The notes beneath the pieces were generated by a model. It had not been told where the DNA came from. It ran no database searches and was given only the letters and a program-made list of their open reading frames with translations. Positions 1 through 40,054 of a stretch of DNA of 40,054 nt are shown here, one piece after another. The DNA comes from Flavobacteriales bacterium. GTDB lineage: Bacteria; Bacteroidota; Bacteroidia; Flavobacteriales_D; Crocinitomicaceae. The position numbers and the translations under genes are program-made. The DNA lies in NCBI GenBank assembly GCA_947505255.1, contig CANNKP010000008.1, forward strand, positions 1-40,054, given 5' to 3'. How positions within the stretch are numbered: the stretch's first letter is position 1; every line of letters starts with the position of its first letter.

Positions 1-1824
1 CTCAGACCAAACAAAGATAAATCAAAAAAAGTCAAACTTACAAAAGAAAGTATTCAAAAAGCTAAAGGCATCTTCACCTACTTAAAGCCTTATCGTGGTG
101 CGTATTTAATTGGATGGTTTTTCTTGATTTTATCGACATCTGCAGGATTACTTTTCCCTTTTTTAATGGGTCAATTATTAGGTGGCGGCTCAACAACTGC
201 AACACCAACTTCAGCAGCCGAATCAGTTCAATTGATCAACTTAAAAAATATCAATACAGTTGCGATTGTACTTTTTATACTTTTCGGTGCACAATCTGTA
301 TTCTCTTATTTTAGAGTTGTAATTTTTACAAATGTCACTGAAAATGCTTTACGTGACATCAGAAAATCAGCATTTGACAAGTTGATTTTTATGCCAATGG
401 ACTTTTTCAATCAGAATAAAGTAGGTGAATTAACAAGTAGGATTTCGTCTGATATCACACAACTTCAAGACACCTTAAAAACAACCGTTGCAGAATTCTT
501 TAGACAAGTAGTAATTATTGCTGGTGGTATTGTTTTTCTATTATTCCTATCATGGAAATTAGCATTAATCATGCTAGCTACGGTTCCAATTATGGCAATT
601 ATTGCTGTATTTTTCGGTCGATTTATTCGAAAACTTTCTAAACAAGCACAAGATCAAGCAGCTGAATCCAACTCAATTATTGAAGAATCATTAATGGGAA
701 TAGCGAATGTAAAATCATTTACCAATGAAAATTTCATACTAAGAAAATATGGCAAAGCAATAGAAGAAATTCGAGCGTTGAACATAAAGAGTGGTGTTTG
801 GAGAGGATTGTTTATCTCCTTTATTATCTTTTGTTTGTTTGGGGCAATAGTTTTTATTGTTTGGCAAGGATTATTAATGACACAAGGTCCAAATCCAGAA
901 TTATCTTCTCAATCTTTCTTTTCATTTGTCATGTATACCATCATGATGGGTGCTTCCATTGGTTCTATCCCGGAACTTTACGCAAGTATTCAAAAATCGA
1001 TTGGTGCAACGGAAAATTTAATGGATATCATCAATAATCCAAGCGAAAAACAACTTTTAAAAGGGCAATTAAAGCCTGCTATATTGGGGAATGTTGAATT
1101 TCTAAAAGCTGGTTTTTCTTATCCTCAAAGAAGTGATATTTCGGTTCTTAATGGTATCTCATTTGCGGCTAAATCAAATGAAACAATCGCACTTGTTGGA
1201 TCTTCTGGATCTGGAAAATCTACAATTTCTTCACTTTTAATGAATTATTACACACTTAATTCGGGGAATATTCTTTTTGATGGTGTAGATATTCAAGAAA
1301 TTGATGTCGAATTTTTGAGAAGTCAAATGGCCATGGTACCGCAAGAAGTAATTTTATTTGCTGGGACAATTAGAGAAAATATCAGTTTCGGGAAGACCGA
1401 AGCAACAGAAGCTGAAATCATTGATGCTGCTCAAAAAGCGAATGCATTAGAATTCATCAATTCATTTCCAGAAGGTTTAGAAACCCAAGTTGGAGATCGA
1501 GGAATTCAATTGTCCGGTGGCCAAAAACAACGTATTGCTATTGCAAGAGCGATCATTAAAAACCCTACAATTCTAATATTGGACGAAGCAACATCAGCCC
1601 TGGATTCAGAATCGGAAAGACTTGTTCAAGATGCTTTAGATAAATTAATGGTTGGTAGAACATCTTTTGTGATTGCTCACCGTTTATCTACTATAAAAAA
1701 TGCAGACAAAATCTTAGTAATTCAAAATGGGAACATCATTGAAACTGGCACACACGATGAATTAATTAAAGAAAATGGAGTCTACAACAACCTTGTTGAA
1801 TTGCAAGGAATTGAGTTGAGTTAG
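1..1824 (+). CDS. ABC exporter, fused membrane and ATPase domains (5' end outside window)
   Basis: The reading frame is open from base 1, so the gene begins before the window; about 607 residues are visible. The first ~330 residues hold an ABC exporter membrane domain with several hydrophobic helices. The last ~240 hold the ATPase domain: Walker A GSSGSGKS, signature LSGGQ, Walker B ILILDEATSALD and a switch histidine in IAHRLS. This is the MsbA/ABCB-type half-transporter layout, which works as a homodimer or heterodimer in the inner membrane and exports lipids, peptides or drugs. The substrate cannot be told from sequence. It ends 11 bp from a convergent transporter gene and has no visible link to the aromatic cluster. 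Confidence 0.93.
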   Translation, partial: LRPNKDKSKKVKLTKESIQKAKGIFTYLKPYRGAYLIGWFFLILSTSAGLLFPFLMGQLLGGGSTTATPTSAAESVQLINLKNINTVAIVLFILFGAQSVFSYFRVVIFTNVTENALRDIRKSAFDKLIFMPMDFFNQNKVGELTSRISSDITQLQDTLKTTVAEFFRQVVIIAGGIVFLLFLSWKLALIMLATVPIMAIIAVFFGRFIRKLSKQAQDQAAESNSIIEESLMGIANVKSFTNENFILRKYGKAIEEIRALNIKSGVWRGLFISFIIFCLFGAIVFIVWQGLLMTQGPNPELSSQSFFSFVMYTIMMGASIGSIPELYASIQKSIGATENLMDIINNPSEKQLLKGQLKPAILGNVEFLKAGFSYPQRSDISVLNGISFAAKSNETIALVGSSGSGKSTISSLLMNYYTLNSGNILFDGVDIQEIDVEFLRSQMAMVPQEVILFAGTIRENISFGKTEATEAEIIDAAQKANALEFINSFPEGLETQVGDRGIQLSGGQKQRIAIARAIIKNPTILILDEATSALDSESERLVQDALDKLMVGRTSFVIAHRLSTIKNADKILVIQNGNIIETGTHDELIKENGVYNNLVELQGIELS

Positions 1825-1835
1825 TTTCTTTTCTA

Positions 1836-3455
1836 TTAAGCTACGTGTTCTTTAAAAATCTTATTCAACCATTTCAGCATAGCAAACATCAATAAAGCGG
1901 CAGCTCCGAGTAAGATGAAATTCACATAAAAGAAATTCTCTTTGTGTTCATATCCGTCCCATAAACTGCTCAATACACCAGAAAGTTTATTTCCAATTGA
2001 GGTTGCAAGAAACCAACCTCCCATCATTAGGGCTGTCAAACGTGGCGGACTCAATTTGCTAACCATGGATAATCCCATTGGGCTGAGAAAAAGTTCGCCG
2101 ATTGTAATTACACCGTAGGATGAAATAAACCACCATGCGGAAGATTTTATTCCACCGTTTTGACTTGCATAAACAGCTCCTGCCATCACTAAACACGATA
2201 ATGCAGATATTACCAAGCCAAAAGCTATTTTTGTTGGAGTAGAAGGTTCTTTCTTACGCCTTTTCAAAAATGCAAAAAACGCGACAATTAAAGGTGTTAA
2301 TGCAACAACCCAAAACGGATTCACTGATTGGAAAAGGTTTGTGTTGAACGCATAAACCGCCCCACCTTCTTCAGGTTTGTCTTTTTCTTTCAGATTTTTA
2401 TAATAGTATGGATAATTGACTTCCATGTTTTTTTTATCGGCAACTCTAAATTGATTATCCATAACAACAACAGAATCCTTGGCGTAAGGAATTGTATCTA
2501 CTAAACGAAGTGCCTTCATTGTTGGAAGCATGGCAGTTGGAATTGCTCTATCTGTATATCTATCAGCCCAAGTATTCAATGTTGACCCATTTTGTTTAAA
2601 TACTGCCCAGAAAGCAATTACAACGGCGAATATTGCCAACATTGCAGCGATTGGTCGTTTCTCCTCTTTTGGAGATTTATAAAGTAATCGACCATAAAAG
2701 AAAACTACAGGAATACAGCCAAACAAAAATGCGTCGGTCGAGCGACTTCCAATTATTGGTTCAGGCAAAAAGTACCCAATTAATCCAAAACCAATGGCTG
2801 GGAGTAATATTACGCCCAAAATTTGAAGCAAGGGCATATCTTTGTCTGTTGGCGGAGTCATGACATCGGCATGTTTAAAATGTTTCGTTCCAATTGTGAA
2901 TATTATTATCCCGATAAACATTCCGATTCCTGCAGCGATAAAAGCAGCTCCCCATCCTATCATATTATATAATGCTGCACCAAAAAAATTACACACAAAA
3001 GCACCAATATTGATTCCCATATAGAAAATATTGTACCCCTCGTCTTTCTTGGATTTGAATTCAGCATCATTGTACAAATTTCCAAGTAAAGTGGAGATAT
3101 TTGGTTTGAAGAACCCGTTACCCATGATCACAAGTAACATAGAAATATAAAGCATGTTCAGATCATGGATCGACATTAAACAATAGCCTACTCCCATCAT
3201 CAAACCTCCAAAAATAATCGATTTGCGGTATCCAAATAATCGATCTGCTAGCAATCCGCCTACAAAAGGTGTTAAAAATACAAACGCAATAAAAGTTCCA
3301 TAAAGATCAGATGCTTCTGCTTCTGACATTGAAAAACCATCAACCGTATCTTTTAAATACAAGGTAAAAATTCCAATCATTAAATAATAACCGAAACGTT
3401 CCCACATTTCAGAAAAGAACAAATAAGGTAAAGCTTTGGGATGTTTGCGTGCCAT
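1836..3455 (-). CDS. POT/PTR2-family proton-coupled oligopeptide transporter (copy 1)
   Basis: A 539-residue polytopic membrane protein. The POT signature EMWERFGYY lies near residue 16, and a second family motif FYMGINIGAF follows around residue 145. The family imports di- and tripeptides with protons across the inner membrane. A hydrophilic stretch of roughly 80 residues around 300-380 (rich in charged residues and tyrosines) separates two hydrophobic halves and is longer than in the classic DtpA type; such inserts are common in Bacteroidota members. It lies 38 bp downstream of copy 2, so co-transcription is likely. The start is chosen because the ExxERF motif sits close to it, as usual in the family. 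Confidence 0.92.
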   Translation of the reverse strand: MARKHPKALPYLFFSEMWERFGYYLMIGIFTLYLKDTVDGFSMSEAEASDLYGTFIAFVFLTPFVGGLLADRLFGYRKSIIFGGLMMGVGYCLMSIHDLNMLYISMLLVIMGNGFFKPNISTLLGNLYNDAEFKSKKDEGYNIFYMGINIGAFVCNFFGAALYNMIGWGAAFIAAGIGMFIGIIIFTIGTKHFKHADVMTPPTDKDMPLLQILGVILLPAIGFGLIGYFLPEPIIGSRSTDAFLFGCIPVVFFYGRLLYKSPKEEKRPIAAMLAIFAVVIAFWAVFKQNGSTLNTWADRYTDRAIPTAMLPTMKALRLVDTIPYAKDSVVVMDNQFRVADKKNMEVNYPYYYKNLKEKDKPEEGGAVYAFNTNLFQSVNPFWVVALTPLIVAFFAFLKRRKKEPSTPTKIAFGLVISALSCLVMAGAVYASQNGGIKSSAWWFISSYGVITIGELFLSPMGLSMVSKLSPPRLTALMMGGWFLATSIGNKLSGVLSSLWDGYEHKENFFYVNFILLGAAALLMFAMLKWLNKIFKEHVA

Positions 3456-3493
3456 AAAAATCTAAATATTGAATAAAAAAATAGTAAAAAAAA

Positions 3494-5014
3494 TCATTTT
3501 ACCCCTCCCATTAATTTCTTTATAATTGGAGAAAGTGCAATTACTACCACGCCTGCAATGAGCGCATAAATTGCCAATTGGTAGTAGCCATCAGTGTAAG
3601 ACGTTAATTTTTCCATTAATGGAGCTTTTTCATTTGGACTTGCCATTCCAGCTCCTAATATTCCTGCAACATATTGACCATAAGCAGAAGCTAAAAACCA
3701 CATCCCCATCATAACTCCCCACAAATGTTTTGGAGCCAATTTTGTCATGATGGAAAGTCCAATTGGAGATAAACATAATTCACCAAGAGTAATAACTAAA
3801 TAAGCTAATGTGAATATATCAAGTGATGTTTTCCCATTTTCGTCTGCAAAAAAACGAGTTGCATAAAAAATGTAAAAAGCAACAGATAAGAATAAAAAAC
3901 CTAATCCAAATTTGACCATTGTATTTGGTTCAAAACGTTTACGAGCCATCCATAACCATATCAATCCAACAAGTGCACTAAAAGCGATTACAAATACAGA
4001 ATTTGAAGTATTGTTAACAACATTAGGATCAATGTGCACTCCCAACAATGAATTGTCAAGATTATTCAAAGCGAAAAGACTCAATGATCCTCCACTTTGT
4101 TCAAAAAACGCCCAGAAAACAACAGAGAAAAAGATAAAAAATAGTGCCGCAAGCATTTTTTTATTCTCAACAGCAGTCAATTTACGCATTTCAATAAACA
4201 AGTAGACTAAAGTACAGGGACCTATAATATACATGAACAAATCAGTGTATGCAGTATTCTTGACCATAATTAATATCAATGGAATACATAATATTGATCC
4301 TACAAAGACTATTATTTCTCGAAGTTGTCGTTTAGATTTCGGGAGATTTAATAATGGTGAATCACCAATTGTTCCCATTGAGTTTTTTGTGAAATAAAAA
4401 GTAATCAATCCAATAATCATGACGAAACCAGCAAGTGAAAAAGCAATATTCCAAGAATATGTTTTACCAACCCAAACACATAAAAATCCACCAAGTAAAG
4501 CACCAATATTTATCCCTGTATAAAACAAACCAAAACCAGCATCGCGTCGAACATCTCCTTCTTTATATAGTGCCCCGACCATTGTTGAGATATTTGGCTT
4601 AAAGAAACCGGTACCAATAATCGTAAAACTTATACCAAAAAAGAATAGCGTTTGTGGCGAAAAAGCAAGAATAAAACTTCCGATAATCATCAGGAGTCCA
4701 CCCCAAAATAAGGATTTTTTAAAACCTAAAATTTTATCAGCGAACAAACCACCAATGAATGTAAATGCATATACAAACGCTTGAATGGCTCCATATTTAA
4801 GATTGGCATCTTGCTCTTTGAAAAACAATTCGTTCACCATAAAAACGGTCAACATTCCACGCATCCCATAAAAAGAAAATCGCTCCCACATTTCTGTTAG
4901 AAACAAATACCATAGTTGTTTTGGATATTTCCCCTTAAAATCTTGAATTTTATCTAATTCCGATTGACTCGAGTTTGTATTCGGTACGTCATCTAATATT
5001 TGATCTTCAGTCAT
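3494..5014 (-). CDS. POT/PTR2-family proton-coupled oligopeptide transporter (copy 2)
   Basis: A 506-residue membrane protein with EMWERFSFYGMR near residue 42 and FYTGINIGAL further in, the two POT hallmarks. Unlike copies 1 and 3 it has a ~30-residue hydrophilic N-terminal extension and no long internal loop, so it is the most compact of the three. Role: proton-driven uptake of small peptides. It is 125 bp downstream of copy 3 and 38 bp upstream of copy 1. Its start codon lies inside one arm of a long inverted repeat (see the 5013-5096 feature), so its translation may be controlled separately. Confidence 0.92.
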   Translation of the reverse strand: MTEDQILDDVPNTNSSQSELDKIQDFKGKYPKQLWYLFLTEMWERFSFYGMRGMLTVFMVNELFFKEQDANLKYGAIQAFVYAFTFIGGLFADKILGFKKSLFWGGLLMIIGSFILAFSPQTLFFFGISFTIIGTGFFKPNISTMVGALYKEGDVRRDAGFGLFYTGINIGALLGGFLCVWVGKTYSWNIAFSLAGFVMIIGLITFYFTKNSMGTIGDSPLLNLPKSKRQLREIIVFVGSILCIPLILIMVKNTAYTDLFMYIIGPCTLVYLFIEMRKLTAVENKKMLAALFFIFFSVVFWAFFEQSGGSLSLFALNNLDNSLLGVHIDPNVVNNTSNSVFVIAFSALVGLIWLWMARKRFEPNTMVKFGLGFLFLSVAFYIFYATRFFADENGKTSLDIFTLAYLVITLGELCLSPIGLSIMTKLAPKHLWGVMMGMWFLASAYGQYVAGILGAGMASPNEKAPLMEKLTSYTDGYYQLAIYALIAGVVVIALSPIIKKLMGGVK

Positions 5015-5096
5015 AGGGATTTTTTTTTATTTTGTAAAGGTTAAAACTACTGTAATTTATGGATAAAAAAAATCCCTATCGAATAAACAAGAGGGA
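5013..5096 (-). promoter_or_regulatory. Inverted repeat over the copy-2 POT start codon, with an alternative upstream pairing
   Basis: On the minus strand, AUAGGGA followed by a U-run (5079-5063) can pair with an A-run followed by UCCCUAU (5030-5013), a nearly perfect 17-bp match apart from one extra A-T base. The second arm includes the first bases of the start codon at 5014-5012. The AGGGA of the first arm could instead pair with UCCCU at about 5096-5091, with a 12-14 nt loop. The two pairings exclude each other. This is seen directly; regulation is inference. The A/T-rich part of the stem may be weak. Confidence 0.4.
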
Positions 5097-5139
5097 ATTT
5101 TCACTTTACAATGCAAGGAAAAATATATTCGGTCCAGTT

Positions 5140-6921
5140 TTAACGAATACCGTTCATTAATTTTTCAACTTTCTTATGTAGGACAAACAATAATAAACTT
5201 GTCGCTCCGGACATAATGATGAAAATGATGAAGAATGCGTATAAGGTATTGATTTTAAAACCGAACAATGAATTCTCAGAATTTTCAAAAATGATCGCAC
5301 CAACATGCTCATTATTGATTGAAACATTGCGTACAATCACACTTTTATCATTGTTGTATTTTTTAGTCAATTCAGTATTAGCCTTGATTTCAGTCATTCC
5401 AATAAAAGATCCACGATCAGCAAATACCACCTTTTGATCACCTTTCAAGTCACCCACTACTTTTGTCGCTTCGGGTTTGTACAATGTATCAGCCATTGTC
5501 ATTTTTTCGCGGTCGAATTTCTTTCCAGATTTATCCAAATCAGCTTCATAAGCAGAAATAACTGCAGACTCCATTGGGTTTTCTGACTTATTCAATAAAA
5601 ATGCAGAAGCTTCTAATAATTGTGACTTATTAATAGAACTATTCGTATCAACAATAATCTCTTTTACTTGTGGTTGAGGAATTAATCCTGAGAATAATCC
5701 AGCAGTGAAGTTTCCAACTACAGATGATAAAAAGAATACAGCCATCATCATTGAAGCGAAACGCTTTGGTGATAATTTATTTACAACTGATAAACCAACT
5801 GGAGAAATCGCTAATTCTCCACATGTATGTAAGAAGTACATTCCAATTAAGAAGAACATTGAAATTTTATCTTCCATTCCCATTCCTTTCACACTGAAAG
5901 CAATCAGTACATATCCTAAAGCCAAAATTGCAAGACCCCAAACCATTTTCATTGGTGAACTTGGTTCTTTACCTCTACGGCTTAATGTTGACCATAAAAC
6001 AGAAAACAATGGGGCAAAAATTACGATGAAAATTGGATTGATTGATTGAAAAAATGAAGCTGGAACAGTCCAACCGAACAAACCTCTATCTGTGTTTTGA
6101 TCTGCGAAAATTGTCAATGATGCACCTGCTTGTTCGAAAGCTGCCCAGAAAGCAATTACGAATGCTGTGATAATGAAGATTGCCCAGATCCTATCTTTTT
6201 CTACTTTGGTTAATGCAGCTTGCGTTTCAACTTCTAAACCTGCATTCTCGCGTTCTTTTCTATAATAAGAAGGCTTTAACCCAATCGGTTCACCTTCTGG
6301 AGTAACTAAATACTTCTTTTGAAAAGCTAACATGATAATTGTTCCTACTACCATACCAATACCGGCAGATAAGAAACCGTATTTAAAATCAGCTGCACTT
6401 CCAGTATCTCCTAAACCACCACAAACAAGCGGAGCTACAAGGGCTCCGGCATTAATTCCCATGTAGAAAATAGTGTAAGCAGAATCGATTCGAGAATCCC
6501 CCTTTGGATAAAGAGAACCAACCATAGATGAAATATTTGGCTTAAAGAAACCGTTTCCTAAGATCAAAAATCCTAAGGCTACATACATAATTGGAATAGC
6601 TGAATCAGCATGTCCATGCATACTTGCACTGAAGAACATCAAGAATTGCGCAATGGCCATTAAAATACCCCCCACAAGAATAGATCGTCTATTTCCCCAA
6701 TATCTATCTGCAATAAATCCGCCTAATAACGGCGTAGCATATACTAATGAAGTATAGGTTCCAAAAATACCACCTGCTGCTTTTGCATCAATTAAAAGTG
6801 CTTTTGTTAAATAAAGAATGAAAATCGCACGCATTCCATAGTACGAAAAACGTTCCCACATTTCAACAGTAAACAATAGATACAATCCTTTTGGATGACC
6901 TTTTTGAACAGAATTTTCCAT
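5140..6921 (-). CDS. POT/PTR2-family proton-coupled oligopeptide transporter with long C-terminal loop (copy 3)
   Basis: A 593-residue membrane protein with EMWERFSYYGMR near residue 20 and FYMGINAGAL near residue 150, so a POT family peptide symporter. It carries a hydrophilic insert of about 120 residues (roughly 430-555) before the last transmembrane helix, rich in Lys, Asp and Asn, predicted to lie outside the membrane. Ordinary POT proteins have only a short loop there. It is first in a tandem set of three POT genes and is divergent from the TatD gene with 76 bp between the start codons. Peptide transport is the family role; the exact substrate is unknown. Confidence 0.92.
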   Translation of the reverse strand: MENSVQKGHPKGLYLLFTVEMWERFSYYGMRAIFILYLTKALLIDAKAAGGIFGTYTSLVYATPLLGGFIADRYWGNRRSILVGGILMAIAQFLMFFSASMHGHADSAIPIMYVALGFLILGNGFFKPNISSMVGSLYPKGDSRIDSAYTIFYMGINAGALVAPLVCGGLGDTGSAADFKYGFLSAGIGMVVGTIIMLAFQKKYLVTPEGEPIGLKPSYYRKERENAGLEVETQAALTKVEKDRIWAIFIITAFVIAFWAAFEQAGASLTIFADQNTDRGLFGWTVPASFFQSINPIFIVIFAPLFSVLWSTLSRRGKEPSSPMKMVWGLAILALGYVLIAFSVKGMGMEDKISMFFLIGMYFLHTCGELAISPVGLSVVNKLSPKRFASMMMAVFFLSSVVGNFTAGLFSGLIPQPQVKEIIVDTNSSINKSQLLEASAFLLNKSENPMESAVISAYEADLDKSGKKFDREKMTMADTLYKPEATKVVGDLKGDQKVVFADRGSFIGMTEIKANTELTKKYNNDKSVIVRNVSINNEHVGAIIFENSENSLFGFKINTLYAFFIIFIIMSGATSLLLFVLHKKVEKLMNGIR

Positions 6922-6997
6922 ATAATATTGTAGTTTAAGCGGTGAAAATATAAAAATTATTTAAATATTCGCTGAATGAATGATAACAATTAGTTAA

Positions 6998-7621
6998 ATG
7001 TTAGTAAACATACATACACATTATAACAGAGCTGATTCTATTGAAATAGTCAATTGTTCTGAAAAATTCGATTTTACTCGTTATTATTCTTTTGGAATTC
7101 ATCCATGGGATTCTGAAACTAATATCTTAAATTTTAGCGAAATAGAAAATAAAGCCCAAGACAAATTCATGTTAGCAATCGGTGAAATTGGTCTTGACAA
7201 AATTAAAGGACCAGCACTTGAAATTCAAAAAACGTGTTTTATTGATCAAGTTTTGATTGCTGAAAAAATAAATCGGCCTGTAATAATTCATTGCGTGAAA
7301 GCATGGAATGAGATTATGGAAATAAAAAAAGATCTTCAGCCCAAACAAACTTGGATTTTTCATGGATTTACGAAAGTTTCGATTCTTGAAAGTGTTCTTC
7401 AAGAAGGTTTGATGATTAGTATTGGTGCAGGAATAATGAATAATCTAAAATTACAAGAAGCATTAAAAAATATTCCAAATGAACAATTATTTTTAGAAAC
7501 AGACGATTCACATATCACCATTTTAGAAGTCTATAAGAAAGTTTCAACTTTAAAAAATTTATCTTTGTCAGAGTTAGAACAAATAATAGAAAACAACTTT
7601 AAACGCATTTTCAGAATATGA
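6998..7621 (+). CDS. TatD-family metal-dependent hydrolase
   Basis: A 207-residue protein of the TatD amidohydrolase fold. The metal ligands are visible: HTH near residue 6, the EIGLD motif (Glu ~64), His in VIIHCVKA (~97), His in WIFHGF (~121) and Asp in LETDDS (~168). TatD enzymes are metal-dependent nucleases or deoxyribonucleases. At 207 residues it is shorter than the usual ~255-265, a size common among Bacteroidota TatD-like proteins. Its stop overlaps the tcdA start by 4 bp (ATGA), so the two genes are translationally coupled. The substrate is not determinable here. Confidence 0.87.
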   Translation: MLVNIHTHYNRADSIEIVNCSEKFDFTRYYSFGIHPWDSETNILNFSEIENKAQDKFMLAIGEIGLDKIKGPALEIQKTCFIDQVLIAEKINRPVIIHCVKAWNEIMEIKKDLQPKQTWIFHGFTKVSILESVLQEGLMISIGAGIMNNLKLQEALKNIPNEQLFLETDDSHITILEVYKKVSTLKNLSLSELEQIIENNFKRIFRI

Positions 7622-8343
7622 GTAATTGGTTAGAAAGGTCAGAATTATTAATCAGCCCAGATAAATTAGCGAAACTTAAAAAAGCACATGTTTTAATTGT
7701 AGGATTAGGCGGAATTGGTTCATTTGCTGCTGAATTTATCGCTCGTGCAGGTGTTGGTGAAATGACGATTATTGACGGCGATGTGTTTGATCCAACAAAT
7801 AAAAATCGTCAACTAACAGCTTTAGATTCAACAATAGGAAAAAATAAAGCGGTTGTTTTAGGAGAACGTTTGTTAGATATTAACCCAGATTTAAAGTTGA
7901 ACATCGTTCAAGAATTTGTATTACCAGAACGTGTTTGGACGCTTTTAGAAGAATACAAACCTGATTACGTAATGGACTGTATCGATTCTGTGACTCCAAA
8001 ATTGGAATGGATTATTGCATGTAAACGGTTGAAAGTTAAAATCATTTCTCATTTGGGAGCAGGTGGAAAAACAGATCCTTCCCGCGTTCAGGTAACAAAT
8101 TTAAATCTTACCCATAATTGTAAGCTTGGATCTCATCTAAAAAAACGACTCAAAAAACAAAATGTCAAATTTGAATCAGTAAGAGCAGTATTTTCTTCTG
8201 AATTACAACAGAAATCTTCCTTAAAATTAACAGATGGTTCCAACTTCAAACGTTCTTTTTATGGGACAATCAGTTATATGCCTGCGCTTTTTGGATTAAT
8301 GGGTGCTTCAGACGTTTTGAGGTATTTGATGGAGAAGGAATAA
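7618..8343 (+). CDS. tcdA: tRNA threonylcarbamoyladenosine dehydratase TcdA (CsdL)
   Basis: A 241-residue ThiF/E1-like adenylating enzyme. It has the nucleotide-binding motif IVGLGGIGSFAAEFIARAG, then IDGD and the NRQ motif (NKNRQL) typical of E1-like ATP binding. The family uses ATP to cyclise threonylcarbamoyladenosine at position 37 of ANN-decoding tRNAs into its cyclic form. The length fits TcdA rather than MoeB or ThiF, and there is no C-terminal rhodanese domain. It is coupled to the upstream TatD gene by ATGA overlap and convergent with the SDR gene downstream. It is housekeeping and not part of the aromatic cluster. Confidence 0.88.
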   Translation: MSNWLERSELLISPDKLAKLKKAHVLIVGLGGIGSFAAEFIARAGVGEMTIIDGDVFDPTNKNRQLTALDSTIGKNKAVVLGERLLDINPDLKLNIVQEFVLPERVWTLLEEYKPDYVMDCIDSVTPKLEWIIACKRLKVKIISHLGAGGKTDPSRVQVTNLNLTHNCKLGSHLKKRLKKQNVKFESVRAVFSSELQQKSSLKLTDGSNFKRSFYGTISYMPALFGLMGASDVLRYLMEKE

Positions 8344-8416
8344 TATAGATTAATATTGAGACATTATTTGACTAGACTGACAATTCAATTACAACAATTT
8401 ATATTAAATCAATTTA

Positions 8417-9154
8417 TTATAAATTACTACCTATACTTTTTCCTCCATCAACGTAGATTGTTTGCCCAGTAATGAAATTTGTATCATAAGAACCTAAAAA
8501 TGCAACAGCGTTTGCTATATCTTCAGGTTTACCAATAGATTTTGTAGGCTGTGCATTTACCAATTGCTCTAAAACATCCTCTCTCAATCCTTTGGTAAGT
8601 GGTGTATCAATGAGTCCAGGTGCAATGGCGTTAACGCAAACATTGTATTTCCCCAGTTCAAGTGCCAAAACACGTGTTAAACCAACTACGCCAGCTTTAG
8701 ACGCAGAATAATTGGACTGACCTTTATTTCCCAGCCAAGCTCTTGAAGTAATATTGACAATTCTACCTTTATTCTGAATTTTCATAAGCAAAGCAGCTTC
8801 TTTACACATCATCCAAGTACCTTTTAAATTGATTTCGATAACATCATCAAAATCTTCCTCAGACATGTTCCAAATCATATTATCCCTAATTATCCCAGCA
8901 TTATTAACGAGTAAATCTACCCTATTATAATTGTTTTGAACGTACTTAAAAATACTCTTAACATCCTCTTTATTTGAAATATTTCCTAGAATAAATTTAC
9001 ATTTTCCAACATTTTCACTTTCAAACAACTCACCATTCGATTGATCAACATCAACCATCACAACAAAGTAATTATCCTTTATTAATCGAACTGTTATAGA
9101 ATTTCCAATACCTTTTACAGCTCCAGTTACTATGGCTATTTTCTTATTTTCCAT
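8417..9154 (-). CDS. Short-chain dehydrogenase/reductase (FabG/BadH-like)
   Basis: A 245-residue classical SDR. The cofactor motif TGAVKGIG is near residue 10, NNAG near 87, the catalytic serine in NITSRAW (~138) and the Tyr-Lys pair in YSASKAG (~151-155); the C-terminus has GQTIYVDGG. The family reduces or oxidises 3-hydroxyacyl thioesters. It is divergent from bcrC, sharing a 243-bp control region. In this setting it could be a hydroxyacyl-CoA dehydrogenase for a pathway intermediate, such as 3-hydroxypimelyl-CoA or a BadH-like cyclohexane intermediate. It could also be a fatty-acid FabG. The fold is certain; the substrate is inference. Confidence 0.85.
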   Translation of the reverse strand: MENKKIAIVTGAVKGIGNSITVRLIKDNYFVVMVDVDQSNGELFESENVGKCKFILGNISNKEDVKSIFKYVQNNYNRVDLLVNNAGIIRDNMIWNMSEEDFDDVIEINLKGTWMMCKEAALLMKIQNKGRIVNITSRAWLGNKGQSNYSASKAGVVGLTRVLALELGKYNVCVNAIAPGLIDTPLTKGLREDVLEQLVNAQPTKSIGKPEDIANAVAFLGSYDTNFITGQTIYVDGGKSIGSNL

Positions 9155-9397
9155 TCGTCTTTATTTAAAGTAATTCAAATAATTAGTGACTGAATATTCA
9201 TTTCTCTCTTAATTGACTTTCAACCACATTTCAAAGCACAAGTAAAATCATTTGTTTTCATAAATTATATGATTAACATCATAGAATAATAAGATACATC
9301 TCACTAATTTTGTCCAAAACAAAATGATGAATTAACGGTTTTAAAAAAAAATCAATTCATCTTATTTTAGATATTCAGGTATTAATATCAATTTTAA
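9155..9397. other. Divergent control region between the SDR gene and bcrC
   Basis: This 243-bp gene-free stretch holds an FNR/CRP-like palindrome at 9270-9281, a TAnnTTTG element at 9305-9312, and an 8-bp perfect inverted repeat (9326-9333 with 9354-9361, 20-nt loop) in what would be the bcrC leader. No small ORF or RNA gene is evident. No convincing TAnnTTTG element was seen for the SDR direction. Confidence 0.5.
9270..9312 (+). promoter_or_regulatory. Putative activator-dependent promoter of the bcr operon
   Basis: TGATTAACATCA (9270-9281) is a perfect TGAT-N4-ATCA dyad of the FNR/CRP type. After exactly 23 bp comes TAATTTTG (9305-9312), which matches the Bacteroidota -7 consensus TAnnTTTG. 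No TTG (-33) box lies at the usual distance. With a start site about 4-6 bp after the element, the dyad would be centred near -41, where class II FNR/CRP activators bind. The korA promoter has the same arrangement and spacing. Seen in sequence; function is inference. Confidence 0.55.
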
Positions 9398-10585
9398 ATG
9401 AAAGAACTTAAAGAAATAATTGAAACTTGCAAAAATTACGCTTTCGATTTAGACTTTACAAAAGCGAAAGAATGGAAAGCCGAAAAAGAGGGTCGGGTAT
9501 TGGTTGGTTATATGCCGATTTATTTCCCAAGAGAGATAATTCACGCTGCCAATGCACTACCAGTTGGCATCTTTGGAGGGGGTGATAGAAAACAAATTAT
9601 TAAAGGTGATGCCTATTATCAGTCTTACATCTGTCATATTCCTAGAAGTATCATTGAATTAGCATTGGACAAACATATGGACCATATTGATGGTTTCATT
9701 TTTCCTTCCATTTGTGATGTTATCCGAAATCTTTCTGGAATTTTTAAACAACAAAAAATTGGAAAATTTGTTAAATACATGGATTTTCCTCAAAATTTTC
9801 TACCACAAATTGGTGGAGTGTTCTACCAACAGGAAATGGAGCATGTTTTGAAATACATCAAAGAAATAAATGGTGTTGAAGTCACTAAAGAAGCATTAAA
9901 TCATTCGATTGAACTTTATAATAAGAATCGTCAAATGATTTCATACATCTATGATGTTCGTCAGAATTATCCTTGGAGATTAAGTATTGAAGACGTTTAT
10001 CATATAATTAGAGCAGGAACTGTGATTCCTGTCGAAGAACACAATGCTATTCTCGAAGATGTATGTGAACACATCAAAAAAGACATTGGTGTACCTCAAG
10101 ATAAAATCAAAGTTGTTATATCTGGAGCTTTTTGTGAACAACCTGCAATTGGATTGATCAAAGCAATTGAAGAAGCTGGATGTTATGTTGTTGACGATGA
10201 TTACATGTTGGGATCAAGAATGATTCTTGGCGACATCGATTCTACAAGTCACAATCCATTAGAAGCAATATCGAATTCATACATTACACAAAGTCAGTAT
10301 TCTTCATCAATTTACGATGTACATGATCCAAAAGAATATCGCTTAGCAAAAATTGTAAAAGACCGAGGAGCAAATGGAGTAATCTTCGCTTCAGCTAGTT
10401 TCTGTGATCCAAGTTTATTGGATGCCCCAATATTCCAAAATGCCTTTAATAAATTAGGTATTCGGTATATCGCATTCCAATACAGTGAAAATATTAACCA
10501 GTTTAAGGTAATCAAAGAACAAGTAGGTGCATTTTCAGATTCCATAAAATTGTGGGAAGACGAACCTGTAGTTGCTGCTCAATAA
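9398..10585 (+). CDS. bcrC: Benzoyl-CoA reductase subunit C (BcrC/BadD type)
   Basis: A 395-residue member of the 2-hydroxyacyl-CoA dehydratase (HgdA/B) superfamily, one of the two subunits forming the ring-reducing half of class I benzoyl-CoA reductase. Conserved cysteines that can bind a 4Fe-4S cluster occur at C79 (YICHIPRS), C106 (PSICDVIR) and in ASFCDPSLLD near the C-terminus. Length is close to Thauera BcrC (about 385). It is first of four genes in the order C-B-A-D, the same as Thauera bcrCBAD and Rhodopseudomonas badDEFG. The enzyme couples ATP hydrolysis to two-electron reduction of benzoyl-CoA to cyclohexa-1,5-diene-1-carbonyl-CoA. Probably soluble and oxygen sensitive. Confidence 0.88.
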   Translation: MKELKEIIETCKNYAFDLDFTKAKEWKAEKEGRVLVGYMPIYFPREIIHAANALPVGIFGGGDRKQIIKGDAYYQSYICHIPRSIIELALDKHMDHIDGFIFPSICDVIRNLSGIFKQQKIGKFVKYMDFPQNFLPQIGGVFYQQEMEHVLKYIKEINGVEVTKEALNHSIELYNKNRQMISYIYDVRQNYPWRLSIEDVYHIIRAGTVIPVEEHNAILEDVCEHIKKDIGVPQDKIKVVISGAFCEQPAIGLIKAIEEAGCYVVDDDYMLGSRMILGDIDSTSHNPLEAISNSYITQSQYSSSIYDVHDPKEYRLAKIVKDRGANGVIFASASFCDPSLLDAPIFQNAFNKLGIRYIAFQYSENINQFKVIKEQVGAFSDSIKLWEDEPVVAAQ

Positions 10586-10620
10586 AAATGGACATAATAA
10601 TCAATCTTGAATAACAAATT

Positions 10621-11904
10621 ATGGCACAGGAAGCACAAAAAGAAAAAAGTATGATCCTCCAAAAAGAGATGATCGATGGACTTTTTAATGATTTAGCACA
10701 AGTAAAAGAAACTGGAAAAAAAGTATGTTACACTTTCATTCCGGGAAATTTATCTGAACTAATAAGAACATTTGATATGCTACCCGTTTATCCTGAAATC
10801 AATGCACTACAAAGTGCAATGAGAAAGAAATCAGGCGGATACATCAAAGAAGCTGAAAAAAATGCACACTCAGAAGACGTTTGTACTTACGTAAAATGTG
10901 ATGTTGGAATGATGATGAAAGGAAATATTGGTCCAACTGGGACAAAAATTCCTGAACCTGATATCTTACTACTTAGTTATACCGGATGCTTTACATTCTT
11001 GAAATGGTTCGAAACACTAAAAAGAGAATATCCAAATGCGAAAGTCATCATGGTGCATACCCCATATCAGGAAAATGCAGAAATCACACCTGAAATGACC
11101 CAGTATATGGTGAAACAACTAAAAGAGGAAGTTATTCCTCAAATGGAAGAGGTCACAGGTATTAAATTTGACGAAGAAAAATTAAAAGGCTTTTTAAGAT
11201 TATCAAAAGAAGCGGAAGATTGGATTACAAAGATATTTGACTCAACAAAACACAAACCATCGCCAATTGATGCTTATTTTGCTGGAGTGTATTATATCGG
11301 ACCAATTAATATTGGATTCAGAGGAACACAAGAAGCAGTTGATTATTACAAAGAGCTTTATGATGAAATTCAAGAACGAATTCGTCTTGGACTTGGTCCT
11401 ATCACTCCGGAAGGAGAAATGAAAGAAGAAAAATATCGACTTGTGGTTGAAGGCCCACCAAATTGGACTAGTTTCCGCGAATTCTGGAAAATATTCTATG
11501 ACATGGGAGCTGTAATTGTTGCATCATCCTATACGAAAGTTGGTGGTGTATATGACCTTGGCTGGAGACATGATGCAGAAAGACCAATAGAATCTCTTGC
11601 GGAATATTGTATGAATTGCTATACGAATATGAACATTCCACAAAGAATCAGTCTCTTATCAAAATGTATCACCGATTATGACGCTGATGGTTATGTGACG
11701 AATTCAATTAAAAGTTGTAACTCCTTCTCAGCAGGACAATTGGCAATGATGCGTGACATTGAAGATCATCTAGAAGTACCTGTTGGCTTCATTGAATCTG
11801 ATCTTGTGGATCCTAGATACTTTTCTTATTCGAACATTAAAAACAGACTAGAATCTTATTTCCAAATGCTTGAACAACGAAAATCCTTGAAGGAAACTGT
11901 TTGA
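10621..11904 (+). CDS. bcrB: Benzoyl-CoA reductase subunit B (BcrB/BadE type)
   Basis: A 427-residue HgdB-like protein, partner of BcrC in the substrate-binding half of benzoyl-CoA reductase. Cysteines at C36 (KVCYTFIPGN), C88 and C93 (DVCTYVKCDVG), C123 (SYTGCFTF) and C366 (IKSCNSFSAGQ) are candidate cluster ligands. The C-terminal ESDLVDPRYFS stretch is typical of the family. Length fits Thauera BcrB (about 435). It lies 35 bp after bcrC and 47 bp before bcrA. BcrB is paralogous to the orphan subunit at 16011-17228, with which it shares the C36/C88/C123/C366 pattern. Confidence 0.88.
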   Translation: MAQEAQKEKSMILQKEMIDGLFNDLAQVKETGKKVCYTFIPGNLSELIRTFDMLPVYPEINALQSAMRKKSGGYIKEAEKNAHSEDVCTYVKCDVGMMMKGNIGPTGTKIPEPDILLLSYTGCFTFLKWFETLKREYPNAKVIMVHTPYQENAEITPEMTQYMVKQLKEEVIPQMEEVTGIKFDEEKLKGFLRLSKEAEDWITKIFDSTKHKPSPIDAYFAGVYYIGPINIGFRGTQEAVDYYKELYDEIQERIRLGLGPITPEGEMKEEKYRLVVEGPPNWTSFREFWKIFYDMGAVIVASSYTKVGGVYDLGWRHDAERPIESLAEYCMNCYTNMNIPQRISLLSKCITDYDADGYVTNSIKSCNSFSAGQLAMMRDIEDHLEVPVGFIESDLVDPRYFSYSNIKNRLESYFQMLEQRKSLKETV

Positions 11905-11951
11905 TAAGGCGATAATCGGAAAGAAGCACTATTAATAAAAACTCAAAAAAA

Positions 11952-13370
11952 ATGGATAAATACTATTTAGGAATTGATTTGGGATCTACAACCTCAAAGG
12001 CTGTTATTATAAATGACAAAGATGAAATTGTTGGTAGAGGAATTACGAATACGAGAGCTAACTATAAAGTTGCGGCAGACGTAGCAAGAGATGAGGCTAT
12101 ATATGATGCCCGTTTCAATTTATTAGCTCGAAAAATAGGTGATGACGTATCGACCAAAACAGAGTTCAAAAAATACATGGAGGATTTGCGCAGTGTTTTT
12201 CAATATGGCCAATTCAAAAGAAGAATGGACAGTTTGGAAGATATGCTTAATAAAACGGTATCAAATTTTTCTTATGCAAATAAGGATGCAATAAGCACTG
12301 AACTAAAAAAGATTATAGAAACTATCCGTCCTCAGATTCGTCACGAATTCATCAATGGTAACTTGGGATCAAAAAATCAGTTCTTTAGAGATATTGTGAG
12401 TGAACGATACAATTCAGAAGTTGAAAATCTTGGTTCTGAATACTATGAACCACTCATGTTAGCTTTTGATAAAAGTATCACACCCGTGGAAAACGAAATG
12501 GTACAATATAGCTTTAATGAATTAGTACAGGAATCAATGAAGATTCTTGATGAAAAATACCAAGGATTGGCAGATCAACAAGAAGATGGTAGCAAAGAAG
12601 ACTGGTATTATGCTGAGCTTAATGTCATGAAAAACAATTACAAAGCTGTAGAACAAACTTTACGACAACACATAGATGAGATTGCCAGCCAAGACATTCA
12701 TATTGCAAAAATGACTGGAACAGGTTATGGTAGAGCACTTCTACCCTTCCCTGAAGATTGTATCAAATCAGAGATTTTATGTCATGCTTTTGGCGCTCAT
12801 GCGATTTTCCCAAACACAAGAACAGTTTTAGATATTGGAGGGCAAGATACAAAAGCAATTCAAGTCGATAGTCATGGATTAGTTACAAGCTTCCACATGA
12901 ATGACCGTTGTGCTGCAGGTTGTGGCCGTTATCTTGGATACATTGCTGATGAATTTGGATTATCTCTGAATGAATTAGGTCCAGAAGCTAACAAAGCGAC
13001 AAAAGAAACTACTATTTGTTCGACATGTACTGTTTTTGCAGGTGCCGAAGTAAAAGAACTTCTTCACAATGGTGAGGAACGACCAAATATTCTAGCGGGT
13101 CTTCACAAAGCTATCGTACAACGGGCTATGTCATTAATTGCTCGATCAGGAGGAGTTAAAAATGAATTTACGTTCACAGGTGGTGTTGCAAGAAATGAAG
13201 CTGTTTTGAAATATGTGAAGCAAATGGTTACAGATTCTTATGGAGAAGTAACTATGAATATTCATACAGATTCAATCTTTATGGGCGCACTTGGCGGTGC
13301 CATGTTCGCAAGAAGAAACATTAACGTAGATCTGCCGGTTGGTAAGAAAACCGAAATGTCAGAAGAATAA
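11952..13370 (+). CDS. bcrA: Benzoyl-CoA reductase ATPase subunit A (BcrA/BadF type)
   Basis: A 472-residue BadF/BadG-type ATPase of the acetate kinase/Hsp70/actin (ASKHA) superfamily. It starts with the phosphate-binding loop GIDLGSTTSKAV. A largely helical insert of about 200 residues (roughly 45-250) is followed by DIGGQDTKAI and NDRCAAGCGRYLG (C320, C324), then ICSTCTVFAGAEV (C356, C359) and the adenosine motif FTGGVARNEAV. One cysteine of each pair should bind the 4Fe-4S cluster shared with BcrD. Long-A with short-D is the Thauera pattern, unlike the two similar-sized ATPases of the Azoarcus Bzd type (recalled, not checked). It accepts electrons from ferredoxin and drives them to BcrBC by ATP hydrolysis. 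Confidence 0.9.
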   Translation: MDKYYLGIDLGSTTSKAVIINDKDEIVGRGITNTRANYKVAADVARDEAIYDARFNLLARKIGDDVSTKTEFKKYMEDLRSVFQYGQFKRRMDSLEDMLNKTVSNFSYANKDAISTELKKIIETIRPQIRHEFINGNLGSKNQFFRDIVSERYNSEVENLGSEYYEPLMLAFDKSITPVENEMVQYSFNELVQESMKILDEKYQGLADQQEDGSKEDWYYAELNVMKNNYKAVEQTLRQHIDEIASQDIHIAKMTGTGYGRALLPFPEDCIKSEILCHAFGAHAIFPNTRTVLDIGGQDTKAIQVDSHGLVTSFHMNDRCAAGCGRYLGYIADEFGLSLNELGPEANKATKETTICSTCTVFAGAEVKELLHNGEERPNILAGLHKAIVQRAMSLIARSGGVKNEFTFTGGVARNEAVLKYVKQMVTDSYGEVTMNIHTDSIFMGALGGAMFARRNINVDLPVGKKTEMSEE

Positions 13371-13402
13371 CACTAGGTAGCATTAATCTTAAAAAAATCA
13401 AA

Positions 13403-14260
13403 ATGGTAACACCAATTTATACAATGGGAGTTGATGTCGGAGGAAGCTACGTTAAGGCTGTCCTTATGTCATATGATCATGATTCCGGTGAGCACAAATT
13501 ACTGGATAAGCAAACAGAAAAAATAAGAAAACGGAATCCAAAAGATGTGGTGGTGGAAACTGTCGACGCAATATTGTTGCGAAATAAATTGAATTTCGAC
13601 AATGATATAGCCTATCTAGCTTCTACCGGTGAAGGGGAAATGGTTGAGAAAAAAACAGGACACTTTTATAGTATGACATCACATGCTAGAGGAGGTATCT
13701 TCTTTGCGCCAGAAGCCAAAACTGTAGTTGATATGGGTGCTTTGTACGTGAGAGCTATTAAGGTTGACCCAAGAGGAAAAGTTATTGATTATAAAATGAC
13801 AGGTCAATGTGCTTCTGGATCAGGGCAGTTCATAGAAAATATTTCTCGGTATTTAGGCCTAGCGATTGAAGAAGTCGGTCCAATTTCTCTAAAAGCAGAT
13901 AACCCAGAGGTTCCTTCAGGTATTTGTGCAGTATTAGCAGAAACTGATGTCATCAATCTTGTTTCCAAAGGATTATCTACTCCAAATATTGTTAAAGGAA
14001 TCAATATCTCAATTGCACAACGTGTCATCAAATTATTAGGTTCACTAAGAACTGAATCTCCAATCGTCTTGGTTGGTGGAATGGGTATGAACGAAGGGAT
14101 GACTCAAGCAATAGAAGAATTATCGGTAGAAAAGAACAAAGAAGACAACAAATTCATTTCTCACCCTGACTCAATTTATTCCGGTGCAATTGGTGCAGCT
14201 CTTTGGGGAGGATTCCGCTATTACAAATTGAAAGAAAAACAAGCTGCAGTTGTGGCATAA
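13403..14260 (+). CDS. bcrD: Benzoyl-CoA reductase ATPase subunit D (BcrD/BadG type)
   Basis: A 285-residue BadF/BadG ATPase without the helical insert of BcrA. Motifs: GVDVGGSYVKAV at 9-20, VDMGALYVRAI (109-119), GQCASGSGQF with C136, GICAVLAETDV with C175, and VLVGGMGMNEGM. C136 and C175 are the expected bridging 4Fe-4S ligands. Length matches Thauera BcrD (about 282). It lies 32 bp after bcrA and completes the reductase. The start ATG at 13403 fits both the family length and the P-loop position. Confidence 0.9.
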   Translation: MVTPIYTMGVDVGGSYVKAVLMSYDHDSGEHKLLDKQTEKIRKRNPKDVVVETVDAILLRNKLNFDNDIAYLASTGEGEMVEKKTGHFYSMTSHARGGIFFAPEAKTVVDMGALYVRAIKVDPRGKVIDYKMTGQCASGSGQFIENISRYLGLAIEEVGPISLKADNPEVPSGICAVLAETDVINLVSKGLSTPNIVKGINISIAQRVIKLLGSLRTESPIVLVGGMGMNEGMTQAIEELSVEKNKEDNKFISHPDSIYSGAIGAALWGGFRYYKLKEKQAAVVA

Positions 14261-14271
14261 TTCTATTCCTG

Positions 14272-16023
14272 ATGAAAGAACTGCATTCAGAAAAACAATT
14301 AGGCGATGTTTTACCAAACATTTCAAGTCTTTTAGAAAGGAATGTAAAGCTATTTGGAAATAAAATTGTTTATCAAGAAAAGAACAATCTTGGTGATTAT
14401 GAAGGAATCACTTGGAACGATTTTTATAATGATATTCAAAATATTGCTTATAACCTGAAAGAGGCAGGATTTTCAAAGGGAGACAAGATGGTTATCTTTT
14501 CCCGAAATTGTCAAAAGATGCTAGAATTGCAATTGGCGATTATGGCATTTGGTGGAATTGTGGTACCAATTTTTGCAAATTTCAAACAAGATACTGCCGA
14601 ATTACTGATCGATCATTCCGATGCTACCTGGCTAACGATTGATGGAACTCCTCAATTAGCGAATATAAGTGAGAATATTTTAACCAAGATCAAACACTTG
14701 TTTGTCTTCGAAAATCTTACAGATCGTCGTTTTCCTGAAATGAAATCATTTGACGAGTTATTAAAACCCAATCCTACTAAAACAAATTCTTTTGACTCAA
14801 ATATTGAACCTGATACGGTTTGTTTGAATATGTACACTTCCGGCACGATGGGGATTCCTAAATGTGTTCAATTGATGCATAAAAATATCTTGTCTCAGCA
14901 AGCGGCGTTAGATGTTGTATGGGAAGTGAATGAAGATGACCGTTTTCTCGCTTATTTACCTTGGCATCATAGTTTTGGTGGAATTTTTGAATTGTTCACA
15001 GCTTTATACAATGGTGCCACTTACTCGCTCGAAAGTAGTTATGGTCGTGATGCGAAAATGATTTTTGAAAATTGGAAAAAGATCAAACCAACGATTTTTT
15101 TCAGTGTTCCAAAAGTTTATCAATCATTATATGATCTCACCAGAGAAAGTAAAGAAGCGGAACAGGTTTTCTTTAACTCTGGTTTGAAATTCATCTTTAC
15201 TGCGGCGGCGGCTCTTCCTGAAAGGCTGTCTAATGAATTTGAAAAAAGAAATATTAAAGTGATTGAAGGCTGGGGATTAACTGAAACATCTCCTTGCTGT
15301 ACTTTAACAGATCCTGAACTAAAAAGAGAAACAGGTGTTGTCGGTAAACCGATTCCAGGTGTTAGTATTCGTATCGCCGACGATGAAGAAATTCAGGTAA
15401 AAGGTCCAAATGTGCTTCTCAGTTACTACAAAAATGATGAAGCGAACAAAGAACTTTTTACAGAAGATGGATGGTACCGAACAGGTGATGTTGGAGCAAT
15501 CACGCCAAATGGGTTGAAATTGATCTCACGAAAAGATCGAATATTTAAATTATCAAATGGCGAGAAAGTGATTCCGACCGATCTTGAAAAACAGATTGAA
15601 CTAAAATGTCATTATGTGCAATACGCTATCGTCTCAGGAAGTGGTGAAGAACATCCGGTTGCCTTGATTTTTCCAAACAAAAAACTACTTGAATCCCCAG
15701 ATTATGAACTAAGCCCAGAAGAAGGTTGTTTTTGTCCTAGAAGTTTAAATGAACTCGGAAAATGTCTAACTGGTTGTTTGGAAATTGCGAATAACAGAAT
15801 AGGGCAAAAATTCGCCAAAGTTAAATCGGCAGCGATTATTATGGATGAATTATCCCTTGAGAATCGAACCCTTACACCTTCAATGAAAATGGCACCTAAG
15901 AATGTTATTGAAAAATACAAAGCTCACTTATTGAATATGTACGGTGAAAATGTTCCTGTGGATGAAGAAGTTTATGTTATTGAATTAGAGTCTACCGAAA
16001 CATCCAAGAAATGTACAAAATAG
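14272..16023 (+). CDS. AMP-forming acyl/aryl-CoA ligase (long-chain acyl-CoA synthetase-like)
   Basis: A 583-residue adenylate-forming ligase. The P-loop is YTSGTMGIPK, the A5 motif is GWGLTETSP, the A7 motif is YRTGDVG, followed by RKDRIFKLSNGEKV. The C-terminal catalytic-lysine region is LTPSMKM. The layout is nearer long-chain (FadD15/FAA1) ligases than benzoate-CoA ligases. The longer frame opens at 14203 inside bcrD; ATG 14272, 11 bp after the bcrD stop, is preferred because the earlier 23 residues are not family-like. It overlaps the next gene by 13 bp. It could activate benzoate or another carboxylic acid, or a 2-hydroxyacid for the downstream HgdB-like module. The substrate is not determinable from sequence. 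Confidence 0.82.
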   Translation: MKELHSEKQLGDVLPNISSLLERNVKLFGNKIVYQEKNNLGDYEGITWNDFYNDIQNIAYNLKEAGFSKGDKMVIFSRNCQKMLELQLAIMAFGGIVVPIFANFKQDTAELLIDHSDATWLTIDGTPQLANISENILTKIKHLFVFENLTDRRFPEMKSFDELLKPNPTKTNSFDSNIEPDTVCLNMYTSGTMGIPKCVQLMHKNILSQQAALDVVWEVNEDDRFLAYLPWHHSFGGIFELFTALYNGATYSLESSYGRDAKMIFENWKKIKPTIFFSVPKVYQSLYDLTRESKEAEQVFFNSGLKFIFTAAAALPERLSNEFEKRNIKVIEGWGLTETSPCCTLTDPELKRETGVVGKPIPGVSIRIADDEEIQVKGPNVLLSYYKNDEANKELFTEDGWYRTGDVGAITPNGLKLISRKDRIFKLSNGEKVIPTDLEKQIELKCHYVQYAIVSGSGEEHPVALIFPNKKLLESPDYELSPEEGCFCPRSLNELGKCLTGCLEIANNRIGQKFAKVKSAAIIMDELSLENRTLTPSMKMAPKNVIEKYKAHLLNMYGENVPVDEEVYVIELESTETSKKCTK

Positions 16024-17228
16024 AAACTACCGATTTGATGAAAAAAATAATGGGAGAATATTTTCTCTCATTAGAATCCAGTAAGAAAAAAATTGCTTGG
16101 TGCACTAGTGTTGGCCCTGCGGAATTATTACGTTCGTTTGGATTTGAAGTATATTTTCCAGAAAATCATGGAGCGTTATTGGGTGCGACAAGAACTGCAA
16201 TGGATTTTATTCCTGAAGCAATTAAATGTGGTTATTCAGGACATGTTTGCTCCTATACTACAGCGGATATTGGTGCTTATTTGAAAAAGGAATCGCCACT
16301 TCAGTCTCATTATAAAATGGAAGGTATTCCTAAACCTGATATCATCGCTTACAATACAAATCAATGCCGTGAAGTTGAAGATTGGTTCACTTTTTATGCA
16401 GATGAATTCAATTGTCCAATAGTTGGTATCCAACCACCACGACATCTTGACGAAGTAACACAAGATGAGGTTGATTTAGTAGTAAAACAATTTAAGAAAA
16501 TGATTCCGGTTTGCGAAGAGGTTAGCGGAGTAAAATTTGATTTAGAATCATTTAAAGCCGTAATAAAACTTAGTAAAGAAGCAACCTTATTGTGGCAAAA
16601 AGTATTAAAAACATCCATCGCTCAAAATGCACCACTCAGCTTTTTTGATGGTACAATTCACATGGGACCAATCGTTGTTTTACGTGGAACTCAAATTGCC
16701 AAAGATTATTACACCACATTACTGGCTGAGTTGGAGGAAAAAGTGAAAAATGATGAGGGATTTTTACCAAAAGCAACAATTCGAATTTTCTGGGAAGGAA
16801 TGCCGATTTGGGGAAAATTAAGGATGATGAGCGATTTGTTTACCTCAAATAATGCTGCAGTTGTAGCTTCAACATATTGTAGCAGTTGGGTCTTCGATAA
16901 ATTCGATGAAAATGACCCATGGAATTCAACCGCAAGAGCATATACAGAGATCTTTATTAACCGAAGTGAAAAAGCAAAAATGAAAATGCTTGCTGACTGG
17001 TTCTTAGAATATAAAATCGATGGTATTGTTTACCATGATACAAAAACATGTTTCAATAACTCAAACGCAAAATTTGGTATGCCTCAACGGTTGAAAGATC
17101 TTACCGGCGTTCCATCATTGATTATTGAAGGTGATTTATGTGATCTTCGATTCTTCAGTGAAGGGCAAAGTATCACGAAAGTTGAAACATTCATTGAACA
17201 ATTAAACGATTCTAAAGTTTTCAATTAA
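16011..17228 (+). CDS. Orphan BcrB/HgdB-like subunit (2-hydroxyacyl-CoA dehydratase superfamily)
   Basis: A 405-residue member of the HgdB/BcrB/YjiM superfamily, distinct from the BcrB of this operon. Cysteines: C31 (AWCTSVGPAE), C73 and C80 (IKCGYSGHVCSYTTADIG), C119 (NTNQCREVEDW), C290, C347 (DTKTCFNNS) and C377 (EGDLCDLRFFS). C31/C80/C119/C347 line up with C36/C88/C123/C366 of BcrB. C377 replaces a valine of BcrB. No BcrC/HgdA-like partner accompanies it, so it may act as a homodimer, like the double-cubane protein (DCCP/YjiM) branch. Alternatively it is a dehydratase subunit or borrows BcrC. It is followed after 1 bp by a PanE-BadF fusion that supplies its ATPase. Reaction unknown. Confidence 0.75.
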   Translation: MYKIETTDLMKKIMGEYFLSLESSKKKIAWCTSVGPAELLRSFGFEVYFPENHGALLGATRTAMDFIPEAIKCGYSGHVCSYTTADIGAYLKKESPLQSHYKMEGIPKPDIIAYNTNQCREVEDWFTFYADEFNCPIVGIQPPRHLDEVTQDEVDLVVKQFKKMIPVCEEVSGVKFDLESFKAVIKLSKEATLLWQKVLKTSIAQNAPLSFFDGTIHMGPIVVLRGTQIAKDYYTTLLAELEEKVKNDEGFLPKATIRIFWEGMPIWGKLRMMSDLFTSNNAAVVASTYCSSWVFDKFDENDPWNSTARAYTEIFINRSEKAKMKMLADWFLEYKIDGIVYHDTKTCFNNSNAKFGMPQRLKDLTGVPSLIIEGDLCDLRFFSEGQSITKVETFIEQLNDSKVFN

Positions 17229-17229
17229 C

Positions 17230-19080
17230 ATGGAAAAGTCAAATCCCATAAAAGTTGCAATCGTAGGTGTTGGCCCTGTGGGAATGATCATGGCCGTAAA
17301 ATTAAAAGAAGCAGGTTGCGATGTCAGCCTTGTAGTTCGAAACAAGATCAAACTTAATCAAATTAAAAGCGAAGGAATCAAACTTGAAGGAAAGATTAAA
17401 TCAATTGCCCACTTCGATCATGTTTATGAAACTTTGAATGATCTAGCTAAAGAAAAACTGGACCTCGATTATCTTGTCTTCTCGCTTAAATCGTACCAAA
17501 TCAAGTCTGCAGCAAATGAAGCCTTGAAAATTGATACTGACAAACTAACGATTATTTCTGCTCAAAATGGTATTGATGTCGAGGAATTATTGATCCCAAT
17601 ATTCGGTTCAGACAAGATTCTGCGCATGGTAGTTAATTATGCTGGAAATTTATCCGCACCAAATGTAGTAAACGTTACCTTTTTCAATCCACCAAATTAT
17701 CTTGGTTCGATTGACGATTCAAGAACTCAACAAGCAGAAGAATTTTCTGAACTATTAAATGAAACAGGACTAACCACTCAGGCTGTCAATTCTTACGAAA
17801 TACTTAAACGAACTTGGGAAAAAACAATTCTTAATGCCTCGCTAAGTCCGCTTTGTGGGGTTGGACGTTTGACAATGGCAGAAGCGATGGCTGATCCAGA
17901 TACTGTTGAATTGATTGAACAGATTATCAATGAAGCAATTGTTGTTGCAGAAGCAGAAAAGATTCGTTTTCCTGATGATTTTGTTCGTACATGTATGCGT
18001 TATTTGAAGAAGGGTGGTAATCACTTTCCTTCTTTAGCAGGTGATGTGATCAATAATAGACAAACAGAAATCGATTATTTCAATGGTAAAATCGTTGAGT
18101 ACGGTAAAAAACATTACATACGTACTTCACTAAATCTTGCTTTCACCAATATGGTTAAAGCGATGACCAATAAAAATATTTCATCACGCATTCCTGGAGC
18201 AGCTGCGGCTGTAAATCGAAACATTATTAAAAAGGGAATTGTTAAGGACAAAAAAACCTCTGTCGTTTATCAAGGTGGACCTTGTTTTCTAGGAGTTGAT
18301 CTTGGTTCCGCATTTATAAAATTTACCGTAATTGACAACAATCAAAATGTTGTTTTCCGCTACTTACTCCATACGTTGAATAAAGATAGATTGCTTCATC
18401 GACAAGTAATGCAAGCTATTCAAAGTGATTTTGATATCAAATACAGTTGCGCAACCGGATACGGTAGAAAACATTTTATTGAATCCGATATTATCAAGAC
18501 CGAGATTAACTGTGCGGCTGCTGGAGTTTCCAGAGATCTAAATGGTGCAAAAAACATTATTGATATTGGTGGTGAGGATATAAAAGTTATTCACTGCGAT
18601 GAAACGGACGGTGTTAGCAATTTCTATATGAATGATAAATGTGCTGCCGGTACAGGCTCATTTCTTTCTGAGATAGCGGAAAGAGCTGAGATTCAAGTTT
18701 CAGAAATGAGTCATTTGGCTGCACGTTCCAATTATGATAAAGAATTGAATAGTTTCTGTACCGTTTTTGCAAAAACAGAAATCATGAAATGGATATTGGA
18801 TGGCATGTCAATCGAGGACATTTCGAGAGGAATTTATCTTTCGATTGCTAACAAAGTTGCAAAAATGAAATTGGTTCCTGATGTACCTACAGCAATGATT
18901 GGTGGTGTAATAGAAAATCACCCCTACTTACAATCTTTACTTTCAGAAAAATTCAAGCAAGAGATTATTGTTCCTGAAGAGCCACAACATGTCGTTTCAT
19001 TAGGTGCTGCAATAATTGCACAACGCACATATAATAATTTACAAAAAAAGAAATCAGATCTCAGCATTGCTGAATCTTGA
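17230..19080 (+). CDS. Ketopantoate-reductase-like (ApbA/PanE) domain fused to BadF/BcrA-type ATPase
   Basis: A 616-residue two-domain protein. Residues 1-~335 form an ApbA/PanE-type NAD(P)H reductase: GVGPVG at 13-18, the W196-E-K198 plus N202 motif matching the catalytic Lys/Asn of ketopantoate reductase, and a conserved Glu in RQTEIDYFNG (~280). Residues ~350-600 form a BadF/HgdC-type ATPase: GVDLGSAFIKF, IDIGGEDIKVI, NDKCAAGTGSFL (C471), SFCTVFAKTEI (C510), and the C-terminal SLGAAI. C471 and C510 would bind a 4Fe-4S cluster across a homodimer. No stop or frameshift separates the parts. I know of no characterised protein with this fusion. It probably activates the orphan BcrB/HgdB-like neighbour; the reductase substrate is unknown. 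Confidence 0.8.
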   Translation: MEKSNPIKVAIVGVGPVGMIMAVKLKEAGCDVSLVVRNKIKLNQIKSEGIKLEGKIKSIAHFDHVYETLNDLAKEKLDLDYLVFSLKSYQIKSAANEALKIDTDKLTIISAQNGIDVEELLIPIFGSDKILRMVVNYAGNLSAPNVVNVTFFNPPNYLGSIDDSRTQQAEEFSELLNETGLTTQAVNSYEILKRTWEKTILNASLSPLCGVGRLTMAEAMADPDTVELIEQIINEAIVVAEAEKIRFPDDFVRTCMRYLKKGGNHFPSLAGDVINNRQTEIDYFNGKIVEYGKKHYIRTSLNLAFTNMVKAMTNKNISSRIPGAAAAVNRNIIKKGIVKDKKTSVVYQGGPCFLGVDLGSAFIKFTVIDNNQNVVFRYLLHTLNKDRLLHRQVMQAIQSDFDIKYSCATGYGRKHFIESDIIKTEINCAAAGVSRDLNGAKNIIDIGGEDIKVIHCDETDGVSNFYMNDKCAAGTGSFLSEIAERAEIQVSEMSHLAARSNYDKELNSFCTVFAKTEIMKWILDGMSIEDISRGIYLSIANKVAKMKLVPDVPTAMIGGVIENHPYLQSLLSEKFKQEIIVPEEPQHVVSLGAAIIAQRTYNNLQKKKSDLSIAES

Positions 19081-19082
19081 TA

Positions 19083-19096
19083 TTCAAAATTTTGAA
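19083..19096. repeat. 14-bp perfect palindrome before the thiolase gene
   Basis: TTCAAAATTTTGAA lies in the 37-bp gap between the PanE-BadF fusion gene and the thiolase gene. It is a perfect inverted repeat without a loop. It might be an operator inside the operon. A palindrome of this length made mostly of A and T can also arise by chance in such AT-rich DNA. Confidence 0.2.
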
Positions 19097-19117
19097 CAAA
19101 ATAAAAGAACAAACTAG

Positions 19118-20398
19118 ATGAACACAAATAAAAATCAAAACAAAGGTTTTCACAATAAATCAAAAGGTATAGGAATGCTATATGATGATATTTTTTTGGT
19201 GAACGGTGCCCGAACACCATTCGGGAAACTTTGTGGAACATTGGGTCAGGTTTCTCCGACTGATTTGGGAATCTTTGCATCTAAAGGAGCACTTAAAAAT
19301 TCCCAGATTAAAGGAAGCGATATCGATCAGGTTGTCTTTGCAAATATTGGACAAAGTTCTGCTGATTCTTATTTTTTACCTCGTCACATCGGTTTATTCT
19401 CTGAAATACCAGAAGGAGTTCCGGCAATTATGGTACAACGAATTTGTGGTAGTGGTTTCGAAACAATCATCACTGGAGCAGAACAAATAACACTTGGCAA
19501 AGCACAAGTAACACTTTCCGGTGGGACAGAAAACATGACCCTCTCACCTACTGTTTCTTTCGGAAATCGTATGGGTTATCCGCTAGGAAAAATTGATTTT
19601 AAAGACATGCTATGGGAAGCACTGAACGATACTGCAGCTGTTCCAATGGGATGTACAGCCGAAAATGTCGCTATCAAACACAAGATCACTAAGGAAGACA
19701 CCAATCAATTTGCGAAAGAATCCATCGATAAATATATTGCAGCTAAGGAAAGAGGATTCTTTGATGATGAGATTATAAAAATGAACTCAACTGTTTTTGA
19801 GATTGAAGGATTAACTCCAAGAAAAGTTTACCTCCCTAAGAAAACAGTTGACTTTAACACCGATGAGAATGTTCGTCCTACCGATCTGGAAATTTTAGGT
19901 AAACTACCTTCGGTATTTGCTCGAGATGGTGTTCAAACGGCAGGGAATTCAAGTGGAATTGTAGATGGTGCTGCATCTGTCATTGTTGCGGATGGGAATT
20001 ATATTCGAAATAATGGACTTCGCCCACTTACGAAAATTGTAGCATCTTCAACTAGCGCATTAGATCCTCGAGTAATGGGATTAGGTCCTGTTCCTGCAAT
20101 TCAATTATTACTAGAAATGACAGGGTTGTCGATGAGTGAAATCGGTTTGATCGAGATCAATGAAGCTTTTGCCGCTCAATTCATAGGCTGTGAAAGAGAA
20201 TTAGGTTTAAATAGAGATATCTGTAATGTAAATGGCGGTGCAATTGCACTTGGTCATCCTCTTGCAGCAACAGGCGCACGAATATCCTTAACACTTTCTA
20301 GAGAAATGAACGCCCGAAAAGTCAAATACGGCATTGCTTCAGCTTGTATTGGTGGTGGACAAGGAACAGCAATCCTTTTCGAAAATTGTAATTTATAA
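19118..20398 (+). CDS. Thiolase (acetyl-CoA acyltransferase), candidate 3-oxopimelyl-CoA thiolase
   Basis: A 426-residue thiolase. The nucleophilic cysteine is in QRICGSGFE, the NEAFAAQF motif is at the substrate pocket, the His is in GGAIALGHPLAATGAR and the second active Cys in ACIGGGQGT. It cleaves 3-oxoacyl-CoA with CoA to acetyl-CoA and a shortened acyl-CoA. In this operon the natural substrate would be 3-oxopimelyl-CoA, giving glutaryl-CoA and acetyl-CoA (inference). ATG 19118 adds 19 hydrophilic residues before MLYDDIFLVNGARTPF; ATG 19175 gives the more usual thiolase N-terminus and is an equally good start. It lies 20 bp before had. Confidence 0.87.
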   Translation: MNTNKNQNKGFHNKSKGIGMLYDDIFLVNGARTPFGKLCGTLGQVSPTDLGIFASKGALKNSQIKGSDIDQVVFANIGQSSADSYFLPRHIGLFSEIPEGVPAIMVQRICGSGFETIITGAEQITLGKAQVTLSGGTENMTLSPTVSFGNRMGYPLGKIDFKDMLWEALNDTAAVPMGCTAENVAIKHKITKEDTNQFAKESIDKYIAAKERGFFDDEIIKMNSTVFEIEGLTPRKVYLPKKTVDFNTDENVRPTDLEILGKLPSVFARDGVQTAGNSSGIVDGAASVIVADGNYIRNNGLRPLTKIVASSTSALDPRVMGLGPVPAIQLLLEMTGLSMSEIGLIEINEAFAAQFIGCERELGLNRDICNVNGGAIALGHPLAATGARISLTLSREMNARKVKYGIASACIGGGQGTAILFENCNL

Positions 20399-20418
20399 AT
20401 AGAAAAAATACCAAGAAG

Positions 20419-21489
20419 ATGAAATCAAACACACTGTATCAATGGCAAATGAGAGAGTTGAAAACGGATTTTGTTCTGACAGAATCTCCATTACCTGAAG
20501 TGAAAGAAAATGAAGCGTTGGTGAAAATTGCAGGATGTGGCGTTTGTCATACGGATTTAAGTTTTTGGCATGATGGTGTTCGCACAAAAAAAGAAATGCC
20601 CCTGACTTTAGGTCATGAAATTAGTGGAACAGTAGTCGAAGGACCTGCTCATTTAAAAGGGAAAAATGTAATTATTCCAGCGGTTCTACCGTGTGGGCAT
20701 TGTGAATTATGCAACGAAGGGAGAAGTAATATTTGTCAAAACCAATTAATGCCTGGAAATGATTTTCACGGAGGTTTTGCTTCACACATTGTTGTTCCTC
20801 ATCAATATTTATGTCCTGTTCCAGATTCAATTTTAGAGAATTACACTTTGGAACAATTATCTGTCATTGCGGATGCAATTTCCACTCCTTATCAAGTAAT
20901 GAAAAAATCTGAATTAAAAGAAGGAGATTTAGCAATCGTAATTGGAGTTGGTGGCGTTGGAGTTTATGGCGCTTTAATCGCTAAAATAATGGGAGCTAAA
21001 GTTTTGGCAATTGATATTAATGACGAAAAGTTAGAACAAGCAAAAAACAATGGTGTCGAGGCTGTTATTAATTCTAGAGGATTAGATACAAAAGAAATTA
21101 AAAACAAAGTAAGAGAAATTGCAAAAGAACTAGGCTGTTCCAAATACGGTTGGAAAATCTTTGAATTTTCAGGAACCGCTCCGGGACAAGATTTAGCATT
21201 CAATTTAATCACTTTTACTTCTACCTTAAGTATTGTTGGATTTACAATGAACAAATTAGAAGTTCGTTTGAGTAATCTAATGGCCTTCGATGCAAAATTA
21301 ATTGGAACATGGGGTTGTAAACCAGAATTATACCCTGAAGTGGTTGATTTAATAGCAACAGGGAAATTAAAAATCAAAGATTTTGTTGAGACTTTCCCTA
21401 TGTCAAATATCAATGACGTATTCAAAAACACTTTAGAACACAAGTACGATAAACGTTCGGTTTTAGTACCTGATTTCAGTAAAAATTAA
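20419..21489 (+). CDS. had: 6-hydroxycyclohex-1-ene-1-carbonyl-CoA dehydrogenase
   Basis: A 356-residue zinc-dependent medium-chain alcohol dehydrogenase. The catalytic zinc site is GCGVCHTDLSFWHDG and GHE; the structural zinc cysteines are in PCGHCELCNEGRSNIC; the NAD motif is GVGGVG (~174). The sequence PGNDFHGGFASHIVVP and the overall pattern match Had of Thauera and Azoarcus, which oxidises the 6-hydroxy intermediate to 6-oxocyclohex-1-ene-1-carbonyl-CoA with NAD. Length fits (Thauera Had is about 368). The had-oah-dch neighbourhood is diagnostic of the class I benzoyl-CoA pathway and makes this call much stronger than the ADH fold alone. Confidence 0.88.
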   Translation: MKSNTLYQWQMRELKTDFVLTESPLPEVKENEALVKIAGCGVCHTDLSFWHDGVRTKKEMPLTLGHEISGTVVEGPAHLKGKNVIIPAVLPCGHCELCNEGRSNICQNQLMPGNDFHGGFASHIVVPHQYLCPVPDSILENYTLEQLSVIADAISTPYQVMKKSELKEGDLAIVIGVGGVGVYGALIAKIMGAKVLAIDINDEKLEQAKNNGVEAVINSRGLDTKEIKNKVREIAKELGCSKYGWKIFEFSGTAPGQDLAFNLITFTSTLSIVGFTMNKLEVRLSNLMAFDAKLIGTWGCKPELYPEVVDLIATGKLKIKDFVETFPMSNINDVFKNTLEHKYDKRSVLVPDFSKN

Positions 21490-21511
21490 AAATAATTTAA
21501 AAGTTCAGATC

Positions 21512-22615
21512 ATGGCAAATTTAAAAAATCACAATCTTGTAGAACACACATATACAGACATTATCTTTGAAAAACGTCCTTGTTTGGACTTCAATGGTGA
21601 ACCAGTTGCGGATATATATAATGCTTGGATTATTTTAAATAATCCTAAACAATATAATTCATACACAACAACTGCTGTAAAAGAAATCATTCTTGCTTTT
21701 GGCGAAGCATCTAATGACAGAAGTGTTGTAGCAGTAGTTTTTACAGGAGTTGAAGACAAGGCATTTTGTACAGGTGGAAACACAAAGGAATACGCAGAAT
21801 ATTACGCAGGAAATCCACAAGAATATTCTCAATACATGCGTTTATTCAATGACATGGTCAGTGCAATTTTAAAATGTGAAAAACCAGTTATTTCTCGTGT
21901 CAATGGAATGCGTATTGGTGGAGGGCAAGAAATTGGTATGGCGTGTGATTTCACGGTTGCATCTGATTTAGCTCGTTTTGGTCAAGCTGGACCAAAACAT
22001 GGATCTGCTGCAATTGGAGGTTCAACAGACTTCTTGCATTTATATGTAGGAATCGAACGAGCTATGAGTTCATTAACTTTATGTGAACCTTGGACAGCAC
22101 ATCAAGCATTAAATATTGGATTAATCACAGACATTGCACCAGCATTAAAGGTGGATGGTAAATTCATTCCGAATCCATTAATTAACATCACTAATTACGC
22201 AGACGAATATGGTAGAGTCATTTTCGGTGCAATGAAAACAGGTGAAGAATTAGCAAAAGGAAAAGAATTATTAGCAAAAGGAGAAGTTGATTTATCAAAA
22301 TTAGATGAATTAACTAACAAACTCATCGCTAAATTATTACATACTTTCCCGAATTGTTTATCAAAAACACTTACTGAGGTTCGTAAGAAAAAATTAGAGC
22401 ATTGGGATAGAAACAAGGAAAGTAGCCGTGAATGGTTAGCGCTAAACATGATGACTGAAGCCAAAGCTGGATTCAAAGCATTCAATGATGGACCTAAACA
22501 CGATCGTGAGATTAATTTCATCAAATTGCGTCAATTATTAGCAGAAGGAAAAGAGTGGAATGATGAAATGCATGAAGCAATTTCTCCTCAATATCAAAAC
22601 CCTGAAACAGTTTAA
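21512..22615 (+). CDS. oah: 6-oxocyclohex-1-ene-1-carbonyl-CoA hydrolase (ring-opening enzyme)
   Basis: A 367-residue crotonase-superfamily protein, about 100 residues longer than ordinary enoyl-CoA hydratases, as expected for Oah/BamA. Family-specific stretches are visible: NAWIILNNPKQYNSYTT (~40), GVEDKAFCTGGNTKEYAEYY (~89), NGMRIGGGQEIGMACDF (~131) and AGPKHGSAAIGGSTDF (~152). The enzyme adds water twice and cleaves the ring C-C bond to give 3-hydroxypimelyl-CoA. bamA/oah is the standard marker gene for anaerobic aromatic degradation, so this call anchors the cluster. It lies 22 bp after had and 3 bp before dch. Confidence 0.93.
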   Translation: MANLKNHNLVEHTYTDIIFEKRPCLDFNGEPVADIYNAWIILNNPKQYNSYTTTAVKEIILAFGEASNDRSVVAVVFTGVEDKAFCTGGNTKEYAEYYAGNPQEYSQYMRLFNDMVSAILKCEKPVISRVNGMRIGGGQEIGMACDFTVASDLARFGQAGPKHGSAAIGGSTDFLHLYVGIERAMSSLTLCEPWTAHQALNIGLITDIAPALKVDGKFIPNPLINITNYADEYGRVIFGAMKTGEELAKGKELLAKGEVDLSKLDELTNKLIAKLLHTFPNCLSKTLTEVRKKKLEHWDRNKESSREWLALNMMTEAKAGFKAFNDGPKHDREINFIKLRQLLAEGKEWNDEMHEAISPQYQNPETV

Positions 22616-22618
22616 AAA

Positions 22619-23392
22619 ATGGAAAAGTTAACCGTTGAATATACGCATAATGAAACTGTATGCAGAATCATTCTGAATGATGGAAAGGGAAATATTCTCG
22701 ACCACATCATGATGGAGCAATTACAAGCACTTCTAGAATCTTTTTCAAGCAAACCAGAATTAAAATTAATCACATTCGAAGGAGAAGGAAAACATTATTC
22801 ATTTGGAGCAAGCGTTGAAGAACATCAGAAAGACATGGCTGCTACAATGCTTAAACATTTCCATCATTTGTTCTTTACACTTCGTGATTTATCAATTCCC
22901 ACTATGTCCAAAATATCAGGTCAATGCTTGGGTGGTGGCTTGGAATTAGCTTTGATGTGCAATTTTATTTTTGCTGATAAAAGTGCAAAATTAGGTCAAC
23001 CGGAAATAATCCTAGGCGTTTTCCCTCCACCTGCTTCCATTTTATTACCATTGAAAATTGGTTACGCTAGAGCGGAAGAAATTTTGATTACTGGGAAAAC
23101 CATTACATCACAGGAAGGCTTTGAAAATGGATTAATCAATAAAGTTTTTGAAGACAAAGAGGAAATGCAAAACGAGGTCGACAATTGGATAAATCAACAT
23201 ATTGTACCAAAAAGTGCTTCGTCCTTGCGCTTTTCAGTTAAAGCTACAAGAATAAAATTCAATCACATTTTAAGCAATTTCTTACCACAATTAGAACATC
23301 TTTATGTGAAACAATTGATGGAAACGAAAGATGCGAATGAGGGAATTAATTCTTTCCTCGAAAAAAGACAACCTGTTTGGGAAAATTGCTAA
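22619..23392 (+). CDS. dch: Cyclohexa-1,5-diene-1-carbonyl-CoA hydratase
   Basis: A 257-residue crotonase-fold protein. The first oxyanion-hole segment is YSFGASVEEHQKD (~60), characteristic of Dch-type dienoyl-CoA hydratases; the second is CLGGGLELALMCNF (~105). It hydrates the benzoyl-CoA reductase product to 6-hydroxycyclohex-1-ene-1-carbonyl-CoA, the substrate of Had. Length matches Thauera Dch (about 258). It sits 3 bp after oah and 7 bp before the dehydrogenase fusion, so the genes are almost certainly co-transcribed. Confidence 0.87.
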   Translation: MEKLTVEYTHNETVCRIILNDGKGNILDHIMMEQLQALLESFSSKPELKLITFEGEGKHYSFGASVEEHQKDMAATMLKHFHHLFFTLRDLSIPTMSKISGQCLGGGLELALMCNFIFADKSAKLGQPEIILGVFPPPASILLPLKIGYARAEEILITGKTITSQEGFENGLINKVFEDKEEMQNEVDNWINQHIVPKSASSLRFSVKATRIKFNHILSNFLPQLEHLYVKQLMETKDANEGINSFLEKRQPVWENC

Positions 23393-23399
23393 ATCTTAA

Positions 23400-25409
23400 A
23401 TGATTAATGTCATGAAAAAAATTAAAAGTGTTGGTGTTGTAGGAGCGGGAACAATGGGGTCTGCTTTGGCACAAAAATTTGCGCAAGAAGGTTTTAACGT
23501 TATCCTAGCTGACCGTGCATTGGAATATGTTAACAAAGGATTGGTTGGTATAAAAACTGTTTTGAATGAAGGTCTTGAAAAGAAAGTTTTCACTGCTGAA
23601 CAAATAGAAAAATTCATAGCAAACATTAAAGTAACTGATAACCTAAATGACCTTCGTAATTGTGACATCGTTATTGAAGCCATTTATGAAGATTTCAATG
23701 CCAAAATTGAATTATTTAAAAATTTGAGTGACATTTTAAGTCCTGATGCTATCATTGCTACAAATACCTCTTCTTTTTCAGTTACTGAACTTTCTGCGGC
23801 TGTCAAGGATCATTCGCGATTTGTCGGTCTTCATTTTTTCTTTCATGCAGCAAAAAATCGACTTGTAGAGATCATTCCTGGGTTAAAAACTTCAGAAAAA
23901 ACACTGAAAGAAGTATATCGTTTTTCGGTTCAAGCAGGTAAAGATCCAATTTATACCAAAGATGCTTATGGATTTGCAGTAAATAGATTTTTTGTTCCTT
24001 GGTTAAATGAAGCTGTTCGCTTATTGGATGAGCCAGGAATAACAATCGAAGCAATTGATGAAGTGTGTATGAAGACCTTTGGAATCGGAATGGGACCTTT
24101 CGCATTGATGAATGCTACTGGTGTTCCAATTGCCATGCACGCACAAAAAACATTAGAAATTTATGGTCCTGCCTATAAAACTGCAACTGGACTAATCAAA
24201 CAAGTTGATCGCAAAGAAAACTGGAATATTAAAACTGAAAATAATCCAATTTCTGATGATGCAAGAAAGTTAATTAATGAACGAATGTTAGGATGTATTT
24301 TCTTCGTTTGTTCCCAAATATTAGAAGAAAATGTTTGCTCTGCAATTGATTTAAACAAAGGAGCTAAAATTGGATTAAAATGGAAAAAAGGACCAGTTGA
24401 TCTCATGAAATATTATGGAGATATGATGGTTAAAAAATTGGTCGAAGGTTATTCAACAATCTACAAAGAAAAAGTTCCAACTGGAATTGCCGAAGAAAGT
24501 TGGGAAATGGAATACGTTACCTTGTCGCAATCGAAAGGCACAGCAGTAATTACCATGAACAGACCCGAGGATATGAATGCCCTAAATGAAGAAGTGGTAA
24601 AACAATTGGATGATAAATTTTCTAAAGCAGAATCTGATCCAACTGTTGATACTATCATTTTAACTGGATCAGGGAAAGCCTTTGTTGCCGGTGCTGATAT
24701 TCGATTCTTTGTTAAGAATATTAAAAACAATACCATCAATAAAATCATTGATTTCACGAAATATGGTCAAGAAGTTTTTGAAAAAATTGACAAATCACCA
24801 AAAAAAGTAATCGCTTTATTGAATGGATTAGCATTGGGAGGTGGATTGGAATTAGCGATATGTGCTGACGAAATATATGCATTACCAAAAGTTAATGTGG
24901 CATTTCCAGAAACTGGAATTGGAATTTATCCAGGTTTAGGCGGCACGCAACGCACGGCTTTAAGAGTTGGAAATGGATTGGCGAAATATTTAATTCTAAC
25001 CGGCAAGATGCTGAATGCGAGTGAAGCTGTTGAAATTGGATTAATCGACAAGATTATAACAATTGACGAAATGTTTGAGATGTTGAATGGAGGTGAATTA
25101 CCTGCAATAGAGAAAAAAGAGTTTTCCGGGAAATGGGTCGCTTATTCTGAGTTGTACAAGCATAACAATTATAATTCAATTCTTGAAGATTCATTTGAAA
25201 ATGGTGCACTTGAAAAAGAAGAGCTTGAAAAAGTAAGGAAATCAATGCGTGTAAAGGCACCTATAGCTATGCAATTTGCAGAGGAATTAATTAATGAAGC
25301 AAAAGGTCCGGCATCTGAGCTGAAAAAACTGGAAGCAATTTTCACAACTGACGATGCTCTGCTTGGTTTGAGTTCAATAGGTCAAAAGGTCGTTTATTCC
25401 GGTAAGTAG
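23400..25409 (+). CDS. 3-hydroxyacyl-CoA dehydrogenase / enoyl-CoA hydratase fusion
   Basis: A 669-residue bifunctional enzyme. Residues ~8-190 are the NAD-binding dehydrogenase domain (GVVGAGTMGSA), ~195-350 its C-terminal domain, and ~375-640 an enoyl-CoA hydratase domain (FVAGADIRFF, LALGGGLELAICADE, FPETGIGIYPGLGGTQRT). The order is dehydrogenase first, the reverse of E. coli FadB. The catalytic His (H145) and Glu (E157) are present, but the usual HFFNP is HFFFH. It would oxidise 3-hydroxypimelyl-CoA to the 3-oxo form; the hydratase half could act on crotonyl-CoA or pimelyl-derived enoyl-CoA. A start at 23412 (MKKIKS) is also possible. It is the last gene of the operon. Confidence 0.87.
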   Translation: MINVMKKIKSVGVVGAGTMGSALAQKFAQEGFNVILADRALEYVNKGLVGIKTVLNEGLEKKVFTAEQIEKFIANIKVTDNLNDLRNCDIVIEAIYEDFNAKIELFKNLSDILSPDAIIATNTSSFSVTELSAAVKDHSRFVGLHFFFHAAKNRLVEIIPGLKTSEKTLKEVYRFSVQAGKDPIYTKDAYGFAVNRFFVPWLNEAVRLLDEPGITIEAIDEVCMKTFGIGMGPFALMNATGVPIAMHAQKTLEIYGPAYKTATGLIKQVDRKENWNIKTENNPISDDARKLINERMLGCIFFVCSQILEENVCSAIDLNKGAKIGLKWKKGPVDLMKYYGDMMVKKLVEGYSTIYKEKVPTGIAEESWEMEYVTLSQSKGTAVITMNRPEDMNALNEEVVKQLDDKFSKAESDPTVDTIILTGSGKAFVAGADIRFFVKNIKNNTINKIIDFTKYGQEVFEKIDKSPKKVIALLNGLALGGGLELAICADEIYALPKVNVAFPETGIGIYPGLGGTQRTALRVGNGLAKYLILTGKMLNASEAVEIGLIDKIITIDEMFEMLNGGELPAIEKKEFSGKWVAYSELYKHNNYNSILEDSFENGALEKEELEKVRKSMRVKAPIAMQFAEELINEAKGPASELKKLEAIFTTDDALLGLSSIGQKVVYSGK

Positions 25410-25510
25410 GCTTGTTTTATTCTTAAAAAACATGTAATTATTTACTAAGGAGGAAGAGAAGTTGGTGGAAGAAGGTTTTTTTATCGTTTCTTATCGATTA
25501 TATTTGCAAA
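25410..25510 (+). promoter_or_regulatory. Putative promoter of the Rrf2 gene (possibly leaderless)
   Basis: TATATTTG at 25499-25506 matches TAnnTTTG and lies only 4 bp before the ATG at 25511, so transcription would start at or next to the start codon. Just upstream is a direct repeat of TTATCG (25481-25496) that could bind the regulator itself. No TTG box at the usual spacing was seen. A GGAGG-like stretch at 25449-25453 is too far from the ATG to act as a ribosome site. Inference from motif only. Confidence 0.35.
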
Positions 25511-25975
25511 ATGTTTTCAAAATCATGCGAATATGGCCTTCAAGCAATTATATACATTGCTTTGAACGCTTCAGAGAATAAGAAAGTTGGTTTAAAAGAA
25601 ATTGCAGAACAGCAGGAAATTCCAACACAATACTTGAGTAAAATCCTTCAACAACTTGTTAAACACAAAATATTGGATTCAATGAAAGGACCAAATGGTG
25701 GCTTCTTTCTTAAGAAAAATCCTGAAAAATTAACTTTATTAGAAGTTGTAACAATTATTGACGGCACAGATCTTTTTGACCAATGTGGTATTGGATTGAA
25801 AAAATGCACAGACAAAAATCCATGTCCGATTCACCATGAATATAAATTGGTGAAGGCTCAAATTAAAAAAATCTTTGAGGAGAAATCGATTAGTCAGTTA
25901 TGCAATGATATCCATGAAGGGAAAAGTATTTTGAATTTTAATTCATCAAATCAGTTGTCCTTGGCACGTCACTAA
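25511..25975 (+). CDS. Rrf2-family transcriptional regulator with Fe-S-type cysteines
   Basis: A 154-residue Rrf2 protein (IscR/NsrR/RsrR relatives). The N-terminal winged helix starts MFSKSCEYGLQAIIYIAL, with the wing at KGPNGGFFL. The three cysteines expected for an Fe-S sensor occur as C-x6-C-x5-C in DQCGIGLKKCTDKNPCPIH (about 97-111). Such proteins sense oxygen, nitric oxide or Fe-S status. It follows the aromatic operon by 101 bp and overlaps the convergent radical SAM gene by 30 bp. It could tell an anaerobic, Fe-S-rich pathway whether clusters are intact, or be a general Fe-S or NO regulator. Target genes are unknown. Confidence 0.88.
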   Translation: MFSKSCEYGLQAIIYIALNASENKKVGLKEIAEQQEIPTQYLSKILQQLVKHKILDSMKGPNGGFFLKKNPEKLTLLEVVTIIDGTDLFDQCGIGLKKCTDKNPCPIHHEYKLVKAQIKKIFEEKSISQLCNDIHEGKSILNFNSSNQLSLARH

Positions 25976-26875
25976 TTCTTTCATTCTCTTCTCAACTCTG
26001 CTTGTAAATTCATAGTTTTTCACTCCGTCCCAATGAGGTGCAATCAAAAGATCTTTTGGTGCTTCGGAGAGAAAACGTTGCACAACAATATCTGGTCTCA
26101 GGTTTTCTAAAAATTCAACGGTAATATTTAAATACTCGGATAAAGTTAGAAGTTTGAAAGAGTCATTGTTAGCTTCAAAATCTTTGGCTAATTGTGTTCC
26201 TTTTAAAATCTGTAAATGATGAATTTTAAGGAATTTCAATGGTAACTTTGAAACGTTTTTTGCATGCAATAATAAGTCATCTTTCGTTTCCCATGGAAAT
26301 CCTAAAATGAGATGGCCACCCACCAAAATATTTTTACTTGATAACATCTCAACCGCCTCTATTGTCTCTTGATAGGTGTGACAGCGATTAATTTTCTGAA
26401 GTGTTATTTCATCTGTTGATTCGATTCCAAGTTCAACTGAGACATATTTTGTTTTAGAAATTTCTTGAAGATACTCAGCTATTTCGTTCGAAATACAATC
26501 GGGTCTTGTTCCTATAACTAATCCAATTACCCCTGGAACATTGAGCGCTTCTTCATATGTTTTAATGAGCGTCTCGTTGTTGTGATAGGTATTGGTGTAC
26601 GATTGAAAATAAGCTAAATATTTTATCGCTTTATACCTTTTAGAAAAGAAATTTATTCCCTCCGTTAATTGCTGAGTAACACTTTTTTTCGCATTTGCAT
26701 ATTCCGGCTTAATGGAATTTATGTTACAATAAGTACATCCTCCCAAACTTTTTGTACCGTCTCTATTCGGGCAAGAATAACCCGTGTTAATCGAAATCTT
26801 TTGTACTCGCTCACCAAAGGTTTCCCGAATATAGTTGGAATAGCTATTGAATACAGGTTTATTTTTAGAAACCAT
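25946..26875 (-). CDS. YhcC-like radical SAM protein (TIGR01212 family)
   Basis: A 309-residue radical SAM protein. Candidate cluster cysteines are C35, C47 and C50 (YSCPNRDG, GGCTYC), spaced wider than CxxxCxxC, as in the YhcC/TIGR01212 family, with the preceding ERVQKISINTG. Further conserved parts are LAYFQSYTNTY, IGTRPDC and ELGIES. The family's biochemical role is not established. The 3' end overlaps the convergent Rrf2 gene by 30 bp and the start overlaps the hemerythrin gene by 11 bp, which places it at the end of the minus-strand hcr transcription unit. It is probably not specific to aromatics. Confidence 0.87.
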   Translation of the reverse strand: MVSKNKPVFNSYSNYIRETFGERVQKISINTGYSCPNRDGTKSLGGCTYCNINSIKPEYANAKKSVTQQLTEGINFFSKRYKAIKYLAYFQSYTNTYHNNETLIKTYEEALNVPGVIGLVIGTRPDCISNEIAEYLQEISKTKYVSVELGIESTDEITLQKINRCHTYQETIEAVEMLSSKNILVGGHLILGFPWETKDDLLLHAKNVSKLPLKFLKIHHLQILKGTQLAKDFEANNDSFKLLTLSEYLNITVEFLENLRPDIVVQRFLSEAPKDLLIAPHWDGVKNYEFTSRVEKRMKELVTCQGQLI

Positions 26876-27413
26876 TTACTGCCAATTCACCTCTTAAATC
26901 CTGAGGAATTTGCTCCAATTCGGTTTTTAAATCTTCGCCCAATTCTAAATCGATATCCTTAAAACGGAAGTACATATTTTCCAATTGACTGTCAGTAAAC
27001 AAGTTTTCAGCTATACTGAATAATTCATCATTTTCCACAGCGATATGATCCAATAAATCATTCACATATCTCTTTAAAAGTACATGTGCTTTTATCAATT
27101 CATCGCTTTCAATTAAATCTTCTATCTCCTTCGTATACTCACGAAACATCTCATGATGTTCTTCCAATTCATCGATAATTTCGTTTAACAAAAAATCAGG
27201 ATGATTGATCAATTCGGGGAACAATACTTCTTCCTCTTTTCTATGATGAAAAACATCACTATACTCCCTAAAGAAGTAAAGCAATTTGGAAACCATTGCT
27301 CGGTATTTTTCATGATCTTTTTCCCAAAGCCCATCCATTGAATGAATAACACTTTCCACTTGTTCGATTGTTGAATGCTCTTTCATGAGCATTTCTGCCG
27401 GATTATTTCCCAT
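26865..27413 (-). CDS. Hemerythrin (HHE) domain protein
   Basis: A 182-residue protein, mostly helical, with the di-iron ligands of a hemerythrin HHE domain: H13 (KEHSTIE), H56/H57 with E60 (FHHRKEEE), H86/H87 (ELEEHHEMF) and H123 with E127 (DHIAVENDE). Such proteins bind oxygen or nitric oxide, or help repair Fe-S clusters (YtfE-like). The start is 2 bp from the hcrB stop, so it is likely translated from the same transcript as 4-hydroxybenzoyl-CoA reductase. A role in shielding the oxygen-sensitive enzymes is plausible but inferred. The C-terminal ~40 residues are outside the bundle core. Confidence 0.85.
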   Translation of the reverse strand: MGNNPAEMLMKEHSTIEQVESVIHSMDGLWEKDHEKYRAMVSKLLYFFREYSDVFHHRKEEEVLFPELINHPDFLLNEIIDELEEHHEMFREYTKEIEDLIESDELIKAHVLLKRYVNDLLDHIAVENDELFSIAENLFTDSQLENMYFRFKDIDLELGEDLKTELEQIPQDLRGELAVNGF

Positions 27414-27415
27414 TT

Positions 27416-28348
27416 TTAGATTCCTAATTTTTCAAAAGATTCATTTAAAAATACAGGTATCATATCTCTTCTATACGTTCTAGAAAACATATCGTTTTCA
27501 ACCGCTCTTCCACCTTTTACAGCTTTTTTAACGAGCTCCGAAGTATCATCATTCAATTTACCTTCTACTAAAACTGGTTTAGGATCTACTCCTGCTAAAA
27601 CTATTCGAATTGCATTGTCTTTATTGATAGAAACAACCGTTGTTAAGGATGTAAATTCTAACGTTTCTCTCAGTCTTAATTTTTTGAAAATGCATCTGAA
27701 ATTTTGACCCAGAGGCAGTATTATTTCTTTGATAATTGTCGTGTTTTTTATTGTTTTTGGTTTTACTCCATCTCCTGAAAATAAAGCTTCCAATGCAATA
27801 ATCCGTTCTCCTTCTGGTTCTATCAACCGAACGTGGGCATTCATCGCTATTAGTGCTGGAGCCGTGTCTGAAACAAATTCTGAGAAACATGCTTTTTTTC
27901 CGCCTGAGGCAATACAAATATTTCCATTACATTTTAGACAATAACCAGCTGCTTCACGCCACCAATCAGATTGATTATAATAAATACATCTGTTTTCGCA
28001 AAGAACATTACCTCCCAAAGTTGCCGTTTTACGAATCAATGGTGAACCTACGGCATGTGCTGCTTCTATTAAAACAGGGAATTCATTTTGAATATCACTT
28101 GATTTTTTTAGATCACTCAATTTTGTAAGTGCACCGATATAAAGGTATTTATCATCTTTACGAATTCCTTTTAACTCTTCAATTGAAGTTATATCAATGT
28201 AATGCAAAGTTGTATCATTTCCTTGATACTTGTTAACCATGATATCCGTACCGCCTGCCATGAATCGGGAGTCTAACGGGTTTAAAGAGACAATTTGAAT
28301 TGCTTCTTCTATCGTTGCCGGCTTTGTATATTGTTTTTCTGAAACCAT
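27416..28348 (-). CDS. hcrB: 4-hydroxybenzoyl-CoA reductase, FAD/4Fe-4S subunit
   Basis: A 310-residue FAD-binding subunit of the xanthine oxidase family (FAD motif RFMAGGTDIMV near 29-39; TLGGNVL near 110). What makes it HcrB rather than a generic CO or xanthine dehydrogenase subunit is the extra loop with C121, C137, C145 and C154 (plus C117 and C140). The C121/137/145/154 spacing equals that of the extra 4Fe-4S cluster ligands in Thauera HcrB (recalled as 122/138/146/155). This loop lets the enzyme run backwards, feeding ferredoxin electrons to the molybdenum site. It lies 4 bp after the fused hcrCA gene. Confidence 0.9.
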   Translation of the reverse strand: MVSEKQYTKPATIEEAIQIVSLNPLDSRFMAGGTDIMVNKYQGNDTTLHYIDITSIEELKGIRKDDKYLYIGALTKLSDLKKSSDIQNEFPVLIEAAHAVGSPLIRKTATLGGNVLCENRCIYYNQSDWWREAAGYCLKCNGNICIASGGKKACFSEFVSDTAPALIAMNAHVRLIEPEGERIIALEALFSGDGVKPKTIKNTTIIKEIILPLGQNFRCIFKKLRLRETLEFTSLTTVVSINKDNAIRIVLAGVDPKPVLVEGKLNDDTSELVKKAVKGGRAVENDMFSRTYRRDMIPVFLNESFEKLGI

Positions 28349-28352
28349 CCTT

Positions 28353-31166
28353 TTAAGCTATAATTTCGTTATTTAATGCTTTCATTTTCGCCAATATATC
28401 TTCCGGTTTAATTGGCAAAGAGGTAATTCTTACACCGACCGCATCATAGATTGCATTGGCGATGGAAGGAATCGATGGATGCAATGCTCCTTCTCCTGTT
28501 TCCTTCGCTCCAAAAGGTCCTTCTGGATCAATTGTTTCAATAATATTTACATGAATATCTGGCGTATCTAGTGTTGTCGGAATTTTGTAATCCAATAAGT
28601 TGGCATTCATCAATAAACCTTTCACATACCTCATCTCTTCACTAACTGCTTGACCTAAGCCCATATGCCATGATCCTTCTAATTGTCCTTCCACAGCCAA
28701 TGGATTCAATGCTTTTCCACAATCGTGTGCTCCCCACATATTGAGAACTTTAACGAAACCAGTTTTGGGATCAACTTGTACTTCTGAAATCATTGCACCG
28801 AACGTATACGAAGGACTCAATCCAGCTCCTGCTCCTTTGAAATCACCTCCCAATTTTGGTGAATTATAGCATCCACTAGTATTTAAAGCCCCAACATGTC
28901 GTGTTCCCATCTCAATTGCTTCTACCCAACTTAAATTGACTTTCATGTCATTGGAGAAAACTCTTTCATTGGCAATGTTTAATTCTGAAATGTCTAAATT
29001 AGTATATTTTGCTACTGCTGTAAGTACTTTTTCTTTTAAATTTTCAGCCGCCATTTTCGCAGCATTTCCAGCCATGAATGTTACTCTACTTGAATAACTT
29101 CCTAAATCAATCGGAGTTAATAAGGTATCAGCTGCAACAACAAATAAATTGTCCATACTTAATCCTAAAACCTCTCCAACAACAATTGCTAGCATAGTGT
29201 CTGAACCTTGACCAATGTCACTCGCACCAGATGTTATCAGTACACGTCCATCCATATCTACTTTCAAATGAACCACCGATTGGGGATATTCATTCCAGTG
29301 AATTGGCAAAGCACTACCACTGATAAAGAATCCACAAGCGACTCCGTAACCGTGACCAAAAGAAAGTTTCTTAAATTTATTCTTCCAATCAGATTGCTCC
29401 ATCACTCTTTTCAAACTTAATGCACTACCATTGGATGTAATTCTATATTCTCCAACCGTTAAAGTATCCGAATCTAAGAAGTTCTTGAAGCGTAACTCAC
29501 ATGGGTCGATATCCAAATTTCTTGACATCATATCCAACATAGTCTCAACTGCAAACCTTGAATTTACTGCTCCATGACCACGCATTGCACCACTTTGCGG
29601 TTTATTAGTGTAAGCTCTTAATGTTTTGAAACCGAAATTATCAATTTTATATGGAGCTTGAAGTAATACTCCGTTGTAGTAAGAAGTTACTACACCAAAA
29701 CTTCCATATGCTCCACCATCAATAACAATATCAGCATCTAAAACCTGAATTTTTCCTTCATTACTCATCCCTAATTCCACTTTCATTTTGGAAGGGTGAC
29801 GACCATGATTAGTTAAGAATACTTCTTCTCTATTGAAGCGCATTTTAACAGGACGTCCAGTAATTTTCGCTAGATAGGAAATAATAATTTCATGTGGAAA
29901 AGGATCACTTTTTCCTCCAAATCCTCCACCAACATAAGGTTTAATTACTCGAATTCGGTTCATTGGTGTTTCTAAAACTTTCGCTAAGAAACGTTGTAGA
30001 TAATGAGGTACTTGTGTAGCTGTGATAATTGTCAAACCATTTTCATCCCAATAAGCTGTTGCCGCATGAGGTTCTGTAAATCCATGATTGATTCCCTGAA
30101 ATTCAAATTCAACCGCAAGGCGATTATCCGATTCTTCCAATCCCTTTTGTTGATCTCCAAAACGTAATTCCGCCTTTTTATGAATATTATTATTGAATTT
30201 GGTATGTGCATGAATCTTTTCATTTTCACCAATGTCAACAATTGAATCATCCATTTCTAAGAATGGCTTATAGGGTGTGTAATCAATTTTTATCAATTTA
30301 CATGCTTCCGTAGCAATCTCTTCTGTTTCAGCAACAATCGCTACCACAATTTCTCCAATATACCTAGTTTTTTCAACCGCCAAAGCTGTCTCATCTTGAG
30401 ATATTGGCAAAACACCAAAAGAAATAGGTAATTCCTTTCCTGTTAAAATGGCTTTTACACCTTCTAGATTTTTTGCTGCTTCTAAATGAATTGCATCAAT
30501 TTTGGCATGGGGATGAATACTTCTCACAAATTTGCAGAACAAAGCATTTTTTGTTTTGATATCATCAGCGTATTCAGCGTTTCCATTCGCTTTTTTAGCA
30601 GCTTCTATATACGGACGAGCCTGTCCGACCATTCCAAATTTTGCCGCTTCATTTTCTTCTTTGTGGCAATTCCCATGCTCATCTCTATTTGAACAACCAG
30701 TTGACTCACTTTCGTGAACATATGATTCAACTGCATCCACAATTTTTTTATAACCAGTACAACGACATAAATTTCCAGAAAGCGCTTCTTTTATTTCATC
30801 TCTAGTCGGATTAGGATTTTCTTCTAAATAAGAAAGAGTTGTCATAATCATACCTGGAGTACAATACCCGCATTGAATAGCTCCATGTTCCACAAACTTA
30901 TCTTGTAACTTGTGAGGAACATCTTTGTCTGCAATTCCTTCAATGGTTGTAATAGAAGCACCTTCCATTCTCAAAGCTGGAGTAATACAACTTTGAACGG
31001 GCTCTCCATCTACAATAACAGTACAAGCGCCACAACTTCCTTGTTCGCAGCCTATTTTCGTACCTGTCAAATTTACTTTCTCACGGATAACTTTTGATAG
31101 AGTATCGTGTTCGTTCACCAATACCTTATGCTTGGTTCCATTTACAGTTAATGTTAAGATCTTCAT
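28353..31166 (-). CDS. hcrCA: 4-hydroxybenzoyl-CoA reductase, fused 2Fe-2S (HcrC) and molybdenum (HcrA) subunits
   Basis: A 937-residue protein joining two subunits that are separate in Thauera. Residues 1-~155 are HcrC-like: the plant-type 2Fe-2S motif C40/C45/C48/C60 (CEQGSCGACT) and the second cluster C99/C102/C134/C136 (CGYC, CRCTGY). A polar linker (~160-185, Cys/His-rich) leads into the HcrA-like molybdopterin domain: GGGFGGKSDPF, RGHGAVNSRFA, SDIGQGSDTM, and GAKETGEGA with the active-site Glu. The complex removes the para-hydroxyl of 4-hydroxybenzoyl-CoA to give benzoyl-CoA. The summed length fits HcrC plus HcrA (about 161 + 769). Its start overlaps the xdhC stop by ATGA. Confidence 0.87.
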   Translation of the reverse strand: MKILTLTVNGTKHKVLVNEHDTLSKVIREKVNLTGTKIGCEQGSCGACTVIVDGEPVQSCITPALRMEGASITTIEGIADKDVPHKLQDKFVEHGAIQCGYCTPGMIMTTLSYLEENPNPTRDEIKEALSGNLCRCTGYKKIVDAVESYVHESESTGCSNRDEHGNCHKEENEAAKFGMVGQARPYIEAAKKANGNAEYADDIKTKNALFCKFVRSIHPHAKIDAIHLEAAKNLEGVKAILTGKELPISFGVLPISQDETALAVEKTRYIGEIVVAIVAETEEIATEACKLIKIDYTPYKPFLEMDDSIVDIGENEKIHAHTKFNNNIHKKAELRFGDQQKGLEESDNRLAVEFEFQGINHGFTEPHAATAYWDENGLTIITATQVPHYLQRFLAKVLETPMNRIRVIKPYVGGGFGGKSDPFPHEIIISYLAKITGRPVKMRFNREEVFLTNHGRHPSKMKVELGMSNEGKIQVLDADIVIDGGAYGSFGVVTSYYNGVLLQAPYKIDNFGFKTLRAYTNKPQSGAMRGHGAVNSRFAVETMLDMMSRNLDIDPCELRFKNFLDSDTLTVGEYRITSNGSALSLKRVMEQSDWKNKFKKLSFGHGYGVACGFFISGSALPIHWNEYPQSVVHLKVDMDGRVLITSGASDIGQGSDTMLAIVVGEVLGLSMDNLFVVAADTLLTPIDLGSYSSRVTFMAGNAAKMAAENLKEKVLTAVAKYTNLDISELNIANERVFSNDMKVNLSWVEAIEMGTRHVGALNTSGCYNSPKLGGDFKGAGAGLSPSYTFGAMISEVQVDPKTGFVKVLNMWGAHDCGKALNPLAVEGQLEGSWHMGLGQAVSEEMRYVKGLLMNANLLDYKIPTTLDTPDIHVNIIETIDPEGPFGAKETGEGALHPSIPSIANAIYDAVGVRITSLPIKPEDILAKMKALNNEIIA

Positions 31167-31981
31167 AATGATTCTACTCTATTCGATTTAGAAATGTGTT
31201 TCTCATTGTTCTTTGAAGAATTAATTTCATTCTTCACTTTAATAATTTTTGCTAAAATACTTATGGCAATTTCTTCAGGTCCTGTAGCATTTATATTATA
31301 CCCCATCGGCATGTCAACTTTTAATAATTCCTCAAGATCATACAAAGAGGTTGAAAGAAACATCTTCTTCGTAATTTCAACTTTTCGTTGACTCCCAATC
31401 ATTCCCAAATATGCCTTAGGCTTGTTCAAACAAAAAGCAAGGATTTCGCGATCTAGAAAGTGGTCGTATGTCATAATTGCAATATATGATCGGTCATCAA
31501 AAGGAAGCATAGGTAATACTTCGAGATATGAAACGTTCATCTTATTAACTTCCTTACATTGCAATTGATCCATTTCTTCTTTTCGTTCATCGATAACGAA
31601 AACCTCAAAATCCAACGCTGAAGCAAATGTCGATAAAGCACGTCCAACATGACCTGCTCCAAAAATGTACAATTTATTTGTAGGCATAATAGATTCAATA
31701 TAAACAGTTACACTTCCTCCACAACACATTCCATGCTGTTGTAAAAGATTATGTTCAAATTCTCCCGATCTCTTTGTTTCTATAACATCAAGAGCATCTT
31801 TGATTACCCTCTTTTCAAAATTCCCTCCCCCAATAGTACCATAAATATTACCGCTCTCGGTTACTATCATTTTAGCCTCCGTTTTAAGTGGAGTTGAGCC
31901 TTTTGTGGATACAATTATACAGAGTGCATGATGTATGCCTTCTGCTTTTAATTCTTCAACTTTTTTATAAATACTTACCAC
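31163..31981 (-). CDS. xdhC: XdhC/CoxI-family molybdenum cofactor insertion protein
   Basis: A 272-residue XdhC-family protein. The N-terminal domain has GTIGGGNFEKRVI and HGMCCGGSVTVYIE; the C-terminal Rossmann domain has LYIFGAGHVGRALSTFA and MTYDHFLDREIL, ending with YLGMIGSQRK and NATGPEEIAISI. Family members bind the molybdenum cofactor, help its sulfuration and deliver it to xanthine-dehydrogenase-family enzymes. The target here is the fused HcrCA encoded next, with which the gene overlaps by 4 bp. It lies 6 bp after the mocA-like gene. Confidence 0.87.
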   Translation of the reverse strand: MVSIYKKVEELKAEGIHHALCIIVSTKGSTPLKTEAKMIVTESGNIYGTIGGGNFEKRVIKDALDVIETKRSGEFEHNLLQQHGMCCGGSVTVYIESIMPTNKLYIFGAGHVGRALSTFASALDFEVFVIDERKEEMDQLQCKEVNKMNVSYLEVLPMLPFDDRSYIAIMTYDHFLDREILAFCLNKPKAYLGMIGSQRKVEITKKMFLSTSLYDLEELLKVDMPMGYNINATGPEEIAISILAKIIKVKNEINSSKNNEKHISKSNRVESL

Positions 31982-31987
31982 CTTGTT

Positions 31988-32572
31988 CTAGCTAAAATAT
32001 TTCTGATACTCTTCCGGAGTATCTATATCCACAGTAACTAATTCATCCTCTACAACAACATTCAATCGTTTTTTCAATTTCAACTCATCTCTTAGAACCG
32101 ACTCTTTGGGGCAAGTCGCTAATTCTTTTAAAGTGACTTTGTCGATTAATATCGGGTGCCCACCTTTTCCATTATTAACAGGGCAAATAAAATTGGCTTC
32201 CGATTTATTTTTAATAAGTGCTTCAAGTGTTAAGCGCTCAATAAAAGGTGTATCAGCATTATGAATAAAACAGTGATCCACATCCACCAATTCCTCAATA
32301 CCTAATTGTAATGAGTAAAATTTTTCATACTCAGGATAATGATTGATCACAAAAACTGGTTTATCTATCATCAATGAACAAAGTTGATTTAACTGTGCTA
32401 CTTTATCCTTTTGAGTTACAACGATAATCTGTTTTATTCCAAATTCATGAAAAGAGGAAATGATATTTTCAAAAAAAGTGACTCCATTTTTCATTTTTAA
32501 AAAAAATTTGCACTGACCCATTCGTTTTGAATTTCCAGCTGCTAACAAAATCAATCCTGTTGAACTTCTCAT
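31988..32572 (-). CDS. mocA: MobA/MocA-like molybdenum cofactor nucleotidyltransferase
   Basis: A 194-residue NTP-transferase. The N-terminal nucleotide motif LILLAAGNSKRMGQCKFFL is the MobA/MocA signature, and HNADTPF and GKGGHPILI follow. MocA attaches CMP to molybdopterin for enzymes of the xanthine oxidase family, while MobA attaches GMP for the DMSO reductase family. Position upstream of xdhC and hcrCA favours the MocA role, giving the cytosine dinucleotide cofactor used by Hcr. The exact nucleotide is inferred. It lies 27 bp after the ferredoxin gene, with a TGAT-N4-ATCA dyad in the gap. Confidence 0.78.
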   Translation of the reverse strand: MRSSTGLILLAAGNSKRMGQCKFFLKMKNGVTFFENIISSFHEFGIKQIIVVTQKDKVAQLNQLCSLMIDKPVFVINHYPEYEKFYSLQLGIEELVDVDHCFIHNADTPFIERLTLEALIKNKSEANFICPVNNGKGGHPILIDKVTLKELATCPKESVLRDELKLKKRLNVVVEDELVTVDIDTPEEYQKYFS

Positions 32573-32583
32573 ATTCAGTTATA

Positions 32584-32595
32584 TGATTTACATCA
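32584..32595. promoter_or_regulatory. FNR/CRP-like dyad before the mocA-like gene
   Basis: TGATTTACATCA is a perfect TGAT-N4-ATCA dyad differing from the bcr box at one inner base. It is only 11 bp upstream of the mocA start codon and no TAnnTTTG element follows at 23 bp, so the activator arrangement seen at bcr and korA is absent. It might repress, or be a chance match. Confidence 0.25.
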
Positions 32596-32599
32596 CATT

Positions 32600-32965
<366 letters not shown>

Positions 32966-33027
32966 TCATACTTTTCAAACTTGCTATTTAAAGATATAAA
33001 TATCTAATAATATTTATTTCAATAATA

Positions 33028-33070
33028 TGACCTGAATCATAAATCAAAATTATTATTAATGATAGGTTTG
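33028..33070 (+). promoter_or_regulatory. Putative activator-dependent promoter of korAB
   Basis: TGACCTGAATCA (33028-33039) is an imperfect TGAY-N4-ATCA dyad. After exactly 23 bp comes TAGGTTTG (33063-33070), a full TAnnTTTG match. The bcr operon has the same elements with the same 23-bp gap. No TTG box at the usual place was seen. Transcription would start around 33074-33076, leaving a ~25-nt leader with an AGGAGG ribosome site. Confidence 0.5.
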
Positions 33071-33088
33071 TTTTAATATATTCTAATT

Positions 33089-33094
33089 AGGAGG
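33089..33094 (+). promoter_or_regulatory. Strong Shine-Dalgarno site before korA
   Basis: AGGAGG lies 4 bp before ATG 33099. Most genes in this window lack any Shine-Dalgarno sequence, as is normal in Bacteroidota, so a full consensus here is unusual. It supports ATG 33099 as the start. Confidence 0.5.
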
Positions 33095-33098
33095 TTTT

Positions 33099-34949
33099 AT
33101 GGTGTCTGACAAAAACACAATAGAGGTAGAAAAGATTGTAATCAAATTTGCAGGAGACTCTGGAGATGGAATGCAACTTACAGGTACTCAATTTAGTGAT
33201 ACTTCATCTTTATTTGGGAATGATATTGCTACATTCCCCGATTATCCATCAGAAATTAGAGCTCCTCAAGGAACTATTTCTGGTGTTTCAGGATTTCAAG
33301 TACATATTGGAAAATCAGGAATATATTCGCCTGGAGATATTGCAGATGTATTGGTTGCTATGAATCCAGCTGCTCTAAAAGCTAATTTAAATTCTCTTAG
33401 AAAATCAGGTATAATTATTACCGACATTGATTCTTTTGACAAGAAGGGCCTTGAAAAAGCTGAATATATAACGAATCCATTGGAAGATGGTAGTTTAGAA
33501 GATTATAAAATAATAGAAGCACCAGTAACTTCTCTCACAAAAAAATGTATAATCGATCTCAACTTAGGATTGGATAATAAATCTATTTTAAGATGTAAAA
33601 ACATGTTTACCTTGGGAATGGTTTATTGCATGTTCAATAGATCTTTAGAGCAATCAGAAAATTTTATTACGACAAAATTCAAAAAGAAGCCAGAATTGGT
33701 AACTGCTAATCTTGCCGCTCTTCATGCTGGACATAACTATGCATATACAATTGAATTACTAGCTTCTGCCTATACAGTTCTTCCTGCTGACAACAAAGCT
33801 GGATTGTATCGCAACATTACAGGAAATCAAGCCGTAGCCTGGGGAGTAATGGCTGCTTCTGAAAGATCTGGGAGAGAAATATTTTTAGGATCTTATCCTA
33901 TTACCCCAGCTACTGATATCATGCACGAATTGGTAAAACATAAATGGTTTGGAGCAAAAGTTTTTCAAGCAGAAGATGAAATTGCCGGTATTTGTTCATC
34001 AATTGGTGCAAGTTTCGCTGGAAATCTAGCGATAACAACAACTTCAGGACCAGGTTTAGCTTTAAAAGGCGAAGCAATTGGTTTAGCTATTATGGCAGAA
34101 CTTCCTTTAGTAATTGTGAATGTACAAAGAGGTGGACCATCAACAGGTTTACCAACAAAAACAGAACAATCCGATTTAATGCAAGCTTTATATGGAAGAA
34201 ATGGTGATAGTCCAGCGATAGTAATCGCAGCAGGGTCACCATCCGACTGTTTTGATTTTGCCTATATCGCTTGTAAATTGGCATTAGAACACATGACTCC
34301 AGTTATCTTATTAACCGATGGTTATTTAGGGAATGGAGCTGAAGCATGGGCCATTAAGAAAACAAAAGATTTACCATCAATAACTCCTTGTTTAGTAAAT
34401 AAGAATGTAAAAGACTGGGAACCATATCTTAGAAATCCGGATACATTGGCAAGATATTGGGCTACTCCAGGAATGCCCGGTTATGAACATAGAATTGGAG
34501 GTTTAGAAAAACAAGAAGTTTCGGGGAAAGTTTCTCATAATGCTGAAAATCATGAAAAAATGACTTTGATGCGTGCTGCAAAAATTGAAAGAGTTAAAAA
34601 ATTCATTCCTCTTCAAAAAGTAAAGGGAAAAGAATACGATGACTTATTAATTGTAGGATGGGGAGGAACTTATGGAACCGTCTTCGGAGCCGTTACAGAT
34701 TTACAAGCTGAGGGATACAATATTGCGTTCTGTCAGTTTAATTACATTAATCCTTTACCAGAAAACACCGCTGAAATTTTCAGTAAATACAAACGAATTA
34801 TGGTCTGCGAGTTAAATATGGGACAATTTGCCAATCATTTAAGAGCTACTATACCTCAGTTTACGTATATGCAACACAATAAAATTCAAGGTCAACCATT
34901 TACGATTGATGAATTAAAAAATAAATTTATTAAAACTTTAGCAGAATGA
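33099..34949 (+). CDS. korA: 2-oxoacid:ferredoxin oxidoreductase, fused gamma-alpha subunit
   Basis: A 616-residue protein. Residues ~10-195 are the gamma domain (KFAGDSGDGMQLTG, PDYPSEIRAPQGT). Residues ~225-600 are the alpha domain (FLGSYPITPATDIMHEL, FQAEDEIAGICSSIGAS, TTTSGPGLALKGEAIGLA, VNVQRGGPSTGLPTKTEQSDL). This layout is that of KorA-type 2-oxoglutarate:ferredoxin oxidoreductase, which oxidises 2-oxoglutarate to succinyl-CoA and reduces ferredoxin. In Thauera, korAB next to the bcr genes regenerates reduced ferredoxin for benzoyl-CoA reductase. The stop overlaps the korB start (ATGA). Many Bacteroidota carry korAB for central metabolism, so the pathway link rests on location and on the shared promoter pattern. 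Confidence 0.9.
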   Translation: MVSDKNTIEVEKIVIKFAGDSGDGMQLTGTQFSDTSSLFGNDIATFPDYPSEIRAPQGTISGVSGFQVHIGKSGIYSPGDIADVLVAMNPAALKANLNSLRKSGIIITDIDSFDKKGLEKAEYITNPLEDGSLEDYKIIEAPVTSLTKKCIIDLNLGLDNKSILRCKNMFTLGMVYCMFNRSLEQSENFITTKFKKKPELVTANLAALHAGHNYAYTIELLASAYTVLPADNKAGLYRNITGNQAVAWGVMAASERSGREIFLGSYPITPATDIMHELVKHKWFGAKVFQAEDEIAGICSSIGASFAGNLAITTTSGPGLALKGEAIGLAIMAELPLVIVNVQRGGPSTGLPTKTEQSDLMQALYGRNGDSPAIVIAAGSPSDCFDFAYIACKLALEHMTPVILLTDGYLGNGAEAWAIKKTKDLPSITPCLVNKNVKDWEPYLRNPDTLARYWATPGMPGYEHRIGGLEKQEVSGKVSHNAENHEKMTLMRAAKIERVKKFIPLQKVKGKEYDDLLIVGWGGTYGTVFGAVTDLQAEGYNIAFCQFNYINPLPENTAEIFSKYKRIMVCELNMGQFANHLRATIPQFTYMQHNKIQGQPFTIDELKNKFIKTLAE

Positions 34950-35977
34950 TTAAAGAAGATTGTTCAACAACGTGCGCTTTAAGTCGAAAAGATTTTGTCA
35001 GTGATCAACAAGTTAAATGGTGTCCTGGTTGTGGTGATTATGCGATATTAAGCGCCGTTCAAAATACACTTCCTTCATTAGGAAAGAAAAAAGAAGATAT
35101 CGTTTTTATTTCTGGAATTGGTTGTTCTTCTAGATTTCCGTATTATATGGACACTTATGGTTTTCATACAATTCACGGTAGAGCTGCTGCAATTGCCTCT
35201 GGAGTGAAAATGGCAAATCCAAATTTATCTGTTTGGGAAGTTACTGGTGATGGAGATTCATTAGCAATTGGAGGGAACCATTTTATACACCTTATCAGAA
35301 GAAATATTGATTTGAACATCCTTCTCTTTAACAATAAAATATATGGCTTAACAAAAGGTCAGTTTTCTCCTACATCGGATCAAGGATTTGTCACTAAATC
35401 GTCTCCACATGGAACAATAGAAGAACCTTTTTTACCTGGAGAATTAGCACTAGGAGCTAAAGGGAATTTCTATGCTCGTGTTCCTGATACAAATCCTAAA
35501 TTCATGACGGAAGTCTTCACAAGAGCCGCTATACACAGAGGAACGTCATTAGTAGAAATTCTGCAAAACTGTGTCATTTTTAATGATGACATTCATGAAG
35601 CAATAACTTCCAAAGAAACCAAAGAAGATGCTCAATTGATTTTAGAACATGGAAAACCTATGATTTTCGGCAAAGAAAAAAACAAGGGAATTCGTTTGAA
35701 TGGTTTAAAATTGGAAGTTGTTACGATTGGAGAAAATGGAGTTACAGAAGAAGATTTATTAATTCACAATGCTCATGACGAAGATCCGACATTGCAATTA
35801 ATGTTAATAAGAATGTCTCTTCCTGAATTTCCAGTAGCATTGGGAGTAATTAGAGAAGTTTCAACTTCTGTATACGAAGATGTTTTGATTGATCAGATTA
35901 AAACAGCTAAAGAAAAGACAAAGTATAAAAGTTTAGATGATTTCTTCAACTCTGGAGACACTTGGCAAGTGAAATAA
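34946..35977 (+). CDS. korB: 2-oxoacid:ferredoxin oxidoreductase, beta subunit
   Basis: A 343-residue TPP-binding subunit. It has WCPGCGDYAILSA (Cys pair near 28-31, cluster ligands), SGIGCSSRFPYY, HGRAAAIASGVKMANP, and the TPP/Mg motif GDGDSLAIGGNH with the later Asn in NNKIYGLTKGQFSPTS. It pairs with KorA; together they form the heterotetrameric enzyme. It overlaps korA by 4 bp. After the stop there is a 231-bp gap to the peptidase gene with no clear hairpin terminator. Confidence 0.92.
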   Translation: MIKEDCSTTCALSRKDFVSDQQVKWCPGCGDYAILSAVQNTLPSLGKKKEDIVFISGIGCSSRFPYYMDTYGFHTIHGRAAAIASGVKMANPNLSVWEVTGDGDSLAIGGNHFIHLIRRNIDLNILLFNNKIYGLTKGQFSPTSDQGFVTKSSPHGTIEEPFLPGELALGAKGNFYARVPDTNPKFMTEVFTRAAIHRGTSLVEILQNCVIFNDDIHEAITSKETKEDAQLILEHGKPMIFGKEKNKGIRLNGLKLEVVTIGENGVTEEDLLIHNAHDEDPTLQLMLIRMSLPEFPVALGVIREVSTSVYEDVLIDQIKTAKEKTKYKSLDDFFNSGDTWQVK

Positions 35978-36155
35978 CAACTGATTTCAAGCGTTTAAAT
36001 AACTAAATTATTCTTTAAATATCTCTTATCAATTTAAATAACCCGTCAATTATTTAATCTAAAAAAGACATTTCTCCCTACCAACCCAACTTATGTCAAA
36101 CAAAAACTTTGGTTTATATTCCTAATATTAGATAATCATTGAAAGAAATCTAATC

Positions 36156-36185
36156 TTGCGAATCAAAGAATAAAAATTAAATTTG
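36156..36185 (+). promoter_or_regulatory. Consensus Bacteroidota promoter of the M1 peptidase gene
   Basis: TTG at 36156-36158, a 19-bp spacer, then TAAATTTG at 36178-36185. This matches the TTG-N19-TAnnTTTG consensus of the Bacteroidota housekeeping sigma factor. The start site would be near 36190, about 19 bp before the ATG. It supports the phylum assignment. The rest of the 35978-36208 gap shows no gene or clear terminator. Confidence 0.5.
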
Positions 36186-36208
36186 TGTAAACTGTTGTTA
36201 TAGAACCA

Positions 36209-38161
36209 ATGAAATTTCTTCAATTAATTACCTTTTTATTTCTATCTGTATTTTTATTTAACGGATGCGACGAACCTTCTAAAAAGAATCTAAGCCCAAC
36301 CGAGATAATTGCCGACTCTAATTTAGATAATCACAGTTATGCAAATACAAATCAAATTCGAACAAAACATTTACATTTAGATTTAGATGTCGATTTTGAA
36401 AAGAAAACTGTTTATGGTGTTGCGCGACATGAAATGGAAAATTTTGGAGCCGATACTGCTATTTTCGATATCAAAGCATTAGACATTCAAAAAATCACTT
36501 TAGGCAAAGGAGCAGAAAAAGAAACTGACTTCATGATTGGCCGTTGGGACAAAGATTCTATTCTTGGGCAACCATTATTAGTTAAAATCACAAAAGACAC
36601 AAAATACATCAACATTTATTACAAAACGACTGAAAAAACGGAAGCTTTGGATTGGTTGAGTCCAGAACTTACGGCTGGTAAAACACATCCTTATATGTAC
36701 ACGCAAGGTGAAGCAATTCTAACGCGTTCATGGATTCCACTGCAAGATTCACCTGCAAATCGTTTGACCTATTCTGCGAAAGTGAAAGTTCCAAAAGATT
36801 TAATGGCCGTAATGAGTGCTAAAAATCCGACAAAAAAGAACGAAGAAGGAATTTATGAATTCGAAATGAACCAGCCAATTCCATGCTATTTAATTGCTTT
36901 AGCTGTTGGGAATTTAAACTACAGAAAATTAGGTCCTACTTGCGGTGTTTATTCCGAGCCAGAAATGATTAATTCGTGTGCCTATGAATTTGCTGATTTA
37001 TCCAAAATGATTCGCGCTGCGGAAAAATTATATGGTAAATACCAATGGGAGCAATATGATTTGATTGTTTTACCATACTCCTTCCCTTTTGGAGGAATGG
37101 AAAATCCACGTTTGACTTTTGTAAATCCAACTATTTTAGCAGGCGATCGAAGTTTGGTTTCTGTCATAGCCCATGAACTAGCGCATTCTTGGTCAGGAAA
37201 TCTTGTTACCAATAGTTCATGGGACGATTTCTGGTTAAATGAAGGATTTACTGTTTACTTCGAAAGTAGGATAATGGAATCACTTTATGGAAAGGAAATT
37301 GCTGATATATTGTCTTTAATTGAATTTCAAGAATTGGAAGCTGAAATGGCTGATATTTCAAAAGGTGAACATCCAGAAGACACACAATTAAAGTTGAATT
37401 TAAATGGTCGAAATCCAGATGATGGGATGACTGATATTGCCTATACAAAAGGGGCTTTTTTCTTAAAAACGTTGGAGAAAGAGATTGGAAGAGAGAAATT
37501 TGATAAATTCATTAATAGTTATTTTAAGCATTACGCATTTAAAACTATCAATACTGAAATCTTTGTGGATTACTTAAATGTTAATTTATTAGAGCCTAAT
37601 CAACTTAAATTCAATACGAATGATTGGATTTACAAAGAAGGGATTCCAAAAAATTGCTTAAAAATTGTTTCTCCACGATTTGAACAAGTTCAATTGTTAG
37701 CTGATCGTTTTGCAGCAGGTGAAGACATCTTCAAAAAACAAATCAAATGGATTAAAATAAAAGGTCGTAAAAAGAAGAAAAAGCAAATTATTCAATTAAC
37801 AAGGGATAAATATATTGCTCAAGAATGGATGGCATTTATTCGTCGTTTACCTAAGAAAATTGATCCTATTTTAATGCGGAAATTAGATGAAAATCTGAAT
37901 TTCAAAAATTGGGGTAATTCTGAAATTATGAATGAGTGGTATGTGCTCGGAATTAATAGTGGGTATTCCGATATTCGTCCTTACATGGAGAAATTTTTGA
38001 TGAAAGTTGGACGAAGGAAATACCTCGCTCCAATATACCAGGAACTAGCAAAAACGCCAGACAATTTAAAATGGGCTCAAGGGGTATTCGAAAAAGCCAA
38101 AAGCAATTACCACTATATTTCGAGTAGTACCATTGAAGGAATTCTTTACAAGAAAAAATAA
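36209..38161 (+). CDS. M1-family metallopeptidase lipoprotein (leukotriene A4 hydrolase-like)
   Basis: A 650-residue M1 aminopeptidase. The lipoprotein signal ends LFNGC with C20 as lipid anchor. The substrate motif FGGMENPR lies near 295, and the zinc site is HELAH at 322-326 followed after 18 residues by E345 in NEGFT. A C-terminal helical domain (~500-650) resembles the leukotriene A4 hydrolase family, which in bacteria acts as an aminopeptidase. It is predicted to be anchored in the envelope, cleaving N-terminal residues of peptides. Its stop is 9 bp from a convergent small gene. A clear consensus promoter precedes it. Not linked to the aromatic cluster. Confidence 0.92.
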   Translation: MKFLQLITFLFLSVFLFNGCDEPSKKNLSPTEIIADSNLDNHSYANTNQIRTKHLHLDLDVDFEKKTVYGVARHEMENFGADTAIFDIKALDIQKITLGKGAEKETDFMIGRWDKDSILGQPLLVKITKDTKYINIYYKTTEKTEALDWLSPELTAGKTHPYMYTQGEAILTRSWIPLQDSPANRLTYSAKVKVPKDLMAVMSAKNPTKKNEEGIYEFEMNQPIPCYLIALAVGNLNYRKLGPTCGVYSEPEMINSCAYEFADLSKMIRAAEKLYGKYQWEQYDLIVLPYSFPFGGMENPRLTFVNPTILAGDRSLVSVIAHELAHSWSGNLVTNSSWDDFWLNEGFTVYFESRIMESLYGKEIADILSLIEFQELEAEMADISKGEHPEDTQLKLNLNGRNPDDGMTDIAYTKGAFFLKTLEKEIGREKFDKFINSYFKHYAFKTINTEIFVDYLNVNLLEPNQLKFNTNDWIYKEGIPKNCLKIVSPRFEQVQLLADRFAAGEDIFKKQIKWIKIKGRKKKKKQIIQLTRDKYIAQEWMAFIRRLPKKIDPILMRKLDENLNFKNWGNSEIMNEWYVLGINSGYSDIRPYMEKFLMKVGRRKYLAPIYQELAKTPDNLKWAQGVFEKAKSNYHYISSSTIEGILYKKK

Positions 38162-38170
38162 TTATTATTT

Positions 38171-38515
38171 TCATCTGAAAACATTTAAATAGCCATTTTT
38201 TTCAAATGTTGAATTTTCACAAAAAACACCTTTAATCTTCCAAAGATAGGTTCCCTCTTTCACTTTAGAACTGTCAAATTTGCGCTCAATTTGCTCACTT
38301 TCGAAAATAATTTCTCCCCAACGATTGAAAATCAACAACTGATATTCTTTGAAAACACAATTACTTACAACCTCTAAAAACTCACATCCAACCTGATCAC
38401 AATCAGGTGTCAAGCTGTTTGAAAAGAAGACTTTGCACGTATCACAATTTACTTGGGAAAACGAAAATAAGGTTTGAAAAAGCAGTAATATTAAAAGTTG
38501 ATTTTTTCTTTTCAT
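38171..38515 (-). CDS. Small secreted protein with gliding-motility-associated C-terminal domain
   Basis: A 114-residue protein. A signal peptide (MKRKNQLLILLLFQTLFSFSQ, about 21 residues) is followed directly by a domain resembling the gliding-motility-associated C-terminal domain (CHU_C/TIGR04131): FNRWGEIIFES and FDSSKVKEGTYLWKIKG. This domain usually ends large Bacteroidota surface proteins and directs type IX secretion; here it is almost the whole protein. Six cysteines in the first half (e.g. CDTCK) may form disulfides. It may be a remnant of a bigger adhesin or a real small secreted protein. Confidence 0.7.
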   Translation of the reverse strand: MKRKNQLLILLLFQTLFSFSQVNCDTCKVFFSNSLTPDCDQVGCEFLEVVSNCVFKEYQLLIFNRWGEIIFESEQIERKFDSSKVKEGTYLWKIKGVFCENSTFEKNGYLNVFR

Positions 38516-38627
38516 ATTAAAAAAACGTTTGAAAAAGTGTTACGTTGCTTTAATATATGGGAATATTAAACGTTACATAGCGCAACCTATCGATATAATC
38601 AACGTTCTAATTAAACGAAATCAAAAA
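38516..38627. other. Divergent intergenic region with 8-bp inverted repeat
   Basis: The 112-bp gap holds TTTAATAT (38549-38556) and ATATTAAA (38563-38570), a perfect 8-bp inverted repeat with a 6-nt loop, flanked by near-repeats of TTACGTT/CGTTAC. No TAnnTTTG element was recognised. It might be an operator or just AT-rich sequence. Confidence 0.2.
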
Positions 38628-39626
38628 ATGGCAATAGAAATAAAAGAACCGTGTTCTGAAGATTGGGCAAAAATGACAGCAACTGAAAAAGGTGCTTTTT
38701 GTCAGAAATGCGCGCTTGAAGTTGTCGATTTCACTAATAAAACGGCCTTCGAAATAAAACAAACTTTAATTGATGAATTTTCCAAAAGTCCGCGTCTTTG
38801 TGGCCACATTACGAATTATCAGCTCAATCAAATCAACGACGAGTTTTTTAAATGGAAAAATGAACGAGAAGCATTTCGTGCAATTTGGATTTTCTCTTTA
38901 TTAGCAGTTTTCGGTCTCGCCTTGTTCAGTTGTCAGAATACGCTTTCTAAAGAATTGATTTCAAAATTAAATGCAGAAACGAGTGTTTTACTCGAAAGTG
39001 ATACTACAAAAACTGAAGTCACGTTGCTAGGTAGCACAGTCGAAAATCCAGATTCACTTGCCATTAAAATTGGAGATATGCCTTATCTCAAATGGCCTTA
39101 TGAAGATATCATTACGTATTCAGGCGTGGTTCCTTATTCCCCTTTTGATTTTAAAATAAAACCTTGGGAAATCTGTACGATTTCCTTGGGAGCCTTTACG
39201 ATTTCAGGCTTAATCCAACCAACTACGGATACAGTTAATTTTTTAAAAGCTACAAAGCATGCACTTATTCAGCCCAATTTAGGCTTAACATTAAGTACAC
39301 AAAAGACAACCAATAAACCTACACAAAAGACAGAAAAAAGCACAATTGAAGCTCTTTTAGGTCCTTCAGAAAAAAAATTCGACGCGTTTATCTACCCAAA
39401 TCCATTAACACCAGAAAGCAGGGTATTTATAAAAGCACATGAATCTTTGATTCTATTTGTAGACGTTTTTCGCACATCTGAAAATGATGCTTTTCGTTCT
39501 GGAAGAATTGAACTTGCAACTGGAAATCATCAATTAGACGTGAAACTGTATGATTTTTCAAAAGGAAATTACCAATTGAATCTTCAAGCTTCCAATCAAT
39601 TATCGGTATTGGATTTCACCGTTTAA
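38628..39626 (+). CDS. Membrane-anchored protein with N-terminal Cys motif and Por/T9SS-like C-terminal domain
   Basis: A 332-residue protein from ATG 38628. The frame is open from 38529, but its first 33 residues are not family-like, and MAIEIKEPCSEDW is the usual N-terminus of this Bacteroidota protein type. Residues ~8-55 carry the pattern CSEDWAKMT-KGAFCQKCALEVVDFTN, a small cysteine-rich domain found before membrane anchors. One hydrophobic helix follows (AIWIFSLLAVFGLALFSC). The C-terminal ~80 residues (FIYPNPLTPESRVFI ... FSKGNYQLNL) resemble a type IX secretion sorting domain. There is no signal peptide, so export by T9SS is doubtful; the C-terminus may just be a periplasmic beta domain. 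Function unknown. Confidence 0.7.
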   Translation: MAIEIKEPCSEDWAKMTATEKGAFCQKCALEVVDFTNKTAFEIKQTLIDEFSKSPRLCGHITNYQLNQINDEFFKWKNEREAFRAIWIFSLLAVFGLALFSCQNTLSKELISKLNAETSVLLESDTTKTEVTLLGSTVENPDSLAIKIGDMPYLKWPYEDIITYSGVVPYSPFDFKIKPWEICTISLGAFTISGLIQPTTDTVNFLKATKHALIQPNLGLTLSTQKTTNKPTQKTEKSTIEALLGPSEKKFDAFIYPNPLTPESRVFIKAHESLILFVDVFRTSENDAFRSGRIELATGNHQLDVKLYDFSKGNYQLNLQASNQLSVLDFTV

Positions 39627-39630
39627 AACA

Positions 39631-39669
39631 AAAAAAAACGGGATTCAGAATAACAAATTCCAAATCCCG
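39631..39669 (-). terminator. Rho-independent terminator of valS
   Basis: On the minus strand, CGGGATT (39669-39663) and AATCCCG (39645-39639) form a 7-bp stem with a 17-nt loop, followed directly by a run of T (39638 downwards). It lies 26 bp after the valS stop. The T-run is only on this side, so it terminates the minus-strand gene. Confidence 0.65.
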
Positions 39670-39694
39670 AATAATAAATCCTAAATTATTTTGC

Positions 39695-40054
39695 CTAGTT
39701 CAAAGAAGCAATTTTTTCTTCTAGAATAGCTATTTTACTCAATGCTTCTGCTTCTTTTTTGCGTTCCATCACAACAACTTGATCAGGAGCTCCAGCCATG
39801 AATTTTTCATTCTGCAATTTCTTCTGAACGCTATTCAAGAATCCTTTGGTGTAGTCTAATTCTTCTTTCAACTTAGCTTTTTCTGCCTCAATATCAATGG
39901 AATCACCAAATGGAATATAATATTCGTTTGAATTTACGATGAATGAATTCGCATTTGAAATTGCAGTTTCAGCATATTCTAACAAAGAAAGATTTCCCAT
40001 TTTCACAATAACGGAATCAAAAGAAGAATCGATTTCATTATTCTTTTTAATGAA
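39695..40054 (-). CDS. valS: Valyl-tRNA synthetase, C-terminal end (5' part outside window)
   Basis: The frame is open to the window edge; the apparent start inside the window (GTG at 40006) is internal, since 16 further in-frame codons precede it. The visible ~119 residues are the end of the anticodon-binding region and the C-terminal tRNA-binding arm, a coiled coil: the IPFGDSIDIEAEKAKLKEELDYTKGFLNSVQKKLQNEKFMAGAPDQVVVMERKKEAEAL region carries the ValS hallmark of KL-NE-F---AP--VV--E. Essential enzyme charging tRNA-Val. It ends at a clear terminator and converges with the membrane-anchored protein. Confidence 0.93.
   Translation of the reverse strand, partial: FIKKNNEIDSSFDSVIVKMGNLSLLEYAETAISNANSFIVNSNEYYIPFGDSIDIEAEKAKLKEELDYTKGFLNSVQKKLQNEKFMAGAPDQVVVMERKKEAEALSKIAILEEKIASLN

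Follow-up and report, generated by a model that had tools for sequence, protein, structure and literature searches.

The window analysed here, a 40,054-nt stretch from a Flavobacteriales bacterium (Crocinitomicaceae; GCA_947505255.1, CANNKP010000008.1, positions 1 to 40,054, forward strand), carries a catabolic island that almost certainly encodes an anaerobic ring-degradation pathway of the class I (bcr) type. Comparison of the flanks with genus-mates sets the true extent of the unit at 8338–36155 (27.8 kb; no strand assigned), a site that is empty in two of them. Embedded among the bcr genes is a module that comprises a synthetase, an additional HGD-D protein (HgdD2) and a fusion of a PanE dehydrogenase with a HadI-type ATPase. 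As a whole, the gene set is probably explained as anaerobic ring degradation with a linked module on a mobile island.

The sequence-only reading had named bcrCBAD, dch, had, oah, a dehydrogenase fusion, a thiolase, hcr, Mo-cofactor helpers, a ferredoxin and korAB, and all of these were found as intact ORFs and identified by profiles. Subunits C, B, A and D of a class I bcr-type benzoyl-CoA reductase lie together on the forward strand: bcrC (9398–10585), the active-site subunit bcrB (10621–11904), and the ATPase subunits bcrA (11952–13370) and bcrD (13403–14260). Against the curated NCBIfam models, BcrC (TIGR02263; 434.6 bits, cut-off 421.2), BcrB (TIGR02260; 657.5 bits, cut-off 486.6) and, by a narrow margin, BcrD (TIGR02261; 314.4 bits, cut-off 312.9) exceed the cut-offs, and BcrA has the right family as its best match at 422.6 bits, under the cut-off of 578 (TIGR02259). 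The BcrB alignment contains Cys columns 80, 119 and 347 and Glu 51, with the third Cys in 11 of 12 rows and the remaining row gapped; the comparison for these active-site residues is the Cys95/128/380 and Glu65 cluster site of BzdO, as given in the accessible text of PMC11971306. The best PDB match of BcrC is MbdN of Thauera chlorobenzoica (9g87_B, 206 bits).

The genes for the subsequent steps follow on the same strand. They encode a thiolase (19118–20398; TIGR01930, over cut-off), the 6-hydroxycyclohex-1-ene-1-carbonyl-CoA dehydrogenase Had (20419–21489; TIGR03201, 454.6 bits, cut-off 338.7; best PDB match 7qul, 356 bits), the 6-oxocyclohex-1-ene-1-carbonyl-CoA hydrolase Oah, named a hydratase in NCBIfam (21512–22615; TIGR03200, 588.9 bits, cut-off 464.5; also assigned by tree), the cyclohexa-1,5-dienecarbonyl-CoA hydratase Dch (22619–23392; TIGR03189 as best match, 229.7 bits, under the cut-off of 292.5), and a 3-hydroxyacyl-CoA dehydrogenase/enoyl-CoA hydratase fusion (23400–25409; PF02737, PF00725, PF00378).

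The 4-hydroxybenzoyl-CoA reductase genes are on the reverse strand and comprise hcrB, the FAD subunit with a four-Cys insertion (27416–28348), and an hcrC-hcrA fusion that joins the 2Fe-2S and Mo subunits (28353–31166). They are accompanied by profile-identified genes for an XdhC-type maturation factor (31163–31981) and a MocA-like Mo-cofactor nucleotidyltransferase (31988–32572), and by a 4Fe-4S dicluster ferredoxin gene (32600–32947; NF033683, over cut-off), all reverse. On the forward strand lie korA, the 2-oxoacid:acceptor oxidoreductase alpha gene (33099–34949; TIGR03710, over cut-off), and korB (34946–35977; TIGR02177, 239.4 bits, under the cut-off of 261.9). None of the three Hcr parts reaches the cut-offs of the curated models TIGR03193/03194/03195: HcrA (785.7 bits, cut-off 994.6) and HcrB (208.6 bits, cut-off 404.6) have the right family as best match, and the HcrC part scores 172.3 bits with the Hcr model (cut-off 257.8) and slightly more with XdhC (177.3). 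The best PDB match of HcrA is 1rm6_A (566 bits; the next scores 334) and that of HcrB is Thauera 1rm6_B, with whose insertion the four Cys align. The 1rm6 structure is HcrABC of Thauera aromatica, in which the four insertion Cys bind 4Fe-4S. The island enzyme has the same three parts as HcrABC but differs in that the gamma and alpha subunits are fused into one 937-residue chain.

Besides the AMP-forming ligase, the extra HGD-D protein and the PanE-ATPase fusion, four genes had gone unmentioned in the sequence-only reading. One encodes a FabG-like SDR-family oxidoreductase (8417–9154, reverse; Pfam adh_short_C2; NCBIfam FabG 247.6 bits, under cut-off), which is counted as a cluster member; four relatives have an SDR gene of 60–62% identity next to hcr or bcr. 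The others encode an Rrf2-family regulator (25511–25975, forward; TIGR00738, over cut-off), an MnmL/YtqA radical SAM protein (25946–26875, reverse; TIGR01212, over cut-off) and a hemerythrin-like protein (26865–27413, reverse; PF01814). The MnmL/YtqA gene adjoins hemerythrin or hcr genes in several relatives.

The proposed route from 4-hydroxybenzoyl-CoA to glutaryl-CoA plus acetyl-CoA is supported by this gene content, the flux being deduced from known families. Aromatic acids would be converted to CoA esters, and Hcr would remove the 4-hydroxyl group from 4-hydroxybenzoyl-CoA. BcrAD would spend ATP to push ferredoxin electrons into BcrCB for the dearomatisation of benzoyl-CoA, and KorAB would refill the ferredoxin. 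Dch, Had and Oah would then open the ring to 3-hydroxypimeloyl-CoA, from which the dehydrogenase fusion and the thiolase would yield glutaryl-CoA and acetyl-CoA. Glutaryl-CoA dehydrogenase (GcdH), which would form crotonyl-CoA, is encoded outside the island, with orthologues 57–72% identical in all five genomes searched, and inside the cluster at one locus (L104). PF00115, the sole respiratory profile searched, covers haem-copper oxidases and NO reductases and has a match.

The same BcrCBAD, Dch, Had, Oah, ferredoxin and korAB set makes up the class I bcr/mbd pathway of Thauera and its relatives. In contrast to Thauera, the island resides in a member of the Bacteroidota, has the dehydrogenase/hydratase and HcrC-A fusions, and includes HgdD2, the PanE-activase and the synthetase among the bcr genes. 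Proteobacterial clusters are not known to contain this module.

The island was probably gained recently by horizontal transfer. This is suggested by two close genus-mates (G037 and G082), in which only about 315 bp separate the same two flanks. Nucleotide matches to both genomes, at 80–95% identity over long stretches of flank, end at 8337 and restart at 36156, with spacers of 313 and 321 bp between. The earlier proposal that any transfer was not recent is not supported, given this empty site and the lack of an over-cut-off Oah in all eight genus-mates sampled, these two included. The flanks are native to Bacteroidota, as had been expected: the M1 peptidase is 67–94% identical in five genomes of the same genus, 56–63% in three family members and 49% in one genome of the same order. 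The flanking ValS gene is present, but only as a C-terminal piece (39695–40054). For the loci L035 and L036, Oah is shared at 92% and BcrA at 89%, and the M1 peptidases of their genomes are 45–46% identical, below the family range, in a comparison in which 7 of 11 genomes had no M1 match. The hgdD2 and thiolase genes of these two loci are far less window-like than the genes on either side; since L037 shows similarly low values for panE and the activase, exchange of a single block is claimed only for the synthetase, hgdD2 and the thiolase.

An ancestral presence of the island in the genus, followed by loss from the relatives sampled, appears unlikely. Such a history would fit its base composition, which resembles the flanks as previously noted (GC 0.351 against 0.343 and 0.331), and the DNA identity, whose mean over aligned regions does not exceed about 74% in the comparison of 88 loci. 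It would also fit the results that no integrase, IS or other mobile gene was seen among the ORFs scanned and that no tRNA was seen. It accords poorly with the lack of an over-cut-off Oah in the genus-mates; the nearest Oah kin appear to lie outside the family, and the Oah tree places the family member G020 on the far side of a branch with good support (99/92). A chimeric contig, in which assembly or binning had attached the island to foreign flanks, is hardly credible: the MAG is 69.3% complete and in 260 contigs, but both flanks match one genus-mate neighbourhood on either side of a single intergenic site, composition is uniform, and the two 200-bp borders have no direct or inverted repeat of at least 9 bp in common.

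The module starts with an AMP-forming acyl-CoA ligase with a Cys-rich C-terminal domain (14272–16023, forward; PF00501), for which the listed ORF start is TTG 14203 and the first ATG is 14272. It continues on the same strand with hgdD2, a second, HadB-like alpha-type HGD-D subunit (16011–17228; PF06050, fold and pocket residues), and the PanE/ApbA dehydrogenase fused to a BadF/HadI-type ATPase, the activase (17230–19080; PF02558, PF08546, PF01869). Linkage was assessed in the 45 of the best 80 Oah loci whose stretch includes bcrA, B or D. The hgdD2, activase and synthetase genes are each present in 44 of these 45 stretches and panE in all of them; the sole exception for hgdD2 (L088) has the gene on the same contig as bcrB, which brings its linkage to 45/45. 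The stretch lacks hgdD2 at 24 loci; 21 of these hold the gene elsewhere in the genome (two of them partial), two have only BcrB-level matches and one has none. Among 22 genomes searched that bear HgdD2, five gave no BcrB-level match, and one of these five (L114) has bzd-type genes. The activase is fused to PanE in 39 of 54 loci, and the AMP-forming ligase is replaced by an ADP-forming synthetase in others. The module occurs with class I benzoyl-CoA genes in Bacteroidota, one Calditrichota MAG and one KSB1 MAG. No aminotransferase was recognised among ten neighbours scanned. The structure model of LigC is of low confidence (pLDDT 68.7), and its fold resembles AMP-forming ligases only weakly (best E 2.4e-3). 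Selenocysteine was considered for in-frame TGA codons of two HgdD2 genes (G509, G514) and one PanE gene (G258), but all three are normal end stops.

The HgdD2 model (pLDDT 93) has its best fold match in HadB (3o3m_A) of the (R)-2-hydroxyisocaproyl-CoA dehydratase, with TM values of 0.90/0.92, compared with 0.88/0.82 for BzdO and 0.86/0.80 for MbdO. Sequence matches in the PDB also place HadB first (161.6 bits; MbdO 123.4, BzdO 68.7), although the curated HadB model NF052455 gives 212.8 bits, which does not reach its cut-off of 750. Double-cubane cluster proteins (DCCP) belong to the same superfamily as HgdD2, but the weaker fold match (TM 0.76–0.78) led us to reject this assignment. DCCP is homodimeric according to the available part of PMC11971306, and PDB titles list a reductase of its own, DCCP-R.

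Cys 80, 119 and 347 and E51 of HgdD2 are present in all 56 sequences, as are N52, V122 and W293, which match the single HadB row used in the pocket comparison and differ in the BcrB, MbdO and BzdO rows. Column 122 may be off by one residue, since PMC11971306, as far as its text was available, gives alanine rather than valine for HadB at the His131 place. HgdD2 shares W30 and P36 with the BzdO rows too, and its S33 aligns with Ser44 of the solved BzdO. The invariant polar residues H53, N350 and N352 and a basic residue at 120 are private to HgdD2 and, judged from the alignment, would suit a substrate more polar than a bare phenyl ring. Cys 31 and 290 are also invariant, beyond the cluster Cys. 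In the alpha-subunit tree the hgdD2 (92/98) and bcrB (100/99) groups hold, and HgdD2 stands apart from HadB, its long branch falling on the side of BcrB and MbdO; because of the long branches, the relation between HgdD2, bcrB and HadB is weakly placed.

We modestly favour a dehydratase-like function for the module, as predicted from sequence and structure models. The fold, several pocket residues and the partner genes make an (R)-2-hydroxyacyl-CoA dehydratase the most likely identity, although its odds are lowered by the pocket residues that BzdO shares. The activase scores 163.7 bits with TIGR00241 (cut-off 125.4) and is closest in the PDB to HadI (4eht), and the PanE part is closest to 2ew2, 8wl1 and 3wfi. 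The PanE family includes a D-mandelate dehydrogenase that uses benzoylformate, according to the portion of PMC4230899 at hand. PanE would make an (R)-2-hydroxyacid, which the synthetase would convert to the CoA ester; once the activase had charged it, HgdD2 would remove water from this ester to give an enoyl-CoA. Unlike HadBC/HadI, the module has no beta subunit of its own, has an activase usually fused to PanE, and is tied to benzoyl-CoA genes. A dedicated beta subunit, which is among the defining parts of such dehydratases, was found in none of five genomes, whose HGD-D proteins are BcrC, BcrB and HgdD2 only; HgdD2 may act as a homodimer or pair with BcrC. Aryl-lactates from phenylalanine and tyrosine are tentative substrate candidates; thiolysis of the enoyl-CoAs formed from them would yield benzoyl- or 4-hydroxybenzoyl-CoA. 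It is more speculative that the module is a new kind of archerase-driven dehydratase, HadB-like and lacking a beta subunit of its own, with an activase often fused to the D-2-hydroxyacid dehydrogenase that would supply its substrate, which would convert aryl-lactoyl-CoA via cinnamoyl-type CoA to benzoyl-CoA and so allow Phe and Tyr to be mineralised without oxygen.

The presence of BcrC as the sole beta-type HGD-D protein in the five genomes is also compatible with a rather improbable alternative, in which HgdD2, BcrC and the PanE-fused activase form a second BCR-like ring reducer for a substituted aryl-CoA (e.g., 3-hydroxybenzoyl-CoA) and PanE oxidises a later hydroxylated intermediate. The tight linkage to class I BCR, which extends to a bzd-type genome (G258), the position of HgdD2 in the tree and the invariant polar residues near the cluster agree with such an enzyme. 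Against it, HadB ranks first by both fold and sequence and three pocket columns are HadB-like, the likely beta partner in G258 is BzdN, of another subfamily, and the PanE family is known for 2-oxo and 2-hydroxy acids. Action on C5 acids (2-oxoglutarate/2-hydroxyglutarate/glutaconyl-CoA) in either direction, tied to KorAB, would require just such a PanE, synthetase, HGD-D protein and activase, and the ADP-forming synthetase could save ATP, but this very improbable reading was set aside because GcdH, found in 5/5 genomes and in the L104 cluster, makes the route needless.

Ring cleavage without oxygen is mostly attributed to Proteobacteria and a small number of other anaerobes. In the genome collection, nearly all of the best 80 Oah loci belong to Bacteroidota or Ignavibacteria, and similar clusters are widespread yet patchy in the phylum. 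The Oah tree comprises 77 of these 80 loci (three had no ORF passing the filter), four further genomes and the window; it is unrooted and has no proteobacterial row because the BcrB search against plasmids gave only seven records (22–26% identity). A stretch of one Azoarcus plasmid was left out of the analysis. The statement that no Bacteroidota example has been characterised stands for isolates, none having emerged from literature searches that mostly stopped short of full texts, but MAGs with benzoyl-CoA genes have been published. In the accessible parts of these accounts, Bacteroidia MAG 18 expresses benzoyl-CoA degradation together with peptidases and peptide uptake (PMC8099898), and Melioribacter MAGs, likewise Bacteroidota in the GTDB sense, have a complete benzoate route (PMC8115662); those parts describe neither the gene clusters nor the HgdD2 module.

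A near-complete class I gene set is thus patchily distributed, and apparently exchanged, across Bacteroidota. The record titles of these bacteria mention lakes, bogs, groundwater and dive samples, and part of the local aromatic carbon turnover may therefore be theirs. The module, in which a catalytic HGD-D subunit lacks a beta partner and an ATP-driven electron activator is naturally fused to a dehydrogenase, would represent either a dehydratase of new architecture or a second enzyme that dearomatises rings.

The window is one entire contig of a 2.76-Mb metagenome-assembled genome (MAG; completeness 69.3%, contamination 3.83%). Profile searches place an ABC transporter, three POT peptide transporters, TatD and a ThiF-type protein on the left flank, and an LTA4H-type M1 peptidase, a CHU_C secretion-signal protein, a hypothetical protein and the end of ValS on the right, with an uninterrupted catabolic cluster (8338–36155) between both flanks. 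The POT-type transporters lie in tandem in the native flank (1836–6921) and adjoin this island. BcrC, BcrB, BcrD, Had and Oah score over the curated equivalog cut-offs; BcrA, Dch and all three Hcr parts score under them. HcrB (27416–28348) retains four cysteines that align with the insertion of 1rm6_B, and the solved structure nearest to HcrA, part of an hcrC-hcrA fusion (28353–31166), is 1rm6_A (566 bits; next best 334 bits), so that Hcr is the likeliest reading of this molybdenum enzyme. These results bear out the near-complete class I benzoyl-CoA and 4-hydroxybenzoyl-CoA pathway proposed by the sequence-only reading, and the benzoyl-CoA pathway is real and chemically ordinary. In several relatives (L027, L036, L081 and L084), MnmL and a hemerythrin-like gene (25946–27413 in the window) accompany hcr.

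An acyl-CoA dehydrogenase within the cluster of a compared locus, L104, has glutaryl-CoA dehydrogenases as its nearest kin (3d6b, 427 bits). Because its orthologues (57–72% identity) are found in five of five genomes searched, including the window's own, glutaryl-CoA from the ring pathway can be processed onward. All seven genomes searched encode a PF00115 protein, from the haem-copper oxidase superfamily, to which NO reductases may also belong; PMC11971306 describes class I BCRs as a property of facultative anaerobes.

The earlier statement that no characterised Bacteroidota example is known agrees, for isolates and enzymes, with the literature listed, whose titles and abstract openings revealed no isolate or enzyme study of benzoyl-CoA degradation in Bacteroidota, Bacteroidia or Ignavibacteria; in PMC10803450, the phylum terms sought are not present. 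It does not extend to MAGs: a Bacteroidia MAG from a nitrate-reducing benzene culture is reported to express anaerobic benzoyl-CoA degradation along with peptidases and peptide uptake (PMC8099898), and Melioribacter MAGs are reported to contain a complete benzoate route (PMC8115662). Among 100 genomes of the window's family, three, from as many genera, have an Oah above the cut-off; in the phylum sample of 395 genomes, three, from as many families, have BcrB at E ≤1e-60. A named-contig scan using an alignment of five Oah proteins as the query gave at least 493 relatives; the best 80, each at least 69% identical over its best segment, were retained, and statements on named loci apply to these 80. 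The Oah tree of 77 of these best 80 loci comprises, by title, 67 Bacteroidota, six Ignavibacteriota, one Chlorobiota, one Calditrichota, one KSB1 and one other. The benzoyl-CoA pathway is rare per genome, yet widespread.

In two genomes of the same genus (G037 and G082), the left-flank match ends at window position 8337 and the right-flank match restarts at 36156, with 313 and 321 bp of repetitive spacer only at the empty site; the long flank matches are 80–95% identical to the window. The spacer (L202:6710–7022 and L203:14791–15111) consists of diverged direct repeats with a spacing of ~100 bp, and may be an insertion hotspot. A third genus-mate (G051) has the same flanking gene order, with a ThiF–M1 gap of 1.9 kb and no cluster gene within it; left-flank genes were not found within the stretch read in G063 and G017. 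Of the eight genus-mates that the family sample contains, the genomes above among them, none carries Oah over the cut-off. Genus-mates have the M1 peptidase next to the island at 94, 94, 80, 68 and 67% identity, and three other family members have it at 56–63%; the M1-side flank is therefore native, and the flanks place in Bacteroidota. The base composition of the cluster resembles that of the flanks, as first noted (GC of 0.351 vs. 0.343 and 0.331, with similar GC3), and gives no hint of transfer.

The Oah proteins closest to that of the window among the best 80 of at least 493 loci (92% identity; tree support 100/98) belong to L035 and L036, where BcrA is 89% identical. The M1 peptidases of these genomes are only 46 and 45% identical to the window's, under the family range; at E ≤1e-60, an M1 peptidase match was absent in 7 of 11 genomes searched. 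Oah of G020, from the same family, is separated from the window Oah by a 99/92 branch. This conflict between gene and genome supports exchange within Bacteroidota, although MAG contamination can mimic such a conflict. Loss of the island from the relatives, instead of gain, is a live rival, and is favored by a mean identity of the aligned island parts of at most ~74% among 88 loci compared, from which no donor emerges. No repeats of at least 9 bp are common to both 200-bp island borders.

The clusters of relatives vary in content. G258 has a bzd-type BCR in place of the bcr type, with both HGD-D subunits over the cut-off; bzd-type class I clusters in Bacteroidota (G258 C15:101000–112700, locus L143, and also L114) include an ORF of ferredoxin size and a NAD(P)-binding/FeS protein of 860 aa. 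A second Hcr-like molybdenum enzyme lies next to panE or the thiolase in L033 (9194–12898), L085 (4967–8760), L082 and L087; that of G392 combines an XdhB-like FAD subunit with an alpha part that reaches 947.7 bits against the 4-hydroxybenzoyl-CoA reductase model (785.7 for the copy in the window). Saccharopine-dehydrogenase-like genes (four loci, including L051:869–2017; Pfam assignment from the L029 copy) stand between bcrA and bcrD in L029 (5537–6661) and L031 (16971–18089), and Nramp-like membrane proteins (four loci; Pfam assignment from the L073 copy) in or next to the cluster in L073 (11317–12582), L078 (11895–13160) and L085 (11877–13133). Seven loci, e.g., L035 (11485–13994), L036 and L053, carry another three-gene 2-oxoacid oxidoreductase, which is 27–30% identical to KorAB and has its gamma-like POR protein encoded separately. 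The had gene of G014 (L029:15682–16717) is split into two overlapping ORFs by a frameshift or an assembly error.

Three genes between bcrD and the thiolase overlap or almost touch: an AMP ligase (14272–16023), hgdD2 (16011–17228) and a PanE-ATPase fusion (17230–19080). These module genes remain with the benzoyl-CoA genes despite altered gene order; the Bacteroidales-type L101 reads bcrCBAD, ADP synthetase, panE, had, oah, dch, hgdD2, activase. Among the best 80 of at least 493 Oah loci, 45 contain bcrA, bcrB or bcrD, and these, scored by identity thresholds, include panE in 45, hgdD2 in 44, an activase in 44 (absent in L073) and an AMP/ADP synthetase in 44 (absent in L080). In L088, the sole bcr locus without hgdD2 in the stretch, hgdD2 sits on the same contig as bcrB. 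Whole-genome searches covering all 24 of the best 80 loci without hgdD2 in the stretch, together with L095, which has it, revealed an orthologue of at least 344 bits in 22 of 25 genomes (two partial), corresponding to 21 of the 24 loci and including the Calditrichota and KSB1 MAGs; the remaining three gave BcrB-level matches only (two) or no match (one). Five of the 22 have HgdD2 without any BcrB-level match, one being the bzd-type L114 genome, where synthetase, hgdD2 and panE are consecutive. In the phylum sample, HgdD2 occurs in 4 of 395 genomes, the three BcrB-bearing ones and G258, whose HgdD2, PanE and activase are at scattered positions.

Of the 54 loci showing both PanE and activase (best 80 of at least 493), 39 have them fused and 15 separate. 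Of the same 80, 25 have a full AMP ligase and 28 have an ADP-forming synthetase, one locus having both. The Cys-rich C-terminal domain of the ligase (15544–16020) has five invariant cysteines in 21 aligned rows, and occurs as a separate protein of 147–188 aa in 15 of these 80 loci, of which 13 also have the ADP-forming synthetase; it is often retained where that synthetase stands in for the AMP ligase (e.g., L035:5298–5768). L035/L036 hgdD2 and thiolase are 64–70% identical to those of the window, against 82–92% for bcrA, bcrD, had and oah; the L037 values are 85% (hgdD2) and 78% (thiolase). Because the L035/L036 synthetase is also unlike the window's, part of the synthetase/hgdD2/thiolase block may have been swapped in one piece.

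HgdD2 belongs to the alpha-type (HadB/BcrB-like) HGD-D proteins. In sequence it is closer to HadB, the alpha subunit of (R)-2-hydroxyisocaproyl-CoA dehydratase (161.6 bits), than to MbdO (123.4) and BzdO (68.7). Its predicted fold (pLDDT 93; model alignment of 49 HgdD2 rows, one BcrB and one BzdO) is nearest to HadB (3o3m_A; TM 0.90/0.92). At six pocket columns (W30, S33, P36, N52, V122 and W293), the HadB residue, represented by one row, is found in 56 of 56 HgdD2 and differs in 12 of 12 BcrB. N52, V122 and W293 alone clearly differ from BzdO too; W30 and P36 also occur in the BzdO rows, and S33 has Ser44 as its aligned counterpart in the solved BzdO. The assignment of column 122 is unsure, because PMC11971306 gives alanine, not valine, for HadB at this place, that of His131. 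Cys31 and Cys290, near Ser33 and Tyr289 in sequence, are invariant in 56 of 56 HgdD2. In the alpha-subunit tree HgdD2 is not beside HadB, and its 212.8 bits to the curated HadB model are far under the cut-off of 750.

HGD-D genes number exactly three (bcrC, bcrB and hgdD2) in five of five genomes, four of which are 99–100% complete. Since a 2-hydroxyacyl-CoA dehydratase is described as an alpha-beta heterodimer (PMC11574389) and no further HGD-D gene is present in these genomes, HgdD2 must, judging by gene content, form a homodimer or borrow BcrC. HgdD2 thus comes without a dedicated beta subunit, a trait that helps to define the HAD family, but probably works like a HAD.

Gene content, linkage, predicted fold, residues and the fusion are observed, and from these we infer a pathway assignment. 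Because they are fused, PanE and the activase would act in one pathway; the PanE family includes a D-mandelate dehydrogenase (PMC4230899). The PanE product would be ligated to CoA to become the HgdD2 substrate. Aryl-lactates from phenylalanine and tyrosine would be the simplest fit for the module substrate, because the cluster ends in benzoyl-CoA and encodes an enoyl-CoA hydratase domain, Hcr adjoins it and the thiolase adjoins the module; tyrosine would lead to 4-hydroxybenzoyl-CoA, accounting for Hcr. Against an aryl-lactate dehydratase stand the missing beta subunit, polar residues private to HgdD2 and the lack of an aminotransferase among ten scanned neighbours. Among the literature listed, nothing joined dehydropantoate reductase to 2-hydroxyacyl-CoA dehydratase, benzoyl-CoA reductase or activase in Bacteroidota; the one paper listed concerns Actinobacteria and does not mention dehydropantoate. 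Peptides entering via the POT transporters of the flank would be one source of the aromatic amino acids. The pathway stands out by its host range, its mobility and, most of all, the module linked to it.
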